Source of the DNA: Deltaproteobacteria bacterium
GTDB lineage: Bacteria; Myxococcota_A; UBA9160; UBA4427
Reading direction: 5' to 3'
NCBI GenBank assembly: GCA_019310385.1
Contig: JAFDEK010000017.1
Coordinates: forward strand, 1 to 64,000
Length of the DNA stretch: 64,000 bases
Shown: piece by piece, positions 1-64,000 of the stretch
How the letters are laid out: the number at the start of each line of letters is the position of its first letter
Position numbering within the stretch: the stretch's first letter is position 1
Translations under genes and position numbers: made by a program
Notes under the pieces: generated by a model
Told to the model about the DNA's origin: nothing
The model's database searches: none
The model's input: the letters and a program-made list of their open reading frames with translations, nothing else

Positions 1-85
1 CCTAAACCGCTGCAATCAAAGCATTTTCTCGCAGATGGAGTCATCTGTCGAGCGTTCCTCTCGAAGTCGCTTTCTGAAATCGACA

Positions 86-113
86 TTGATTTTCAATTTC
101 AGACTTTTATACT
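86..113 (+). promoter_or_regulatory. Candidate sigma70 promoter with overlapping Fur-like box for bfd-bfr
   Basis: A -35-like TTGATT (86-91) and a -10-like TATACT (108-113) are separated by 16 bp. The 15-mer at 87-101 (TGATTTTCAATTTCA) matches 10 of the 14 defined positions of the 7-1-7 Fur consensus TGATAATnATTATCA. It contains the perfect dyad ATTGA-TTT-TCAAT and lies inside the promoter core, where a repressor would block RNA polymerase. Iron-dependent control of bfd and bfr is known in other bacteria; Fur binding here is inference. Confidence 0.45.
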
Positions 114-239
114 GGACCCCGATTCAGGTGAGGGTTGGGCCGGTAGCCAGGCAGCTGGCGCCGAGGCTGGAAGAGAGCTGGAAGGCCGGAAGAAAGACAG
201 CCGGTAATTACCGGCAATGAAATGAAACGAGGGGCGAAG

Positions 240-458
240 ATGTTGGTCTGTCATTGCACCGGGGTTTCGGACCGCAAGATCCGCAAGGTGATCCGCTCGG
301 GCGCCGCCACGACCTCCGAGGTCGGCCGGGCCTGCGGCGCCGGGAACTGCTGCGGCGGCTGCGTCGAGAGGATCGACGAGCTCATCAACAACGAGCGGGC
401 CGCACATGAAGCCGTCAGCGCGCCCACCACCCCCTCCGTCGACCGTCCTCGCCTCTGA
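240..458 (+). CDS. bfd: Bacterioferritin-associated ferredoxin (BFD-like [2Fe-2S])
   Basis: This small (72 aa) [2Fe-2S] ferredoxin of the BFD family would bind bacterioferritin and reduce its stored ferric iron for release. The N-terminus MLVCHC gives two early cysteines (4 and 6). A second group, CGAGNCCGGC, supplies the C-x2-C pair at about residues 38 and 41, the usual BFD ligand layout. The start at 240 is preferred over an in-frame ATG at 222 because a GAGGGG ribosome-binding site lies about 7 nt upstream and because the family starts directly before the first Cys. A 20-residue Pro/Ala/Thr-rich tail extends beyond the domain. bfr follows 171 bp downstream, and the Fur-like promoter lies upstream. 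Confidence 0.85.
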   Translation: MLVCHCTGVSDRKIRKVIRSGAATTSEVGRACGAGNCCGGCVERIDELINNERAAHEAVSAPTTPSVDRPRL

Positions 459-629
459 GCCAATCCTCCCCGCCCCACCCCATCGCGGCGCGCCGCGCCA
501 GATCGCTTTCGCAAGCGAGAACCATCGAAATTGCCAGTCATTTTCAGTTGAGTCGACAGCGACCCGGCTCCGGGTAGCCTGTATCCCTCACCGACACAGA
601 AACGAAACGAAGAGCGGAGGGAACCCCCA

Positions 630-1100
630 GTGAAGGGCAACAGCGACATCATCGAGGCGCTCAACGACGTATTGACCGCGGAGCTCACCGCCATCAACCA
701 GTACTTCATCCACCACAAGATGTGCGAGAACTGGGGCTACAAGAAGCTCTCGGCCAAGAAGCGCGAGGAGTCCATCGAAGAGATGAACCACGCGGATCGC
801 GTAATCGAGCGCATCCTCTTCCTCGACGGCGTCCCCAACATGCAGCGGCTCTCGCCCGTCCGGGTCGGCGAGGACCCCATCGAGCAGCACAAGCTCGACC
901 TCGCCCTCGAGCTCGACGCGGTGAGTCGTCTCAACGAGGCCGTCTCCCTCGCGCGCGAGAAGGGCGACAGCGGATCCCGCGACCTCTTCGAAGACATCCT
1001 CAAGGAAGAAGAGGAGTCCGTCGACTGGCACGAGGCCCAGCTCCACATCGTGGAAGAGATCGGCAAGGAGCCCTACCTCGCCGAGCAGATCCACGACTGA
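630..1100 (+). CDS. bfr: Bacterioferritin with an altered ferroxidase site
   Basis: This 156-residue four-helix ferritin-like protein would assemble into a 24-mer that oxidises and stores iron. Length and sequence match bacterioferritin from end to end. Ligands E18, Y25, E51, H54, E94 and E127 and the haem-binding M52 sit at the canonical positions. The ferroxidase ligand His130 of E. coli Bfr is Ser here (context EEEESVDW), while a His appears at 134, one helical turn later. The GTG start at 630 has a GGAGG site about 8 nt upstream. It is downstream of bfd on the same strand. An alternative is a catalytically weak Bfr subunit that works with a second paralog elsewhere. Confidence 0.93.
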   Translation: MKGNSDIIEALNDVLTAELTAINQYFIHHKMCENWGYKKLSAKKREESIEEMNHADRVIERILFLDGVPNMQRLSPVRVGEDPIEQHKLDLALELDAVSRLNEAVSLAREKGDSGSRDLFEDILKEEEESVDWHEAQLHIVEEIGKEPYLAEQIHD

Positions 1101-1145
1101 CACCCGGGAAGCGGGCCGTGCGTCGCTGGGGTCACTTCTCGGGCG

Positions 1146-2264
1146 TCACTTCCCGGGCATCGGTGAGCCAACCCGGCTGAAGCGTCCAATGCGATCGCCC
1201 GCGAAGGTGCCGATGAAGAACTCACCGTCGACCTCGACGACCGAGGAGGCTGCACCAGTGGCCGTCGCGGGGTGATCGAGCAGCACCCGCGTCTCCAGGC
1301 TGCGCGGGTCCACCTCGACGATGGAGAAGGGCAGCGCGCAGGTCCCGCCCTCGACGCTCCCGCAGCCGATCGCGTCTCCGACGCCGCCGGACTGCCCTGC
1401 GACGAGCAGGGCTCCCGATTCACTCCAGCTGAGATTGTCGGGGTTGTGGGGCAGCGCAACGGAATCACGTTGCCAGCCGCCGGCGCCGTCCGGCCGCAAG
1501 CGCGTCAGGCGGCGCGAGCCCCATTCGCTGAAGTAGACCTCACCTGCCGCGGAGTCGACCGCGATCCCATTGGGCCCGCTGCCGCGCCCGCCCTCGAGCT
1601 CCCGCCAGCCCGCTTCTCGCCGCCACTCGTAGACCCCGCCCGTCTCGCGGCCGAGCAGGATGCGGACCAGGCCGGGCAGGGCCGCTGGGAATTCACTGGA
1701 CGACATCATCTTCGTCACCATCAGCCCGCCGTTCGCCAGGGCGACGACGTCGTTGGCCCAGACCTTCGGCGGCGTCTCCACGCAGCCGCGCCAGGTGAGG
1801 GACGGGCGGCCCCCCGGTGTGGTGATTTCGAAGAGCTCGATGGCTTCGCGCCCGCCGTGGCGTACCACCGCGAGCCGCAAATCCCCGTTCGCGTCGCTGT
1901 GCAGATCGATGCCATGGGGAGCGAAGGCCGCCGCATCGGGCGGGCCGGGGCAGTCAGCCGCCCCCCATGTCGGGTGCCGCGCAGCCGCCGCGGCCGCTGC
2001 ACTCCCGGCAGCCGGGAAGAGCTCGATCACCTCGCCGTCTACGATGCGAAGCCCCACGAGGCTGCCCGAAGACCCGCCCGGCTCCGCCATCTGGCTCACG
2101 ATCAGCCATTCGCCACCCGGCAGCACGGCAAGATCCTCGGGGTTCTGGAGGCCGCAGATGGGGGTGACACCATCGGCCGGAATGCAGTCCGACAGCTTGT
2201 CCGGGGCCCCGCCGCAGGCAAGGGCCAGCCAGCAGAGCAAGGCGATGCAGACAGTCGTGCGCAT
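1146..2264 (-). CDS. Paraoxonase/arylesterase-like beta-propeller lipoprotein
   Basis: This predicted 372-aa lipoprotein has a signal segment ending in the lipobox LALAC. The ATG at 2264 is chosen over an upstream ATG at 2336 because it places the signal peptide at the N-terminus and has a GGGGAG site about 7 nt upstream. The body shows signatures of six-bladed calcium-dependent propellers of the paraoxonase (PON)/SMP-30 type: PHGIDL, WANDVVAL, GPNGIAV, HNPDNLSW, and a C-terminal blade resembling the PON end (SSVVEVDGEFFIGTF). Known relatives hydrolyse lactones or aryl esters; the substrate here cannot be told. It is convergent with bfr, 45 bp away. An Ala run lies near residue 85. Confidence 0.65.
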   Translation of the reverse strand: MRTTVCIALLCWLALACGGAPDKLSDCIPADGVTPICGLQNPEDLAVLPGGEWLIVSQMAEPGGSSGSLVGLRIVDGEVIELFPAAGSAAAAAAARHPTWGAADCPGPPDAAAFAPHGIDLHSDANGDLRLAVVRHGGREAIELFEITTPGGRPSLTWRGCVETPPKVWANDVVALANGGLMVTKMMSSSEFPAALPGLVRILLGRETGGVYEWRREAGWRELEGGRGSGPNGIAVDSAAGEVYFSEWGSRRLTRLRPDGAGGWQRDSVALPHNPDNLSWSESGALLVAGQSGGVGDAIGCGSVEGGTCALPFSIVEVDPRSLETRVLLDHPATATGAASSVVEVDGEFFIGTFAGDRIGRFSRVGSPMPGK

Positions 2265-2469
2265 TTCGACTCCCCCTGCGACCCGTCGGGTCTGCGTCGC
2301 GCTGGCACACCCCTGGTGTGAGGAGCACCAGCGCACGACACTTCGTGCGGGCAGCGAGCGTAGGAGATCCCGCGGCGACCGGCCCGCGGACCGGACCGAC
2401 GCGGCAGCAGTCGCAGTACGGCGCAGCCGGTTCCTCGGAGGACCTGCCGCGGGGTGGAGGATGCGGGCC

Positions 2470-2952
2470 GTGAAGCCCTGGCTGGACGATAGCGATGACC
2501 CGAGGTGCTACTTCGCCTACGGGTCGAACATGAGCTCGCGGCGCCTGCTGGCGCGCATCCCTGCGGCGTCGGCGCTCGGGCGAGCCCGCTGCTCGGGCTA
2601 TCGCGTCGTCTGCAACAAGCCCTCATTGGACGGCTCCGGCAAGGCGAACCTCGTCGAATCCCCCGCAGCCGCAGTGTGGGGCGTGGTGTATCGGGTCGCC
2701 CGCGAAGATTGGCTGGAGCTCGACCGCTACGAGCCCGGCTATACGCGACATCTCTGCCGCGTAGGGCTCGACGACGGCTCGATCGTGAGGGCGGGCGTCT
2801 ACCTGTGGCTGGGTGAGCCGACCGTCGAGGCCGCCTGGGACTGGTACCGGGACCACCTACTCCACGGCGCCCGCGAGCACGGCCTTCCCCACGGCGCGAT
2901 CGAGCAGATCCGCTCCTGGGCGACCCGCCGCGATCCCAAACGCAGTCGCTGA
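2470..2952 (+). CDS. Gamma-glutamylcyclotransferase-like protein
   Basis: A protein of about 160 aa of the gamma-glutamylcyclotransferase (GGCT/AIG2) fold, which releases 5-oxoproline from gamma-glutamyl amines. The substrate-binding YxxGSNM signature is present as CYFAYGSNM near residue 15. The family's central LDxYE element appears as LELDRYEPGYTR, whose Glu is the usual catalytic acid. A GGAGG box abuts an ATG at 2461, but it is spaced 9 nt from the GTG at 2470, so 2470 is preferred; 2461 would add three residues. No operon partner: the neighbours on either side run on the opposite strand. Confidence 0.8.
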   Translation: MKPWLDDSDDPRCYFAYGSNMSSRRLLARIPAASALGRARCSGYRVVCNKPSLDGSGKANLVESPAAAVWGVVYRVAREDWLELDRYEPGYTRHLCRVGLDDGSIVRAGVYLWLGEPTVEAAWDWYRDHLLHGAREHGLPHGAIEQIRSWATRRDPKRSR

Positions 2953-3001
2953 CGAGCTCCAGCACCGGACGACGGCGTGGATCCGCGCCGCGCCCGACAG
3001 C

Positions 3002-4150
3002 TCAGCCGAGGCGCCGGGCCAGGAGCGACATGGCATCGCTGATCTGCTCCGGCGGCGCCGCCGTGTAACAGACCCGCACCCAGTCCGCGTAGGCCTCGCC
3101 GCACGAGGCTCCGGGCGCAACGAGCACCCCGTCCTCGAAGCAGTCGGCGAGAAAGCCCGCCATGCCGCGTTCGTCGAGCTTGCGCGATGCATCGAGGAAG
3201 AAGAAGGTCGATCCCTCGGGCGGATCGATGCCCAGAAGCTTCGCCGAAGCGTCGCCGGCCTCGCGGTAGAGCGCACGGGCCCGCTCGATCCAGGAAGCGC
3301 CGCCGCTCAGGGCCGCAAGGGCCGCGAGCTGCCCGGCTGTCGGCGCTGCGTAGAAGGTATGGGTCGCGACCTTGCGCGCCTGCTCGAGCAGCGCCTCCGG
3401 TCCTACGACGTAGCCCACCCGGTTGCCCGCCATCCCGTAGGCCTTCGAGAAGGAGAAGGCCGAGAGGGTCCGCTCGGGAGCGAAGCGCGCCATGGAGCAA
3501 TGCTCGCCGCGATAGACGAGCTCTTCGTACACCTCGTCGGAGAGCAGCCACAGGTCCTCACGGCGGGCCAGCTCTGCGAGGGCAGCCAGCCAGCTCTCGG
3601 GCAGCACCCGGCCGGTGGGATTCGAGGGCGTGGAGACGTAGAGCGCCACGCTGCGGGGGCTCATCCGCTCCGCCACGGCCTCGAGGGCGCCTTCGACGTC
3701 GCTCACGCGATCGTAGAAGGGCACCTCGACGGGCACTCCGCCAAAGAGCTGCACGATGCCGCGGATCAAGGGCCAGAAGGGAGCGAGGATCAGCACCTCG
3801 TCGCCCGGCTCGAGGATGGCGCCGAGCGCGCAGGCCAGGCCCCCGGTTGCACCCGCGCTGACCAGCAGGGACTCGCGCTCGCAGGCGAAGCCATTACGGG
3901 CGCGCACCTTCTCCACCAGGGCATCCACGAGCGGGGCGATTCCCTGGGTGTTGCAGTAGCGGTGCATCCCCGGGTGCTCCTCGACCCGAAGATCCTCCAT
4001 GCGCCCGCCCTCGAAGGGCTCCATCCAGGTGTCACCCACGTGAAGGGGATGGACGCGGCGCCCCGCCGCGGCCGCCTGGTCCGCAAAGGGCGAATAGACG
4101 GCTCCGGGCATGGCGTTGACGTTGGCTGAGAAGCGCGGCCGTCGAGGCAT
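3002..4150 (-). CDS. PLP-dependent class I/II aminotransferase
   Basis: A 382-aa fold-type I aminotransferase that would swap an amino group between an amino acid and a 2-oxo acid using pyridoxal phosphate. The PLP-lysine context SFSKAYGMAGNRVGY is intact, preceded by the STPSNPTG motif (Asn contacting PLP) and SDEVYEEL (Asp to the pyridine nitrogen). The ATG at 4150 has a GGAG site about 8 nt upstream and is preferred over the GTG at 4192. The substrate cannot be assigned; the sequence is aspartate/kynurenine-aminotransferase-like. The epimerase gene upstream runs the same way, 72 bp away, so they may be co-transcribed. Confidence 0.85.
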   Translation of the reverse strand: MPRRPRFSANVNAMPGAVYSPFADQAAAAGRRVHPLHVGDTWMEPFEGGRMEDLRVEEHPGMHRYCNTQGIAPLVDALVEKVRARNGFACERESLLVSAGATGGLACALGAILEPGDEVLILAPFWPLIRGIVQLFGGVPVEVPFYDRVSDVEGALEAVAERMSPRSVALYVSTPSNPTGRVLPESWLAALAELARREDLWLLSDEVYEELVYRGEHCSMARFAPERTLSAFSFSKAYGMAGNRVGYVVGPEALLEQARKVATHTFYAAPTAGQLAALAALSGGASWIERARALYREAGDASAKLLGIDPPEGSTFFFLDASRKLDERGMAGFLADCFEDGVLVAPGASCGEAYADWVRVCYTAAPPEQISDAMSLLARRLG

Positions 4151-4222
4151 CGTGGGTCTCCGCAGCTGGGGGATGAATGGAAGGGGAGCCACCGCGAGCG
4201 CGGCGCCCAGACGGTCGGGGCT

Positions 4223-5077
4223 TCAGTCCCCTTCCCGTAGCAGCGCCTCATAGCCCTCGCGATAGCTCGGGTAGCGAAAGCGGTAGCCGGTGGCGAGCAG
4301 GCGCGCGTTGCGGCAGCGCTTGCTGCCGGTGCCGCGGCGCGCGGCGCTGCTCGTCTCCCCTTCCGGGGGATAGGGCCGGCCCAGGCGATCGGCCAACCAG
4401 CACAAGACCTCGGACTCGTCGGCGGGCTCGCCGTCGACGCCCAGGTAGAGGTTCTCGGGCTCTGACGCCCGGGTCATGAGATGACGCAGCGCACCGGCGG
4501 CGTCGTATCGGTGGATGCGGTTCGTGTAGTGCGGGGGTCCGGGACGGCGCAGCGCCGTTCCGCCCCGCACGCGCTCGATCAGGCTGGTGCGGCCCGGCCC
4601 GTAGATTCCACCCAGGCGCAGCACCGTTGCGGGAAAGGAGCTTGCCAGCAGGAGACGCTCGCTCAGGAGCAGGATGTCGCCGCTGAAGCGCGTGGGCGCC
4701 GTGACGGACTCTTCGTCGACCCATTCGCCGCGCTTCTGCGCGTACACCGAGGTGCTGGAGGTGAAGAAGACCCTGCGAGGACGCTCGCCCTGCTCGCCGA
4801 GGGCGCGCAGCAGGTTTCCGATACCGTCGAGGTAGGTGGAGCGGTAGGCCATCTCGTCCCGGGACTTCGCGCCCGCGGTGAAGAAGGCGAAGTCGATGCC
4901 TTCGGGCAGGCCGCCCAGGGTCTCGGCGCGGGTCAGATCGCCGCGCACCGGACGAATGCCTTCGGGCAGCCCCGCGGCGCCGCGCCTCAACCCCCAGACC
5001 TGATGGCCGTCTGCGACCAGCATCTGGCCGAGAATGCCGCCCACGTAGCCACAGCCTGCGATGAGTACCCGCGCCAT
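4223..5077 (-). CDS. NAD(P)-dependent epimerase, YeeZ-like extended SDR
   Basis: A 284-aa Rossmann protein starting MARVLIAGCGYVGGILG, the GCGYxG nucleotide-binding loop typical of YeeZ-like NAD-dependent epimerase/dehydratases. The active-site region FFTSSTSVYAQ (Ser and Tyr) and LRLGGIYGPGR fit the extended SDR family. The Tyr-x3-Lys reads YAQKR, so the catalytic Lys is present. The start is the ATG at 5077; upstream codons extend open but have no family homology. It is divergent from the amidotransferase gene at 5147, 69 bp away. Function beyond SDR chemistry is unknown. Confidence 0.75.
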   Translation of the reverse strand: MARVLIAGCGYVGGILGQMLVADGHQVWGLRRGAAGLPEGIRPVRGDLTRAETLGGLPEGIDFAFFTAGAKSRDEMAYRSTYLDGIGNLLRALGEQGERPRRVFFTSSTSVYAQKRGEWVDEESVTAPTRFSGDILLLSERLLLASSFPATVLRLGGIYGPGRTSLIERVRGGTALRRPGPPHYTNRIHRYDAAGALRHLMTRASEPENLYLGVDGEPADESEVLCWLADRLGRPYPPEGETSSAARRGTGSKRCRNARLLATGYRFRYPSYREGYEALLREGD

Positions 5078-5146
5078 GGGCGTAGGATGCCGCAGAGCGC
5101 CTCCCGACACACCCGCCGCGGGCACAGGGACCCTATACTGCGCGCC

Positions 5147-5920
5147 ATGCGGCCCCTCATCGGCATTCCCCAGTGCCTGGACGATCGTGGCCGCTGGCGT
5201 CCGGGTCGCCGCTACCTCTATCTCGACCACGCCTATGCGCGCGCCGTCGCGGCGGCTGGCGGCATCGCCTTGCATCTTCCTCTGCAGGGCGTTCCCCTGC
5301 AGGACAGCACGAGCTCCGGCGACGACGAGGTGGTCCGGCGGCTCGTGTCCGGACTGGACGGCCTGCTCCTGCCGGGGGGCGACGACTTGCTTCCCGAGAG
5401 TCCGCCGCCGGAGATCTCCTTCGACCCCGCGCCACCCGAGCAGATCGCCTTCGACCGCGCCCTGCTCGCCGCGGCCCTGACGCGGGGGATCCCGGTCTTG
5501 GGGATCTGTTACGGCGAGCAGCTGCTCGCTATACACTTTGGCGGATCACTCCACCACCACCTGCCCCTGGATCTCCCCGAGGCCTCGCGTCACGACCTGG
5601 GCGTCGGCGGCGGCCGCCACGAGGTCGTGGTCGAGGCCGGCACCCGACTCGCCGAGGCCATCGGCGGCGGCCGCGAGATCTCGGTGAACAGCCGCCACCA
5701 CCAGGCCGTCGCGGAGCCGGGCCGCGGGATGCGGGTCTGCGCCCGCGCCCGCGACGGGGTGATCGAGGGCATCGAGCGCGAGGGGGAGGACTTCTGTCTC
5801 GGCGTGCAGTGGCATCCGGAGGACCTCGAGGAGCCTCACGCCGCGACTCTCTTCCGGGCCTTCGTCGAAGCCGCCCGGCGCCGTGCCAGGGACCGGGACG
5901 AAGGCCCGGCTACGGGATAA
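5147..5920 (+). CDS. Gamma-glutamyl-gamma-aminobutyrate hydrolase-like class I glutamine amidotransferase (peptidase C26)
   Basis: A 257-aa PuuD-type enzyme that hydrolyses gamma-glutamyl amides. The nucleophile is in GICYGEQLLA, replacing the commoner GICRGxQ, and the His/Glu of the triad are in VQWHPEDLEE. The family's oxyanion and ligand loop LLLPGGDDL is present. There is no clear ribosome-binding site; instead a -10-like TATACT (5134-5139) lies 7 nt before the ATG, suggesting a leaderless mRNA. An acyltransferase gene follows 9 bp downstream, so the two may form an operon. The in vivo substrate is unknown. Confidence 0.83.
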   Translation: MRPLIGIPQCLDDRGRWRPGRRYLYLDHAYARAVAAAGGIALHLPLQGVPLQDSTSSGDDEVVRRLVSGLDGLLLPGGDDLLPESPPPEISFDPAPPEQIAFDRALLAAALTRGIPVLGICYGEQLLAIHFGGSLHHHLPLDLPEASRHDLGVGGGRHEVVVEAGTRLAEAIGGGREISVNSRHHQAVAEPGRGMRVCARARDGVIEGIEREGEDFCLGVQWHPEDLEEPHAATLFRAFVEAARRRARDRDEGPATG

Positions 5921-5929
5921 CATGGACCG

Positions 5930-6724
5930 ATGATCCGCTTCGGCTTTTCGCTGTTCTTCTGGACCTTCATCACGGCGAGCTCACTTGCGCTCTTCCCGGT
6001 TGCGGTCCTGCTGTGGGCGATGACCGGGCCCTTCGACCGCCGCAAGGTGCTGCTGCACCGCTTCACCTGCTTCTGGGCCTCGCTCTACTCCTGGTTCAAT
6101 CCCGCATGGCCCGTCACGGTGACGGGGCGCGAAAAGATCCCCCGCGATCAGGCCTGCGTGATGGTCGCGAACCATCTCTCCCTGGTCGACATCCTGATCC
6201 TCTTCCGGCTCCAGACCCACTTCAAGTGGGTATCGAAGTCGGAGAACTTCAGAGTCCCCTTCATCGGCTGGAACATGTCCCTCAACGACTACATCCAGCT
6301 GAAGCGCGGAGACAAGGCCAGCGTTCTCCGGATGATGCGCCACTGCGAGCAAACCCTCGCCGCGGGCAGCTCGGTCATGATGTTCCCGGAAGGGACCCGC
6401 TCCCCGACCGGCCGCATGCGCTCCTTCAAGACGGGGGCCTTCGAGATGGCGCTGAAGGCGCGCACCCCCATCCTGCCCATCGTGATCCACGGCACCGCGG
6501 ACGCGCTCCCCAAGCGCGGCTTCGTGCTGCAGGGACGCCACCCCATTCGCATCGAGGTGCTCGACCTCATCCCCTACGAGAGCTTCGCGGACAAGAGCGT
6601 CGAGGAGCTCACCCGGGACGTACGCAACGTAATCGCCGAGCACGTGGTCACGGACGGGGGCGACGCCGTGGCGCCCCGCTCCAAGCGGGCCGCACGAGCG
6701 GCGCGTGCGGCGGCCGAAGCATGA
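5930..6724 (+). CDS. plsC: 1-acyl-sn-glycerol-3-phosphate acyltransferase family protein
   Basis: A 264-aa membrane-associated acyltransferase that would acylate lysophosphatidic acid or a related acceptor in phospholipid synthesis. An N-terminal hydrophobic segment (about residues 5-30) is followed by the catalytic NHLSLVDI (the NHx4D motif) and the glycerophosphate-binding FPEGTRSPTGRMRSF. A third block reads LPIVIHGT. The C-terminus is Arg/Ala-rich. The stop overlaps the ATG of an SDR remnant by 4 bp. No clear SD precedes the ATG; a TAACAT hexamer lies 6 nt upstream. plsC is a family-level name; paralogs are common. Confidence 0.85.
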   Translation: MIRFGFSLFFWTFITASSLALFPVAVLLWAMTGPFDRRKVLLHRFTCFWASLYSWFNPAWPVTVTGREKIPRDQACVMVANHLSLVDILILFRLQTHFKWVSKSENFRVPFIGWNMSLNDYIQLKRGDKASVLRMMRHCEQTLAAGSSVMMFPEGTRSPTGRMRSFKTGAFEMALKARTPILPIVIHGTADALPKRGFVLQGRHPIRIEVLDLIPYESFADKSVEELTRDVRNVIAEHVVTDGGDAVAPRSKRAARAARAAAEA

Positions 6725-6843
6725 TCCTCGACCGCTTCAAGCTCACGGACCGGGTCGCCCTGGTGACGGGAAGCGGCAAGATCCTCCAGGTGGATGGCGG
6801 CACCGAGGCCCCCGCCATCACAGTGCCGACGCCGCCGCTCTGA
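6721..6843 (+). pseudogene. Short-chain dehydrogenase remnant (N-terminus joined to C-terminus)
   Basis: A 40-codon frame whose first half (residues 1-20, ending VALVTGSGK) is a typical SDR N-terminus with the start of the TGxxxGxG loop. Its second half (from ILQVDGGTEAP) is a typical SDR C-terminus, where the DGG element precedes the tail. About 200 central residues, including the catalytic Ser-Tyr-Lys, are missing, and the joint is in frame. The ATG overlaps the plsC stop in ATGA, so the intact ancestor was probably translationally coupled to plsC. No enzymatic function is possible for the fragment alone. Confidence 0.7.
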
Positions 6844-6891
6844 AGCCGCGCCACGCAATTACGAGCCCTGTCACGCGCCCGAGGAGACGCC

Positions 6892-8586
6892 ATGATCCTG
6901 CTCGATCCCAAGAACCACGATCGCCCCTATCCCGACTCGCGTTCCTCCGAGCTCATGCGCAAGACCATCGGCTTCTTCGAGGGTAAGGGGAAGGCGAAGC
7001 TGCTCGAGGACTACTATGCCCGCCCCTGGTACGCGGACTTCCTCGAGTTCGTGAAGAGGGAGCGCATCTTCGCCTCCATGTGCACGCCCGCCGGCGAGGG
7101 CGCTGCAGATACGCGTTGGGACACCTGGCGCAATTGCGAGTTCGCCGAGATCCTCGGCTTCTACGGTCTCCAGTACTGGTACACCTGGCAGGTCTCGATT
7201 CTCGGTCTCGGACCGATCTGGATGAGCGGCAACGAAGCGCTGCGAAAACGCGCCGCCGCGGCGCTCGAGGACGGCGGCGTCTTTGCCTTTGGCCTCTCCG
7301 AGCAGACCCACGGCGCCGACATCTACTCCACCGACATGGTGCTCAGCCGCGACGGGGATGGCTGGAGAGCTAACGGACGCAAGTACTACATCGGGAACGG
7401 CAACGAGGCCGCCATCGTATCCACCTTCGGCCGCTTCGCGGACAGCGACGACTACGTCTTCTTCGCCGCCGACCCGAGCCACCCGAGCTACCACCTCGTC
7501 AAGAACGTGGTGGCGAGCCAGAACTACGTCTCCGAGTTCGAGCTGCGCGACTACCCCGTAGCGGAGGCCGACATCATGCACCGCGGCCGCGCGGCCTGGG
7601 ACGCGGCGCTCAATACCGTGAACATCGGGAAGTACAACCTGGGATGGGCATCCATCGGCATCTGCACCCACGCCCTCTACGAGGCGATCTCCCACGCACA
7701 CAACCGGAAGCTCTACGGCATGCGGGTGACCGACATGTCCCACGTGCGCCGCATGTTCGTCGAGGGCCATGCGCGCCTCGTCGCCATGAAGCTCTTCGCC
7801 CTGCGCGCGGCCGACTACATGCGCAGCGCCTCGCCGGAGGACCGTCGCTACCTGCTCTACAACCCCATGGTCAAGATGAAGGTCACCACCCAGGGAGAAG
7901 CCGTGATCGACCTGCTCTGGGACGCCATCGCGGCAAAGGGCTTCGAGAAGGACATGTACTTCAGCCAGGCGGCCATCGACATCCGGGCGCTCCCCAAGCT
8001 CGAAGGAACCGTGCACGTCAACATCGCGCTGATCGCGAAGTTCATGCCCAATTTCTTCTTCGCTCCCGCGGAGTACCCGGAGATCGGACGTCAGGATCAC
8101 GAGCGCAAAGACGACTTCCTCTTCGATCAGGGGAGCGCCCGGGGCCTGGGCCAGATCCGCTTCCACGATTACCGGCACGCATTCGCGGGTGTCGATCTGC
8201 CGAACGTACGCGTCTTCTTCGAGCAGACCGAGAAATTCCGCGACATGCTGGCGGAAGCGCCCCCCGGTCCCGATCAGATGAAGGACGTCGACTTCCTCCT
8301 GGCCGGGGGCGAGATCTTCGCCCTTGTCGTCTACGCCCAGCTCATCCTCGAGAACGCCCGTCTCTACGACATCGGCGACGACCCCCTCGACCAGATCTTC
8401 GAATTCATGGTTCGCGACCTGTCGAAGTACGCCCTCCAGCTGCTGGGCCAGCCGAGCAGCAGCGACGCGCAGATCGCCGCGTGCCGGGAGATGATGCGCA
8501 AGCCCCATCACGACCCGGAGCGCTACGAGCGCGTGTGGCGCGAGCAGGTGGAGCCGCTGGACGGCGCCTATGCGATGAATCCCTGA
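6892..8586 (+). CDS. Acyl-CoA dehydrogenase, long form (564 aa)
   Basis: A flavoprotein of the acyl-CoA dehydrogenase superfamily that would oxidise an acyl-CoA to the 2-enoyl-CoA. At 564 aa it is longer than the usual 380-aa enzymes, with extra N- and C-terminal sections. The FAD/substrate region FAFGLSEQTHGADIYSTD corresponds to the family's TEPxxGSD motif. WRANGRKYYIGNG matches the family's G-x-K-xYI-TNG block. Helical C-terminal residues such as FEKDMYFSQAAIDIRAL follow, and LEGTVHVNIAL replaces the normal GGTxxIxR region. The start is the ATG at 6892. It is convergent with menE, 41 bp away. Substrate unknown. Confidence 0.82.
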   Translation: MILLDPKNHDRPYPDSRSSELMRKTIGFFEGKGKAKLLEDYYARPWYADFLEFVKRERIFASMCTPAGEGAADTRWDTWRNCEFAEILGFYGLQYWYTWQVSILGLGPIWMSGNEALRKRAAAALEDGGVFAFGLSEQTHGADIYSTDMVLSRDGDGWRANGRKYYIGNGNEAAIVSTFGRFADSDDYVFFAADPSHPSYHLVKNVVASQNYVSEFELRDYPVAEADIMHRGRAAWDAALNTVNIGKYNLGWASIGICTHALYEAISHAHNRKLYGMRVTDMSHVRRMFVEGHARLVAMKLFALRAADYMRSASPEDRRYLLYNPMVKMKVTTQGEAVIDLLWDAIAAKGFEKDMYFSQAAIDIRALPKLEGTVHVNIALIAKFMPNFFFAPAEYPEIGRQDHERKDDFLFDQGSARGLGQIRFHDYRHAFAGVDLPNVRVFFEQTEKFRDMLAEAPPGPDQMKDVDFLLAGGEIFALVVYAQLILENARLYDIGDDPLDQIFEFMVRDLSKYALQLLGQPSSSDAQIAACREMMRKPHHDPERYERVWREQVEPLDGAYAMNP

Positions 8587-8627
8587 GACGCCGCCCGACG
8601 GCGTCCCGCCACGCTCCGCGCAAGCCC

Positions 8628-10321
8628 TCAAGCCCTCGAATCGGACCGGCAGAGCTCGCGACGCAGGAGCTTGCCCGCCGCGTTGCGCGGCAGGCAGTCC
8701 ACTCGATGGAAGCGCAGGGGAACCTTGTAGGCCGCGAGGCGCGCCCGGCAGTGCTCGCGCAGCGCCTCCGCGTCGAGCTCCGCGCCCTCGTGCAACACGA
8801 GCCAGGCAACGGGACGCGCGCCGAAGTCCGCATCCGCCACTCCTGCAACCGCGGCCTCGACGATCGCGTCGTGATCGAGGAGCGCGGCCTCCACTTCGGC
8901 GGGATAGACGTTCTCGCCTCCCGAAACGATGAGATCGTCGCGGCGGTCGAGAACCCGCAGGCGCCCGCCCGCGTCCAGCTCGCCCATGTCGCCGGTGTGG
9001 AGCCAACCCTCCCGAAGCGCCGAGGCGCTGGCGTCGGGACGTTTCCAATAGCCCGACATCACCATGGGGCCGCGCACGCAGATTTCGCCGACCGCATCGG
9101 GCGGCTGCGCGGCGCCTTTCTCGTCGACGATGCGAACTCCGAGGCCAGGCAGGGGATGGAGGCCTGTCGAATCCGCAGCGGCGCGGCCGGGCGGGCGGGT
9201 CGCCACCTGGGAGCAGGCCTCCGTGAGGCCATAGGTGGGCGCCACGGGATAGCCGAGCTCTCGAGCGCGCTCGAGGAGCCCCGGCGACGCGGCCGCGCCA
9301 CCGAGCAGAATGCAGCGGAGCTGCGGGGGCGCAGCCCGCTCGCCGCGTGCGACGAGGAGCCGCTCCAGCATCGCGGGCACCAGAGAGACGATGCTGATCT
9401 GCTCTTCGTCGATCGCGTGGGCAACGGCCTCGGCGTCGAAGCGTTCGTGGATGACCGCGGTCGAGCCCGCCAGGACGCTGCGCAGCAGGATCGACAGCCC
9501 CCCCACGTGGAAGAGGGGCATGCAGAGCAGCCAACGGTCGTCGGCACCGTTTCCGAGCAGGGCCGCGGAGGCGGCCGCGCTGCTGAGGAAATTGCGATGG
9601 CTGAGCAGCGCCCCTTTCGCAAGACCCGTCGTGCCCGAGGTGTAGAGAAGCGCCAGCGGCGCAGTCAGATCGAGGGGCGCTTGCTGGGCGTCTGGGGAGA
9701 AGGGAAGAGCCGGCAGCTCACGCGCCAGCTCCGAAGGCGCGCGCCCATCCGGCAGCTCCAGGGCTTCGAACTGCGGCAGCGCCTCGCAGCTTCGCAGCGC
9801 CACCTCGGACGCATCGTGGATCAGCAGGCGAGCGCCGCTGTCCCGCAGCGGATGAACCAGCTCGGGCGCGGTGAGCCGCAGATTCAAGGGCAGCAGCACG
9901 GCGCCGACCAGGGGCATGGCATGGAGCAGCTCCAGCTGCGCGAGCCCGCTGCCCAGGTGAAGCGCGACCACGTCTCCGCGGGACACCCCGCGCTCCTTCA
10001 GCAGCGCGGCGGCCGCCCGAGCGCGCGCTCCTTCAGCAGCGCGGCGGCCGCCCGAGCGCCCTGGGCGAGCTCACCGTAACGCAGCTTCCGGTCCCCCAGC
10101 TCCGCCGCCACACGATCCGGGGAGAGACCTGCGCGCACCTCGATCCAGGGCCGCCGCCATTGCGCCTCGTCATAGCCTTCGACATCGATTGTGCGATCTC
10201 CCACGCGATGACCCTCGCCCTTTCCCTCGCCCTTCGACTCGCCCTTCGACTCGTCGCGTGACTCGTCTCTTTCCTCAACTACTTCCTCATCTCTTTCCTC
10301 AAGAACAGGCCCGCCCTTCAC
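8628..10321 (-). pseudogene. menE: menE, o-succinylbenzoate-CoA ligase, frameshifted by a 35-bp tandem duplication
   Basis: MenE ligates o-succinylbenzoate to CoA via an acyl-adenylate. Motifs LLYTSGTTGLAKGALLSH (P-loop), YGLTEACSQVAT, GWLHTGDMG and NAAGKLLRREL identify an ANL-family enzyme, and the men operon context identifies MenE. The gene begins at a GTG (10321) overlapping the menC stop in GTGA. After 107 codons the frame ends at 9998 because 35 bp are duplicated; deleting one copy restores a continuous 552-aa reading frame. The distal part could restart at GTG 9986, preceded by AAGGAG. The N-terminal 40 residues are a Glu/Lys/Gly/Asp/Ser low-complexity run not typical of MenE. Either a real pseudogene, a slippage-switchable allele, or an assembly error. 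Confidence 0.85.
9989..10059. repeat. 35-bp direct tandem duplication inside menE
   Basis: Two 36-bp identical blocks, 9989-10024 and 10024-10059, are offset by 35 bp and share one base. The offset is not a multiple of three, so the second copy shifts the menE frame. In the correct frame the block encodes RAAAALLKER, which appears once in each frame on either side. Confidence 0.95.
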
Positions 10322-11496
10322 CCTCGAATCTCCCGAGTGGGTCCGCAGGCGAGAGCCGCGAGTGCACGCGGATCGGGCGCGACGCCGAGCCCCGGCCCGG
10401 GCGGCAGCGCGAGCGAGCCCGCGCGCACGCGGGGAAGCCGGGCGAGGTCCTGCTCGAAGAGGCCCCCCGTCGCGAGACCGCTGGCACGGGGCTCGACCTC
10501 GTCGGGTCGAATGGACGCCGCGAAGTGCAGCGCGGCCGCGACCGCGATGGCGCCGTCGAGAAGAGAGGTCACCACGATCCCCAGGCCCGCGTCGAGCGCC
10601 GCCGCGGCAACCCGGGCGGCGGGAGCCAGGCCACCGGCGGCGCTCGGCTTGATGACCACGACATCCGCGGCCCGGCGGGCCACGACCTCGAGGGCCGCCG
10701 CCTCGACCACCGCCGACTCGTCGGCCGCCAGGGCGATACCCGATTGCGCTCGCAGCCGCGCGAGGGCGTCCAGATCGCTGGCCGCAACGGGCTGCTCCAG
10801 CAGCTCGATATCGAAGGACGAGAGCCGATCGAGTGCTTCGCGCGCGAGGGTCTCGCCCCACCCACCGTTGGCGTCGAGGCGCAGACGGGGCTCCGCCCCT
10901 ATTGCGCGGCGCAGGGCCGCGACCCGCGCTTCGTCGTCAGCCAGACTTCGCGCACCAACCTTGAGCTTCAAGGTGTGGTGCCCTTCCGCGAGGGCGGCGC
11001 GGCCGCTGGCCGCCACCTCCCCGGGCGTGTTGCCCGACACCAGGGCATTGACCGGCAGGACCGAAGGCAGCGCTCCCCCGGACCCTTTGCGAAGCAACCG
11101 GGCCAGGGGCAGGCCCCTCGCCTTTGCGACCAGATCGTGGAGGGCACAGTCCAAGGCCGCTCGCGCGACGGGGGCGTCGGGCGCCGATGCCCCCGCGTCT
11201 CTCAGGTGCCCTTCGATAGGACCGAGCTCCTTTCCGAGCTCCTTCCCGACCTCCTCTCCGACCTCCTTTCCGACGAGAGATGCGGCGAGGCTCGAGAGCG
11301 CTTCGCGGCAGCGCGACGCGGACTCGAGGCCGAAGCCCGCGATGGGAGTCGCCTCGCCGTAGCCCTCGATGCCCGAGTCGCCGACCAGGGTGAGCAAGGC
11401 GCCCTCGCGCAGGTCGACCTCACCGTGGGAAGTCGCCAGGGCACGCACGAGCGCAAGGCGAAAGGGTGTGATGCGTGCGGCGCGGATCCTCACCAC
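10318..11496 (-). CDS. menC: o-succinylbenzoate synthase (enolase superfamily)
   Basis: MenC dehydrates SHCHC to o-succinylbenzoate. Enolase-superfamily residues are in order: LKLKVG (catalytic Lys), LRLDANGGW (metal Asp), ELLEQPV (metal Glu), LAADESAV (metal Asp) and VVIKPSAAGG (second catalytic Lys). The start is ambiguous. GTG at 11496 or 11493 lies just behind GGGAGAGG and begins VVRIRAARITPFRL, the family N-terminus; a GTG at 11565 would overlap menA by 13 bp. An insertion of four near-identical 12-bp units (11222-11269) adds GEEVGKELGKELG to the capping domain. The stop overlaps the menE GTG. Confidence 0.9.
   Translation of the reverse strand: MVRIRAARITPFRLALVRALATSHGEVDLREGALLTLVGDSGIEGYGEATPIAGFGLESASRCREALSSLAASLVGKEVGEEVGKELGKELGPIEGHLRDAGASAPDAPVARAALDCALHDLVAKARGLPLARLLRKGSGGALPSVLPVNALVSGNTPGEVAASGRAALAEGHHTLKLKVGARSLADDEARVAALRRAIGAEPRLRLDANGGWGETLAREALDRLSSFDIELLEQPVAASDLDALARLRAQSGIALAADESAVVEAAALEVVARRAADVVVIKPSAAGGLAPAARVAAAALDAGLGIVVTSLLDGAIAVAAALHFAASIRPDEVEPRASGLATGGLFEQDLARLPRVRAGSLALPPGPGLGVAPDPRALAALACGPTREIRG
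11222..11269. repeat. 12-bp x 4 in-frame tandem repeat in menC
   Basis: Units CCGAGCTCCTTT, CCGAGCTCCTTC, CCGACCTCCTCT and CCGACCTCCTTT follow one another directly. On the coding strand they encode tandem (K/E)E(V/L)G tetrapeptides. Confidence 0.92.
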
Positions 11497-11552
11497 CCTC
11501 TCCCGGCAACTCCGAGGCGGAAGCCGTGCGGATCTTGCATCCACGCCCCCAC

Positions 11553-12455
11553 TCAGAGCCACCACCCCAGGGCCAGGAGCAGCGAGTAGAGCAGCGAGAG
11601 CTGCGCGGTCCCCGCCAACGCCTCGTTGAGGGTGGGACCGTCACTGTGCCGGAACACAGTGTCGATCAGCTTCCAGGCCTTGGGGAGGCTGAGCAGCGGC
11701 AGCATGACCCAGAGAGAACGCCCGAAGGAGAGCGAGAATACCGGCAGCACGACATAGGCGAAGGCCACGAGAGCCAGGTACTCCAAACGCGCGCCCCGGG
11801 GTCCCAGCCGCACCGCCAGGGTGTGCTTGCCCGCCTTGCGGTCCGTGTCGATGTCACGAACGTTGTTCACCACCAGGATCGCGGTCGCGAGCGCGCCCAC
11901 GGGCAGCGACGCCGCGAAGGCCGCGGCGCTGAGCTCGAGGGTCTGCACGTAGCTCGTCCCCATCACCGCCACGAGACCGAAGAAGAAGAAGACCGCGGGG
12001 TCGCCCAGGCCCCGGTAGCCGAAGGGCCAGGGCCCGCCCGTGTACGCGATGGCGGCCGCAATGGCGAGGAGACCCACGCAGACGATGGGCCACCCGCCCA
12101 CCGCCGCGAGGTAGAGGCCTACCCCCACCGCGGCCCCGAAGACCACCAGCATGCCGCGGCGCATCTCGCCGGGGCTGAGCAGGCCCAGCTGGGCCGCCCG
12201 AGGCGGGCCAATACGCTCTTCGGTGTCGGCTCCCTTTTCGTGGTCGAAGAGGTCGTTGGCGATGTTGGAGCCGATCTGCAGCAGCAGTGCCCCCGCAAGG
12301 GCTGCGAGGGCGGGCAACACCCGTGCACCGCCCTGGGACGCCGCGACCGCGGTACCCACTGCCACGGGCGCCGCCGCCACGGGGAGGGTGCGCGGGCGGA
12401 TGGCGAGCAGCCAGATCTGCCGCTTGGAAAGGCTGGTGAAATCGGGCGCACTCAT
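11553..12455 (-). CDS. menA: 1,4-dihydroxy-2-naphthoate polyprenyltransferase
   Basis: A 300-aa integral membrane UbiA-superfamily prenyltransferase that attaches the polyprenyl tail to 1,4-dihydroxy-2-naphthoate. The first Asp-rich, Mg-diphosphate-binding motif is NIANDLFDHEKGAD; the second is NNVRDIDTDRKAGK. WLLAIRPRTLP at the N-terminus is characteristic of MenA. Eight or nine hydrophobic helices are visible. The start ATG at 12455 overlaps the menH stop (ATGA). The same frame is open upstream through menH into menD, but that stretch antisenses no MenA homology and is only an open frame. Confidence 0.92.
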   Translation of the reverse strand: MSAPDFTSLSKRQIWLLAIRPRTLPVAAAPVAVGTAVAASQGGARVLPALAALAGALLLQIGSNIANDLFDHEKGADTEERIGPPRAAQLGLLSPGEMRRGMLVVFGAAVGVGLYLAAVGGWPIVCVGLLAIAAAIAYTGGPWPFGYRGLGDPAVFFFFGLVAVMGTSYVQTLELSAAAFAASLPVGALATAILVVNNVRDIDTDRKAGKHTLAVRLGPRGARLEYLALVAFAYVVLPVFSLSFGRSLWVMLPLLSLPKAWKLIDTVFRHSDGPTLNEALAGTAQLSLLYSLLLALGWWL

Positions 12456-13420
12456 GAGCTCTCTTCCTCGTCTCTCTTGCTCGATCCATCCCGAGCCCTG
12501 CGCTCTGCATCGACATCGTTCTCTGCATCGACATCGTTCTCGGCATCGACATCGTCGAAGAAAGCGCGAGCCACGCGCCCGAAGGCCGTCGGGTTCTCGA
12601 GGTGGGCGGCGTGGCCCGCCGCCGGGATGACTTCCACCCGCCCTCGCGGCAGGGCCCCGGCGAGCTCCCCCGCCAGGGCGCGAAACTTCGCGTCCTCTTC
12701 CCCTGTAACGAGACAAACAGGCGCGGAGATGCGCCGCAAATCGCCGTGGAGGGGAGGCATGGCGCCCGTCCCCATGCCGCGCAACGAGAGCGCGAGGCCC
12801 TCGGGCCGGCACTCGAGACGCTGGGCACGGGCCTTCGCGAGCTGCGCCTCGCCCAGCCTCCGTTGACTCGCGAAGAGGGGAAGCGCCATCCAATAGTCGA
12901 CGAAGGCCTCGAGCCCCTGGTCGAGGATACGCGCCGCCAGGGCCTCGTCGCTGCGCCTGCGCTCGCCGCGCGCCTGCGGGTCGGCGATCCCCGCAGTCGC
13001 ACCGACCCCCAGCGCGGAGCGGAAGGCCTCGGGATGGGCGGCGCAGAGCGAGAGGGCAACCCGTCCGCCCATGGAGTAGCCGAGCAGATGGGGACGCTCG
13101 AGGCCGAGGGCGTCGACGAGCTCGCGCAGCTGCGCGACGCAACGCTCCATGGTGTAGTGCACAGGGTCTTCGGGCACGTCGCTGGCGCCGTGGCCGACGA
13201 GGTCGACGCAGACGCTGCCGCGCTCGCCACGGAAGTGCTCTGCCACTCCGGCCATGCTCTCCAGCGAGCCCGTAAAACCGTGAAGGACGAGGACCGGTGC
13301 GGCCTCCGCTCCGACCGCCGGCGCGACGCGCACGTTGAGCTCGACGCCCTGCACTGCGAGCCGGCCGTCGACCGCCCCGGCCACTGTGCCCGCGAGTCGG
13401 CTCAATCCACCTGCCGTCAC
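12452..13420 (-). CDS. menH: 2-succinyl-6-hydroxy-2,4-cyclohexadiene-1-carboxylate synthase (MenH-type alpha/beta hydrolase)
   Basis: An alpha/beta-hydrolase fold enzyme that removes pyruvate from SEPHCHC to give SHCHC. LVLHGFTGS forms the oxyanion loop, LLGYSMGGRVAL holds the nucleophile Ser, CLVTGEEDAKF the acidic residue and IPAAGHAAHLENP the His. The GTG start at 13420 would overlap a stop in the +1 frame of menD (GTGA), like other junctions of this operon; an in-frame ATG at 13477 lies inside menD. The C-terminal 30 residues are low complexity (repeated DVDAEN) from an 18-bp repeat and extend beyond the usual family end. Confidence 0.87.
   Translation of the reverse strand: MTAGGLSRLAGTVAGAVDGRLAVQGVELNVRVAPAVGAEAAPVLVLHGFTGSLESMAGVAEHFRGERGSVCVDLVGHGASDVPEDPVHYTMERCVAQLRELVDALGLERPHLLGYSMGGRVALSLCAAHPEAFRSALGVGATAGIADPQARGERRRSDEALAARILDQGLEAFVDYWMALPLFASQRRLGEAQLAKARAQRLECRPEGLALSLRGMGTGAMPPLHGDLRRISAPVCLVTGEEDAKFRALAGELAGALPRGRVEVIPAAGHAAHLENPTAFGRVARAFFDDVDAENDVDAENDVDAERRARDGSSKRDEEESS
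12507..12560. repeat. 18-bp x 3 in-frame tandem repeat at the 3' end of menH
   Basis: Three copies of GCATCGACATCGTTCTCT, the third diverged in its last 6 bases. They encode the repeated hexapeptide DVDAEN in the MenH C-terminal tail. Confidence 0.93.
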
Positions 13421-15140
13421 GCGCCTTCGCCCCCCGCAACACCGACCCCGGCCCCGACTTCTCGAGCGCACTCGCATAGTCCTCCCACGAGCTCACCCTG
13501 CAGTACGCAGCGCCCGCGAGCTCGGCTGCGGGCCGCAGATCGACGCCGTGGGGCGTAGTAAAGAGCTCCTCGAAGTGGACCGACTCGCCGTGCTGCGCGA
13601 TGGGGAGGAAGGAGAAGATCCCGCCGCCGTCGTTGTTCAGGACCACGATCGTCCCGCGCAGCCCGTGGCGGCGGGCCGCCAGCAGGCCGCCGAGGTCGTG
13701 CAGCAAGGCGAGGTCACCGGTGAGGAGCACAGCGGGCCCGACACCGGCCGCCGCGGCGCCCAATGCGCTCGACACCATGCCGTCGATTCCGTTTGCGCCG
13801 CGGTTGGAGAGGACCCGCGGGCCGAGCTCGGCAAGGGGCATGACGGCGTCGAGGTCGCGCACAGGCATGCTGTTGGAGACGTAGAGGATCGCGTCGTCGG
13901 GAAGCCGTGCGCAGAGCTCACGGACAGCGCGCGGCTCGAAGAGCCTGCTCTCATCTCCCAGGCCCCGGTCGACCGCCCGCGCCGCCGCCCCCTCCGCCGC
14001 CTCGAAGTCCGCGAGCCAGGCGCTCTCCCGTGACCCACCGAGGCCTTCCGCCGCACGGCGGCACAAGAGCGCTGGATCCACCGACCAGTGCTGGGTCGCC
14101 AGGTGGCTGGGGTCGTTCCACGCCCCGGCTGGATCCACCAGCAGCAGGTGCTCCGGTGGCCGGGCCTCCAGCCAGAGGCGAAAGGCCTTGCTCACCGGAG
14201 AGCCGCCGATGCGAAGCACCACATCAGGCGCGTGGGCCCGGGCAAAGGCCGCGTCCCGCAGGATCAGGTCTCCCGTGGCGAGGATGGGCGCGCCGGCCAC
14301 GTGGGCTCCGGCGCGCAGCTGGGAGCAGGGATCGGCAAGCACCGGCCAGCCCGCTGCTCGCGCAAGGGCGGCGACGGATTCGCACAGCTCGACGTCCGCG
14401 TCCATGGGACCGCAGGCGATGAGGCCGCGAGGCCTGCCGCGAGCCAGCTCGACCAGCTCGGCCACCTGGGCGTCCTGGGGCGGCACCCGCGATCGACCGA
14501 TTTCCGTGTAGGCGCGACCCTCCGCGCGCTGCAGCTCGCTCGCGAGAGCCACGGATTCGGCCGCCTCCCCGGCGAGCTCCCAGGCGGGATCGAGGGGCTC
14601 GCGCAGCGGCCAGTTGAGATGCACCGGTCCCGGCGGAGACCCGGTCGCCTCGGCGACCGCACGACAGGCGAGCATTCCCCCATGACGCAGCAGCTCCTCA
14701 CCGCTGCCATCGGGTGTGGGAAGCTCCGCGAACCAGCGCAGGTGGGAGCCGAAGATCCGCGACTGATCGATGGTCTGCCCGGCCCCCCACTCCCGCAGCT
14801 CGGCGGGGCGGTCGGCGCTCAGCACGATGAGCGGCACGCCGGCGTAGTGGGCCTCGACGACCGCGGGCAGGAAGTTCGCGACCGCGGTGCCCGAGGTGCA
14901 GACGAGGGCCACCGGCTCACGACTCGCCTTGGCGAGCCCCAGGGCGAAGAAGGCCCCCGAGCGCTCGTCGACGTGGACCCAGGTACGCAGCGCCTCGCAG
15001 CGCGCCGCGCACACCGCGAGGGGCGCCGAACGCGAGCCGGGAGACACGCACACGTGTCGCACCCCGGAGCGCGCGAGCTCGTCGAAGAAGCGCGCCGCGA
15101 GTGCGTAGCTGGCGCCGGGCTTGGAGTCGCTGGCGGACAT
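13417..15140 (-). CDS. menD: 2-succinyl-5-enolpyruvyl-6-hydroxy-3-cyclohexene-1-carboxylate synthase with abnormal 3' end
   Basis: A ThDP-dependent enzyme that joins isochorismate and the 2-oxoglutarate-derived succinyl unit. The N-terminal pyrimidine-binding domain shows VSPGSRSAPL and SGTAVANFLPAVVEA. The C-terminal ThDP/Mg site shows LLTGDLALLHDLGGL and VVLNNDGGGIFSFL. Homology runs to about residue 560 (SSWEDYASALEKSG), then stops abruptly. The usual terminal 25-30 residues are missing and the frame stays open, without a stop, for 1195 codons as far as the end of menA. A stop in the next frame at 13417-13419 overlaps the menH GTG, so a frameshifting indel near 13430-13470 is likely. The end given assumes that stop. 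Confidence 0.85.
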
Positions 15141-15146
15141 ACGCCG

Positions 15147-16784
15147 CTAGATCTCCGTCAGCGGCGCGAGCAGCGCGCGCAGCTTGAGCCGGGTCTCGCG
15201 CAGCTCGTCTTCGGGCTGCGAAGCCTCGACGATCCCGGCGCCGGCGAAGAGCCGCGCCTCGCCGCCCCGGATGTGCGCGGAACGCAGCGCGACGCGAAAG
15301 CTCCCGTCACCGCGGGCCGTGACGAAGCCGACCGGGCCCGCATACCAACCCCGGTCGAGCCCCTCCCAGCGATCGATCCACGCCTGCCCCGCGGCGCGGG
15401 GAGCCCCGCCCACCGCGGGCGTCGGGTGCAGGCGTGCAACCAGATCGAGGACGCCGGGACGGTCTTCGAGGGAGGCGGCCAAACGCCCGGCCAGGGGTGT
15501 CTCCAGGTGCTGTATGCCCTCGAGGCGCAGCAGGACCGGGGTCTCCGGCCCCTCGAGCTCGCCGCACAGGGGCTGCAGCGCCTGCTCGATGGCACGCCGC
15601 ACGATGGCGTGCTCCTCCTGGTCCTTCTTGCGCTCGCGCAGCTCACGCCCGATGCGCTCGTCCTCCTCGGGGCTGCGGCCCCGGGGCGCCGTCCCCGCCA
15701 GTGCGACGGTCTCGACGCGGTCTCCGGCGAGCTCCACCAGGCGCTCGGGCGAAGCCGACACGAAGTAGTGACCGCCCCTGCGCAGCGCCAGGATCGCGCA
15801 GGAGGGATAGGTTCGGCGCAGGGTGTCGAGGAAGTGGGGCAGATCGAAGTCGCCGTCGTGGGAAACGTGCAGCGAGCGGGCCAGGACGACCTTCTCGAGC
15901 TCGCCGCGGGCGATGGCCTCTCGGGCGGCCTGCACCTGGGCGCAGTAGCGCGCGTGGCTGCGATCGGATCGAACCCGATATTCGGGCCCGGACTCGCCGG
16001 CACCGGCATGGCCCAGAGCCGGGGGAAAGCCGCGCCAACAGGCCTGCTTGTCCGGCGCGCCCATCGTCGAGGCCGCCCCCGAGGCGGGCGTGGCCTCTCC
16101 GTTGACATCCCTGAGATTGACATCCCTGAGATCGACACTCTCGAGATTGACACTCTTGAGCGTCTCCTCGAAGCGCGCCCGGAGGCGGGTGGCCTCGCGC
16201 CCGGGATCGTCGCCCTTGGCGATGCGGCCGCTGGCGCTAAGCCAGGCATCGTTCCCCTGCCGAAGGTAGACGCGTTCGGGCAGCACGAGCCGGCCGGCCC
16301 CGAAGGCCTCCCACTCGCCACTCCCGGCGCCCGGCTCCCCGCTGAAGCTGAATCCCCCGACGAGCAGGGGCCCGGTCCAGCCCTGCACCTGCCCCGCGCC
16401 CTCTTCCGAGCCCTTCTCCGCACTCGCATCCGCGCCCTTCTTCTCTCCGACCGCCGCCCCGAGGTCCACCAGTTGGTGATCGGCAAAGAGCTCCCGGGAA
16501 AGCCGGGCCGCCTCCTCGACGCGATGGGCTCCGCGGCTCTCGATAGCGTGAAGCCGGCCGAGCCCCGCGATGGCGAGCCCGCGGGCGGGCTCCTCCCAGT
16601 AGAAGGCGTCTTCCGCCTGGCAGTCCGCGAAGAGCGCCAGGGCGTCACACGGCGCGACCGGGGCGCGCAGGGAGAGCCACTGGGGACGCCCCGTTTGCGC
16701 CGCTCGCTGCGCCCCGCTGTCGAAGAGCCCATCCACGGCCTCGCGCCCTCGAGCGATGATCTTGGCCACCCGAGCCTCCCTCAT
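15147..16784 (-). CDS. menF: Isochorismate synthase
   Basis: A 545-aa chorismate-binding enzyme converting chorismate to isochorismate, the first committed menaquinone step. The C-terminal catalytic half shows GELEKVVLARS, FVSASPERLVEL, VALAGTAPRG, ARLHPTPAVGG, YAGPVGFVTARGDGSF and AGAGIVEASQPEDE, matching the MenF/EntC/DHBA synthase Mg and chorismate sites. It is longer than typical (about 430-450 aa), partly because of a central low-complexity stretch with a 15-bp repeat (16102-16161) giving VNLESVDLRDVNLRD. The start overlaps the menG stop in ATGA; menD begins 6 bp after its stop. Confidence 0.92.
   Translation of the reverse strand: MREARVAKIIARGREAVDGLFDSGAQRAAQTGRPQWLSLRAPVAPCDALALFADCQAEDAFYWEEPARGLAIAGLGRLHAIESRGAHRVEEAARLSRELFADHQLVDLGAAVGEKKGADASAEKGSEEGAGQVQGWTGPLLVGGFSFSGEPGAGSGEWEAFGAGRLVLPERVYLRQGNDAWLSASGRIAKGDDPGREATRLRARFEETLKSVNLESVDLRDVNLRDVNGEATPASGAASTMGAPDKQACWRGFPPALGHAGAGESGPEYRVRSDRSHARYCAQVQAAREAIARGELEKVVLARSLHVSHDGDFDLPHFLDTLRRTYPSCAILALRRGGHYFVSASPERLVELAGDRVETVALAGTAPRGRSPEEDERIGRELRERKKDQEEHAIVRRAIEQALQPLCGELEGPETPVLLRLEGIQHLETPLAGRLAASLEDRPGVLDLVARLHPTPAVGGAPRAAGQAWIDRWEGLDRGWYAGPVGFVTARGDGSFRVALRSAHIRGGEARLFAGAGIVEASQPEDELRETRLKLRALLAPLTEI
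16102..16161. repeat. 15-bp x 4 in-frame tandem repeat in menF
   Basis: Units TTGACATCCCTGAGA (twice, identical), TCGACACTCTCGAGA and TTGACACTCTTGAGC lie end to end. They encode a five-residue pattern V-N/D-L-x-S/D in MenF, in a linker outside the catalytic motifs. Confidence 0.93.
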
Positions 16785-17473
16785 GTCTTCACCGCCGTCA
16801 GGATCTGGGCCGCGCCGAGCATCAGCCCCTTCTTCTCGATGGAGCCGAAGCCCGCCTTGGCGAGCATGGCGTGCAGCTCTTCCGCCGTCGGCAGATAGGC
16901 GGTGGACTCCGGCAAATAGCGATAGGCCTGGCGGTCGGAGAGGAGGCCTCCGAGCAGGGGCACCAGACGATCGAAGTAGAGGGAGTGGGCGCCGCGCACG
17001 ATTCCCGATCGCGGCCGGTCGACCTCGATGAGCGCGATCCGGCCACCCCTGTCGAGCACCCGCGCCAGCTCGGCGAAGATCTCGGGAAGCGAGACGAAGT
17101 TGCGCAGGGCGAAGCCGCAGGTCACCACGCTCGCGCAGCCATCGGCCAGGGGCAGCGCCGCGCCGTCGGCCCGCACGAAGGCGGCGTCGATGCCGCGCGC
17201 CCGGGCGCCCCGCAGCATCTCCCCGGCGAAGTCGATTCCCATCACCCGCGCACCCCGGGCGGCGGCCTGCTCGCTCAGGTCTCCGGTGCCGCAGGCCAGG
17301 TCGATCACCCGATCGCCGGGCCCCACCCCCACCCGGCCCAGTGCGTCGCGGCGCCAGCGCTGGTCGAGGCCGAGGGTGATGAGGCGGTTCATGAGGTCGT
17401 AGCGCGGCGCGATCTTGTCGAACATCTCGCGAACGGCCCGGTGCTTCTCCTGGCCCGTGGGCAGGCGACTCAT
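16781..17473 (-). CDS. menG: Demethylmenaquinone methyltransferase (MenG/UbiE)
   Basis: A 230-aa class I SAM-dependent C-methyltransferase performing the last menaquinone step. Family signatures: VREMFDKIAPRYDLMN near the N-terminus, VIDLACGTGDLS (SAM motif I), GFALRNFVSLPEIFAEL and LPTAEELHAMLAKAGF. The ATG at 17473 is chosen because it overlaps the merR stop (ATGA), the arrangement used throughout this operon; an in-frame ATG lies 6 bp earlier at 17479. Nothing in the operon implies ubiquinone synthesis, so the demethylmenaquinone role is favoured. Confidence 0.93.
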   Translation of the reverse strand: MSRLPTGQEKHRAVREMFDKIAPRYDLMNRLITLGLDQRWRRDALGRVGVGPGDRVIDLACGTGDLSEQAAARGARVMGIDFAGEMLRGARARGIDAAFVRADGAALPLADGCASVVTCGFALRNFVSLPEIFAELARVLDRGGRIALIEVDRPRSGIVRGAHSLYFDRLVPLLGGLLSDRQAYRYLPESTAYLPTAEELHAMLAKAGFGSIEKKGLMLGAAQILTAVKT

Positions 17474-18288
17474 CGCCATTGGATCTCCAGTCGCGAGGAT
17501 TCCACCGACGCGATGGCGCTCTCGAGCGCGGCGGCCTCGCCCTTGGCCCGCATGCGCTCGATGGCCCGGTTCACCAGGGTGCGTTGAAAATGCAGTGCGA
17601 CCAGCCGCGTCACCTGGGGCAGCAGCAGCCGGAAGGCCTCGCTGATCCCCTGGGCGTCGTCGCCCCGGGCACCCGCCTTGCCCATGCCCTTGCGAACGTC
17701 CTTGCGAACATAGTCGTCGAAGAGGTCGATCGCGGCCTCGCTGGTCTCGGCCGCGCTGCGGGCATGGGTGACGGCGAGGTTCAGCAGCTCGTCGAGGGGC
17801 AGCCCGGCTTCGAGGATTGCCAGGCCGGCCCGGGCCATCTCGAGGTCGGCGGCGGAGTAGCGCTCGTCACCCGCGACCACGACCGGCTCGAGCAGGCCCG
17901 CCGATCGCGCCGCGCCCAGGATGGCTTCGGGAACACCCGACTCGGCGGCAAGCTCCGGGAGACTCAGGCTGCGCTCTCCCACGCTCTCTCGGGCCAGCGC
18001 GGCGAGCAGCGCAGCGTCGGCACCGGCGTCCGCGGCCTGCAGCGGCGCGGCGCCAGCACCCGAATCTCCATCTTCCGCGGCCCCCACGACCCGGCGGATC
18101 TGAGCCAGGCTGAAGCCCTGCTGGAGTAGCGCCCGCACCTGCCGCAGACGATCCAGATGAGCCTCACCGTAGAGCGCGACCCGCCCCTGCCGGCGTGGCG
18201 GCGGGATGAGCCCGCGCCCCTGATAGAAGCGCACCGTGTCCACCGTGACCCCGCCCGCTCGGGCGAGGGCCTCGACGCGATATTCCAT
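17470..18288 (-). CDS. MerR-family regulator leading the men operon
   Basis: A 272-aa protein with an N-terminal MerR winged helix-turn-helix (residues 1-70: YRVEALARAGGVTVDTVRFY, then LIPPPRR and LRQVRALLQQGFSLAQIRRVV). A long helical C-terminus without metal-binding Cys could be an effector or dimerisation domain. It contains a second short helix-turn-helix-like stretch around residues 105-160. It is first in the men operon and its stop overlaps menG. Its promoter contains a perfect 12-bp palindrome in the spacer, so autoregulation and control of menaquinone genes are plausible. The ligand is unknown. A 12-bp repeat (17687-17710) gives VRKDVRKG. Confidence 0.8.
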   Translation of the reverse strand: MEYRVEALARAGGVTVDTVRFYQGRGLIPPPRRQGRVALYGEAHLDRLRQVRALLQQGFSLAQIRRVVGAAEDGDSGAGAAPLQAADAGADAALLAALARESVGERSLSLPELAAESGVPEAILGAARSAGLLEPVVVAGDERYSAADLEMARAGLAILEAGLPLDELLNLAVTHARSAAETSEAAIDLFDDYVRKDVRKGMGKAGARGDDAQGISEAFRLLLPQVTRLVALHFQRTLVNRAIERMRAKGEAAALESAIASVESSRLEIQWR

Positions 18289-18294
18289 GTACCT

Positions 18295-18323
18295 ATTCTA
18301 GGAGTAATTACTCTAATCGTCGA
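18295..18323 (-). promoter_or_regulatory. Candidate leaderless promoter with MerR-type palindrome for merR-men operon
   Basis: On the reverse strand a -35-like TCGACG (18323-18318) and a -10-like TAGAAT (18300-18295) are 17 bp apart. The spacer holds the perfect palindrome GAGTAATTACTC (18302-18313), the location where MerR proteins bind. The merR ATG (18288) begins 6 nt after the -10, with no Shine-Dalgarno sequence, so the transcript would be leaderless or nearly so. Confidence 0.5.
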
Positions 18324-18362
18324 TCCGGCCCCGCGGGTAGCACTCAGAGGCTCGAGCTCCTC

Positions 18363-18977
18363 TCACCCCTCGCGAGGCGGATCGCTCTTCGCTGGAGCGT
18401 GTTGGCTCTGGTGTTGGCGTTGGCGGTAGAGGGTGGGATCGACGCAGGCCGCCATGGCGGCGACATCGAGGTCGGCGCCGAGGCCTGCGCAGAGAAAGTC
18501 GTTCAGCGCCTCCCGGAGGAGCTCGACGCCTGGCATTTCCCGGAGTCCGCGCGCGATTTCGCGCAGCTGCTCGTCGAAGAGCCCGCGCAGCAGGGCCTCT
18601 TCCTCTTCGTCGATCTCGTTGGGCGCCGCGGTGGGATCGCCCCCGCTGCCCTGGCGGGCAAGCATCTTGCGCTGGGAAGCCATGACCTCGCCGAGGTCCC
18701 GCTCGACGAGGATCACGCGGTACGCGTAGTCCCGCGGCAAATGGGCGAGCAGACCCAGCACGATCTTCACCCCGTGGCCCACTGCGGCATCGAGCCAGGA
18801 ACGGTCCCGAGCCATGCGCTTCACGGGCTCGTATTCGAAGTAGCCCAGGGGGTTGTCGGGATCGGGCCGGCGGCTCTCGTCGTACAGGAGCGGCAGGCCT
18901 CCCGCCTCCAGCATCTGCATGAGGAGCGAGGTTCCCGATCGCGGCAGGCCCGTCACGACGGCGATCCAGGGCTTCAT
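18363..18977 (-). CDS. Sulfotransferase-like P-loop protein
   Basis: A 204-aa protein beginning MKPWIAVVTGLPRSGTSLLM. The GLPRSGTS loop is the 5'-phosphosulfate (PAPS) binding motif of sulfotransferases. LPRDYAYRVILVERDLGEVMASQ resembles the 3'-phosphate-binding region with R and S. It is shorter than most sulfotransferases (250-300 aa), and the tail is a Gln/His-rich low-complexity run ending at the stop. The ATG overlaps the upstream trmH-type stop (ATGA) and a GGAG lies 7 nt upstream. Acceptor unknown. Confidence 0.7.
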   Translation of the reverse strand: MKPWIAVVTGLPRSGTSLLMQMLEAGGLPLLYDESRRPDPDNPLGYFEYEPVKRMARDRSWLDAAVGHGVKIVLGLLAHLPRDYAYRVILVERDLGEVMASQRKMLARQGSGGDPTAAPNEIDEEEEALLRGLFDEQLREIARGLREMPGVELLREALNDFLCAGLGADLDVAAMAACVDPTLYRQRQHQSQHAPAKSDPPREG

Positions 18978-19819
18978 GGCTTCACTCCTCCGGTGGATCG
19001 CGCGGCGAAGGCCTGGTGCAGCGCGATCCCGCAGGCCGTAGCGACGTTGATGGAATCGACCCCGGGCGCCATGGGGATGCGCACGCACTGATCCGCCAGG
19101 GCGAGGACCTCCTCGCTCAGGCCCTCTCCCTCGGCACCGAGCAACCATGCCACCCGCTCCGGCAGCGGTCGCGCGCCGCCGAGCTCCTCGAGCCCGAAAA
19201 CTCCGGCTTCGGTGGAGAGCGCGTAGAGGGAGTAGCCCGCCTGACGCAGACGCTGCAGCGGCCCGGGCCAGGTGTCGCAACGTGCGAAGGGGACACGCAG
19301 GCTTCCGCCCATGGAGACACGAATGGAACGGCGATAGAGGGGATCGCAGCAGCGCGGACTCAGGACGACAAGATCGGCCCCGAACGCCATGGCGTTGCGA
19401 AAGACGCCGCCCACGTTCTCTGTATCCGTCAGATGCTCGAGCACCACCACGCTCCCGGGCCCCGCCGCGCAAGGCAGAGCGATTTCCTCGAAGGAAGGCT
19501 CGGCGCCTCGCTCGCCAACGGCCAGGCAGCCCCGGTGGACGTTGTAGCCCACCACCTCGTTGAGGATCTCCTGGGGCGCCAGGTAGACCGGCGTCCGCGC
19601 GTGGAGCTGCTTCCAGGTGTCACCCAGGGCCTCGAAGCTCGCGGGTGTGACGAAGAGCGAGCGCGGCGGGTAGGGGGACTGCTCGACGAGCACCCGCACG
19701 TTGCCCCGCCCTTCGACCACGAAGAGGCCTTCCCGGCGGCGCAGCGCCCCATCCTTCACGTCGCGGTAGTCCGCGACGCGCGGGTCGGCCAGGCTCTCGA
19801 TCGATTCGACGCGCGCCAT
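18974..19819 (-). CDS. TrmH/SpoU-family RNA 2'-O-methyltransferase
   Basis: A 281-aa SPOUT methyltransferase. The three knot motifs are clear: NVGGVFRNAMAFGAD (motif 1), WLLGAEGEGLSEE (motif 2) and IPMAPGVDSINVATACGI (motif 3). An N-terminal RNA-binding-like domain (residues 1-100) precedes them. The target (tRNA or rRNA ribose) cannot be told from sequence. It lies 65 bp downstream of the fumarase gene and overlaps the sulfotransferase gene, so the three may be co-transcribed. Confidence 0.87.
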   Translation of the reverse strand: MARVESIESLADPRVADYRDVKDGALRRREGLFVVEGRGNVRVLVEQSPYPPRSLFVTPASFEALGDTWKQLHARTPVYLAPQEILNEVVGYNVHRGCLAVGERGAEPSFEEIALPCAAGPGSVVVLEHLTDTENVGGVFRNAMAFGADLVVLSPRCCDPLYRRSIRVSMGGSLRVPFARCDTWPGPLQRLRQAGYSLYALSTEAGVFGLEELGGARPLPERVAWLLGAEGEGLSEEVLALADQCVRIPMAPGVDSINVATACGIALHQAFAARSTGGVKP

Positions 19820-19884
19820 CCAAGTGAGCCGTCACCCCTGCACGCGGGGCCATCGCCCGCGCGGCCGATGCCTGGGGGAACGCA

Positions 19885-21489
<1,605 letters not shown>

Positions 21490-21945
21490 GGTGCTCTTCC
21501 TCGCTGCGTTGCTCGAATCGTGTGGACCGCGGACCGCGCCGCGTCCGCCGCGCTCCAGCGGGCTCTCGCCCCGGGGCCGCCGATCGAAACCGGATGAGTG
21601 GGAGATCTTTGCCCCGAAGAGTGAAATGCCCCGGAGGGAGTCAGCTCTGGCCGGGTCGTGATCGAAGCGAGAATAGCGAAGCCTGCCTTTCCGAGCCTGG
21701 GGCGATCCCAATAAGAGAGATCGCGTTCTCATTTGCCATCACCTGTGGCCGAAAGACAACACCGAAGCGCAGGAAGGCGATGAAGGCTCCGGTTCCTCAA
21801 AGGAAATGACGTTTTCCCTCCCAAGATGCGCCTTTGCTTCCCATTCACAGGCATTTAGCTCTATAACTTGGTGGAGCAAAAAATTTTGTCTGATTATTGA
21901 AATCGAACCAGGCTCGAGTCTGTGGTCTCCTGGGGGAGCGGTGCG
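21490..21945. other. 456-bp divergent intergenic region
   Basis: No gene is visible between the reverse fumarase gene and the forward exported-protein gene. GC falls sharply in 21830-21905, with A6 and T4 runs, where promoters are expected. A 14-bp dyad at 21717-21730 (GAGATCGCGTTCTC, 12 of 14 positions symmetric) could be an operator. The segment 21525-21600 is GC-rich. Confidence 0.5.
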
Positions 21946-22659
21946 ATGAATTTCAAGAAAGCGATGCTCAGCATCCTGGTAACGGCTTTTGCGGCAAGCA
22001 GCTGGGGCTGCGGGGTCATCGAGTTGGAGACCACCATGGGCCTGGTCACCGACGGTGAAACGCCCAGCGAGATTAATGTGAATGTCGTGGGCTTCACAGG
22101 ATCGACGAGCCTCGAAGGGTACATCGTCATGGGAATGGCGATCGACCTCGACATCATCTCCGTGATCTTCGGCAGTGACCTCCTGGCGATCCTCTCGGTC
22201 GACGATCTGCTCTTCTATGGCACACCCATGATGTTCGTCGGCAACGACACCCAGGCGATCTGCACGATCGTGGACGACGCCACGCCCGGCGGCGGCGACG
22301 CGCTCATCAATCTGAAGGCCGGCACCATCGATTTCAACATGATCCTCGCGGTCAAGATGCTGGTCGAGAACCCCGATCTCGCGAACCTGCTTCCTGACGG
22401 CTTCCCCGTGTCCATCGACATGTCGGCCCAGACCGATATGACCCTGATCGAGATGATCGGAATGCTCCTGGGCACCGGGTCTGGATTCACGATCAGCCAG
22501 GAGATCGATCTGCCCTTGTCGGTTCCGATCAGGACTCCGGGTGGCGCCATCGTGTACCTCGACGGCGTCGCGACCGGAAACCTCTCCCTGACCTCGGTCC
22601 CGGAGCCCCCGGTGACCCCGGGGCTGACCCACTGCGCGAATCTGGTGGGCGGCGCGTAG
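21946..22659 (+). CDS. Hypothetical exported protein (possible lipoprotein)
   Basis: Not recognised. A 237-aa protein begins MNFKKAMLSILVTAFAASSW followed by GCG, a signal peptide with a poor lipobox-like SWGC. The mature part is acidic, rich in Met, Ile, Leu and Asp, with beta-prone segments and few basic residues, compatible with an extracytoplasmic beta-rich protein. The C-terminus contains VPEPPVTPGL but no following membrane helix, so it is not a PEP-CTERM signal; one Cys lies near the end. The ATG has GGGGGAG 9 nt upstream. GC is lower than in its neighbours. It stands alone, followed by a strong hairpin at 22691. Confidence 0.6.
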   Translation: MNFKKAMLSILVTAFAASSWGCGVIELETTMGLVTDGETPSEINVNVVGFTGSTSLEGYIVMGMAIDLDIISVIFGSDLLAILSVDDLLFYGTPMMFVGNDTQAICTIVDDATPGGGDALINLKAGTIDFNMILAVKMLVENPDLANLLPDGFPVSIDMSAQTDMTLIEMIGMLLGTGSGFTISQEIDLPLSVPIRTPGGAIVYLDGVATGNLSLTSVPEPPVTPGLTHCANLVGGA

Positions 22660-23015
22660 CCCGAAGGCCCGCTGAAACAGAAAGCCACGGAGCGCCATTC
22701 CCGCCGGTCGGGGATGGCGCTCTGGCGTTGGTGACACTCGGGAAAGCGCCTTCTTCCTACCGATATCCCCGGGGGGATCATCGGTCACCCCGGAGCGGCG
22801 GTCGGACCGTGGATCCGGGAGGCCGACATCGCCAGGCAACTTCGCGGCAGGACGGATTTCCCCGCGAGTTCGGACACCCTTCTCAGGCTTGGAACCGCGC
22901 GACCCGATGAGGATACGAATGGTTGTGGGGCGCAGTAGTGGAGTGACCACTCGGCCTGCGCGCGGCTTCGGGCCGCTGCCCCGTACCCGCCCCGGCCCTG
23001 TTAGAATCTGGAGTT
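22660..23015. other. 356-bp intergenic region between orphan exported protein and protease gene
   Basis: It holds a strong inverted repeat (22691-22721), listed separately, then GC-rich DNA with no credible gene. At its right end TAGAAT (23002-23007) lies 8 nt before the protease ATG and may be a -10 element. Confidence 0.5.
22691..22721. terminator. Strong hairpin downstream of the orphan exported-protein gene
   Basis: A 12-bp stem AGCGCCATTCCC / GGGGATGGCGCT, with one G-T wobble, closes a 7-nt loop. It starts 31 bp after the stop at 22659. No T-run follows, so it is either a Rho-independent terminator of the no-U-tract type or an mRNA-stabilising hairpin. Confidence 0.5.
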
Positions 23016-25136
23016 ATGAAGTTACAGCCCCACCCCATCCACCGGCGCCTCCTGGCACTGGCCGTCCTCGCTGCAGCTCTCGTCGTTCTCTGGGGCGGCG
23101 GCGCGACCGCGGCTGAGCTCACCTGTGAGCGAGTTCCCGAGCTGCTGCGCACTTATCTCCACAAGCACATCCGCTTCCACTACCTCAATGACGAGCTGCG
23201 TGAGCGCGCCATCGACGCCTACGTGAAGCGCATGGACCCCTCGAAGACCCTCCTGCTCGCGAGCGACGCCAAGCAGCTCAAGCAGTCCCTCGCCGGCATC
23301 TTTCACGACGTGCGCAGCGGCGACTGCGAGCAGATCGAGCAGATCCAGAAGGACCTGCGCGCCCGCGTGAAGGCCATGGAGCTCTACGTCACCAAGACCG
23401 TGAGTCGCGACGACTACGAGGTCGACTCCAGCGTCGAGCTCGTGATCGACCCGGAGAAGCGGGGCTATCCGCGAACCGTGGAGCAGCAGCACGAGCTCTA
23501 CGACAAGCTGATCCACTTCCAGATCTCGAACTACGTGAGCACCGACATCGAGCTGGACGAAGCCAAGAGCAAGCTCATCCACCGCTACGAACTCATCTCC
23601 AAGCGGGCCGAAGAACGCACACCCGAGGATCTCTACGCGTCCTTCCTCGACTCCTTCGCCACGGCGCTCGATCCCCACTCGAACTACCTGAGCGCCGAGG
23701 TGCTCGAAGACTTCCAGATCGGCATGGGGCTCTCCCTCGAAGGCATCGGCGTCGCCCTCTCCTCCCGCGACGGCTATTCGGTCGTGGAGAAGATCATCCC
23801 CGGCGGCGCCGCCGACCAGGCCGACATCCTGCGCCCCAAGGACAAGGTGATCGCGGTCGCCCAGGAGGAGGGAGAGACCGTCGACGTGATCGACATGGAT
23901 CTGCGCGACGTCGTTCGCCTCATCCGGGGCAAGCGCGGCACAAAGGTCCACCTCACCGTCTTGCGGCAGGACGAGTCCACCGAGCGCTTCGTAGTCACCA
24001 TCGTGCGCGACAAGATCAACCTCGAAGAGCAGGCCGCCAGCATCCGCTTCGAGCCCGCGGAGATCAACGGCAAGAGCGAGAAGCTCGCCATCATCGAGCT
24101 GCCCTCCTTCTACGGCGGACGAGACCCCGCCGACCGTCAGAGCTCGGACGATCTGCGCAAGCTCCTCGAGGAGGCCAAGAAGGAGAAGGCCGCGGGCGTG
24201 CTCCTCGACCTCTCGCGCAACGGCGGCGGGCTGCTCGACACCGCCATCGAGATTGCAGGCTTCTTCATCCGCGAAGGCGGAGTGGTCGCGGTCAAGGACA
24301 CCTTCGGGAAGATCCAGATCCTGCGCGATCCGGACGCGAACATCATCTACGACGGTCCCCTGGTGGTGCTGACCTCGCGCGTCAGCGCTTCCGCATCGGA
24401 GATCGTCGCCGGCGCCATGAAGGACTACAACCGGGCCATCCTGGTGGGAGACGATCACACCTTCGGCAAGGGAACCGTGCAGAGCATGGTGCCGCTCCCG
24501 ACCGGACTGGGCGCATTGAAGGTCACCACGGCGGTCTTCTTCCGACCCGGCGGCGACTCCACCCAGCACTCTGGCGTCGCATCGGACGTTCAGCTGCCCT
24601 CGGTCTTCAACACCGACGACTTCGGAGAGGCCTACCAGACCTACTCGCTGGAGCCCCAGGCGATCACGCCCTTTCTCGACGGCTCCGCAAACGTCAACCA
24701 GAGCCGCATCGACGACTCGGTCGCGTTCGAAGTCGTGACCCCCAAGACCGTCGCGCGCCTCTCCGAGCTATCCGCCCAGCGTGTGGCCGAGAACGAGGAG
24801 TTCGCCGAGATCCAGCGCAAGCTCGAAGAGACGAAGGAGCGCAACGGGGTCGTGCACCTGGCGGACATCATCAAAGAGAACGAGGCCAGCAAGCAGGAAG
24901 AGCAGGAAGAAACGACCGAGAAGGCCGAAGAGGGCGGGCCGGAAAGCGGCCAGAAGCAAGAGAGCAAGGACGCCGAGGCCGCCGCCACCCAGGAGACGGC
25001 AGAGCAAGACGCGAAGGAGGAGGAGGAGGACGTCCCCTCTGTCCAGCAAGTCGAGGCCCTGCAGATTCTCGCCGACTACGTGCGCCTGCTCTCCGAGGCG
25101 GATGCGCCCACCCTGGCCGCCGACTCGACCCTCTGA
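23016..25136 (+). CDS. prc: Carboxyl-terminal processing protease, Prc type (S41A)
   Basis: A 706-aa periplasmic serine protease that would degrade or trim envelope proteins from their C-termini. It has a signal peptide (residues 1-33, ending GATAAEL), an N-terminal helical domain, a PDZ domain around residues 235-330 (IGVALSSRDGYSVVEKIIP), and a catalytic core with VLLDLSRNGGGL, the Ser in RVSASASEIVAG and the Lys in TFGKGTVQ. The domain order and length match Prc/Tsp rather than the shorter CtpA. The C-terminal 80 residues are Glu/Lys/Gln-rich low complexity. The ATG follows GGAG closely, and TAGAAT 8 nt upstream suggests a very short leader. Confidence 0.92.
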   Translation: MKLQPHPIHRRLLALAVLAAALVVLWGGGATAAELTCERVPELLRTYLHKHIRFHYLNDELRERAIDAYVKRMDPSKTLLLASDAKQLKQSLAGIFHDVRSGDCEQIEQIQKDLRARVKAMELYVTKTVSRDDYEVDSSVELVIDPEKRGYPRTVEQQHELYDKLIHFQISNYVSTDIELDEAKSKLIHRYELISKRAEERTPEDLYASFLDSFATALDPHSNYLSAEVLEDFQIGMGLSLEGIGVALSSRDGYSVVEKIIPGGAADQADILRPKDKVIAVAQEEGETVDVIDMDLRDVVRLIRGKRGTKVHLTVLRQDESTERFVVTIVRDKINLEEQAASIRFEPAEINGKSEKLAIIELPSFYGGRDPADRQSSDDLRKLLEEAKKEKAAGVLLDLSRNGGGLLDTAIEIAGFFIREGGVVAVKDTFGKIQILRDPDANIIYDGPLVVLTSRVSASASEIVAGAMKDYNRAILVGDDHTFGKGTVQSMVPLPTGLGALKVTTAVFFRPGGDSTQHSGVASDVQLPSVFNTDDFGEAYQTYSLEPQAITPFLDGSANVNQSRIDDSVAFEVVTPKTVARLSELSAQRVAENEEFAEIQRKLEETKERNGVVHLADIIKENEASKQEEQEETTEKAEEGGPESGQKQESKDAEAAATQETAEQDAKEEEEDVPSVQQVEALQILADYVRLLSEADAPTLAADSTL

Positions 25137-25288
25137 CCTATCCACCTTCGGGTTAGCGCATCCCCCGACCCCGCGGCCGGCTGGTCTGCCCGTGCGGGCT
25201 CGGCTACCGTCCAATGCCGCGGTGAATCCGGTACGCACTGGCGCCAACCGGCCGCAATGACCCATCGCAACGAGTGGAGCGCAAGATC

Positions 25289-26218
25289 ATGTCTCTCGAC
25301 GACGCAACCCGACAGCAGCTCGACTCCCTGGTGGGGTCCCATTCCGTCCTCCTCTTCATGAAGGGCAACCGGGACTCGCCCCAGTGCGGCTTCTCGGCGA
25401 CCGTGATCCGCATGCTCGACCGCCTGCTGCCCGACTACACGACCGTGGACGTTCTCTCCGATCCGGGCATCCGGGAGAACATCAAGGTCTATTCGTCCTG
25501 GCCCACCATCCCCCAGCTCTACGTCAAGGGCGAGTTCGTCGGTGGCTGCGACATCATTCAGGAGCTCTTCAACTCGGGCGAGCTGCACGAGTCCCTCGGC
25601 GTCGAGGCGGACGCCGCCGACGCGCCGGCCATCACCGTCACACCGGCCGCTTCCACCGCCCTGAAGAGCGCCATCGAGCAGTCGGGGGGGAGCGGCCGGG
25701 AGCTCCACCTGGGCATCGACGCGCGTTACCACGCCTCCCTCTCCTTTGACCCCGAAAATTCCGCAGACCTCGCCGTCGAGGCAGGCGGCATCAAGCTCTT
25801 TCTCGACCCGCTGAGTGCCGGGCGCGCCAATGGGGTCACGATCGACGTGGTCGAAACCGACCGCGGCCCCGGCTTCCAGATCGACAACCCCAATGCGCCC
25901 CAGGTGCACCCAATGTCCGTCTCGGACCTCAAGCAGCGCCTCGATGCAGGCGAGCACTTCGAGCTGCTGGACGTCCGCAGCGCCGAGGAGCACGCCAAGG
26001 CGTGCATCTCCGGAAGCACCCGCATGATCGAGGAGCAGGAGGAGCGCCTCGGCGCCCTGCCCAAGGACGCCCTGCTGGTCTTCCATTGCCACCACGGCGG
26101 GCGCAGTCAGGCGGCCGCGGAGCACTTCGCCAGCCTGGGCTTCCGCAACGTGCACAACGTTACAGGCGGGATCGACGCCTGGTCCCAGGAAATCGATCCC
26201 AGCGTTCCGCGTTACTGA
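25289..26218 (+). CDS. Monothiol glutaredoxin - degenerate HesB/IscA - rhodanese fusion
   Basis: A 309-aa three-domain protein. Residues 5-105 are a Grx4/GrxD monothiol glutaredoxin with CGFS at 33-36 and WPTIPQLYVKGEFVGGCDI. Residues 115-207 resemble an A-type Fe-S carrier: ITVTPAAS start, GIKLFLDPLSA and GFQIDNPNAP. However, all three cluster cysteines are absent, with APQVH where CGCG is expected. Residues 208-305 are a rhodanese with the six-residue active loop CHHGGRS (Cys267). The ATG at 25289 has GGAG 9 nt upstream; the earlier GTG at 25274 is less likely. bolA follows 12 bp later. Role: Fe-S or sulfur trafficking, inferred from the domains and BolA partner. Confidence 0.87.
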   Translation: MSLDDATRQQLDSLVGSHSVLLFMKGNRDSPQCGFSATVIRMLDRLLPDYTTVDVLSDPGIRENIKVYSSWPTIPQLYVKGEFVGGCDIIQELFNSGELHESLGVEADAADAPAITVTPAASTALKSAIEQSGGSGRELHLGIDARYHASLSFDPENSADLAVEAGGIKLFLDPLSAGRANGVTIDVVETDRGPGFQIDNPNAPQVHPMSVSDLKQRLDAGEHFELLDVRSAEEHAKACISGSTRMIEEQEERLGALPKDALLVFHCHHGGRSQAAAEHFASLGFRNVHNVTGGIDAWSQEIDPSVPRY

Positions 26219-26230
26219 GGCCCCACCGCC

Positions 26231-26500
26231 ATGGCGCTACAGATCATCAATGCGGGCCCCGACCCGGAGGAGACCTGCGCTCAGATCCGTGAGTGCATCG
26301 CCGAGGCCATCGAAGGCGCCGAGATCGAGGTCCACTCGCCCAGCGCCGGCCACTTCGAAATCAAGGTCCTTTCCGCCGCCTTCGAAGACCTGAGCCGGGT
26401 CAAGCAGCAGCAGCTCGTCTACGGCGCCATCGCCCACCTCATGAGCGGCACCACGCCGCCCGTGCACGCGGTCGACCGGCTGCAGTGCTTGGTGGGGTGA
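26231..26500 (+). CDS. BolA-family protein
   Basis: An 89-aa protein of the BolA/IbaG fold. The signature HFEIKVLSAAFEDLSRVKQQQ (invariant His and the helix-turn-helix-like R-Q segment) and MSGTTPPVHAVDRL are typical. BolA proteins pair with monothiol glutaredoxins to bridge a [2Fe-2S] cluster, and the glutaredoxin fusion gene lies 12 bp upstream. The pair is therefore probably one functional unit. Confidence 0.88.
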   Translation: MALQIINAGPDPEETCAQIRECIAEAIEGAEIEVHSPSAGHFEIKVLSAAFEDLSRVKQQQLVYGAIAHLMSGTTPPVHAVDRLQCLVG

Positions 26501-26723
26501 GGGGCGGCAGCTCCCGCGCTCCTGTCCGGGCTCGTTCCCGCCGGATGTGAGCTAGACGCCTCGGCGGGGCGCAAGTCTGACGAATCGCATCCAAGCCGAT
26601 ACCCCAGCCGGCCTCCCGCGGCCCCCCCCTCCGGGGGGAGATGCCTCGGGCTCGGACTGTCGGGAGTTGCAAAAAGCGCCCGGGCAGTTCACGCTGAGCC
26701 AGGGACAGGCTCGGGTGGGTTTC

Positions 26724-27779
26724 ATGACCGTAAGCGACAGCCGCACCATCTCGGTGGCCTTGCAAGGCGGCGGCGCCGATGGTGCGTTCGGCTGGGGCGC
26801 ACTCGATCGGATCCTCGAAGACCAACGCATCGACATCGAGGCCCTTACGGGCACCAGCTCCGGAGCGGTGAACGCGGCACTCGCGGCTTACGGGATGATG
26901 GACGGCGGCCGTGAAGGAGCGCGCGCACTTCTCGAGTCCTTCTGGCGCGAGCTCTCCCGGGCCTTCCGTGAGCACCCCTGGTCCAAGGTTTCTCTCCTTC
27001 GCATCCTACTGACACTGCGCCGCGGGCCGCTCAGCCAACGCACCTTCATGGAGCTGATGGGGCGACTGGCCTCGCCCTACCGTCTCGATCCCGAAACCAT
27101 GGATCCAATTCGCAGCGTGATCGACCAGCATATCGATTTCGAGAAGCTGCGCGCAGACTCGAGCGTCAAGCTCTTCGTCAACGCAACCGACGTCAGAACC
27201 GGCGACGTGAGGATCTTCGACCGCTCCGAGATCTCCCTCGACGCGATCTGCGCGTCGGCCTGCATTCCGCTTCTCTTCGAGCCCGTTCGGATCGGTCAGG
27301 AGGCATACTGGGACGGTGGATACCTGGGCAATCCCCCGATCTTCCCGCTGATCTACCACGCCTCGACGAGCGATATCCTTTTGATCCGGACGGGACCCGT
27401 CGGCGCCCAGGCGCTGCCCCGAACACCGACCGAGCTCCTCGAGCGCGTCTTCGAGGTGACTTTCTCCTCGACCTTCGTGCGGGAGATGCGCGCCATCGAG
27501 CTGATCTCGCGCCTCGTCACCGAAGAGAAGATCGGCCCGGACGCGGGCGTCCGTGACATTCGCACCCACCTGATCGGAGCCGAAAAGTCGCCCGACGCCT
27601 CCGACTCTCCTTCGAAGTTGAATCCCGACTGGGAGTCCATCGAGCGAAACCGTGACCGGGGCTACGAGGCGGCCGATCGCTGGCTCGCGGAGAGCTTTCA
27701 CGACATCGGCCAGCGCACCACGGCGGACCTGCAGAGCCTCTCCCTCGCGTCTCCCGAGATCACCCCAAGGCGCTCCTGA
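26724..27779 (+). CDS. Patatin-like phospholipase
   Basis: A 351-aa lipid acyl hydrolase of the patatin family. Its oxyanion loop is LQGGGADGAFGWG, the nucleophile Ser45 is in GTSSG, and the catalytic Asp is in YWDGGYLGNPP (DGG). The ATG at 26724 places the oxyanion loop at residue 14, the normal distance; a TTG at 26667 would add 19 residues. No signal peptide is seen, so it acts in the cytoplasm or is a secreted effector by another route. The C-terminal third is helical with no recognised domain. No operon partner. Confidence 0.85.
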   Translation: MTVSDSRTISVALQGGGADGAFGWGALDRILEDQRIDIEALTGTSSGAVNAALAAYGMMDGGREGARALLESFWRELSRAFREHPWSKVSLLRILLTLRRGPLSQRTFMELMGRLASPYRLDPETMDPIRSVIDQHIDFEKLRADSSVKLFVNATDVRTGDVRIFDRSEISLDAICASACIPLLFEPVRIGQEAYWDGGYLGNPPIFPLIYHASTSDILLIRTGPVGAQALPRTPTELLERVFEVTFSSTFVREMRAIELISRLVTEEKIGPDAGVRDIRTHLIGAEKSPDASDSPSKLNPDWESIERNRDRGYEAADRWLAESFHDIGQRTTADLQSLSLASPEITPRRS

Positions 27780-27902
27780 GGGGAGGGGAGGCAGCAAGCT
27801 GTGCGGTACCGGGGAATTACATCGATCCGCGCTGACGCCATATCCCTAGGATGCTCATCGCCGCCATCGGCCACGGGCCATAGATAGGGGTAGCATGGCC
27901 GC

Positions 27903-29756
27903 GTGCTGAATCGTGTTCTCGCGGCTCTGTCCATCACGGCGTTGGTCGTGGGTGTTGCAGCCTGGTCCCAGCCGGACCTCGCCAGCGAAGACCTGTGGTG
28001 GCACCTCGCCTCGGGTCGCTTCATCGTCGAGAAGCTCGAGATTCCGGCGGGCGACCCCTTCTCCCATACGGCGACCGGCGCCGCTTGGACCAACCCCGAG
28101 TGGCTGTGGCAGGTGACGGCTCATCTCGTCCATCGGATCGGTCCCGACGCTGTCGCCTGGGCGAATCTGACGGTGGTGGTCCTGACCTTCCTGCTCATCC
28201 ACTTCGCTTGCCTGCAGCTATCCGGCTCATGGCTCGCCTCCGCAGTCGCAACGGCGCTGGCCGCCGTCGCCTCCCACGCGTTCATCGACGTGCGTCCGCA
28301 CCTCGTCACCCTGCTCTTCACCGCAGCTTTTCTCGCCGTGCGGGAGCGGAGATGGGCGCCGTGGATCGTGCCCCCGCTGCTGCTCCTCTGGGTCAACGTT
28401 CACGGCGGCTTCATCTTCGGCCTCGGTCTCGCGGGGCTGGACGCCCTGGTGCGCAGCCTGCAGTCACTGCGCGCTGGGACCGGCCTTCCCACCGCTCGCT
28501 GGATCGGCGTCGCCCTTGGAGCGGTGGCGGTCGCCGTGAATCCAGTCGGGCTCCACATCTACCTGCTGCCTTTCGAACCCCTGGGAGAGACGCTCTTTCA
28601 GGGCCTCGTCGAGTGGGCGCCAGCGCAGATGAGCCTGGACTTCACCACCTGGGCGGGGCGATTCGGATGGATGCTCCTCGCCGTCGTGGCCTCGCTGTGG
28701 GCAGCCCGCCGGCAGCCCTACTGGCTCGCCCTCGCGGCCGTGACCCTCGTGATGGCCCTATTGGCGCGCCGCTTCATCCCTCTCTTTGCCATAACCGGCG
28801 CTCCGATCGTCGCACTTGGAATCGCACGCCTCGTGGAAGCCGTCGAGGCGCGCTTCCCGGCTTCCCCGCACCGCCAGCTCGGCCTCGCGCTCGCAGCGCT
28901 CGGCCTCGCGGTCTGGAGCTGGCAGGGCGTGCACTTCGCCGACGCTCCTCTGCGTCGCTGGACAGCCAGCGAGGCCCTGCCCAGCGGTGCGGTGGCCTAC
29001 CTGTCCGCCTTGCCGAGCCCGCCCAGGAAGCTGCTGAATGCCTATACCTGGGGCGGTTTCATCTCGTTTACGGCTCCTATACTGCCGGTCTTCATCGACG
29101 GCCGTGCCGGGACGGTGTATGACGAGCAGGTCATCCAGGACTACTTCACTCTGCTCAGCGCGAGCGAGGGCTGGCAGCGCGTGATGCGCGAGCGCGAAAT
29201 CGACGGCGTCTTGCTCGAGCCCGGGATGCCGCTTCTGAATCACCTCGATCGAGCCGGCTGGTTCCGCTACAACCCGGATCCCCGCTCGGTGCTCATGCTG
29301 CCCCTGGAAGGGCGGGGACGTCCGACGAACGTTCAACTCCTCGGCGACACCGCGGATACCTGGCTCTCGCGCGGCACTCGCGCATTTCGGCAAAGGAAGC
29401 TTGGGGTTGCCCGTTCCGCTCTCGAGCAAGCGGTGCGCCTCGATCCGCTTCAGCTCTACGCCTACGGGATGCTCATGAATGTCGAAGCCCTCGACGGGAA
29501 TCCCGACGGCATCGCGCTGTGGCTCGAGCGCGGGCTCCGCATCTATCCCCGCCGAGCGAACGGCCTGTGGTCCTTCGCGGAGGTCGCCTATCGCCTCGCG
29601 GACGACCACGATGCGCGCGTTCATGCGCTTCGGCAGATCCGTTCGAATTCGCCCTTCGTCGCCGAGGTCGACACGGAGGAAGTGATCGCCGCCATCGAGG
29701 AAGAGCGGAGGCAGAGAACGATGACGCGCGCTCCGACGGGCGTGGGACCCAAGTAG
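27903..29756 (+). CDS. Multi-pass membrane protein with GT-C-like N-terminus and TPR-like C-terminus
   Basis: A 617-aa membrane protein. A helix at residues 5-22 is followed by an exposed loop DLWWHLASGRFIVEK and then GDPFSHTATG. This WWHL/DPFS pattern occurs in uncharacterised membrane families related to GT-C glycosyltransferases. About ten further helices follow to residue 350. Then comes a globular part with YTWGGFISFTAP and FIDGRAGTVYDE, and a TPR-like helical tail (about 485-600). The start is the GTG at 27903, with TAGCAT 6 nt upstream and no SD. coq4 begins 2 bp after the stop. A role in surface glycan assembly is a guess. Confidence 0.7.
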   Translation: MLNRVLAALSITALVVGVAAWSQPDLASEDLWWHLASGRFIVEKLEIPAGDPFSHTATGAAWTNPEWLWQVTAHLVHRIGPDAVAWANLTVVVLTFLLIHFACLQLSGSWLASAVATALAAVASHAFIDVRPHLVTLLFTAAFLAVRERRWAPWIVPPLLLLWVNVHGGFIFGLGLAGLDALVRSLQSLRAGTGLPTARWIGVALGAVAVAVNPVGLHIYLLPFEPLGETLFQGLVEWAPAQMSLDFTTWAGRFGWMLLAVVASLWAARRQPYWLALAAVTLVMALLARRFIPLFAITGAPIVALGIARLVEAVEARFPASPHRQLGLALAALGLAVWSWQGVHFADAPLRRWTASEALPSGAVAYLSALPSPPRKLLNAYTWGGFISFTAPILPVFIDGRAGTVYDEQVIQDYFTLLSASEGWQRVMREREIDGVLLEPGMPLLNHLDRAGWFRYNPDPRSVLMLPLEGRGRPTNVQLLGDTADTWLSRGTRAFRQRKLGVARSALEQAVRLDPLQLYAYGMLMNVEALDGNPDGIALWLERGLRIYPRRANGLWSFAEVAYRLADDHDARVHALRQIRSNSPFVAEVDTEEVIAAIEEERRQRTMTRAPTGVGPK

Positions 29757-29758
29757 AC

Positions 29759-30556
29759 GTGAGCGCAGCCAGCCCGCATTCACGACCGCCGAGCACAGCG
29801 AAGCCGAATCCGCGGCTTCGCCGGGAGTGGCGGCTCGGGCTTCGCGCACTCTGGCGCTTCGTCACCACGCCGAGTGACCTGGCCAACAGCTTCGAGGCCA
29901 TGTTCGCACTGGCCGGGCCGACCCTGGAGCGCGAGTTTCGTCGCTTCGCCGCGCACCCGGTCGGAGTGCGCATGCTCGCGGAAGATCCGCGGCGAGACTT
30001 GAATGCGTTTCTCAGTGATCGAGCGGCGCTCTCCGCCATGCCCGAAGGCAGCTTCGGACGAGCGTATCTCGACTACCTGAGCGGCGAGCAGATGGGGTCG
30101 GCGGACTACTTCCTCGAGGCGGCCGAGCTCGAAGACAAGGCCCGGCGCTTCGGCTGGAGTCAGGACCACCTGTGGTTCGTCAGGCGCATGGCGAACAGCC
30201 ACGATCTCTTCCACGTCGTTGCGGGATACGGCCGCGACGTCACGGGAGAGGTCGGAGTCATCTGCTACACGGCGGGCCAGATCCCCCTTCTTCCCCTGCG
30301 CCTGCTGCTGCCCTACTTCCTCGTGCTCAAGCCCTCCCAGCCGATCCGCTGGGCACGCTTCGTCCGTGACGCCTACCGCCACGGGCACGCTACCCCCTCG
30401 CTCGCATGTGTGGACTACGAGGCCCTGCTGCCCGAACCCCTCGCGGAGGTGCGCCGGAAGATCGGCGTGCCGAGTATGCAAGCGGCCCATCCGTACGGAA
30501 TCCCCGGCAAGGGCTGGCTCCTCGATCGCGTGGAGCGCAACGTCGCGCTCGTCTGA
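29759..30556 (+). CDS. Coq4-family protein
   Basis: A 265-aa protein with the Coq4 core. The HDxxH-type metal motif is in NSHDLFHVVAGYGRDVTGEV, followed by AGQIPLLPLRLLLPYF and a C-terminal LPEPLAEVRRKIGVP. In eukaryotes Coq4 acts in ubiquinone synthesis, where it is implicated in decarboxylation and hydroxylation of the head group and in complex assembly. The GTG start lies 2 bp after the stop of the preceding membrane-protein gene, so the two are probably co-transcribed. No other ubiquinone gene is in the window, while a full men operon is, so the substrate may differ. Confidence 0.83.
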   Translation: MSAASPHSRPPSTAKPNPRLRREWRLGLRALWRFVTTPSDLANSFEAMFALAGPTLEREFRRFAAHPVGVRMLAEDPRRDLNAFLSDRAALSAMPEGSFGRAYLDYLSGEQMGSADYFLEAAELEDKARRFGWSQDHLWFVRRMANSHDLFHVVAGYGRDVTGEVGVICYTAGQIPLLPLRLLLPYFLVLKPSQPIRWARFVRDAYRHGHATPSLACVDYEALLPEPLAEVRRKIGVPSMQAAHPYGIPGKGWLLDRVERNVALV

Positions 30557-30566
30557 GGGAGGGGAG

Positions 30567-30590
30567 GGGCGCTCCTAGAAGAGCGCGCCC
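30567..30590. terminator. Hairpin between convergent coq4-like and parC genes
   Basis: GGGCGCTC (30567-30574) pairs with the GAGCGC-GCCC block (30581-30590) across a 6-nt CTAGAA loop, with a two-base bulge. Flanking G/A and C/T runs extend the pairing imperfectly. It lies at the shared 3' ends of two convergent genes and includes the parC stop codon. No T-tract follows. Confidence 0.4.
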
Positions 30591-32587
30591 TGGCCTCCCC
30601 CGCCCGAGCGGGGAGGGGGCTTCTTTGCGCCGCCCCGGGGCTTCGCTGCCATCGCGGGCTTGGGCGCCTTCGCGAGCTTCTCGGCTGGAGAGTGCTTCAC
30701 CTTGTTGACGGGCTTGGCGGCCAGCCGGCGGCCACGCGAGGTGGGGCTCGTGGGCTCCAGGATGGAGAGATCGAACTCCCCTGAGGTGACCCGCTGCCGC
30801 TTCATGGGCGTGAAGCCCAGCTCGACGACGCCGGCGGTATCGGGATCGATCAGCAGGTCGAGCTTGCCGGCACGCTCCTTGATGAGCTGGTACTCGCGAT
30901 TGCGGATGAAGCGGTGGATCTTGATTCGCTTTCCGAAGGCGATCTTCTTCTTGTCGCGGTAGACCACGACGAATTCGACGCCGGCTTCGGGGTCGAAAGG
31001 CGCACAGTGGACCAGCTTGCCGGAGAAGAACACCTTGTCGACCGGGGGCATGACGCGGTAGGTCCCGTCGCTCGAGATCCCGAGCACGAGATCGAACTCG
31101 CTGACGCTCATCCTGAAGTGATCGCCCCGGACCGCGGAGCCGAAGAAGCCGGACTCGCGGTCGTAGCTCAGCTTGATGTTCTGGCGCGCCACCGCCTTCT
31201 TGTCGACCGCCTCGATGCGGGTGACCTCGGTGCGCCGGGGGTAGTCGTCTCCGTACTTCTCGATGAGGTCCTCGACGTAGCTGACGGTGGTCTTCGTCAT
31301 GTTGCGCAGCCTGCTGTTCAGCTTCTTGATCTGCCGCACGATGTCGTCGACCTCGCGGCGGTTCTTCTCGATGTCGTAGGCGGAGATGCGGCGGATTCGC
31401 AGCTCCAGGAGGCGCTTCACGTCCTCCTCCACCATGGGGCGCACGAAGAGCTTCTTGAACTTCGCCATGCCCTGCATGACCTCGCTCTTCACGGCCTCGT
31501 CGGTGGTGGCCTCCTCGATGCGCTTGTAGACGCGGTTTTCCACGAAGATCTGTTCGAGGGTGAGCCAGTGCTGGCGATCGACGAGCTGTCCCCGCTCGTA
31601 TTCGAGCTCCGCCTTGAGCTGCGCCTTGAGCTGCACTGTGAGCACTTGCAGGATCTCGCTCACCGTCATGGAGATGGGGCGCCGGCCGCTCACGACGTTC
31701 AGGTTCGACGACACCGAGACACTGCAGTCCGTGTAGGCGTAGAGCTGGGGGATCACCTCGTCGGCGTTCACGCCCCGGGCGAGGGTGAGCTCGATCTCGA
31801 CCTTGTCCGTGGTGAAGTCGTCGATGGAGGCCAGCTTCACCCGGCCCTTCTGGACCGCGGCCTCGATGGAGGCGATGAGGCTCTCGGTGGTGGTCCCGTA
31901 GGGCACCTCCTCGATCACCACGTGCTTGGCATCCTTCTCCCGGATGCGAGCGCGCACCTCCACCTTGCCCCGGCCGTCATCATACGCCGCCACGTCCATG
32001 AGGCCGCCCTGCTGAAAATCGGGCAGCAGCTCGACGGCCTCTCCCCCCAGCAGCGCGATCTGGGCCTGCCACAGCTCCTTCAGGTTGTGGGGCAGGATCT
32101 TCGTCGACAACCCGACCGCGATGCCCTCGGTTCCCAGCATGAGGACCACCGGGAGCTTCGAGGGCAGGAAGACCGGCTCCTTGTTGCGGCCGTCATAGCT
32201 CGGGATGAACTCGGTCAGGGGCTCGAAGAAGAGGGTGTCGAGAGCCAGGGGCGTGAGGCGGCACTCGATGTAGCGAGCCGCCGCGGCGGGGTGCCCGGTC
32301 AGGAGATTGCCGAAGTTCCCCTGGCGGTCGATGAAGTAGTCCTTGTTCGCCAGCACTACGAGGGCGTCCGCGATGGAGGCGTCGCCGTGGGGGTGCAGCT
32401 TCATGGTCTCGCCGATGACGTTGGCGACCTTGTGGTAGCGCCCGTCGCTCATCGTGAAGAGGGTGTGGAGGATGCGCCGCTGCACCGGCTTCAGCCCGTC
32501 GCGCAGGTCGGGTATCGCGCGATCCAGGATGAAGTAGCTCGCGTACTCGATGAAGTGCTCGTGCATCAGGTCTTCGAGCTGGGCCAT
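30575..32587 (-). CDS. parC: DNA topoisomerase IV subunit A (ParC/GyrA family)
   Basis: A 670-aa type IIA topoisomerase cleavage subunit for decatenation of chromosomes. The active-site Tyr106 lies in AAARYIECR. The quinolone-resistance region reads HPHGDASIADAL. KPVQRRIL and the coiled tower MVEEDVKRLLELRIRRISAYD are typical. The C-terminal beta-pinwheel is short, consistent with ParC rather than GyrA. The last 60 residues are a Lys/Pro/Ala-rich basic tail. The parE gene ends... upstream on the same strand, 49 bp away, so the two form a parE-parC unit. Confidence 0.92.
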   Translation of the reverse strand: MAQLEDLMHEHFIEYASYFILDRAIPDLRDGLKPVQRRILHTLFTMSDGRYHKVANVIGETMKLHPHGDASIADALVVLANKDYFIDRQGNFGNLLTGHPAAAARYIECRLTPLALDTLFFEPLTEFIPSYDGRNKEPVFLPSKLPVVLMLGTEGIAVGLSTKILPHNLKELWQAQIALLGGEAVELLPDFQQGGLMDVAAYDDGRGKVEVRARIREKDAKHVVIEEVPYGTTTESLIASIEAAVQKGRVKLASIDDFTTDKVEIELTLARGVNADEVIPQLYAYTDCSVSVSSNLNVVSGRRPISMTVSEILQVLTVQLKAQLKAELEYERGQLVDRQHWLTLEQIFVENRVYKRIEEATTDEAVKSEVMQGMAKFKKLFVRPMVEEDVKRLLELRIRRISAYDIEKNRREVDDIVRQIKKLNSRLRNMTKTTVSYVEDLIEKYGDDYPRRTEVTRIEAVDKKAVARQNIKLSYDRESGFFGSAVRGDHFRMSVSEFDLVLGISSDGTYRVMPPVDKVFFSGKLVHCAPFDPEAGVEFVVVYRDKKKIAFGKRIKIHRFIRNREYQLIKERAGKLDLLIDPDTAGVVELGFTPMKRQRVTSGEFDLSILEPTSPTSRGRRLAAKPVNKVKHSPAEKLAKAPKPAMAAKPRGGAKKPPPRSGGGGQGALF

Positions 32588-32636
32588 GCTTCCTTCTCGC
32601 GCATTCTTCTGCCTCGCAGAAACACGAGGCCGTGCC

Positions 32637-34457
32637 TCACACGACGTCGGTCGCCAGGTTCTTGACGATGAAGTCGCGACGCTGGGGCGTATTCTTCCCC
32701 ATGAAGAACTCGAGCACCTTGCCCACCTCGCCGATGCTCTTCACCGAGACGGGGACCAGGCGGATCCCGTCGCCGATGAACTGGCCGAACTCTTTGGGGC
32801 TGATCTCACCGAGGCCCTTGAAGCGGGTTACCTCGGCGCTGCGGGTTCCATTGACGGCCTCGTCCCGCTCCTTCTCGCTGTAGCAGTAGCGAACCTGCTT
32901 CTTGTTGCGCACGCGGAAGAGAGGCGTCTCCAGGATGTAGATGTGGCCCTTGACCACCAGCTCCTCGAAGTATCGGAGAAAGTAGGTCAGGAGCAGATTG
33001 CGGATGTGCATGCCGTCGACATCCGCGTCGGTGGCGATCACCACCTTGTTGTAGCGGAGCCCCTCCACGCCGTCCTCGATCCCGAGGGCCCGCATGATGT
33101 TGTAGAGCTCTTCGTTCTTGTAGATCGCGTCGCGCTTGAGTCCGTGGCAGTTCAGGGGCTTGCCCTTGAGCGAGAAGATCGCCTGGGTCTGCACGTCCCG
33201 GGAGGGCACCATGACGCCACCCGCCGAATCGCCCTCGGCGATGAAGATCGAGGTCTCCTCCCGCCGCTTTCCCTTGCTGTCGTCGAAGTGGACCTTGCAG
33301 TCGATGAGCTTGGGGATGCGGATGGCGACCTTCTTCGCCCGATCCCGGGCCTCCTTCTTGATGGAGGCCAGCTCCTTCCGGATCTTCTCGTTGATCGCGA
33401 CCTTCTGCAACAGCATCGCCGCATCGTCGGGATTCTGGTGCAGCCAGGTCACCAGCATCTTCTTGACCGCGGGCACGACCCAGGAGCGCACCTCGGTGGA
33501 GCCCAGCTTGTTCTTCGTCTGGCTCTCGAAGACCGGGTCCTGGAGCTTGATCGCAATGGCGCCGATCATGCCGTCGCGCACGTCCTCCCCGGCGTAGCTC
33601 TTCTTCGCAAACTCGTTGACACCCTTCAGCACGCCTTCCCGGAAGGCGCTCTGGTGGGTACCGCCGTCGTTGGTGAACTGGCCGTTCACGAAGGAGAAGT
33701 AGTTCTCGCCATAGTTGTTCGTGTGGGAGAAGGCGATCTCGAGCCGGTCTTCCCGGCAGTGCGCGACCTGGTAGAGCGGGTCCTCGGCACCGATCTCGTC
33801 GCGCAGGAGGTCGGCCAGGCCGGCGGAGCTGTGGAAGCGCTTGCCGTTGTAGAGCAGGCGCAGGCCGCTGTTGAGATAGGCGTAGTAACGCAGGCGGTGC
33901 TCGATGAACTCCTCGTTCCAGGCGTACTCGCCGAAGATCTCCGGATCGGGGGTGAAGCGGATCGCGGTGCCCGACTCCTCGCCGGTCGCCTTCCCCTTCT
34001 TGTCCTCCTTGACCTTCCCCTGCTGGAAGGCCGCCCGGCGGTACTTGCCCTCCCGGTAGCTGATCGCTTCGAAGTCCGAGGAGAGGGCGTTGACGGCCTT
34101 GGTCCCCACGCCGTTGAGCCCCACCGAGAACTGGAACACGTCGTCGTTGTACTTGCCGCCGGTGTTGATCTGACTCACGCATTCTACGAGCTTGCCGAGG
34201 GGGATGCCGCGTCCGTAGTCGCGCACGTCGATGGTGGAGCCCTCACGGGTGATCTCCACCTTCTTGCCCTCACCCATGATGAATTCGTCGACGGAGTTAT
34301 CGATCACCTCCTTGAGCATCACGTAGATGCCGTCCAGGGGATGATTGCCGTTGCCCAGCCGACCGATGTACATGCCCGTGCGGAGCCGGATGTGCTCCAG
34401 GGCATCCAGGGTCTGAATGGCTTTCTCGTCGTATGCGACCTTCGTGCGCGCGGCCAT
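32637..34457 (-). CDS. parE: DNA topoisomerase IV subunit B (ParE/GyrB family)
   Basis: A 606-aa ATPase subunit of a type IIA topoisomerase. The GHKL ATP site shows KEVIDNSVDEF, VRDYGRGIP and GLNGVGTKAVNAL. The transducer Lys lies in QTKNKLGS. The TOPRIM domain shows IFIAEGDSAGG and IATDADVDGMHI. The C-terminal RFKGLGEI motif is intact. The length lacks the GyrB insert, consistent with ParE. It is transcribed immediately before parC. Confidence 0.92.
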   Translation of the reverse strand: MAARTKVAYDEKAIQTLDALEHIRLRTGMYIGRLGNGNHPLDGIYVMLKEVIDNSVDEFIMGEGKKVEITREGSTIDVRDYGRGIPLGKLVECVSQINTGGKYNDDVFQFSVGLNGVGTKAVNALSSDFEAISYREGKYRRAAFQQGKVKEDKKGKATGEESGTAIRFTPDPEIFGEYAWNEEFIEHRLRYYAYLNSGLRLLYNGKRFHSSAGLADLLRDEIGAEDPLYQVAHCREDRLEIAFSHTNNYGENYFSFVNGQFTNDGGTHQSAFREGVLKGVNEFAKKSYAGEDVRDGMIGAIAIKLQDPVFESQTKNKLGSTEVRSWVVPAVKKMLVTWLHQNPDDAAMLLQKVAINEKIRKELASIKKEARDRAKKVAIRIPKLIDCKVHFDDSKGKRREETSIFIAEGDSAGGVMVPSRDVQTQAIFSLKGKPLNCHGLKRDAIYKNEELYNIMRALGIEDGVEGLRYNKVVIATDADVDGMHIRNLLLTYFLRYFEELVVKGHIYILETPLFRVRNKKQVRYCYSEKERDEAVNGTRSAEVTRFKGLGEISPKEFGQFIGDGIRLVPVSVKSIGEVGKVLEFFMGKNTPQRRDFIVKNLATDVV

Positions 34458-34568
34458 GCTGCTCTCGTACTACTCCCTCGAGCGACGGGCACCCGGGGGC
34501 GGCGACCGTCGTGTTCATCATTGGCGGAGTCACTGTGGGGGGGGCAGTGAGAAACGCGCTCGAGCTAA

Positions 34569-34662
34569 GAGTGGGGAATCCTGGCAGAAGCTTCAAGGAC
34601 GCGAGCGAGCTTCAGGGGCGAGAGTGCCTCGAACGCGGTTTCGAATCGCGACGGCCCCACTC
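34569..34662. other. 94-nt segment closed by an 8-bp perfect inverted repeat
   Basis: GAGTGGGG (34569-34576) and CCCCACTC (34655-34662) are perfect complements. Inside are TCCT/AGGA and CGCG/CGCG pairs, the latter flanking TTTCGAAT. The outline resembles a tRNA, but there is no U8, no proper T-loop register, no convincing anticodon arm and no CCA end. A further stem, TCACTG/CAGTGA, with a G8-containing loop lies at 34530-34550. This is a structured intergenic region upstream of parE; an unknown RNA or degenerate tRNA is possible. Confidence 0.3.
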
Positions 34663-34691
34663 GGTACTCAGGCACCCCGCGGGTTTCAGCG

Positions 34692-35576
34692 TCACCCCTT
34701 CATCTCGTCACGGGTCATCAAGCGACCCAAGCCGCCGAGGGCCGTACAGCTGAGAGCCGCCGCGCGAACAGCGAGCTGTAGAGCACCCGATACGTCGCGA
34801 CCCTGGGCCAGGCCGGCCGCGAAGGCGCCATGGAGGACATCGCCGGCTCCCGTCGTATCTCGCACCCGAACACGCGGGGCGGGCACCCTGTGCACGCGCC
34901 CTTCGTGGAGCACCAGCGCACCTCGGCGTCCCTGGGTGATCGCGGGCGTTCCGCCGTAGCGCGAGTGCAGGACACGCAAGGTCTCCCTTGCATCCCCGAC
35001 CCCCCAGGCCTCGGCGAACTCCTCGGGCAGGATCGGATAGTCGACGAAGGGGAGCAGTGCCAGATACTCGGGCCGGGGTGCGTGGAAGTCGGCAATGACA
35101 CGAGCGCCTCGCGAACGCGCGCGCTCGACCGCCCGTCGAGCCTGCTGGGGGAAGTGACCGTCCACGAGGAGCAGTGTGTCGCGGCCAATCGGCGACAGAT
35201 CGAAGTCCGGCGCCGACGACTCGAGCTCGCGCCGATCGGGGACGATGAAGCGCCGCTCGCCGCTGCGGCGATCCACCAGGACGTAGGCCACGGTGGTGTC
35301 GTGGGCGTCGCTGCGATGGAGCCTGCGCGTCACCACTCCACGTCCGCGCAGCTCGCGCACGATGAAGCGCCCCCCCGCGTCTCTTCCTACCTGGGACAGC
35401 AGGTGGGTCTCGCAGCCGAGCTGTGCCGCCTGGGCGAGGGCTGTGCTCATCATTCCGCCGGGCGAGCGCAGGAGCTCGCGATAACGCGTCCGCGTGTCGG
35501 CGAGCTTCAGGTCGTCGACCACCAGCAGCTCGTCCACCACAACCAGCCCCAGCCCGACAATCCTGCGATTCGCCAC
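34692..35576 (-). CDS. PfkB-family carbohydrate/nucleoside kinase
   Basis: A 294-aa ribokinase-like sugar kinase. The N-terminal glycine-containing region SPGGMMSTALAQAAQLG and the C-terminal signature DTTGAGDVLHGAFAAGLAQG, with the catalytic Asp, are clear. The GTG start at 35576 (VANRRIVGLGLVVVDELLV) has GGAGG 7 nt upstream. The substrate is not predictable. It resembles the ribokinase/ketohexokinase-like group of PfkB proteins. It stands alone between parE and a divergent exported-protein gene. Confidence 0.87.
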   Translation of the reverse strand: MANRRIVGLGLVVVDELLVVDDLKLADTRTRYRELLRSPGGMMSTALAQAAQLGCETHLLSQVGRDAGGRFIVRELRGRGVVTRRLHRSDAHDTTVAYVLVDRRSGERRFIVPDRRELESSAPDFDLSPIGRDTLLLVDGHFPQQARRAVERARSRGARVIADFHAPRPEYLALLPFVDYPILPEEFAEAWGVGDARETLRVLHSRYGGTPAITQGRRGALVLHEGRVHRVPAPRVRVRDTTGAGDVLHGAFAAGLAQGRDVSGALQLAVRAAALSCTALGGLGRLMTRDEMKG

Positions 35577-35589
35577 CGAAGCGCCTCCC

Positions 35590-35611
35590 GACTCCACCCC
35601 GACTCCACCCC
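35590..35611. repeat. 11-bp x 2 tandem repeat upstream of the PfkB kinase
   Basis: GACTCCACCCC occurs twice in direct succession, just upstream of the GGAGG of the kinase gene. One copy lies in what would be its 5' leader. Confidence 0.85.
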
Positions 35612-35750
35612 GAAGCCCACCGCGAACTTGAGAGCAGACGATTCGTAAATAGCTGATATGCAAGGTCTTCCAAAGTATGCGCAGATTTCCTGCCACATCG
35701 GGCCCCGGGGCACCACGAATGCACACAGAGACCAGAAGAGGCCCTGCCCG

Positions 35751-36635
35751 ATGCATACCTGTCCTGCTCCCTCCATCAGGAGGCGCTCGCCTCGCTTGGC
35801 GGCGACGCGCCTTCCCCGCCCGAAAGCCCGCCTGAGAGCCGGCCCGAGAGCCGGCGTAATCGTCGGGTTGGCGATCCTCCTCGCCGCCTCGGCCGCCTCG
35901 GCCGGGAGCTTCGGCGGTGGATTCGGCGATGGATTCGGCGATGGATTCGGCAGACGAGCCGCTCATCGCAATTGCTGCCGCGGCTGGCACCCAAGGGTGT
36001 CTCTTGCGGATCTCGTAGACCCCGATCAGGAACGCAGCTTCGAGTCTCGCAACGGGGAGCTGGTCTTCGGCAACTTCTCGGCCGAGCTCACGGGCGTGGA
36101 TGGCCGCTACCTCGAGTTCTACCGGATCATCCCCATCGAGGACGGATTCAGGCTCTTCTCTCCGATGCGCTCCCGCGCCGATCGCGACGTCGAGCTGACA
36201 CTCGACTATGAAGTCACGACCGCAGACGGCCTCGCGCTCGACGTGATGAAGATCGACTTCTTCGGTCTGGCCCATGGCGATGGCGCCGCGGCGGGCTTCG
36301 AGGCGTCGCCCAGCGCCGCCGGAAGGGAGGCGATGGACAGGCTCGATGCGAAGCTCCGCGGACCCCGCGGGCGAGGCAGCGCAACTGATGACCTGAGCTT
36401 CGAGGGATTACTGAGCGAGATCGCGCTCTCCGAATCCATTGGAGTGCAGACCGATGACTGCGGCCACGGGAATTGCATCCATCGCGAGCTTGCGAAGGCC
36501 TTCATCACGAGCCGACACTTCTCGACCGCGGTCGCCGAGGTTCCCGAGCCCGGCACCCTCGGCATGCTGTCCCTCGGACTCGCGCTCCTCGTACGACAGC
36601 AGCGCGGTCGGAGACGCGGCGCGGCGCGAAGCTGA
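35751..36635 (+). CDS. PEP-CTERM sorting-domain protein
   Basis: A 294-aa exported protein. An Arg/Pro-rich N-region is followed by the hydrophobic signal core GVIVGLAILLAASAASAG. A Gly/Phe/Asp repeat (GGGFGDGFGDGFG, from a 12-bp x 3 duplication at 35919-35954) sits at the mature N-terminus. The C-terminus VPEPGTLGMLSLGLALLVRQ plus Arg-rich end is a PEP-CTERM signal, recognised by exosortase/EpsH in bacteria that make exopolysaccharide. The central domain (beta-rich, with two Cys near DDCGHGNCIH) is unrecognised. The ATG at 35751 has GAGG about 9 nt upstream. No exosortase is in the window. Confidence 0.8.
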   Translation: MHTCPAPSIRRRSPRLAATRLPRPKARLRAGPRAGVIVGLAILLAASAASAGSFGGGFGDGFGDGFGRRAAHRNCCRGWHPRVSLADLVDPDQERSFESRNGELVFGNFSAELTGVDGRYLEFYRIIPIEDGFRLFSPMRSRADRDVELTLDYEVTTADGLALDVMKIDFFGLAHGDGAAAGFEASPSAAGREAMDRLDAKLRGPRGRGSATDDLSFEGLLSEIALSESIGVQTDDCGHGNCIHRELAKAFITSRHFSTAVAEVPEPGTLGMLSLGLALLVRQQRGRRRGAARS

Positions 36636-36670
36636 GGCCGAGCCGCGGGAGATCCGACTGGCCCGCGAGC

Positions 36671-37054
36671 TCACTCCTCGCCGTAGACCTCGCGGCGGCA
36701 GGTGACGGCCGTATCGCGCATCCAGGACCGGATCTGCTCGGCGCCCCGCTCCTTCGATGCCGCGAGCCGGATCATGCGCCCGAGCTCCTCTTCGCTGAGC
36801 CCCCGGCCGAGCGCGCTGAGGTTGCAGTCGCAATAGCGACGGCAGATCGCCTCGTCTCGCCCCTCCGAGGCGCAACGGCTGAGACAGCCGTTCTCCAGCT
36901 CCACCACGACGGGCGCGCGCCCGGTCTCCGGATCCCCGGCCTCCGGATCCCCGGCCAAGGCCGGCAGGCAGAGCATCACGCAGAGAATCGCGCAGGGGAT
37001 CACGCAGAGGATTGCGCGGGAAGGGTTCACGCGGAGAATGCTCGCACACGCCAT
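36671..37054 (-). CDS. Small secreted Cys-rich hypothetical protein
   Basis: A 127-aa protein with an N-terminal hydrophobic signal segment (about residues 12-35, CVIPCAILCVMLCLPALAG). The mature part contains CLSRCASEGRDEAICRRYC and one more Cys near the end, suggesting disulfides. No known family recognised. Its signal sequence and the following DPEAGDPETG are both built from tandem duplications (24-bp x 2 at 36975-37022 and 15-bp x 2 at 36926-36955). The start is the ATG at 37054, without a good SD. It is convergent with the PEP-CTERM gene. Confidence 0.55.
   Translation of the reverse strand: MACASILRVNPSRAILCVIPCAILCVMLCLPALAGDPEAGDPETGRAPVVVELENGCLSRCASEGRDEAICRRYCDCNLSALGRGLSEEELGRMIRLAASKERGAEQIRSWMRDTAVTCRREVYGEE
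36975..37022. repeat. 24-bp x 2 tandem repeat encoding part of a signal peptide
   Basis: ATCACGCAGAGAATCGCGCA plus GGGG is followed directly by a diverged copy (36999-37022). Both encode hydrophobic Cys/Ile/Leu octapeptides of the small secreted protein. Confidence 0.8.
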
Positions 37055-37146
37055 AGTACCGAGCCACACGAGCAGGGTTCCTGGGGCTTTCGGGCAAGCC
37101 GAGATCGGCGGGGACGGAGATTTCGGGGTCAAAGGCGCTCTCGGGA

Positions 37147-37866
37147 TCAACAGCGCTCGCGGGAGGCCAGATCGCCGAGCAGCGAGATCAGCAAGTCCGG
37201 CTGGCTCAGCATGGGGGAGTGGCTGGTGTCCCAGACCACCCGTTCCGGACAGCGCTGGGCCTGGCGCTGCTGGGCGGAGACCGGGATCACGGCGTCGTCC
37301 CCACACACGACGTAGGTCGCCGGCAGCTTCCGCCAGGGCGCCCGGGTCGCGGGCACCAGGAAGCTGCCGCTCTGCTGGGAGCCCAGCTGCGAAACCGCCC
37401 ATTGCGCGGTCGCGTCGTCGCAGTCCGGATAGAAGATGCCGGCAGCCCGCGTGGGATCGACCAGCGAAGTCCCGTCGCTGCGGAAGTCCACCGCGGAGGC
37501 CAGCACCGATTCCGCAATCTCCGGAATCACGTCCACCATGCTCTCGCCCACGTCGGGCACCGCGGCAGCGAGGTACACGAGGTGCTCCACGCACGCCCCC
37601 TCGGCGCCCTCGTCCACAGCCTCGGTGATCACCGCACCCCCGTAGCTATGTCCGCACAGCACGACGGGCCCGTCACAGCTCGCCAAGACTCGCCGTACCG
37701 CCTCGGCGTCCTCGGCAAGGCTCCCGAGGCTCTCGGCGCTCGCGCCATGGCCCGGCAGATCCTGGGCCCGCACGGGGATCCCGGCAGCTCCCAGGCCCTC
37801 CTCGACGAGCTTCCAGCACCACGCCCCGTGAAACGCACCATGCACCAGCACCACGGTGGCCTTCAA
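37147..37866 (-). CDS. Alpha/beta hydrolase (EstC-like esterase)
   Basis: A 239-aa alpha/beta-hydrolase beginning LKATVVLVHGAFHGAWCW, the typical start of plant-type salicylate/methyl-ester esterase and EstC relatives. The nucleophile elbow is VVLCGHSYGGAV, the acid lies near VVCGDDAVIP and the His in DTSHSPMLS. The TTG at 37866, with GGAGG 6 nt upstream, is chosen because the family starts there; the frame is open to an ATG at 38028 but that region is a tandem repeat. Substrate unknown. It is divergent from dus. Confidence 0.8.
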   Translation of the reverse strand: MKATVVLVHGAFHGAWCWKLVEEGLGAAGIPVRAQDLPGHGASAESLGSLAEDAEAVRRVLASCDGPVVLCGHSYGGAVITEAVDEGAEGACVEHLVYLAAAVPDVGESMVDVIPEIAESVLASAVDFRSDGTSLVDPTRAAGIFYPDCDDATAQWAVSQLGSQQSGSFLVPATRAPWRKLPATYVVCGDDAVIPVSAQQRQAQRCPERVVWDTSHSPMLSQPDLLISLLGDLASRERC

Positions 37867-37932
37867 CTCTCCCCTCCCGTCCTCGGGGACTCCACCCCAG
37901 GCTACACCTGCACCGTACGATTCCGCGACCCT

Positions 37933-37974
37933 TGTACGGATCGAGTTGTACGGATCGAGTCGTACGGCTCGGGT
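37933..37974. repeat. 14-bp x 3 tandem repeat between hydrolase and dus genes
   Basis: TGTACGGATCGAGT is repeated exactly (37933-37946, 37947-37960), then a diverged copy CGTACGGCTCGGGT follows (37961-37974). A related GTACGA lies upstream at about 37915. It lies in the divergent promoter region and could bind a regulator cooperatively. Confidence 0.9.
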
Positions 37975-38078
37975 CGTTCTCACTTCTTCTCGTTCGCCCA
38001 CGCCGACATCTTGAGGTAGCCGTCCCATTCTGCCCCGAGACAGGCCACGCGGGCCGCCTTCTGGTATCTAGTGGCCCG

Positions 38079-39272
38079 ATGGACGAGCGCTACATCGGCG
38101 AGATCAACAAGGGCGTCGAGCCCGCCCGGGAGGGAGAGTTCCCGCCGGTGCTCCTGGGTGGGGGGCGGGGAGGGCTGCGGATAGACCCGCCCGTCATCCT
38201 GGCCCCCATGGCGGGCATCACGAATTACCCCTTCCGCAGCCTCTGCCGCGGCTTCGGAGCCGGGCTCTACGTCAGCGAGATGATCACCGCCCGCGCCCTG
38301 GTGGAGCGCAACCCCAAGACCCTCAGGCTCGCCGCCTTCGAGCCCGACGAGCACCCGCGCAGTCTCCAGCTCTACGGCGTCGATCCCGAGTACGTGGGCC
38401 GCGCCGTGGAGATCCTGGTCGGCGAGGGGAGCATCGACCACCTCGACATGAACTTCGGCTGCCCGGTGCGCAAGGTGACTCGCAAGGGCGGCGGCGCCGC
38501 CATCCCGGTGAAGCCGCGCCTGCTGGCGCGCATCGTACGCGCCGCCGTGGGGCAGGCAGGCAGCATTCCGGTCACCATCAAGTTCCGGATCGGCATCGAC
38601 GACGCCACGCAGACCTTCCTGGACGCGGGCCGGGTCGCCCAGGAGGAGGGCTGTGCAGCCGTGGCGCTCCACGCCCGCACCGCCGCCCAGCTCTATGACG
38701 GCGAGGCCCGCTGGGCCGCCATCGCGGAGCTGAAGAACGCCGTCCGGAACATCCCGGTCCTCGGCAACGGCGACATCTGGGAGGCCTGGGACGCCCTGCG
38801 AATGATGCGCGAGACGGGCTGCGACGGGGTGGTGGTGGGCCGCGGCTGCCTGGGGCGCCCGTGGCTCTTCCGCGACCTGGCGGACGTCTTCGCCGGCCGC
38901 AGCCCCAGCAATCCGCCGCGCTTCGGCGAAGTCATGCAGATCATGCAGCGCCACGCCCGGCTCCTGGTCGCGTGGTCCGGGGAACGCAACGGCATGCGGG
39001 CCTTCCGCAAGCACGCCACCTGGTACACCAAGGGCTTCCCGGGCAGCGCCCGACTCCGTGGCGACCTCATCCAGCTCGATACCCTGGAAGACCTCGACCG
39101 CATCCTCTCTCGCGCGGATCCCGAGCTCGATTTCCCGCCCCGCGCCATGCGCTTCGCCCGGGGAAAGAGTTCGGGCACCCAGCGGGTCGCCCTACCGGAG
39201 GGCTACCTCGACGCCCGGGAAGACGACACGCCTCCCGGCGCAGATGCAGAAGAGGCCTGGTCGGGCGGCTGA
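38079..39272 (+). CDS. dus: tRNA-dihydrouridine synthase (DusB-like)
   Basis: A 397-aa FMN enzyme reducing uridines to dihydrouridine in tRNA. LAPMAGITNYPFRSLCRGFGA begins the TIM barrel (shown here in part), HLDMNFGCPVRKV holds the catalytic Cys, KFRIGIDD and ALHARTAAQLYDG contact FMN, and VVGRGCLGRPWLF is the FMN-phosphate loop. The short helical C-terminal tRNA-binding domain follows. The ATG lacks an SD and has TATCTA 8 nt upstream. The N-terminal 30 residues before the barrel are not conserved. It is convergent with the AEC transporter. Confidence 0.9.
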   Translation: MDERYIGEINKGVEPAREGEFPPVLLGGGRGGLRIDPPVILAPMAGITNYPFRSLCRGFGAGLYVSEMITARALVERNPKTLRLAAFEPDEHPRSLQLYGVDPEYVGRAVEILVGEGSIDHLDMNFGCPVRKVTRKGGGAAIPVKPRLLARIVRAAVGQAGSIPVTIKFRIGIDDATQTFLDAGRVAQEEGCAAVALHARTAAQLYDGEARWAAIAELKNAVRNIPVLGNGDIWEAWDALRMMRETGCDGVVVGRGCLGRPWLFRDLADVFAGRSPSNPPRFGEVMQIMQRHARLLVAWSGERNGMRAFRKHATWYTKGFPGSARLRGDLIQLDTLEDLDRILSRADPELDFPPRAMRFARGKSSGTQRVALPEGYLDAREDDTPPGADAEEAWSGG

Positions 39273-39314
39273 AAAAGGGAGCTGAAAAGGGGCTGGGAAG
39301 GGAGCTGAGCGGGC

Positions 39315-40190
39315 TCAGAGAAGCCAGGCCAGGATCAGCGGAAGGGTCGCGAGGGAGACGAGGGTCGATATCACCACCGTCCCCGCCACCTCGGAGGCGC
39401 CTCGCCCGTAACGCTGGGCGAAGAGGTAGTTCACCACCGCGACCGGCATGGCGCAGTCGAGGATCAAGACGCCGCGGGCGATGCCCTCGAGGTCCAGGAG
39501 CTCCGCCAGCCCGATCCCCACGGCGAGCCCCATCCCGATGCGCAAGAGCGAAACCCCGATGGAGCGCGGCAGTCGGCCGAGAGTGAGCTGTCCCAGGGAG
39601 ACGCCCAGGGTGAGCTGCATGAGGGGAATCGTAAGGGCACCCAGGGTGCCGGTCGTGCGCAGCAGCCAGTCCGGCACCGGCGCCTCGCTGGCGAGCGCCA
39701 CAATCGCGAAGAGCGCCGCGTAGGCGAGAGGCGTACGCAGAATCTGTCGGAAGGACACCACCCCGGTCCAGGTCCACTGGCCCACGGTGAAGTGTATGAG
39801 ACTCGTGAGCGCGAAGTAGCTCACGCCGAGCGCCAGGCCCACCTCTCCGAAGGCAAAGAGGCAGATCGGCAGCCCCATGTTGCCGGTGTTCGCGAACACT
39901 ACGGGACCCAGGAAGGTGGTCGTGGGGAGATCGAAGGCGCGCAGAACGGCGAAGCCCAGGAGCGCGAAGAGGAGGTGAGCCAGGGCCACCGCCAAGGCGA
40001 GCTCCATGAGGCTCGCGATTCCCCCGTCGAGCTTCACGACGCTCGAGAAGATCAGACAGGGCGCACCGACGGTCATGCACAGGTCTGCGACGAAATCGGT
40101 GTGGAAGGGCCGCCCCGACCGCGCCCAGAGATAGCCGAGGGCGATGCACAGATAGACCGGAGCCACGATGGAGAAGAGCTCGGCGAGCAT
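39315..40190 (-). CDS. AEC-family transporter (auxin efflux carrier-like)
   Basis: A 291-aa membrane protein with about ten transmembrane helices. It starts MLAELFSIVAPVYLCIALGY; FANTGNMGLPICLFAFGE is the conserved first half-repeat crossover, and ILDCAMPVAVVNYLFAQRYG is its second-half counterpart. AEC proteins export organic anions by a bile-acid-sodium-symporter-like fold. The ATG at 40190 is preferred over the ATG at 40250, which would place a charged tail first. Substrate unknown. Confidence 0.83.
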   Translation of the reverse strand: MLAELFSIVAPVYLCIALGYLWARSGRPFHTDFVADLCMTVGAPCLIFSSVVKLDGGIASLMELALAVALAHLLFALLGFAVLRAFDLPTTTFLGPVVFANTGNMGLPICLFAFGEVGLALGVSYFALTSLIHFTVGQWTWTGVVSFRQILRTPLAYAALFAIVALASEAPVPDWLLRTTGTLGALTIPLMQLTLGVSLGQLTLGRLPRSIGVSLLRIGMGLAVGIGLAELLDLEGIARGVLILDCAMPVAVVNYLFAQRYGRGASEVAGTVVISTLVSLATLPLILAWLL

Positions 40191-40289
40191 GTCCGGAACC
40201 CCCGGGCCGTCTCTGGCCGCGGCGTTTCCGCGAGCCCTGGCGCTGGACATCCTAGCAGGGCGGCGAATGCGAACTCGGAGCCGACTCGC

Positions 40290-41894
40290 TCAGCGCCGGA
40301 TTCGCCCGAGCGCCGCCGGCGTCGCCGCCAGCAGGAGCGCCGCGAGCAGGCGCGCAGCCAGGCCGCTGGCCGGCAGGTGGACGAGATCGCCCGACTCGCG
40401 ATTGTCCGTGGGCGAGGCACAGGTGGGATCCGCAGGGTAATCGATGAGCCCGTTCCCGTCGTTGTCGACCCCGTCGCTGCACGCGGGCGCCTCGAAGAGA
40501 TCGTACCAGTCCACGCACTGGAGGTCCTGGCCGTAGTCGGTCGCGCCGTCACCGTCGTTGTCGATGTTGTCCCAGCACGCGGGCCGCTCGGATTGGTCAT
40601 CCGGAGTCGCGCAGCCCGTTTCGTCGGGATAGTCGGTCAGTCCGTCGGCGTCGTTGTCGATTCCGTCGGCGCAGTCCCGCTTCTCTCGCGTGCCCGAAGG
40701 GCCCGCGCAGGCCCCGTCTTCGAGATGATCCGTCAGGCCGTCCCCATCGTTGTCGATGCCGTCCCAGCACTCGACCGCTTCGAGAGAGTCGAAGCTCCCG
40801 GCGCAGCCGAGATCATCGGGGTAGTCGGTGAGACCGTCTCCGTTGTTGTCGATTCCATCCGCACAGCCGGTCGCCTCGTGGACGCTGAAAGGCCCGTAAC
40901 AGCTCGGGTCGTCGGGGTGGTCGGTGGCGCCATCGCCGTCGTTGTCCAGGCCGTCGCTGCACTCGCTGCTCTCCGCGTTGTCGAGCACGCCCCAGCAGCT
41001 CGTGTCCGCGGGGTGATCGGTGAGGCCGTCGCCGTCGTTGTCCAGGCCGTCACTGCACTCGGGGTCGGGACGGCCGGCCAGCGCGGCGGTCAGCAGGTGG
41101 GGAGAGCTCGCCACGAGCCCGTCGACACCCATGTCGATCACGCTCGCAAAATCGGGGGACTGCACAATGAAGGTGTAGAGCGAGAGCCCGTAGCTGTGGA
41201 CCAGGTCGACGTACTCGGGGGTCAGCTCCTGGTAGCGGACGATGAGACCCACGCAGCAGCTCTCCGCTCGCGCCAGGATGTTCTCTTCGGGATACCAGGT
41301 GTAGCCGTCGTAGTACACCGGCGCGTCGGGAAGCAGCGCGTGGTATTGCTCCGCCAGGCCCACGCCCCCACGCACCCAGGTCTCGACGCTGGCCTGGGGG
41401 ATGCCGAGATCGAGCACCTGCTGGGCCACGGTGGCGACGTAGTCGCGGTGCTTGATCTCCAGGAAGAACTTCGCGTCGGGCAACACGGCGGCGTAGGCCT
41501 CCTCGAGGGTGGGAACCCGGGTTCCCGCCCACTCGGGGCCGAAGTAGATGCCCGCATCGAGCTGCTTGATCTGCGCAAGGGTGAAGCCCGTGACCAGACC
41601 GGTGCCGTCGGTGGTGCGATCCACGGTCCAGTCGTGGTGCAGGATGGGAACCCCGTCCGCGGTCAAGAAGACATCCGTCTCGATCAAGTCGATGCCGTAG
41701 GAGACAGCCGAGAGGAAGGTGGGGATGGTGTTCTCCGGCGCCAACGTGTAGCCGCCGCGATGGGCGATCGAGAGGGGGTGCCCGGCCTGGGTCACAAGGG
41801 GGACGACGAGCAGGGCCAGGGCCGGAAGCGCAGCGAGCACCGCGCAGGTCCCGTGCCTCCAGGCCCCCCTCCCCCGCCTTCCGCCGCCGATCAC
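40290..41894 (-). CDS. Exported glycerophosphodiester phosphodiesterase with seven Asp-rich repeats and a VPLPA-like sorting signal
   Basis: A 534-aa protein. A signal peptide (residues about 10-38) precedes a GDPD domain: IAHRGGYTLAPENTIPTFLS, IDLIETDVFLTADGVPILHH and FFLEIKHRDY carry the catalytic His pair and metal Glu/Asp ligands. From about residue 275 come seven 30-residue repeats of the form C-x-DG-x-DNDGDG-x-x-D-x8-C, thrombospondin type 3-like calcium loops with paired Cys. The C-terminus is VHLPASGLAARLLAALLLAA followed by Arg residues. This resembles exosortase-processed VPLPA-CTERM signals. The GTG start has GGAG 8 nt upstream and overlaps the stop of the truncated upstream copy (GTGA). 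Confidence 0.85.
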   Translation of the reverse strand: MIGGGRRGRGAWRHGTCAVLAALPALALLVVPLVTQAGHPLSIAHRGGYTLAPENTIPTFLSAVSYGIDLIETDVFLTADGVPILHHDWTVDRTTDGTGLVTGFTLAQIKQLDAGIYFGPEWAGTRVPTLEEAYAAVLPDAKFFLEIKHRDYVATVAQQVLDLGIPQASVETWVRGGVGLAEQYHALLPDAPVYYDGYTWYPEENILARAESCCVGLIVRYQELTPEYVDLVHSYGLSLYTFIVQSPDFASVIDMGVDGLVASSPHLLTAALAGRPDPECSDGLDNDGDGLTDHPADTSCWGVLDNAESSECSDGLDNDGDGATDHPDDPSCYGPFSVHEATGCADGIDNNGDGLTDYPDDLGCAGSFDSLEAVECWDGIDNDGDGLTDHLEDGACAGPSGTREKRDCADGIDNDADGLTDYPDETGCATPDDQSERPACWDNIDNDGDGATDYGQDLQCVDWYDLFEAPACSDGVDNDGNGLIDYPADPTCASPTDNRESGDLVHLPASGLAARLLAALLLAATPAALGRIRR

Positions 41895-42441
41895 CTGCCT
41901 GCTCCCGCGAGGCGCCGACGCGCGGGCCCGCACAGCACGCTCGCCGCGAGGAGCAGCGCTACGAGCACGCGCGCCGACATGCCGCTGGCCGGCAGGTGGA
42001 CGAGATCGCCCGACTCGTGATTGTCCAGGGGTGACGCGCAGGTGGGATCCGCGGGATGATCGATGAGCCCGTTCCCGTCGTCGGGATCCGCGTGCCGGCC
42101 CACTCCGGGCCGAAGTAGATGCCGACATCGAGCAGCTTCAGCTCTGCCAGGGTCTTCTGGGTGACCAGCGCCATGTCGCCGGTAATGCGCCAGAGACTGA
42201 GGTCGTGGTGGATCACCGGCACTCCGTCCAGGGACAGCCAGACGTCGGTCTCGATCACGTCGATGCCGTTGGCGATGGCCGAGAGAAAGGTGGGAATGGT
42301 GTTCTCGGGCGCCAACGCGTAGCCGCCCCGATGACCGATGTTGATCGGGTGCGTGGCCGCGGCCATGGGGCGCGCGAAGAGCACAGCGCAGATCAAGAAC
42401 GGTCCCAGCGCTGAGATCAGAGCTTTACCGCGCAAGACCAC
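41891..42441 (-). pseudogene. Deletion derivative of a second glycerophosphodiesterase gene
   Basis: The 5' part encodes a signal peptide and the first third of a GDPD domain (NIGHRGGYALAPENTIPTFL to YFGPEWAGTRIP). It then jumps, out of frame, to the last DNDGDG repeat and VHLPASGMSARVLVALLLAA, read in the next frame to the stop at 41891. About 350 residues present in the neighbouring intact copy are missing. The two genes are tandem duplicates with the same 3' end, the stop of this one overlapping the GTG of the next. The N-terminus is uncertain (GTG 42441 or an ATG at 42513). Confidence 0.8.
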
Positions 42442-42526
42442 AACACCTCCGACGCCATCGATGCCACCATTCTCGCCGGAACGCGTTACTGCGTCCAGAG
42501 CGTGATTTCGCACGGCGCCTCGGTGT

Positions 42527-44488
<1,962 letters not shown>

Positions 44489-44655
44489 CGATTCCTTCCT
44501 TTTCTGACTTCCCTCGCACTGCCGGCAGCAGGCGCTCGCGCGTTTGGGGGCTCGTGGAAACCGGCGAACTATAGGCACGCAGGACCAAGAAGGAAGCGAA
44601 GACATCCCGATGTTTCCCCGGGGGCGGATCTGAAAGAGCATTCATCTGGATATTG

Positions 44656-44669
44656 AGATAAGCTAATCT
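44656..44669. promoter_or_regulatory. AT-rich dyad upstream of metH
   Basis: AGATAAGCTAATCT is symmetric at 12 of 14 positions and is flanked by ATTG and ATCAAT. It lies 49 bp upstream of the metH ATG in a short AT-rich island within GC-rich DNA, a reasonable position for an operator. The protein that would bind it is unknown. I see no SAM or cobalamin riboswitch here. Confidence 0.35.
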
Positions 44670-44717
44670 ATCAATTTTCGGGTGCTCGCGGCACGCGTAG
44701 CACGAGAGAGAGCCACG

Positions 44718-47700
44718 ATGAGCGCTTCAGAGATCCGAGACCGCCTCGAGGCACAGCTCGACCAGCGAATCCTGGTCCTCGACGGCGCCATGGGGAGCAC
44801 GATCCAGACCTACGGCCTCGAGGAGGAGGACTACCGCGGCGAGCACTTCCGGAGCCACGCGAAGGACCTGAAGGGCGACAACGAGCTGCTCTCCCTGACG
44901 CGTCCCGACGTCATCCTCGCGATCCACGAGGCCTTCCTCGAGGCGGGCGCCGACATCCTCGAGACCAACACCTTCAGCGCCACCGAGATCGCCCAGGCGG
45001 AGTACGAGCTCGAGGATCTGCCGGGCCTGGTGCGCGAGTTGAACCTCGCCTCCTCACGCCTCGCTCGCGAGGCCGCCGACCGCTGGAGCGCCCGGACCCC
45101 CGAGCAGCCCCGCTTCGTCGCCGGTGCCGTCGGGCCCACGGGCAAGACCCTCTCCCTCTCGCCCAAGGTCGAAGACCCCTCCTTCCGCGATCTCACCTTC
45201 GACGCCCTGCGCAGCGCCTACGCGGACCAGGTGCGCGCCCTCATGGAAGGGGGCGTGGACCTCCTCCTGGTGGAGACCATCTTCGACACCCTGAACGCCA
45301 AAGCGGCCCTGGTGGCTATCGACGAGGTCTTCGAGGAGCAGGGACGCGAGCTACCCCTCATGATCTCGGTGGCGATCACCGACGCCAGCGGCCGCACCCT
45401 CTCGGGTCAGACGGTGGACGCCTTCTGGCGCTCCGTCGCCCACGCGCGACCCGTCTCGGTGGGGGTCAACTGCTCCCTCGGCGCGACGGAGATGCGGCCC
45501 CACGTCGAGGAGCTCGCGCGCATCGCCCACTGCCGCGTCTCGAGCTACCCCAACGCAGGTCTCCCCAACGCTTTCGGCGACTACGACGAAACGCCCGAGA
45601 CCACCGGGAGCCTCGTGGGCGAGTTCGCGACCAGCGGCCTGGTGAACATCGTCGGGGGCTGCTGCGGGACCACCCCCGACCATATTCGCGAGATCGCAAA
45701 GTCCGTGGAAGGTGTGGTGCCGCGCACCCTGCCCGAGGGCCACGGCGAGCACATCGCCTTCTTCAGCGGCCTCGAGACCCTGGCCATCCGGCCCGAGTCG
45801 AACTTCCAGATGATCGGCGAGCGTACCAACGTCACGGGCTCCGCTCGCTTCCGACGCCTCATCGAGGGCGAGGACTACGACAAGGCGGTCAACGTCGCAC
45901 TCGACCAGGTGCGCGGCGGCGCCAACATGCTCGACGTCAACATGGACGAGGGCATGCTGGACTCCGAGGCCTGCATCACCCGCTTCCTGAACCTGATCGC
46001 CACCGAGCCGGAGATCGCCCGCATCCCCATCGTGATCGACAGCTCCAAGTGGAGCGTCCTCGAGGCGGGGATGAAGTGCGTCCAGGGCAAGGGCGTGGTG
46101 AACTCCATCTCCCTCAAGGAGGGCGAGGAGGACTTCCTCGCCAAGGCGAAGCTGATTCGGCGCTACGGCTTCGGCGCCGTCGTCATGGCCTTCGACGAGA
46201 CCGGCCAGGCGGACACCTGCGAGCGCAAGGTCGAGATCTGCCAGCGCGCCTACCGGCTCCTCACCCAGGTGGCCCACTTCCCACCCGAGGACATCATCTT
46301 CGATCCCAACATCCTCGCCATCGCGACCGGGATCGAGGAGCACGACCTCTACGCGGTCGACTTCATCAAGGCCACGAAGATCATCAAGGAGACCTGCCCC
46401 GGAGTCCGGGTAAGCGGCGGCATCTCGAACCTCTCCTTCTCCTTCCGCGGCAACGACGTGGTGCGCGAGGCCATCCACTCGGCCTTCCTCTACCACGCCA
46501 TCGACAACGGCATGGACATGGGGATCGTGAACGCCGGCCAGCTGGTGCTCTACGAGGACATCCCGGGCGAGCTCCTCGAGCACGTGGAGGACATCCTCTT
46601 CCGCCGCCGCGCCGACGCCACCGAACGCATGGTGGACTTCGCCGCGACGGTGAAGGGCTCGGGCAAGAAGCGCGAAGTGGACCTCAGCTGGCGCGAGAGC
46701 AGCGTGGGCGAGCGGCTGAGCCACGCGCTGGTGCACGGCGTCGTCGACTTCATCGAGGAGGACACCGAGGAGGCGCGGCTCGCCTCGTCGCGCCCCCTGG
46801 ACGTCATCGAGGGCCCCCTGATGGATGGCATGAGCATCGTCGGCGACCTCTTCGGTGCGGGCAAGATGTTCCTGCCCCAGGTGGTGAAGAGCGCCCGGGC
46901 GATGAAGCGCGCCGTGGCTCACCTCGAGCCCTTCATGGAGGACGACAAGGAGGGCGGCAGCTCCCAGGGCAAGATCGTGATGGCCACCGTGAAGGGCGAC
47001 GTCCACGACATCGGGAAGAACATCGTGGGCGTGGTGCTGGGCTGCAACAACTACAAGGTGATCGACCTCGGCGTCATGGTGCCCACGGAGAAGATCCTGC
47101 AAACCGCCATCGACGAGGAGGCGGACCTGATCGGCCTCTCGGGACTCATCACGCCCTCACTCGACGAGATGGTCGCGGTGGCCCGGGAGATGGAGCGCCG
47201 GGAGCTCGCGCTGCCCCTGCTGATCGGCGGCGCCACCACGAGCAAGCAGCACACGGCGGTGAAGATCGCGCCCAGCTATCACCAGAGCACCGTGCACGTA
47301 CACGACGCCTCCAGGGCGGTGGGCGTGGTCTCGAAGCTGCTCGACGAGGCCCGGCGCCCGGACTTCGACCAGGAGAACCGCGCCAACCAGGAGCGCCTGC
47401 GCGCCCTCCACGCCAATAAGCAGGAGCGCCCCCTGCTCCCCATCGACCAGGCCCGTGGCAACCGCCTCGCCGTCGATTGGCGCGCCGAGGATGTCCCCGA
47501 GCCGAGCTTCACGGGCCGGCGGGTAGTCGACGACGTGTCCCTCGAGGAGATCGTCGAGTACATCGACTGGACCTTCTTCTTCTCGGCCTGGGAGCTGAAG
47601 GGAAAGTTCCCGAAGATCCTCGACCACCCGAAGCACGGCCACGCGGCACGGGAGCTCTACGAGCATGGACGCGAGCTGCTGGAGCGCATCGTCTCCGAGC

Positions 47701-48443
47701 GGCTGCTGACTCCGCGCGGTGTATATGGCTTCTGGCCGGCCGCCGGCGACGGCGACGACATCGTGCTCTTCGACGGACCGGGCCGCAGCAGCGAGCTCAT
47801 GCGCTTCCCCATGCTGCGACAGCAGGCGGGCCAACCCGAGGGCAAAGCGAACCGCAGCCTGGCCGACTACGTCGCCAGGACCGATGCGGGTGTCGCGGAC
47901 CACCTGGGCGCCTTCGCGCTGACGACGGGAATCGGCGCCGACGAGCTGGCCGTCTCCTTCGAGCGCGAGCACGACGACTACAACGCGATCATGGTGAAGG
48001 CTCTCGCGGACCGCCTGGCCGAAGCCTTCGCCGAGCTGCTCCACGCAAGGGCGCGGCGCGATTTGGGCTACGGCGTCGACGAAGGGCTCGGCAAAGAGGA
48101 CCTCATCGCCGAGCGCTACCGCGGCATCCGGCCTGCCTTCGGCTACCCCGCCTGCCCGGACCACACCCCGAAGCGCAGGCTCTTCGAGCTGCTGCAGGCG
48201 CCGGAGGTCGGCATCCAGCTGACCGAGAGCTGCGCCATGGCGCCCGCCGCGAGCGTGAGCGGCCTCTACTTCGCTCATCCCCTGGCGCGCTACTTCACCG
48301 TGGGCCGCATCGGTGCCGATCAGGTCGCCGACTACGCGGCGCGCAGCGGCATGACCGTAGGCGAGACCGAGCGCTGGCTGGCTCCCGCACTCGCCTACGA
48401 ACCCGAGAAAGAACCCGAGAGCGACTCCAAGAGAGAGCGCTGA
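44718..48443 (+). CDS. metH: Cobalamin-dependent methionine synthase
   Basis: A 1241-aa four-module enzyme transferring methyl from methyltetrahydrofolate to homocysteine through B12. The homocysteine domain carries the zinc Cys residues in VGVNCSLGA and [11 protein letters not shown]. The pterin domain shows [13 protein letters not shown] and VIDSSKW. The B12 module has [19 protein letters not shown] with the cobalt-ligating His. The reactivation domain binding SAM shows [19 protein letters not shown] and [16 protein letters not shown]. All four modules are present at the usual length. The ATG at 44718 follows GAGAGAG. It is divergent from htpG. Confidence 0.96.
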
Positions 48444-48615
48444 GCGCCGAAGGCACGATCGCCCAGGCACTGGCGAGCGGGGCGTCGTCCCCCCACTGAC
48501 GTTGCGTCACCCAGCCGACACAGATCCCTCGAGACCGGTGCTAGAATTCCACTATCACGGCGCGCGCCGCAGTACTGCAGCGTTTCGCACATGAGATGGA
48601 TGGCTGCCAGTCGCG

Positions 48616-51600
48616 ATGAGATCCGACTTTCCAGCGCCAGTGTCGCCGGCGAAGCTCGCGCGCCCCACAAGGCAGGACGCCCTCGCGCGCCCGCGCCTCT
48701 TCCGCCGCCTCGACGAGGCCCTCGAGCGGCCCGTCGTCTGGATCTCGGGGCCGGCGGGCTCGGGCAAGACCACCCTCGCGGCCTCCTACCTGGAAGATCG
48801 ACACATCCCCGCACTCTGGTATCAGATCGACGCCGGAGACGCGGACATCGGCACCTTCTTCTACTACCTGGGTCTCGCGGGTAAGAAGGCCAGCACCGGG
48901 GACGACGAGGCCCTGCCCGCACTCACCGCCGAGTACCTCCTCGACGTCCCGACCTTCAGCCGCAACTTCATCGAAGCACTCTTCCGGCAACCGGGCTCGC
49001 CCGCCCTGCTCGTCTTCGACAACTGCCACCTGGCCGGCGATGACGCCCCCCTCTTTCGGGCCCTGCTCGCCGGGCTGAACCGGCTCCCGGAAGGCAGCTC
49101 CATCGTCTTCCTCAGCTGCAGCGATCCGCCGACCTGCTTTGCGCGGCTCAGAGCCAACCGCCAGATGGAGGTCATCGCGCCGGAGGAGCTGAAGCTGAAT
49201 GCCGGGGAGTTCGCCGAGCTGACCCTGCGCGCAGGCCTCGAAGAATCCGGAGCCGAGGAGCTGGAAGCCCTGCACCGACGCCTCGACGGCTGGGCCGCCG
49301 GCCTGCTGCTGCTACTCGAGGCCGCCCGGATCGAAGGCTCCGCCGTCGGCGATCTCGCCGAAGGCGGAGCAAGCTGCCTCTTCGAGTACTTCTCGGGCGA
49401 GGTCTTCGATCAACTCGACGACGAGACCCGACGCTTCCTGCTCGAGACCTCGGTCCTCCCCTTTCTGACACCTGAATGCGTCGAGCGGCTCACAGGCTCC
49501 CGCCGCGGCGCCGAGATCCTCGAGCAGCTCGACCACACGAGCTGCTTCACCGAGAAGCGAAGCTACCCCAGCAACGGCTACCACTATCACCCGCTCTTCC
49601 GGGAGTATCTGATGGCCCGGGCGGAAAAGCAGCTTCCCGCCAAGGAACTCGCAGAGCTCGAGAGCCGAGCCGCTCGAATCCTGGTCGAAGCCGGCAACCC
49701 CGGCGAAGCAGCCGACCTCTTCACGCGTGCCTGCGACTGGGAAGGGCTCGCGGGACTCGTCATGGGGCAGGCACACTTCCTCATCGAGCAGGGACGCAAT
49801 CGCACCCTCGAGAGCTGGATCCGCGGCTTTCCGCCCGAGCTCCTGGCCGAACGTCCGTGGCTGCAATGTTGGCTGGGCGCCTCCCTCATGCCCATGAACA
49901 CCGAGGCGGCCTACACCTGCTACGCCAACGCCTTCGAGCTCTTCCGGGACGAGGGGGACGACTCGGGCGCACTCCTCGCCTGCGCGGGCGCCACCGACGC
50001 GATCCTATGGTCCTTCGCGGACTTCCGCCGGGGAGATCGCTGGCTCCAGCGCCTCTACGACCTGATCCGGGGGCCCGATGCGCTGCCCAAGGGCCATCTC
50101 GGCGCGCGAATCGCGGCCAGCGTCTACTCGCTTCTGACCCTGAGCAACCCAGGCCACAGCGATCTCGAGGCGTGGCGCGACAAGGCCCTGCAGGCCGCAG
50201 ACGAACGGGACACCAGCGGAGCCGGAATGCAAATCCGCTTCCACGCGCTGATCAGCAGCGCCAACCGTCGCGACAATTCCCTGGTCGAGCGGCTCATGGC
50301 AACCATTCGCCAGGCGAGCTGCACCCGCACCCTCTCTCCCTTTGCCCGCACGCTGGCCGGGGCCTCGGAGGTCGAGTATCTCACCTACCACGGCGACTTC
50401 GAAGAGTGCCTGCAGGTCGCGGAGGCCAGCCTCGCGACCGCCGCCGCCACGGGAATCCGCCTGCTCGATTCCGTGCTGATGGGCGCCTCGATCGGGGTCG
50501 CGCTCCACCTCGGACGCTACGACCTCGCACACCAGCACCTGCACGGCCCGCACGGAATGGAGGCGCGGCAATCCAACTTCCGGCCCCTGGACCAATCCCT
50601 CTTCCACTTCCTGAGTGCGCGGCTCGCCTTCTGCAAGGGTGAGCCCGAGACGGCGGCGGCCCTCGGCCAGCTCGCCCTCGAACAGGCACACGAAGTCGGC
50701 GGTCGCTATCCGGAGGTGATCTGCCACCTGCTCCTCGCCGAGATCGCCGAGAGTCTCGGCGACTCCGACGAAGCGGCCCGCGAGGTTGCCACGGCCCGCG
50801 AGCAGGCCCTCGAATATCGGCTCGACGCACTCCTGCCCTTCTGCTCGCTCAACGAGGCGAACATCCACTTCTCGCGTGGCGACGAGGAGGCCGGCCTCGC
50901 GGCATTGCGGGCCGCGCTGGAGAAGGCCCCCCATTTCACCTGGGGCTACTGCATGCGCCGGGAGCTGCTCACGGAGCTCCTCGCCAAGGCTCTGCATGCG
51001 AGAATCGAGACAGAGTTCGTCAACGGGCTGATCCGCGACTGCGAGCTGTCGCCTCCGGCCGGCGCCATGGCGCTCGACGCGTGGCCGCGGCGGCTGCAGA
51101 TCCATACCCTGGGCAGCTTCCAGCTCCTGCGCGACGGTGAAGCGATACAGCCCTCGGGCAAGGCGCAGCGCAAGCCCATCGAGCTGCTCGAGCTGCTTCT
51201 CGCGATGGGGGGGCGCCGTGTACCGGAGGGCCGCCTCAGTGCGGCACTGTGGCCGGACGCCGAGGGAGACATGGGCCATGGCTCCTTCACCACCACCCTC
51301 CATCGTCTGCGCAAGCTGCTGGGCCAGAAGGGCGCCGTCGAGCTCCGGGAGGGCCGGGTCAGCCTGAGTGCGCGCTACTGCTGGGTCGACGCCTGGGCGT
51401 TGGAAGATCTCCTCGACGCCGCGGAGGACGCCCGCGACGAAGCCCGTGAAGAAGCGGGCGAAGAAGCGCGAGAGGCAACGAACTTGGATCGAGTCGAGCG
51501 TTTCGTCCGCGGGGCCCTTGCGCTCTATCGCGGTCCCTTCCTGGAGGGCCTGGATCTCGACATCTGGTGCATTCCCCTGCGCGAGCGGCTGCGGAGCAGG

Positions 51601-51867
51601 CTGCTGCGCGGCGTGGAGCGCCTCGGGCGGGATCTCGAGGCCGCGGAACGCTGGGAGCAGGCGATCGGGTGCTACCGGAGCGCCCTCGAGATCGATCCAC
51701 TCCTCGAGCCCTGCCACCTGCACCTGATGCTCTGCCTGGACGCGGACGGCCGGCGCGCCGAGGCTCTCGCTGCCTACGATCGCTGTCGCGACCTCCTCGA
51801 CAAGGTGTGTGGCATTTTGCCCTCCCCCGAGATCGAGGCCCTGCACCGCAGGCTCCTCGAGGCCTGA
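48616..51867 (+). CDS. Large signal-transduction ATPase with C-terminal winged helix and BTAD domain
   Basis: A 1083-aa regulator. The N-terminus is a STAND/MalT-like NTPase with Walker A GPAGSGKT (45-52) and a Walker B-like LLVFDN ending near residue 136. A long alpha-helical TPR-like region (about 350-810) follows. An OmpR/SARP-type winged helix begins near 820 (IHTLGSFQLLRDGEAI; RKPIELLELLLAMGG; LHRLRKLLG), and a BTAD helical domain ends the protein (RFVRGALALYRGPFLEG; YDRCRDLLDKVCGI). In relatives the NTPase senses a ligand and the C-terminal part activates transcription. A low-complexity Glu/Ala/Arg insert lies within the BTAD domain. Targets unknown; metH is 172 bp upstream on the same strand. 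Confidence 0.82.
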   Translation: MRSDFPAPVSPAKLARPTRQDALARPRLFRRLDEALERPVVWISGPAGSGKTTLAASYLEDRHIPALWYQIDAGDADIGTFFYYLGLAGKKASTGDDEALPALTAEYLLDVPTFSRNFIEALFRQPGSPALLVFDNCHLAGDDAPLFRALLAGLNRLPEGSSIVFLSCSDPPTCFARLRANRQMEVIAPEELKLNAGEFAELTLRAGLEESGAEELEALHRRLDGWAAGLLLLLEAARIEGSAVGDLAEGGASCLFEYFSGEVFDQLDDETRRFLLETSVLPFLTPECVERLTGSRRGAEILEQLDHTSCFTEKRSYPSNGYHYHPLFREYLMARAEKQLPAKELAELESRAARILVEAGNPGEAADLFTRACDWEGLAGLVMGQAHFLIEQGRNRTLESWIRGFPPELLAERPWLQCWLGASLMPMNTEAAYTCYANAFELFRDEGDDSGALLACAGATDAILWSFADFRRGDRWLQRLYDLIRGPDALPKGHLGARIAASVYSLLTLSNPGHSDLEAWRDKALQAADERDTSGAGMQIRFHALISSANRRDNSLVERLMATIRQASCTRTLSPFARTLAGASEVEYLTYHGDFEECLQVAEASLATAAATGIRLLDSVLMGASIGVALHLGRYDLAHQHLHGPHGMEARQSNFRPLDQSLFHFLSARLAFCKGEPETAAALGQLALEQAHEVGGRYPEVICHLLLAEIAESLGDSDEAAREVATAREQALEYRLDALLPFCSLNEANIHFSRGDEEAGLAALRAALEKAPHFTWGYCMRRELLTELLAKALHARIETEFVNGLIRDCELSPPAGAMALDAWPRRLQIHTLGSFQLLRDGEAIQPSGKAQRKPIELLELLLAMGGRRVPEGRLSAALWPDAEGDMGHGSFTTTLHRLRKLLGQKGAVELREGRVSLSARYCWVDAWALEDLLDAAEDARDEAREEAGEEAREATNLDRVERFVRGALALYRGPFLEGLDLDIWCIPLRERLRSRLLRGVERLGRDLEAAERWEQAIGCYRSALEIDPLLEPCHLHLMLCLDADGRRAEALAAYDRCRDLLDKVCGILPSPEIEALHRRLLEA

Positions 51868-52204
51868 GCTCCTCTATCCCCCACCGCCGTGAGAGTCGCC
51901 TACGAATCCAGGTAATTTTCTTCGTTTCCTGAAAAATCCATTCGCGTGTAATCCATCTGTAACCCAGATTGGGTCATCGTCCCGTTTGGCAAGAGGATCC
52001 GGCCCGACGGTCAGCGGGCTGCTCTTGCTCCCGCGAGGCGGCATGCTGAGGGGAAGAGAGTGAGGTCGCAGTTTTCCCAGAGCTGCGACATTGAGATACT
52101 CGCCCTTTTGCCGAGCTGCCGATCTCGGCTCCTCCCGGCGCGACCGCGTTCCGCCGGGAGGAGCCCCTTCGCCCTATCCCCTTCGCCCCATCCCCTGAAC
52201 CGGA
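51868..52204. other. 337-bp intergenic region with inverted and direct repeats
   Basis: No gene seen. It contains the overlapping inverted repeats ATCTG-TAACC-CAGAT and ACCCA-GAT-TGGGT (51953-51974) in a lower-GC stretch, a candidate terminator or operator. A 14-bp direct repeat (CCCCTTCGCCCTAT then CCCCTTCGCCCCAT) lies at 52164-52191, just beyond the 3' end of the PfpI gene. Confidence 0.5.
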
Positions 52205-52801
52205 CTAGACCTCCGCCGTGTACGGCGGCGCCGGGTCGTACTCCATCAGGCGCTGGGTCTGGCGCGCGTGCTCGACGCCGAAGAGCTGGCCTGTGAGCCA
52301 CAGCGCCATATCGATCCCCGCCGACACCCCGGCCGCGGTCACCAGGTTGCCGTCGCGCACGTAACGCACCCCTTCGAGCACTTCGGCATCTGGCGCCAGC
52401 TCGCGCAGCGTTTCGATGAAGGCCCAGTGGGTGGTAATGCGCCGCTCCTTCACCAGGCCAGCGGCGTGGAGCAGCATGGACCCCGTGCACACGCTCGTCA
52501 CCCAGCGGCATGGGCCCGCCGACTCCGCCAACCAATCGATCAGGACCGGGTTGTCGATCTCGCGCCGAGTTCCCTGGCCGCCCGGCACGAGCACCACGTC
52601 CAGTGGCGGCGCGTCGGTGAAGCTGCGGTCGGGAATCACGCGCAGCCCCTTGGCGCAGCGAATCGGCCTTTCGGCCTCGGCGATGGTCAGGACGTGAAGG
52701 TCTTCGCGGCCCATGGCCGCCATGGTGAAGACTTCCCACGGACCGACGAAGTCGAGCTCCTCGGCATCCTCGAAGATCACGATTCCGATGGTGGTCGACA
52801 T
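52205..52801 (-). CDS. DJ-1/PfpI-family protein
   Basis: A 198-aa class I glutamine amidotransferase-like protein. The nucleophile elbow is VTSVCTGSMLLHAAGL with the reactive Cys, preceded by LDVVLVPGGQGTRR; the active-site acid lies early in FVGPWEVF, and HWAFIETL follows. This pattern is closest to isonitrile-hydratase/ThiJ-type members such as InhA. Function is uncertain; deglycase, hydratase or regulator are possibilities. The ATG at 52801 is preceded by AGGAGGGAGG. The leader contains a 15-bp x 3 duplication (52807-52851). Confidence 0.85.
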   Translation of the reverse strand: MSTTIGIVIFEDAEELDFVGPWEVFTMAAMGREDLHVLTIAEAERPIRCAKGLRVIPDRSFTDAPPLDVVLVPGGQGTRREIDNPVLIDWLAESAGPCRWVTSVCTGSMLLHAAGLVKERRITTHWAFIETLRELAPDAEVLEGVRYVRDGNLVTAAGVSAGIDMALWLTGQLFGVEHARQTQRLMEYDPAPPYTAEV

Positions 52802-52806
52802 GCCTC

Positions 52807-52851
52807 CCTCCTGCGCTGCGACCTCCTGGGCCGCGACCTCCTGCGCCGCAA
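52807..52851. repeat. 15-bp x 3 tandem repeat upstream of the PfpI gene
   Basis: CCTCCTGCGCTGCGA, CCTCCTGGGCCGCGA and CCTCCTGCGCCGCAA are consecutive. On the gene strand each contains GCAGGAGG or similar, so the array multiplies Shine-Dalgarno-like GGAGG sequences in the 5' leader. Confidence 0.9.
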
Positions 52852-52981
52852 GACCCCGAGCAGGCTAGCATGGCACTTGCAAGCGCCCGAAGCACATCAG
52901 GTCGCAAGGGGCGGCGGGCCCCTGCGCCGGGCCCCGCCTGCCCGTCTGCGATAGCTTCTGTCCGTGAGTGGTGGGTGGTAA

Positions 52982-53344
52982 ATGGCAAGTGGAGGGGAAG
53001 CGCGCCGCCTGGGGCTGATCGAGTCCTTCGTCGCGGCCAGGGACCAGTGTCCCAGCGGTCGCGTGCGCTCCTTGGCGTCGGCGGCCCTCGAGGCGGTGAA
53101 GCGGGACAAGCAGGCGGCCCTGCACGAGCAGGCCTTTCTGCTGCTCAGCGCCACCCGGGGCTGGCGCGGCGAGCGGGCCGACCAGGTGCGGCAGTCGCTC
53201 GCGGCCTTCCTCGAGGAAACACCGCAACTTGACCGAGGGGACACGGTGGAGAGCCGAGGGGACGCGGTGAATGGGCGAGGGGGCGCGGTGACTCCCTCCG
53301 ACAAGGCACCCGGGGGCGACCCCGAGCGGGAGGCTGGAGACTGA
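52982..53344 (+). CDS. Hypothetical protein, 120 aa
   Basis: Not recognised. The first 80 residues are helical and basic (RRLGLIESFVAARDQCPSGR; LEAVKRDKQAALHEQAFLLL). The tail contains three 7-residue repeats RGDTVES, RGDAVNG and RGGAVTP from a 21-bp tandem triplication. It has no signal peptide or membrane segment. The stop at 53344 and the next ATG at 53346 are adjacent, so it is translationally coupled to the next gene, and the two probably act together. Confidence 0.6.
   Translation: MASGGEARRLGLIESFVAARDQCPSGRVRSLASAALEAVKRDKQAALHEQAFLLLSATRGWRGERADQVRQSLAAFLEETPQLDRGDTVESRGDAVNGRGGAVTPSDKAPGGDPEREAGD
53234..53296. repeat. 21-bp x 3 in-frame tandem repeat
   Basis: CGAGGGGACACGGTGGAGAG plus C is followed by two diverged copies (53255-53275 and 53276-53296). 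They encode RGDTVES-RGDAVNG-RGGAVTP near the C-terminus of the 120-aa protein. Confidence 0.9.
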
Positions 53345-53345
53345 G

Positions 53346-54533
53346 ATGGGAGGCGCACACGAGGACGAGGTGGTCCGCAAGGTCAAGACGAAGAAGGCCC
53401 TCTTCAAGCTGCTCGACGCCGTCGACAGCGGTCGTCAGGAGAAGCCGGACTGGATCTACCTGCAGGCCGACTGCCGTCTCGACAAGCTCTCGCGACCGGA
53501 TTTCGAGCGCGTGCTGGGGCAGCTCCACCGCTGCGTGAAACGAGGCTTCCGGGCCCGCAACGTCGACATTCGCGGCCGCAAGAAGCGCCTCGCCTACTGG
53601 AGCAGCATCGCCCGCCAGGGCTTCCACGACTTTTCCGATTTCGGCTGGACGAAGTGCTACGACTCGCCCTTCGTCGAGAACTACGACTACATTAGCGCCT
53701 ACCGGAAACAGGGACTCAAAGGGCTCGATCCCTATCGCGTCTACTCGTCCGTGCTCGGCACCTTCGACTACAGCGTCCACGACTTCGTCAATACTGAACT
53801 CTGCCACGACGTGCGCACCATCCTGGAGCCCATGGCGGGAACCGCCGAGTTTGCCTACCACGGCCACTTCCAGCACCCCGACTTCCGCTATCTCATGTTC
53901 GACCTGGACGCCGACGCCAAGCGCCACGTGGATGCCATGCCCTGGCTCGACGGCACCGAGCGCGAGTACGTGGTCGCCGACGTCCTGCAGGACGAGATCT
54001 GGGAGCGTGCCAAGAGCTTCACCACCGGTCGCTCGTTGAGCTACATCGGCAAGCAGAGCCACCACCTCTTCGACCCCAAGCAGATCTTCCGCCTGCTCGA
54101 GGTGGGCACCCGGCACGTGGACTACTTCATGCTCGAGACGCCCCAGGTCTCGCTGGTCTCCGACATGGACACCAGCGAGGACCTATCGCGGCCGGAAATG
54201 GAGGACGCGGGCTTCGAGGTGGCGCTCGTGGACGAGCCCGGCGGCACACCCAACCCCCTGACGAACAAGATGGCCTTCCGCCTCGCCGCAAGGAACAAGC
54301 AGAGCAAGAAGGGCGAAAAGGGCGAGCGCGCCCTCTTCCGCTACCCGGACTGGATCGCCTGGCAGCACCCCATCCTCGTCACCCTGGCGACCCTGCTCGA
54401 CCTCAACGTGCTCTACTACCACTCGGAGCTGGAAGAGTTCGTGCCGGTGCACGACCTCGAGAAGGTCGAAGACTGCGACTGCCTCGACAACGTCACCTTC
54501 ATGATGTTCACCCGGCACCGCGTGCCGACCTGA
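53346..54533 (+). CDS. Uncharacterised protein with a possible methyltransferase-like core, 395 aa
   Basis: Not recognised as a named family. After a Lys-rich N-terminus, a helical region (about residues 40-130, LHRCVKRGFRARNVDIRG) precedes ILEPMAGTAEFAYHG. This resembles a SAM-binding E/DxxxGxG loop, with FRYLMFDLDADA resembling the acidic strand-2 end. HHLFDPKQIFRLLEVGTRHVDYF follows. The C-terminus has several Asp/Cys (KVEDCDCLDNVTF). No membrane segment. It is coupled to the preceding 120-aa gene (1-bp gap). A divergent methyltransferase is the best guess; substrate unknown. Confidence 0.55.
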   Translation: MGGAHEDEVVRKVKTKKALFKLLDAVDSGRQEKPDWIYLQADCRLDKLSRPDFERVLGQLHRCVKRGFRARNVDIRGRKKRLAYWSSIARQGFHDFSDFGWTKCYDSPFVENYDYISAYRKQGLKGLDPYRVYSSVLGTFDYSVHDFVNTELCHDVRTILEPMAGTAEFAYHGHFQHPDFRYLMFDLDADAKRHVDAMPWLDGTEREYVVADVLQDEIWERAKSFTTGRSLSYIGKQSHHLFDPKQIFRLLEVGTRHVDYFMLETPQVSLVSDMDTSEDLSRPEMEDAGFEVALVDEPGGTPNPLTNKMAFRLAARNKQSKKGEKGERALFRYPDWIAWQHPILVTLATLLDLNVLYYHSELEEFVPVHDLEKVEDCDCLDNVTFMMFTRHRVPT

Positions 54534-54545
54534 GGCGCGGGCCGC

Positions 54546-55172
54546 TCACCCCTCGTCGAGATGCGCGACACAGGCCACCAGCGCCGCGCGGTGGGGCGGC
54601 GCTGCGCCGATCACGCTAAGAGCCGTGTTGCCGATGCGCAGCGGCTTCCCCGAGCCTTCCTCTCCATGGCCTTCCCCTGGGTGGCCTGCCACGTGCTCGC
54701 CGAGAACGACGCGGTAGAAGAGGCCGTGGGTCACGACGGCGAGGTGCCCGCCGCCGCCCTGCTCGAGGGCGCGAGCGCGGCCGCTGACCCAGACCCAGGC
54801 CTCCGCCACTCGAGTCCGGAACGCCTCCCAGGACTCACCTCCCGGCGGCACGAGGTCCGGAGAGAAGATGTCGCCCAGCCCGGAGTCAACGACGTCGGAG
54901 TAGAGGCGCCCGCGCAGCTCCCCGAAGTCACGCTCCCGGAGCAGGGGCTCGAGCTCGACGGCGGCGTCCGTCGTCGCCGCAATGGCGCCCGCCGTGCTCG
55001 CGGCGCGGCGCAGATCGCTGGATGCGATGCGGCTGATTCCGGCGTCGCGCAGGCGCCCGGCCAGACGCTCGGCCTGTTCGAGGCCGCGCTCGCTGAGGGG
55101 TGTTTCGGGCAGCTGGAGTCGGCGTTGCGCGTTACTCGCCGTCTCGCCGTGACGGATCAGATAGATGGCCAT
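54546..55172 (-). CDS. Histidine phosphatase family protein (phosphoglycerate mutase-like)
   Basis: A 208-aa member of the histidine phosphatase clan. The phospho-acceptor motif is LIRHGETASNA at residues 5-15. ERDFGELRGR supplies the acid, and AVVTHGLFYRVVL the second catalytic His. Such small proteins are usually phosphatases (alpha-ribazole or sugar phosphate) rather than glycolytic mutases. A loop with HPGEGHGEEGSGKP is inserted before the end. It may be transcribed after the CheC-like gene on the same strand. Confidence 0.86.
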   Translation of the reverse strand: MAIYLIRHGETASNAQRRLQLPETPLSERGLEQAERLAGRLRDAGISRIASSDLRRAASTAGAIAATTDAAVELEPLLRERDFGELRGRLYSDVVDSGLGDIFSPDLVPPGGESWEAFRTRVAEAWVWVSGRARALEQGGGGHLAVVTHGLFYRVVLGEHVAGHPGEGHGEEGSGKPLRIGNTALSVIGAAPPHRAALVACVAHLDEG

Positions 55173-55195
55173 GCTCTCGCCCGAGCGTACCGAGC

Positions 55196-55759
55196 TCAGG
55201 CTTCGCCCAGGAGCCCGTGGAGGAGCTTGGGCTCGAGCATGAGATGCACGTCGAAGGCGTCGCGTTCTCGGTCGCGAGCAACGAGGTCGGCACGCATGGT
55301 GAGGATGAGGGTATCCGAGGGCGCGTGGGTGGAGGCCATGATGGCCATCAGCGAGCTCTCCTCGAGCTGCGGTGGGCCCATCTCGCTGTCACGATCCAGG
55401 CCCTCGGTGGTACCGAGCAGCAGCTCCGAAAGGACGGTCCCGCCGAGCTCGGTGAAGAAGGCGATGGGCTCGCGATCCGGGCCGCCCCCGCGCGCCAGGC
55501 CGAGGGCCGCCTCGGGCTCCATGGCAAAGAGCGCGGTCCCACGCAGCCCACCATCGAAGCGGAGCACCACGCCCGCCGCGACATCACCGCCGCCGCACAG
55601 ACTATCGGGCGAGAAATCGGCCATGGCCCTGCAGCGCAGCTCGCGCACCTCGAGGCGCAGGTCCGCGCTGGAGAGCGCGCGTTGCAGAGCTCGGCCGCTG
55701 CGCTCAAATCCCAGGTTCAGGCGTTCCTGGAGCAGAGCGAGCTGATTCATCGAGAGCAT
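55196..55759 (-). CDS. CheC-like chemotaxis phosphatase family protein
   Basis: A 187-aa protein. The CheC pattern is recognisable: an N-terminal helix (MNQLALLQERLNLGFERSGR), GLRGTALFAMEPEAALGLA, and then FFTELGGTVLSELLLGT, the E-x2-N/G helix in which CheC carries its catalytic Glu/Asn; here Asn is replaced by Gly. SDTLILTMRADLVAR and AFDVHLMLEPKLLHGLL match the closing strands. It is an orphan with no other chemotaxis gene nearby. Start ATG at 55759, with GGAG about 9 nt upstream, or ATG at 55750. Loss of one catalytic Asn suggests a binding rather than phosphatase role. Confidence 0.6.
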   Translation of the reverse strand: MLSMNQLALLQERLNLGFERSGRALQRALSSADLRLEVRELRCRAMADFSPDSLCGGGDVAAGVVLRFDGGLRGTALFAMEPEAALGLARGGGPDREPIAFFTELGGTVLSELLLGTTEGLDRDSEMGPPQLEESSLMAIMASTHAPSDTLILTMRADLVARDRERDAFDVHLMLEPKLLHGLLGEA

Positions 55760-55923
55760 GGGGAGATACTCCGCTGGATCTGAAGGAGCGCCTTGGCGAA
55801 GGGCCGCAGGCTGATGCCTCGCACCCGTGGGGCCTCCCATGTATCGACCAACTCATGAATTATTGAAGTGAAAACACCACATTCTTGTCGATTCTCGACG
55901 ATCCGGATGACCCACGGGGACAG

Positions 55924-56676
55924 ATGAACTCGGATGAGCCACGCCCCGTCGCTCGTACTCCGAGTGAGCATAGCCGGAACAGAGCCGGCGCGAAGGTGCG
56001 GGACCGGTACGCTGAAGGGATGCGTCGCGACATGAATGCCGAAGGGCTCTACAGCAAGCGAAAGAACAGCTACCTGCGCTTCATCGGAGCCATGGGCTAC
56101 CCCCAAGGCCTGCGCGCCTGGTTCCGCCGCAGCTCCCTGCTGCGTCCCGGTCTGCGCATCCTCGACGCCGGCTGCGGCAGCGGGATCGTGACCCTGGCCC
56201 TGCGCGACGCCCTGTGCGAGCGGGGCATGGAGCCGGCGGCCCTAAACGCCTTCGATCTCACGCCCGCCATGCTCGAGCACTTCCGCTCGACCCTGGAGGA
56301 CCGGGGCATCGAAGAGATCGAGCTCCAGCGCGCAAACGTGCTGGCCCTCGAAGAGCTGCCCCAGACCTGGCGCGACTACGACCTCGTCGTCACCGCCTCC
56401 ATGCTCGAGTACGTGCCGCGCGAGCGCTTTGCGGACGCGCTGGCAGGGCTGCGCGCGCGCCTGGCCGGAGACGGCGCGCTGATCCTCTTCATCACCCGCA
56501 ACAACTGGCTGATGAAGCCCCTGATCGGGCGTTGGTGGGACGCCGAGCTCTACACTCGCCAGGAGCTCGAGGCCGCCTTCGCCCAGGCGGGGTTTTCGGC
56601 GCTCTCCTTTCACCGATTCAGCCCGGCCTTCCGACATCTCGACCTGTGGGGGCATATCGTAGAGGCGCGTCCCTGA
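55924..56676 (+). CDS. SAM-dependent methyltransferase (UbiG-like class I)
   Basis: A 250-aa class I methyltransferase. SAM motif I is ILDAGCGSGIVTLALRDAL, motif II is NAFDLTPAML, and YDLVVTASMLEYVPRERFAD matches motif IV/post. The N-terminal extension (residues 1-50) is Arg-rich. A start at ATG 55924 is chosen; TTG at 55885 or ATG at 56020 are alternatives. The acceptor is unknown. It has no obvious partner; the CheC-like gene is divergent. Confidence 0.8.
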   Translation: MNSDEPRPVARTPSEHSRNRAGAKVRDRYAEGMRRDMNAEGLYSKRKNSYLRFIGAMGYPQGLRAWFRRSSLLRPGLRILDAGCGSGIVTLALRDALCERGMEPAALNAFDLTPAMLEHFRSTLEDRGIEEIELQRANVLALEELPQTWRDYDLVVTASMLEYVPRERFADALAGLRARLAGDGALILFITRNNWLMKPLIGRWWDAELYTRQELEAAFAQAGFSALSFHRFSPAFRHLDLWGHIVEARP

Positions 56677-57100
56677 TCACCTCCGCGCCAAGGCGCGAGA
56701 CCAGCGAACCACGGGAGACGCGGACCTCGCCGGATCGACCCCACGCGGGTGCGATCCGGCGCAATTCGGGCTTCGGATCGCGACGCGATCCCGCTATGAT
56801 GAGCAGGCCTGTCAGGCAAAGCGCGGTACCGGGGGGGCCGCACGCGATCGACTCACGCAGCCAGATCACGCAGCCAGGGTCGTGGATCCAGGGTCATGGA
56901 TCCATGAATCATGGATCGAGGCGATTCGGCCCGGGACGTCACACGGCGACCCCGCAGCGGGACCGCTGCAGCTCCGGCCCGAGCCGGGTCGGGCGCTCGG
57001 GAATGAACCCACGACGATGATCGACCCGAGAGGGTGATCGATCCACGAGAGCGAAAGGTCGGGGAAATTGGAAGCTCGAGACAGTCGAGGCAACGAGTCC
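56677..57100. other. 424-bp gene-free region with degenerate short tandem repeats
   Basis: No gene is supported. At 56852-56920 direct repeats follow one another: TCACGCAGCCAGA twice, then a GTCGTGGATCCAGG / GTCATGGATCCATG / AATCATGGATCGA series of about 14-bp units containing GGATCC or GGATCG. The remainder is GC-rich and unstructured. It precedes the DUF3348-like operon and may contain its promoter. Confidence 0.6.
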
Positions 57101-58015
57101 ATGTCGGCGCCGATCTCGCCTTCCGCGCGAGGGGCCGTGACCGCCGCCTTGCAGCCGCTAACCGCGGATCGCGCCGGCGACGGACCGCCGAGCCCGGATG
57201 CGTCCTCGGTCCACCCCGCGCAGCTACTGGGCATGTTCCTCGACATGGGAGCGTGCATGGATCTCGACTCGCGCCTCGCCGTGCTCGAGCAGGACGGGGA
57301 AGTACCGGGCGGGCGATCCCGAGCCCAGCACAAGGATGACCCCGCGCCCTCAGCGGAATCGTGCGAAGCGCTGTCCGGCGAGATCATGAAGCTGCGTGAA
57401 GACCTGAAGGTGCAGCTCGACACCCTCGAATCGACCCTCGACCGCTTCCTGGGCCAGCTCTCCCGGCGCACGGGCCCGATGACCAATGCTTCGGAGCTCT
57501 TCGACGTGCTCGCCCAGAACGGCGTGCCCGCCTCCCGGCGTCCCGCGGCCCTGAGGGCCGCCGCCCGCAGCGCGTCCAGCGCGTACCACGCCGCCCTCAT
57601 GGGCGCGACCGAGCGCAGCCGCAGCGCCTTCGTGGGCGTACGCCGGGACCTGCGCGGGAAACTGGGCGCCCTGGGCGATGCCGCCACCCAGATCGAGCGC
57701 CTCGACGCGCTCCTCACCTGGGGAACCCACCAGCAGCGCAACGAGCTCTTCGAACGCCTGGGCGCCCCGATGGACGCGCACTTCCAAGAGGCACTCGCCG
57801 CGGCAACCGAGAGTCTGCCCGAGTCCGCGAGCGTTGACGATCTGCAGCCCTGGTTCGAAGCCCGAGGTTGCATCGATCGCCACCGGATCCAGTGTGAGGA
57901 GCTCGTACGGAGCGTCTTTCTCCACGAGCGCCGCGCCATCATCGGCCTCGTAGAGGCCACCATCGAGGTCGCGAGCCCGCCGAAGGCGGCGCCTCGCGAA
58001 AGCGAGGACGAGTGA
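57101..58015 (+). CDS. DUF3348-like protein, first gene of a three-gene operon
   Basis: A 304-aa soluble, mostly helical protein. A low-complexity N-terminus is followed by PAQLLGMFLDMGACMDLDSR and a long helical part: GEIMKLREDLKVQLDTLEST; RDLRGKLGALGDAATQIERL; ALLTWGTHQQRNELFERLGA. The latter resembles the conserved C-terminal region of DUF3348 proteins known from beta-proteobacteria. It is followed at 58065 and 59183 by DUF802- and DUF2894-like genes, the arrangement in which DUF3348 usually occurs. ATG at 57101 preferred over TTG at 57068. Function unknown. Confidence 0.6.
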   Translation: MSAPISPSARGAVTAALQPLTADRAGDGPPSPDASSVHPAQLLGMFLDMGACMDLDSRLAVLEQDGEVPGGRSRAQHKDDPAPSAESCEALSGEIMKLREDLKVQLDTLESTLDRFLGQLSRRTGPMTNASELFDVLAQNGVPASRRPAALRAAARSASSAYHAALMGATERSRSAFVGVRRDLRGKLGALGDAATQIERLDALLTWGTHQQRNELFERLGAPMDAHFQEALAAATESLPESASVDDLQPWFEARGCIDRHRIQCEELVRSVFLHERRAIIGLVEATIEVASPPKAAPRESEDE

Positions 58016-58064
58016 GCTTCCAAATGCACGAGAAGACATCATGAGAAGACACGAGGAGGAATCC

Positions 58065-59186
58065 ATGACGAATTCGCCGAGCGGAGCCACGCCCCGCGCC
58101 CTCGCGGGCGCGGGCCTGCTGATCGCCCTGCTCGCGGTATCCTACTCCCTGTTCGAAGCCCAGGGCGCCCGCGGCCTGCTGCTCTCGGGCGCCTCGCTGC
58201 TCGCCCTCGGCGCGGGCGCCGTCGAGCTGCGACGCCAGAGTGCGGAGCGCCGCCGGCTCGCCGCACTCCAGCTCGAGGCCCTCGAGACCCTCGCACGGGA
58301 AGCGGCCGCGCTGCCCGCAGCCGCGCGGGCCCTCGAGGAGGCGAGCGAACGCGTCTCGATGCTCGAGCAACGGCTCGCCGAGAGTCACAGCGAAGCCACC
58401 CACGAGACCCTCTCCGTCGTGCGCTCGGGCCTGCTCGATTTCCAGAGCGCCATGAAGACAGGGATCGAAGACGCCGCCCGGGTCGCAAAAGAGGCCGTTT
58501 TGCCCCTCCTCGAGACCGCGGTGCAAAACACGGTCACCGCCAGCGCGGCGAGCGCCGAGCGATTGGTCGAGCGAGTCGAGCAGGACATGGAAGCGCGCCG
58601 GGAGAGCGAAGCGCGCCACTTCGAAGCTTTCACACGCTCGGCCGCTCAGCTCGTCGAACGAATCGAAGGCCAGGAAGCGGCGGAAGCTCGGCAGCAGGAG
58701 CGGGCCGCATCCTTGCTCGAGGGCATCGAGCAGGCCGGCGAAGCCCTGCGCAGCGTGGGCCGCGAGCAGCGCGAGGCGCTGGAGAACACCGCGAAGGCCG
58801 GTAGCGACCGGGTCCGCGAGCTCGGCGAAGGCCTGGACGCGACGGGAGACGCAGTGCGCCGGGCCGCCGAGCTCGTGCAGGCCGGAGGCGCGGAGATGAC
58901 GGCCGTCGCCGAGCAGTTCGGAGCCTCGGTGGAGCGCCAGCGCGAGGCCGCGAACCAGTGGCTCGAGAGCCTGGGGCAGATCGAGAGCGCCGTGGACGCC
59001 GCCGGGCGCGGAGCGGCCACCGAGGCGCTGGACCAACGCCTGGCCGCCACCCAGGAGATCTTCGCGACCCAGCTCGAGTTCCAGCGAGAGCTGTTCAGGC
59101 AGCTGCGCGAGCTCGGTGGGAGTAGCGAAGGGCGTGAGACGGAGGATCTCCTCGAAGAAGCCACGGATGCGGAGCTTGCGCCGTGA
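58065..59186 (+). CDS. DUF802-like membrane-anchored coiled-coil protein
   Basis: A 373-aa protein with two N-terminal membrane helices (about 12-30 and 36-53, LAGAGLLIALLAVSYSLFEA and LLLSGASLLALGAGAVEL). About 300 residues of Ala/Glu/Arg-rich coiled coil follow, resembling chemoreceptor or DUF802 helical hairpins (SMLEQRLAESHSEATHETLS; TASAASAERLVERVEQDMEA). It ends in an acidic tail. The ATG has GGAGG 5-6 nt upstream. It overlaps the next gene (GTGA). Membrane topology with both ends in the cytoplasm is inferred. Function unknown; DUF802 members occur beside OmpA-like proteins in other genomes, but no OmpA gene is present here. Confidence 0.6.
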   Translation: MTNSPSGATPRALAGAGLLIALLAVSYSLFEAQGARGLLLSGASLLALGAGAVELRRQSAERRRLAALQLEALETLAREAAALPAAARALEEASERVSMLEQRLAESHSEATHETLSVVRSGLLDFQSAMKTGIEDAARVAKEAVLPLLETAVQNTVTASAASAERLVERVEQDMEARRESEARHFEAFTRSAAQLVERIEGQEAAEARQQERAASLLEGIEQAGEALRSVGREQREALENTAKAGSDRVRELGEGLDATGDAVRRAAELVQAGGAEMTAVAEQFGASVERQREAANQWLESLGQIESAVDAAGRGAATEALDQRLAATQEIFATQLEFQRELFRQLRELGGSSEGRETEDLLEEATDAELAP

Positions 59187-59830
59187 GCGCGCCCGCGGAG
59201 CTCCGGAGTGATCTCCTTCAAGAGCGTCTCGCGGATCTCGCGGAGGCGGGGGGCGAGCGCTTCGACCCGCCCGGCTACGCCTTCGTGCTCTCGCTGCTCG
59301 CGAAGTCCGAGGCCCTCGAAGGCGCCGCGAGCCAGCGGCTCCACGACCGCGCCATCGCGCAGCTCGACAAGCTCGAAGCCCACTACGAGGAGACCCGGGA
59401 ACGCGCCCTCGCTCAGCTCGAAGCGCTGAGCGAGGCGGAGCTCGACCCCACCGGCCACATCGCCGGGGCCTGGGAGAGCGGCGACTGCCTGAGCGTCTTC
59501 CGTGCAACCCGGCGCCACGGGACCCTGCGCAAGAATGGGGAGAAGGCGGACGCCAGCGCCAGCGCGACCCCCTTCGACGACACCCCCGCCGACCGCTACC
59601 GCCGTGCCGCGGCGGGAATGACCACTTCGCTGCGCCTCGCCACGGCGCCCGCCCAGGTTCCGGATGGGGCCGGGCCCTACAACGGTGACATGCTGGCCGC
59701 TCGCACCCTGCTCGCCCTCGAGTCGATCTCGGAGAGCTACCTCGCGAGCCTCATCGAGCGCCTCGACGACCTCGGCGCACTCCTCGCTCTGCCCGACGCC
59801 CGCGCCAAACGCCGCCGCAACGGCGGTTGA
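59183..59830 (+). CDS. DUF2894-like protein, third gene of the operon
   Basis: A 215-aa soluble protein. Helical N-terminal two thirds: LQERLADLAEAGGERFDPPG and LHDRAIAQLDKLEAHYEETR. A C-terminal motif GPYNGDMLAARTLLALESIS then YLASLIERLDDLGALL is the DUF2894 signature (GPYN, then S-x-x-YL). The C-terminus is basic. The GTG start overlaps the preceding stop in GTGA, so translation is coupled. Function unknown; co-occurrence with DUF3348 and DUF802 points to one complex. Confidence 0.65.
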   Translation: MSAPAELRSDLLQERLADLAEAGGERFDPPGYAFVLSLLAKSEALEGAASQRLHDRAIAQLDKLEAHYEETRERALAQLEALSEAELDPTGHIAGAWESGDCLSVFRATRRHGTLRKNGEKADASASATPFDDTPADRYRRAAAGMTTSLRLATAPAQVPDGAGPYNGDMLAARTLLALESISESYLASLIERLDDLGALLALPDARAKRRRNGG

Positions 59831-59954
59831 CCCCGAGCCAGCAAGCAGTCGCCTCGCGAGCCGAAGCGACGCGACCGCCCTCCTACAAGCACTGCGCGGC
59901 GCAAGTAGAAAGCGCGGCTGACTGAAGCGAAGGGGCGGCTACCATGTCGCTGCC

Positions 59955-60791
59955 ATGACCGCCCGCAGAACCAGGACCGCCCGCAAGACCAAGCGAGCCA
60001 CTCGAGCCGAGCAGGCCGAGAAGTACGCCCTCTACGAGGCCGCGGTACAGGAGCCCGCCGACGAGGTCCGGCTCATTCAACGCGTATTCAAGCGCCACCA
60101 CGGAAGGCCCGCGCGACTGCTACGCGAAGACTTCTGCGGCACGGCGGCCCTGTCCTGCGCGTGGGTGCGCAGCCACCACGAGAACCTCGCCTGGGGGATC
60201 GACATCGATCCGGAGCCCCTCGAATGGAGTCGCAGCCACAACGTCAGCGCTCTGGGCCCAAGGCGCGCGGATCGCCTCACCCTCGTGGAGGGCGATGTCC
60301 TGGACGCGCGTCACCGGCGGGTCGACGTCACGGCCGCCTACAATTTCTCCTATCTGGTCTTTCGTGAGCGTCCCCAGCTGCTGCGCTACTTCCGCAAGGT
60401 GCACAGCGGTCTGGCACGCGCCGGGCTCTTCATGATGGACCTCTATGGTGGCCCCGACGCCCAGGCCGCCCTCAGCGAGCGCAGCGAGATCGAGGGCTTC
60501 GACTACGTCTGGGAGCAGGCCCGCTTCGACCCCGTCCACCAGCGCGCCCTCAACTACATCCACTTCGAGTTTCCGGACGGCAGCTCCCTCGAACGCGCCT
60601 TCACCTACGACTGGCGTCTCTGGGGCCTGCCCGAGCTGCGGGACCTCCTGCACGAAGCGGGCTTCCGCCGCACGGAGGTCCTCTGGGAGGGCTGCGACCC
60701 GGGCAGCGAAGAGGGCAACGGCGTCTACCGCCCGGTGGAGAGCGCGGACGACGACCCCGCATGGATCGTCTATCTAGTGGCGGTGAAGTGA
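59955..60791 (+). CDS. Class I SAM-dependent methyltransferase, 278 aa
   Basis: A methyltransferase with a Lys/Arg/Thr-rich N-terminus (residues 1-20, nucleic acid-like basic). SAM motif I is LLREDFCGTAALSCAW, followed by WGIDIDPEPLEWSRSHN and AAYNFSYLVFRERPQLLRYF. MMDLYGGPDAQ resembles a motif IV region. The acceptor is unknown. The ATG at 59955 lacks a good SD; TACCAT lies 9 nt upstream. It lies 124 bp after the DUF operon on the same strand. Confidence 0.75.
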   Translation: MTARRTRTARKTKRATRAEQAEKYALYEAAVQEPADEVRLIQRVFKRHHGRPARLLREDFCGTAALSCAWVRSHHENLAWGIDIDPEPLEWSRSHNVSALGPRRADRLTLVEGDVLDARHRRVDVTAAYNFSYLVFRERPQLLRYFRKVHSGLARAGLFMMDLYGGPDAQAALSERSEIEGFDYVWEQARFDPVHQRALNYIHFEFPDGSSLERAFTYDWRLWGLPELRDLLHEAGFRRTEVLWEGCDPGSEEGNGVYRPVESADDDPAWIVYLVAVK

Positions 60792-60811
60792 GCTAGTGGC
60801 GGTCAAGTGAG
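60774..60811. repeat. 19-bp x 2 tandem repeat at the 3' end of the methyltransferase gene
   Basis: CTAGTGGCGGTGAAGTGAG (60774-60792) is followed immediately by a copy with one change (60793-60811). The first copy contains the methyltransferase stop codon, so the last codons and stop have been duplicated. Confidence 0.95.
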
Positions 60812-60925
60812 GCCGGACGCTCTCTGAGATTCACGCCAGATTCATGACTCGGGGTCCGCGAAGGGCGGCTTTCCACGCGGCCGTGGGGCCGTTAGATTGA
60901 CAGGCCCGCCATCATCCCCGCCAGG

Positions 60926-60964
60926 CCAGAGGCAGGCACCAGAGGCAGGCACCAGAGGCAGGCA
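60926..60964. repeat. 13-bp x 3 tandem repeat upstream of an acyl-CoA dehydrogenase gene
   Basis: CCAGAGGCAGGCA is repeated three times exactly, ending 18 bp before the ATG at 60983. Each copy contains GAGG, but the functional ribosome-binding site is the AGAGGAGAG just after the array. Confidence 0.95.
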
Positions 60965-60982
60965 AGAGGAGAGCCATCCCGC

Positions 60983-62098
60983 ATGAATTTCGACTTCTCC
61001 GAAGACCAGAAGCTCCTGCAGCATACCGCCCGTGAGTACCTGGCAGAGCACGCACCCCTCGCCCTGTGTCGCGAGGTGCTGGAGACCGACATCCCCTACG
61101 CGAAAGACCTGTGGAAGGGCGCGGCCGAGATGGGATGGCTCGGTGCCGCGATCCCCGAGGAGTACGGCGGCGCCGGCTTCGGCCACCTCGAGCTGGCCGT
61201 CATCGCCGAGGAGGTCGGGCGCGCCCTCGCGCCGATCCCCTTCGGCTCGAGCGTCTATCTCGCCACGGAGGCGCTGCTCGTCGGGGGCAGCGCGGAGCAG
61301 AAGCAGCGCCTGCTTCCCAAGCTCGCCTCGGGCGCGGCCATCGGCACCTTCGCCCTGGTGGAGAAGCCGGGACAGAACGCGGTGGAGGGAGTCGAGACCA
61401 CCTTCGCAGAGGGCCAGCTGCGCGGCAGCAAGGGGCCCGTGCTGGACGGCGACGTGGCGGACTTTGCCGTCGTGGCCGCCCGGGGCGACGGGGGCGTCCA
61501 GCTCGTCATCGCGGAGCTCGGCGGCGAAGGCGTGGAGCGAACGCCGGTCACGACCTTCGACCCGAGCCGCTCGGCGGCCAACATCCACTTCGACGGAACC
61601 CCGGCGGAGCTCCTCGGCGAGGCGGGAGACAACAGCTCCCTGATCGACCGCGTCCTCGACCGCGCCGCCGTGCTGACCGCCTTCGAGCAGCTCGGCGCTG
61701 CCGAGCGCGCCTTTTCCATTACCAAGGAATTCATCGAGGGCCGCTACGCCTTCGGCCGACCCGTCGCTTCCTTCCAGGCCGTCAAGCACCGCTTGGCGGA
61801 TCTGTGGTGCGAGATCCAGCTCGCCCGCTCCAACGCCTACTACGGCGCCTGGGCACTCAGCAACGAGGCCCCCGAGCTCGACGTGGCGGCCTGCATCAGC
61901 CGGATCCAGGCCAGCACGTCCTTCGACCTGACGACCATCGAGATGATCGAGCTCCACGGCGGCGTCGGCTTCACCTGGGAGTACGACTGCCACCTCTTCT
62001 ATCGGCGCGCCAAGCTGCTGAGCGCCTGGCTGGGCACGGTGGCGAGCTGGCGCGACAAGCTCGTCGACCGCGTCGAAGCCCGAGAGAGCGCGGCCTGA
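60983..62098 (+). CDS. Acyl-CoA dehydrogenase, FadE27/29-like subunit
   Basis: A 371-aa acyl-CoA dehydrogenase. The N-terminal helical domain starts MNFDFSEDQKLLQHTAREYL; LGAAIPEEYGGAGFGHLEL is the family block, and LHGGVGFTWEYDCHLFYRRA the C-terminal one. The expected TExxxGSD segment is weak (VEKPGQNAVEG), so FAD and substrate contacts may be split with the partner subunit. The next gene encodes a second acyl-CoA dehydrogenase; adjacent unequal pairs form alpha2-beta2 enzymes in steroid or branched-chain oxidation (Mycobacterium FadE26/27 and 28/29 style). GAGGAGAG lies upstream of the ATG. Confidence 0.87.
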   Translation: MNFDFSEDQKLLQHTAREYLAEHAPLALCREVLETDIPYAKDLWKGAAEMGWLGAAIPEEYGGAGFGHLELAVIAEEVGRALAPIPFGSSVYLATEALLVGGSAEQKQRLLPKLASGAAIGTFALVEKPGQNAVEGVETTFAEGQLRGSKGPVLDGDVADFAVVAARGDGGVQLVIAELGGEGVERTPVTTFDPSRSAANIHFDGTPAELLGEAGDNSSLIDRVLDRAAVLTAFEQLGAAERAFSITKEFIEGRYAFGRPVASFQAVKHRLADLWCEIQLARSNAYYGAWALSNEAPELDVAACISRIQASTSFDLTTIEMIELHGGVGFTWEYDCHLFYRRAKLLSAWLGTVASWRDKLVDRVEARESAA

Positions 62099-62127
62099 GC
62101 GAGCCCCAAGCCTGAGCGAGCCCCAAG
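62094..62127. repeat. 17-bp x 2 tandem repeat across an acyl-CoA dehydrogenase stop codon
   Basis: CCTGAGCGAGCCCCAAG occurs twice in a row. The first copy contains the TGA of the upstream gene, so the stop and its 3' context were duplicated. Confidence 0.95.
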
Positions 62128-62158
62128 AAAGAACAAGATCAAGAGAGAGGACTCCAGC

Positions 62159-63409
62159 ATGGACTTCAACGACACACCCGAAGAGGCCGCATTCCGCGCC
62201 GAGGCCCGCGCCTGGCTCGAGGCCAACGCCGATCCCCTCGAACCCGGCGAGGCGGGGGGGGACCTGCTGGGCGAGCGCGTCGACGCCGCCGCCCTGAAGG
62301 CCGCCAAGGCCTGGCAGAAGAAGAAGGCCGACGCAGGCTGGGCCTGCATCACCTGGCCCAAGGAATACGGAGGCCGGGCCGCCACTGCGATCCAATCGGT
62401 GATCTGGAACCAGGAGCATGCGAAGTTCCGCACCCCAGCCAACATCTTCAGCATCGGGATCGGGATGTGCGGCCCCACCGTCCTCGCCCACGGCACGCCG
62501 GAGCAGCGCGAACGCTGGATCCCCGATCTCCTCAGCGGCGAGAAGGTCTGGTGCCAGCTCTTCAGCGAACCGGCCGCCGGCTCGGACCTCGCCGGTCTGC
62601 GCAGCACTGCGGTGCGCGACGGCGACGACTGGATCGTCAACGGCCAGAAGATCTGGACCACCGGCGCCCACTTCTGCGACTGGGGCATCATCGTCGTGCG
62701 CTCGGACCCGGGCGCGGCCAAGCATGCGGGCCTCACCTACTTCGTGGTCGACATGCACGCCCCGGGCGTCGAGATCCGACCCATCACCCAGATCAACGGC
62801 GGCAAGGGCTTCAACGAGGTCTTCTTCACCGACGTTCGCATACCCGATGACCAGCGCCTCGACGCCGTCGGGAACGGCTGGCGCGTGGCCCTCACCACCT
62901 TGATGAACGAGCGCGCCTCCATCGGCGGCAGCGCGGGCGCATCTGCGATCGAGGATCTCTTCCGCCTGGCTCGCGAGATCGAGGTCGGCGGCCAGCCCGT
63001 CATCGAAGACCCGGCCGTGCGCCAGAAGCTCGCCGACTTCTACGTGCGCAGCGCCGGGGTGAAGTACACCGGCCTGCGCACCATCACCGCCCTCTCCAAG
63101 GGCACCATGCCGGGCCCCGAGGCCAGCCTGGGCAAGCTGATCGGTGCCATCCTGGGCCAGAACATGGCCGCCTACGCGATGGAGCTGCAGGGCGTCGCGG
63201 GCGGCATCACCAGCGACCCGGCCACGACGCCCCATCAGGGCGCCTGGCAGGATCGCTATCTGGGCCTGCCCGGGCTACGCATTGCAGGCGGCACCGACGA
63301 GATCCTGCGCAACATCATCGCCGAGCGCGTCCTGGGGCTCCCGCCCGAGGCCCGGGTCGACAAGGGTGTCGCGTTCAAGGACATTCCTTCGGGACCGCCC
63401 TCGGCGTAG
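62159..63409 (+). CDS. Acyl-CoA dehydrogenase, FadE26/28-like subunit
   Basis: A 416-aa acyl-CoA dehydrogenase. The N-terminal domain is followed by WPKEYGGRAATAIQSVIWNQ. The flavin/substrate motif is FSEPAAGSDLAGLRSTAVRD, then GQKIWTTGAHFCDWG. The C-terminal block GLRIAGGTDEILRNIIAERV, with LGLPPE, is typical of the FAD-binding subunit of two-subunit dehydrogenases. It is 60 bp downstream of the partner gene; a GAGAGGA site precedes the ATG. The substrate, possibly a sterol side chain or other bulky acyl-CoA, is inference. Confidence 0.9.
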   Translation: MDFNDTPEEAAFRAEARAWLEANADPLEPGEAGGDLLGERVDAAALKAAKAWQKKKADAGWACITWPKEYGGRAATAIQSVIWNQEHAKFRTPANIFSIGIGMCGPTVLAHGTPEQRERWIPDLLSGEKVWCQLFSEPAAGSDLAGLRSTAVRDGDDWIVNGQKIWTTGAHFCDWGIIVVRSDPGAAKHAGLTYFVVDMHAPGVEIRPITQINGGKGFNEVFFTDVRIPDDQRLDAVGNGWRVALTTLMNERASIGGSAGASAIEDLFRLAREIEVGGQPVIEDPAVRQKLADFYVRSAGVKYTGLRTITALSKGTMPGPEASLGKLIGAILGQNMAAYAMELQGVAGGITSDPATTPHQGAWQDRYLGLPGLRIAGGTDEILRNIIAERVLGLPPEARVDKGVAFKDIPSGPPSA

Positions 63410-63442
63410 CGCGAATCCCGGAATGAAGGGAGTGGGGGCCGC

Positions 63443-63808
63443 ATGACGATCGTCACCGTGCTCGTCGGACTTCTCATCGTCTGCATCGGCCTGGTCTGCA
63501 TGGCGCGCCCCAACACCATGCTCGCCATGGTCGACACCTTCACCCGGGGCAACCGGGTCTACCTGGTCGCCCTGCTTCGCCTGATCCTGGGCGCAATCCT
63601 GGTCGCCGCGGCGCCCACCAGCCGGCTCCCCGCCGTCATCGGGACGATGGGAGTGCTCTTCCTGATCGCGGCCGCCCTCGTCGGCTTCATGCCGAGAGCG
63701 CGCATCGACGCGATGGTGGTCTGGGCACGAGGTTTCTCGCCCAGCGCGGTGCGGGTGTGGTCCGTCGCGGCCATGGCCATGGGCGGGATCATCATCTACG
63801 CGGCGTGA
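63443..63808 (+). CDS. Small four-helix membrane protein
   Basis: A 121-aa protein with four transmembrane helices (about 3-22, 38-57, 62-82 and 100-120) and short loops. No family recognised. The ATG is preceded by GGGAGTGGGGG. It follows the acyl-CoA dehydrogenase by 33 bp and may be part of the same transcript. Function unknown. Confidence 0.65.
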   Translation: MTIVTVLVGLLIVCIGLVCMARPNTMLAMVDTFTRGNRVYLVALLRLILGAILVAAAPTSRLPAVIGTMGVLFLIAAALVGFMPRARIDAMVVWARGFSPSAVRVWSVAAMAMGGIIIYAA

Positions 63809-63848
63809 GCCCGAGCCCATCGCCGCCTTGGACGGAGCGGAACCCAAC

Positions 63849-64000
63849 ATGGAAATCAACGGCATCGCCCACATCTTCGTCACCAGCGGCGACTTCGCGC
63901 GCTCGCGGGAGTTCTACGCGAAGCTCCTCCCCGAGTTCGGCATGAAGCCCGTCCTCGACGGCGACGGCTTCTACTACTGCGTCGGCGGCCGTACAGCCTT
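63849..64000 (+). CDS. VOC-superfamily protein, 5' fragment
   Basis: The first 50 residues of a glyoxalase/dioxygenase-fold (VOC) protein, MEINGIAHIFVTSGDFARSR and then EFYAKLLPEFGM. The His of GIAHIFVT is the usual first metal ligand. It is cut by the window end. Known members bind a divalent metal and act on small molecules; function unknown. Confidence 0.7.
   Translation, partial: MEINGIAHIFVTSGDFARSREFYAKLLPEFGMKPVLDGDGFYYCVGGRTA

What the first reader, a model, noticed from the sequence alone, without database searches (positions are those of the whole stretch)
6721..62127. Window-wide excess of short direct tandem duplications (11-35 bp units)
At least fifteen near-perfect arrays were located: 9989 (35x2), 11222 (12x4), 12507 (18x3), 16102 (15x4), 17687 (12x2), 35590 (11x2), 35919 (12x3), 36926 (15x2), 36975 (24x2), 37933 (14x3), 52164 (14x2), 52807 (15x3), 53234 (21x3), 56852 (about 13-14 bp units), 60774 (19x2), 60926 (13x3) and 62094 (17x2). 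They lie in genes, leaders and over stop codons. Units in coding DNA are mostly multiples of 3, suggesting selection after frequent duplication. Such density is unusual and may reflect a particular repair or replication pathway.
Basis: seen in the sequence. Interest (0 to 1): 0.75.

Follow-up and report, generated by a model that had tools for sequence, protein, structure and literature searches.

The report
Genome-wide excess of short tandem duplications
This uncultured myxobacterium-like genome carries about four to seven times more short head-to-tail DNA duplications (units of 11 bp or more) than its relatives, pointing to an unusual duplication-prone mutation process whose genetic cause is not yet known.

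Summary
All 17 arrays exist, 16 of them found by Tandem Repeats Finder and one weak. Perfect tandem duplications (unit >=12 bp) run at 15.6/100 kb in the window. They run at 9.3/100 kb in 594 kb of the same Myxococcota MAG, about 2/100 kb in GC-matched relatives, and 0 in shuffles. So the excess belongs to the whole genome; the window itself is not special (P=0.11).

The excess starts sharply at 11-bp units: 7-10 bp units occur at relatives' density, and 1-6 bp microsatellites are not raised. In intergenic DNA it is ~7-fold. In genes, 54 of 65 units are multiples of 3. Most arrays have 2 to 2.5 copies, sequences are unrelated from site to site, and junctions share more microhomology than random duplications would. 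Several coding arrays are insertions that relatives lack. One perfect 35-bp copy splits a menE-like gene.

Best reading: a lineage-specific excess of microhomology-primed slippage duplications, filtered by selection. The mechanism remains inferred.

The parts
9989..10059 (-). 35 bp x 2.0, perfect; splits a menE-like (AMP-binding) gene: Pfam domain positions 3-44 lie in the upstream frame (9998-10321) and 44-384 in the downstream frame (8628-9986)
   Evidence: TRF; translations; Pfam
10214..10253 (-). 12 bp x 3.3 (89%), N-terminal extension of the menE-like frame, in-frame
11222..11274 (-). 12 bp x 4.4 (87%), in-frame, in a menC-like enolase-superfamily gene
12503..12555 (-). 18 bp x 2.9 (97%), in-frame, in the menD...UbiA open frame between recognised domains
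16102..16152 (-). 15 bp x 3.4 (86%), in-frame, upstream of the chorismate-binding domain in a menF-like gene
17686..17709 (-).
35587..35613 (-). 11 bp x 2.5, perfect, in the unannotated N-terminal extension (or leader) of a PfkB-family kinase
35910..35951 (-). 12 bp x 3.5 (96%), same extension or leader
36920..36956 (.). 15 bp x 2.5 (95%), spacer between PfkB-type kinase and alpha/beta hydrolase
36968..37017 (.). 24 bp x 2.1 (84%), same spacer
37934..37977 (.). 14 bp x 3.1 (90%), at the 5' end of the hydrolase frame, between divergent hydrolase and Dus genes
52164..52196 (.). 14 bp x 2.4 (94%), intergenic, next to the 3' end of the DJ-1/PfpI gene
52807..52849 (.). 15 bp x 2.9 (89%), intergenic leader of the DJ-1/PfpI gene
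53233..53291 (+). 21 bp x 2.8 (84%), in a small ORF of uncertain coding status
56853..56921 (.). 13 bp x 1.9 (perfect) followed by 14 bp x 3.4 (80%), intergenic
60774..60811 (+). 19 bp x 2.0 (94%), over the stop codon of a methyltransferase-like gene
60926..60964 (.). 13 bp x 3.0, perfect, intergenic, upstream of an acyl-CoA dehydrogenase
62093..62127 (+). 17 bp x 2.1, perfect, over the stop codon of an acyl-CoA dehydrogenase
31604..31634 (-). 12 bp x 2.6 (94%) inside parC; NOT a recent duplication: 69 of 69 aligned relatives have the same length here (counter-example)

Best explanation
The arrays are independent, mostly two-copy tandem duplications that arise, or persist, unusually often in this Myxococcota lineage throughout the chromosome. 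The most likely mechanism (inferred) is backward slippage of a growing DNA strand: its 3' end re-pairs at a short microhomology at least about one helical turn (11 bp) upstream, and the extruded loop is copied in. Purifying selection then removes frame-breaking copies from genes and keeps in-frame ones, while intergenic DNA accumulates them freely. Shown: genome-wide excess over relatives, the 11-bp lower limit, excess junction microhomology, in-frame filtering, and insertion status at several genes. Inferred: slippage as the molecular step. Unknown: which enzyme differs, and whether formation is faster or loss slower.
For: Perfect units >=11 bp at 11.0/100 kb against 2.7 in GC-matched relatives, evenly spread over contigs. 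In noncoding DNA, 38 in 103 kb against 5 in 93 kb, while 7-10 bp units number 24 against 23. In coding DNA, 12-bp units number 31 against 9 but 9-bp units 32 against 41. Coding units >=11 bp: 54 of 65 in-frame. With imperfect arrays counted, noncoding holds 127 against 21 raw in relatives, and the coding excess is confined to multiples of 3 (226 against 113 in relatives of similar total length). Junction overlap averages 2.2 bp against 0.9 in simulated random duplications in coding DNA (P about 1e-8) and 3.6 against 0.8 in noncoding (P about 1e-5). Only 4 of 99 perfect arrays reach about three copies. Seven of 11 testable coding arrays were absent from at least half of the relatives aligned, or nearly all, with one exception; e.g. 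a 15-bp duplication in an acyl-CoA dehydrogenase is lacking in 15 of 16 aligned relative sequences. No dispersed repeat family dominates.
Against: No own-specific gene loss or change that would raise slippage was established. Junction overlap is small in absolute terms, and 13 of 71 two-copy arrays have none. Faster loss of duplications in the relatives, or slower loss here, would give the same counts. Only one genome of the genus is available, as an 88%-complete MAG, and only about 20% of it was sampled. Gene calls came from a home-made codon-usage caller.
Confidence: 0.6

Rival explanations
1. Ordinary chance or low-complexity repetition expected in a 68% GC genome.
For: 7-10 bp units and many imperfect in-frame arrays do occur at a similar density in relatives; the parC array is ancestral.
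Against: 0 perfect units >=12 bp in dinucleotide shuffles; relatives of equal or higher GC (G003, G006, G007, G013, G017) have 1.7-5/100 kb for units >=11 bp against 11.0 here.
Confidence: 0.05
2. Assembly artefact of this MAG (unmerged contig overlaps or chimeric joins written twice).
For: One perfect 35-bp copy breaks a menE-like gene that should matter; the genome is a fragmented MAG.
Against: Artefacts do not know the reading frame, yet 54 of 65 coding units are in-frame and intergenic density is about five times the coding density; at most roughly a quarter of the coding arrays could be frame-blind artefacts. Many arrays are imperfect or have partial third copies, and the size limit at 11 bp is not at a k-mer scale.
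Confidence: 0.07
3. Loss of mismatch repair (mutL missing) makes the genome a mutator.
For: No MutL match above the cut-off in this genome, while 56 of 60 class members have one.
Against: The conserved neighbours miaA and engA (engA is essential in model bacteria, own knowledge) are missing too, so the block is probably an assembly gap. MutS1 is intact. Homopolymers and other 1-6 bp repeats are not raised. Mismatch repair acts on loops of a few bases, not on loops of 11 or more (own knowledge).
Confidence: 0.08
4. An altered topoisomerase I or flap-processing enzyme creates duplications, as in E. coli topA R168C (de novo tandem duplications of 2-19 bp).
For: The size range overlaps (PMC6954433). 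TopA here has Y->F next to the catalytic TDLDREGEA motif, where 9 canonical relatives all have Y.
Against: Residues equivalent to E. coli R35 and R168 are conserved here. The E. coli events include units down to 2 bp and are described as independent of existing repeats, whereas here units start at 11 bp and share microhomology. The PolA 5' nuclease domain is present. The apparent loss of the TopA C-terminal tail is a contig end.
Confidence: 0.12
5. Duplications form by filling-in of staggered breaks and end-joining (Ku/LigD).
For: [quoted passage not shown]
Against: No Ku match in this genome; only 3 of 21 genomes searched have one. Junction microhomology exceeds that of random duplication.
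Confidence: 0.04
6. Formation is normal, but this lineage loses duplications more slowly (less slippage contraction or weaker deletion bias).
For: Density is a balance of gain and loss; many decayed copies (median identity 89% in noncoding arrays) suggest long retention.
Against: Noncoding fraction is the same as in relatives (10.4% against 10.0%); the sharp 11-bp limit is easier to explain by a formation step.
Confidence: 0.2

Closest known systems
E. coli topA R168C tandem-duplication mutator (PMC6954433)
   Same: Genome-wide excess of short, de novo, two-copy head-to-tail duplications.
   Different: There units are 2-19 bp and independent of existing repeats, and one substitution is the cause. 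Here units are >=11 bp with junction microhomology, R168 and R35 equivalents are intact, and the pattern is an evolved one seen in a wild genome.
Duplication mutator phenotype of yeast rad27 (FEN1) and E. coli polA 5'-nuclease mutants (from memory; literature searches found no held paper)
   Same: Duplications of tens of bp bounded by short direct repeats.
   Different: The PolA 5' nuclease domain is present here, plus a second 5'-3' exonuclease-type gene; functional state unknown.
Constant-size tandem repeats of Bacillus and other bacteria (Subirana and Messeguer, PMC8161180)
   Same: Some species have many tandem repeats and others few; sequences differ from site to site.
   Different: Those have one fixed unit size (20-21 or 52 nt) and at least four copies. 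Here sizes vary from 11 to over 40 bp and copies are mostly two.
VNTR/minisatellite loci and phase-variable repeats
   Same: In-frame repeats in genes, non-triplet repeats outside; the menE-like 35-bp copy could in principle revert.
   Different: Arrays are mostly two-copy, and no polymorphism could be tested.

Membership tests
Tandem-duplication mutator (topA R168C type) | Genome-wide excess of short tandem duplications over normal relatives | tested here: met
   11.0 against 2.7 per 100 kb
Tandem-duplication mutator (topA R168C type) | Substitution at conserved TopA R168 (or R35) | tested here: not met
   SSVGHVRDLP and NAQQARRFLDR motifs intact
Tandem-duplication mutator (topA R168C type) | Duplications independent of existing repeats and starting at 2 bp | tested here: not met
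   Junction microhomology above null; no excess at 7-10 bp
Flap-endonuclease-deficient duplication mutator (rad27/polA type) | Loss of the 5' nuclease (FEN) domain | tested here: not met
   PF02739 in two genes, PolA full length
Flap-endonuclease-deficient duplication mutator (rad27/polA type) | Duplications bounded by short direct repeats | tested here: met
   Overlap 2.2-3.6 bp against 0.8-0.9 expected
Mismatch-repair mutator | Loss of mutS or mutL | tested here: inconclusive
   MutS intact; mutL missing together with miaA and engA, probably an assembly gap
Mismatch-repair mutator | Raised instability of 1-6 bp repeats | tested here: not met
   Homopolymers 122 against 117 per 100 kb (>=6) and 9.7 against 11.2 (>=8)
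Bacillus-type constant-size tandem repeats | One unit size with at least four copies | tested here: not met
   Units 11-63 bp; only 4 of 99 perfect arrays reach about 3 copies
Ku/LigD end-joining duplications | Ku present | tested here: not met
   No PF02735 match, in an 88%-complete genome
Duplication mutator of any type | New duplications arise at a high rate per generation | not testable with these tools
   Needs strains, reads or mutation-accumulation lines

The most novel reading that the evidence does not exclude
A wild bacterial lineage has lived for a long time with a heritable duplication-biased mutation process that makes >=11-bp, microhomology-joined tandem duplications, now about one array per 800 bp of intergenic DNA, and lengthens proteins in-frame, through a replication or repair change not described before and distinct from mismatch-repair, flap-endonuclease and TopA-R168C mutators.
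Probability: 0.25. Interest if true: 0.75.

Novelty: new variant of a known kind. Interest (0 to 1): 0.45.

Why it matters
How new tandem repeats are born from non-repeated DNA is described as unresolved (PMC6954433). A lineage that makes or keeps them about four to seven times more often than its relatives, with a clear size limit and junction signature, offers a natural comparison for finding the responsible step, and a source of in-frame protein insertions for studying how proteins gain length. If the cause were found, the duplication spectrum could become a genome-readable marker of that repair state.

Tried and rejected
Dispersed repeat family: no 14-mer is over-represented beyond gene motifs; only a loose 32-36 bp 'GCGTATCCTCGCC' group recurs in tandem. 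Window as hotspot: rejected, P=0.11. MutL loss: first looked striking, then rejected as a lesion because miaA and engA are missing too (the best match, L231, looks like Era, lying beside an RNase III-like frame). TopA C-terminal lysine tail loss: looked own-specific in the alignment, rejected because the contig ends exactly there. PolA 5' nuclease loss: rejected. Ku end-joining: rejected. RecJ and SbcCD: not detected at cut-off in nearly all relatives as well, so they cannot explain a lineage difference. A deficit of unit lengths 10, 13 and 16 among perfect noncoding arrays weakened when imperfect arrays were added (13-bp units common), so treated as noise. G050 and G041, which also lack a MutL hit above the cut-off, show no excess in small samples.

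Full report
Setting. The window is bases 1-64000 of a 64,398-bp contig (C99) of a 4.93-Mb, 215-contig, 88%-complete MAG at 68% GC. ParE relatives with organism names are MAGs labelled Myxococcota, Myxococcales or Deltaproteobacteria. The window holds ordinary chromosomal genes: a menaquinone cluster (menE/C/D/UbiA/F/UbiE types), fumarase, ParC/ParE, HSP90, MetH and acyl-CoA dehydrogenases. No RNA family or tRNA was found.

TRF finds 16 of the 17 arrays; the 17th is a 12-bp pair with one mismatch. A strict measure was then used: perfect duplications, where the run of matches at lag p is at least p. The window has 11 with unit >=10 bp and shuffles have none. Stretches of the same genome outside the window gave 55 with unit >=12 bp in 594 kb, and a fresh 331 kb gave 34. 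For units >=11 bp the genome has 11.0/100 kb, 11 relatives with GC above 0.64 have 2.7/100 kb, and 80 loci from several phyla have 1.9/100 kb. Arrays are spread evenly over contigs and the window is within the expected range. This is therefore a property of the genome, not of the window.

Anatomy. (i) Size limit: in noncoding DNA, 7-10 bp units are as common as in relatives (24 in 103 kb against 23 in 93 kb), but units >=11 bp number 38 against 5. In coding DNA, 9-bp units show no excess (32 against 41) and 12-bp units a threefold one (31 against 9). (ii) Frame: 54 of 65 coding units are multiples of 3; with imperfect arrays included the coding excess is confined to multiples of 3 (226 against 113). 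(iii) Place: including imperfect copies there are 127 noncoding arrays in 103 kb, about one per 800 bp. (iv) Copies: 76 of 99 have fewer than 2.5 copies and 4 reach about three. (v) Junctions: the match run exceeds the unit by 2.2 bp (coding) or 3.6 bp (noncoding) on average, against 0.9 and 0.8 for simulated duplications at random places of the same genome; allowing for later mutation does not change this. Some of the larger noncoding overlaps may be partial third copies rather than original microhomology. (vi) 1-6 bp microsatellites are not raised. (vii) Noncoding units are slightly poorer in GC than their surroundings.

Are they real insertions? Of 64 perfect coding arrays, 11 could be aligned across both flanks to relatives. 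In 7 of them the extra copy is missing from half or more of the aligned relatives, or from nearly all, with one weaker case; the clearest is GDNYV-GDNYV in an acyl-CoA dehydrogenase (lacking in 15 of 16). Several of these rest on one or two hits. In the others most or all relatives show no gap, clearest for parC at 31604, where 69 of 69 have the same length. The perfect 35-bp copy at 9989-10059 lies exactly at the break of a menE-like gene: Pfam AMP-binding positions 3-44 (weak match, E=0.13) are encoded on one side in one frame and 44-384 on the other in another frame. This is either a very recent, perhaps reversible, mutation or an assembly fault; reads would tell.

Artefact? A mis-assembly would not respect reading frame. 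Taking all 11 out-of-frame coding arrays as two thirds of a frame-blind class gives at most about 16 of 65 coding arrays. The rest, and the noncoding excess, need a biological origin (inference).

Mechanism. Two-copy structure, unrelated sequences, excess microhomology and a lower limit near one helical turn fit backward strand slippage with re-pairing at a microhomology behind the polymerase, extruding a loop too large for mismatch repair. This step is inferred. The cause of the lineage difference was sought and not found. PolA is full length with its 5' nuclease, and MutS1 carries its ATPase motifs. ExoVII is present and Ku is not found. TopA retains the residues whose change makes E. coli a duplication or deletion mutator (PMC6954433). 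Two apparent lesions dissolved on inspection: mutL is missing with its neighbours miaA and engA, and the TopA tail is cut by the contig end. A Y->F change beside the TopA catalytic motif is the only own-specific change noted near an active site, and carries little weight. RecJ was not detected in any of 21 genomes and SbcD passes the cut-off in only 2 of 21, so the whole order may lack these repeat-stabilising nucleases; that background could matter but does not separate this genome from its relatives. Slower loss of duplications remains a live alternative.

Comparison with known things. The nearest described phenomenon is the E. coli topA R168C mutator, with de novo tandem duplications of 2-19 bp independent of existing repeats (PMC6954433). 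Size floor, microhomology and intact residues differ, so membership is not claimed. The constant-size repeats of Bacillus (PMC8161180) differ in size regularity and copy number. The finding works like a duplication mutator spectrum written into a wild genome; whether the rate is raised today cannot be shown from one MAG.

Verdict. Interest is moderate, higher if strain data show ongoing formation.

Noticed in passing
window 8628-10321: menE-like gene of the menaquinone cluster is split into two frames by a perfect 35-bp tandem duplication; possible recent or reversible mutation, or assembly fault.
   Followed up: partly
21 genomes of the order, this one included: RecJ (TIGR00644) gives no match in any of the 21 genomes, one of them a single-contig assembly, and SbcD (TIGR00619) passes its cut-off in only 2; RecJ is otherwise nearly universal, and control genomes ring.
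   Followed up: no
window 11553-15140: One 1195-aa open frame joins a MenD-type TPP enzyme (residues 15-561) with a UbiA prenyltransferase (924-1158) across about 360 residues without a Pfam match; fusion or read-through not resolved.
   Followed up: no
L104:1152-1254, L090:16403-16492, L105:10314-10395, L117:4025-4100: Related 32-36 bp tandem units sharing a GCGTATCYTCGCC-like core at separate sites, some with hairpin-like halves; perhaps a small dispersed repeat family.
   Followed up: no
window 34692-36275: PfkB-family kinase frame with a 240-residue N-terminal extension without Pfam match, containing several tandem arrays; the true start may lie further in and the arrays be leader DNA.
   Followed up: no
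L085:8714-8745: Acyl-CoA dehydrogenase-like frame with a 15-bp in-frame duplication (GDNYV twice) that relatives lack; a clean case to test for effect on the enzyme.
   Followed up: partly
L238 (TopA), own position 160: TopA has F where 9 canonical relatives have Y, just before the catalytic TDLDREGEA motif.
   Followed up: no

Follow-up and report, generated by a model that had tools for sequence, protein, structure and literature searches.

The menE gene considered here carries an exact 35-bp tandem duplication, and the question it raises is whether menaquinone synthesis has recently been lost, is switched on and off by slippage, or has been misrepresented in the assembly, three readings that an earlier note on this DNA had left side by side. 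The window (the whole stretch of DNA analysed, 64,000 nucleotides) belongs to a 64.4-kb contig, one of the 215 contigs that make up a 4.93-Mb MAG estimated to be 88% complete and 5% contaminated.

The men operon and the menE duplication

The locus resembles a classical (o-succinylbenzoate) men operon in that each gene matches its men counterpart and the gene order is that of most family relatives, but it departs from one in that the assembled frames of menE and menD are both broken. On the minus strand lie ubiE/menG, encoding a methyltransferase (16781..17479), menF, encoding an isochorismate synthase with a chorismate_bind domain (15147..16769), menD (13455..15140), menH, encoding an alpha/beta hydrolase (12452..13420), menA, of the UbiA prenyltransferase family (11553..12455), menC, of the enolase superfamily (10318..11448), and menE. 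The order MerR-like regulator, ubiE, menF, menD, menH, menA, menC, menE is common to most of the 20 relatives examined, some of which gave no ubiE match within the stretch fetched.

Translation of menE is predicted to begin at a GTG (10321) that overlaps the menC stop codon as GTGA. Within this conserved gene two exact copies of a 35-bp unit, CGCGCTCCTTCAGCAGCGCGGCGGCCGCCCGAGCG, stand head to tail on the minus strand (9989..10023 and 10024..10058); base 10059 matches too, giving a 36-bp match. The chance expectation for so long an exact match at a short offset is about 1e-12 in the window. As 35 is not divisible by three, the reading frame is lost, and the 5' fragment (9998..10321, minus strand) ends after 107 codons at a TGA (10000-9998). 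The distal frame has no stop from about 10070 on, and its first start codon is the GTG at 9986, from which 452 aa can be read (8628..9986, minus strand). Removal of one repeat copy yields a continuous reading of 552 aa. The duplication, the frame shift and the single-copy reading are thus as the earlier note had described them, and so is the AAGGAG (9993..9998, minus strand) that may serve as a ribosome-binding site six bases ahead of GTG 9986. Programmed ribosomal frameshifting was considered and set aside: by eye, no recognizable slippery motif was seen in the stretch from about 10070 to 9998, in which both frames are open. The region 9400-10600 had no megablast match among plasmids, and no Rfam family matched the window at gathering scores.

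The distal fragment is recognizably a MenE protein. It contains Pfam AMP-binding and AMP-binding_C domains, its frame scores 380 bits against a cut-off of 330 for NCBIfam TIGR01923, and its best PDB matches are the 2-succinylbenzoate--CoA ligases 5buq and 5x8f. A search of genome contigs with MenE returned nine loci, mostly from Actinomycetes and none of them close. It is conceivable that the two fragments are both made and reassemble into a split but working enzyme, with translation reinitiating at GTG 9986 to give the second; the stop codon of the 5' fragment does overlap the AAGGAG, and both AMP-binding domains are kept in the distal fragment. We consider this very improbable. Both the AAGGAG (plain Lys-Glu coding sequence) and the GTG are read as normal codons when the gene is uninterrupted, in no relative is the gene split here, and about 50 residues at the N-terminus of the fold are missing from the 452-aa remainder. 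This remainder enters the AMP-binding profile only at position 44 (profile 44-384) and aligns with 5buq only from residue 54, and with the frame broken a complete N-terminal domain is not encoded in one frame. The initial 45 or so residues of the 5' fragment form a low-complexity acidic/lysine stretch that is missing from the relatives.

Derived state and age of the damage

Comparison with relatives, which the earlier note had proposed, shows the duplication to be derived. The single-copy reading of menE aligns without gaps at the duplication site with all 20 family relatives; each of these has a single copy, none retains the repeat, and neither repeat nor length variation was seen at the site among them. 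Matches to menE over the cut-off were found in 54 of the 98 genomes searched, and in the other 53 the match lies in one open frame and starts at profile position 1-5; the match in the window begins at profile position 9, within the duplication.

The damage also appears to be recent. In per-gene trees the root-to-tip distance of the menE in the window is the shortest in the family (rank 21 of 21) and that of its menD is on the short side (rank 19 of 20), and these short distances speak against long decay or relaxed selection. Judged from the trees, they show that the damage to both genes is probably of recent date. The suggestion of a recent loss has therefore been strengthened in respect of the broken frame, the derived state and the recency, while the loss of MenE activity itself is a likely consequence predicted from the missing part of the fold.

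A second lesion in menD

The view that the duplication sits in an otherwise coherent men operon did not hold, for menD is also frame-broken, at about 13455-13417. The gene aligns with its relatives over residues 1-562 and matches NCBIfam TIGR00173 and the MenD chains in the PDB, and the frame is lost just before menH (13417..13454, minus strand). From the last conserved residues (EKS) it is only 35 nt to the expected stop codon, a TGA that is out of frame and overlaps the GTG of menH (GTGA, 13420-13417). In the relatives compared, MenD continues for about 39-45 residues or more past the EKS-like end (e.g. LAHPGVSIIEVPIDREANLEHFRSLV), and the solved MenD chains extend about 38-43 residues beyond the end of the match; the C-terminal segment that follows the EKS-like end in the nine relatives compared (e.g. 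VSIIEVPIDREANLEHFR) is absent from the window. As assembled, the menD frame runs on into menA, for 1195 codons in all, and a codon HMM independently called a frameshift at 13397.

This second lesion bears directly on whether the repeat is a selected, reversible slippage switch, in which one- and two-copy cells would coexist and interconvert, turning menaquinone synthesis on and off. Because menD is broken as well, deletion of one menE copy would not restore the pathway as assembled, and a change in copy number at menE could not toggle it alone. Slippage could plausibly act on an exact 35-bp tandem repeat, and reversible phase variation caused by duplications within pneumococcal capsule genes has been reported (Waite 2001 and 2003, as cited in PMC4022640 and PMC4243769). 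The site shows no repeat or length variation in relatives, however, and comparable duplications occur all over the genome (see below) with no sign of targeting. Known switches mostly act on surface structures and not on a sole quinone route. The switch proposed in the earlier note is accordingly weakened, by the menD lesion and by the untargeted background; we regard a selected switch as unsupported and highly improbable, since menD would have to be intact and the population mixed for it to work.

Other quinone routes in the genome

Searches of the MAG (88% complete) found neither the futalosine gene MqnA nor COQ7, and for UbiA and for a second copy of menD or menE nothing scored above the cut-off. 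The earlier note had taken another intact menE in the genome as grounds for abandoning its reading, and this did not arise in the part assembled. Absence from an 88%-complete MAG is not proof of absence of other quinone genes; a true loss, if real, would leave the organism with no quinone route unless it scavenges.

The same finding argues against a null allele. It favours instead an error, a minor variant strain or genes that went unseen in the 12% of the genome that is missing, and it is because two lesions fall in what is apparently the only quinone route that error or strain variation is a serious rival. The main rival is an assembly or consensus error, with a one-copy menE and an intact menD in the real population and a contig that misrepresents both sites. 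That one operon should carry two lesions when no other route was found is biologically awkward, the menE site is intact in all of the relatives examined (20/20), and the MAG is fragmented, incomplete and partly contaminated, all of which favour such an error. We hold it to be possible but on balance doubtful, in view of the genome-wide comparisons given in the next section.

Alternatively, the whole menaquinone pathway may be in the course of being lost under relaxed selection, with quinones or their precursors supplied by neighbours. This is a variant of the null-allele reading that treats the loss as tolerated and in the course of spreading instead of as a passing accident. The presence of lesions in both menD and menE is consistent with it, and loss of quinone synthesis with cross-feeding, and incomplete men pathways, have been reported from gut bacteria (PMC5738691). 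We think it unlikely, since menF, menH, menA, menC, ubiE and menB (the last intact on a different contig) all have open frames, the men genes show no sign of faster evolution, and at a background of about 23/Mb an 8-kb stretch would be expected to hold about 0.2 frameshift candidates, so that finding one there is no great surprise.

Tandem duplications across the genome

Exact tandem duplications with a period of 10 or more were counted in 854 kb of the same genome (the window with L076-L095 and L119-L138) and in 14 family relatives. The genome itself has 95, or 111/Mb, against 28 in 1.0 Mb (28/Mb) in the relatives, a fourfold excess (p 2e-12). The duplications are evenly spread across the sampled contigs, the variance being about equal to the mean. 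The excess is not unique, as a comparable density was seen in one relative (G015), albeit from a small sample.

The periods of these duplications depend strongly on where they lie. Inside genes 35 of 37 are divisible by three, as opposed to 19 of 58 outside (Fisher 6e-10), the latter being the neutral third; the 41 duplications with other periods are nearly all outside genes. The genes were called with a custom codon HMM that may label badly broken genes as non-coding, so that the in-gene count of out-of-frame duplications is a lower bound. This contrast shows that most of the duplications are real and that frame-breakers have been purged. Random duplications made by an assembler would ignore the reading frame, and such errors must therefore be rare here. 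Nor does the assembly appear to be generally error-ridden, because frameshift candidates are not raised genome-wide (23/Mb as against 26/Mb in relatives). Both results count against an assembly error at menE.

When one copy of each duplication was dropped in the codon HMM, menE alone gave a clear gain (6.4), and it is the one clear exception, an out-of-frame duplication in a conserved gene. A second, smaller gain (4.8) came from an 11-bp repeat (L127:349) within a frame that is integrase-like but degenerate. This frame (L127:1-500) is tyrosine-recombinase-like, resembling integron integrases, and has a further frameshift besides its 11-bp out-of-frame duplication.

A proposed recent null allele and its parallels

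The account that we favour, with a probability of roughly one half, is that a mutation of a known class has recently produced a non-functional menE allele that owes nothing to selection; it may be a strain variant that not all of the population carries. In a lineage that seems to gather short tandem duplications throughout its genome, replication slippage would probably have produced a head-to-tail second copy of a 35-bp stretch of menE, leaving a 107-codon stub of MenE and a remainder of 452 aa. With the menD lesion, the pathway as assembled would be inoperative twice over. If the allele is present in real cells, it might in principle revert through the loss of a copy, like any tandem duplication; it bears no mark of an evolved switch.

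Spontaneous tandem duplications have been described in capsule genes of pneumococcal serotypes 3, 8 and 37 (Waite et al., 2001, 2003, as cited in PMC4022640 and PMC4243769). The likeness to menE is that a head-to-tail duplication within a reading frame inactivates one enzyme gene and that loss of a copy would restore it, and the difference is that reversion and phenotype were reported from culture, while the menE allele is known from one assembled sequence. Moreover, unlike the capsule genes, menE is respiratory and a second gene of its pathway is also broken. Phase-variable contingency loci with short repeats offer another parallel, since the menE reading frame depends on how many copies of a tandem repeat are present, but menE has two copies of a long unit and not many of a short one, and its repeat occurs in no relative and is known in one assembled copy number. 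Our literature search found no paper on men genes with tandem duplications or on menE pseudogenes.

As a mutation the menE duplication is ordinary, and its value is methodological: the contrast between in-gene and extragenic periods helps to separate true frame-breaking alleles from assembly slips. Should both copy numbers be present in the reads together with an intact menD, menE would offer a rare example of repeat copy number controlling a respiratory pathway. It is tempting to speculate further that, in a lineage with an unusually high rate of short tandem duplication, the duplications might turn core metabolic genes reversibly on and off, here those of the quinone route, with quinone-making and quinone-dependent cells living side by side, although we would give this idea very little credence.

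Other repeats and gene remnants

The men genes of the window also contain short in-frame tandem repeats, of 15 bp in menF (16102-16152), 18 bp in menH (12503-12555), 12 bp in menC (11222-11274) and 12 bp at the start of menE (10214-10253); the men loci of relatives have far fewer. Two further remnants were noted elsewhere in the window. At 6721-6843 (plus strand) a 40-codon frame resembles, by eye, the two ends of a short-chain dehydrogenase (VTGSG and KILQVDGG) joined across a large internal deletion; it has no Pfam match. At 41959-42384 (minus strand) lies a truncated and frameshifted paralogue of the glycerophosphodiester phosphodiesterase-like gene at 40290-41840, the truncation apparently having arisen through a large internal deletion.
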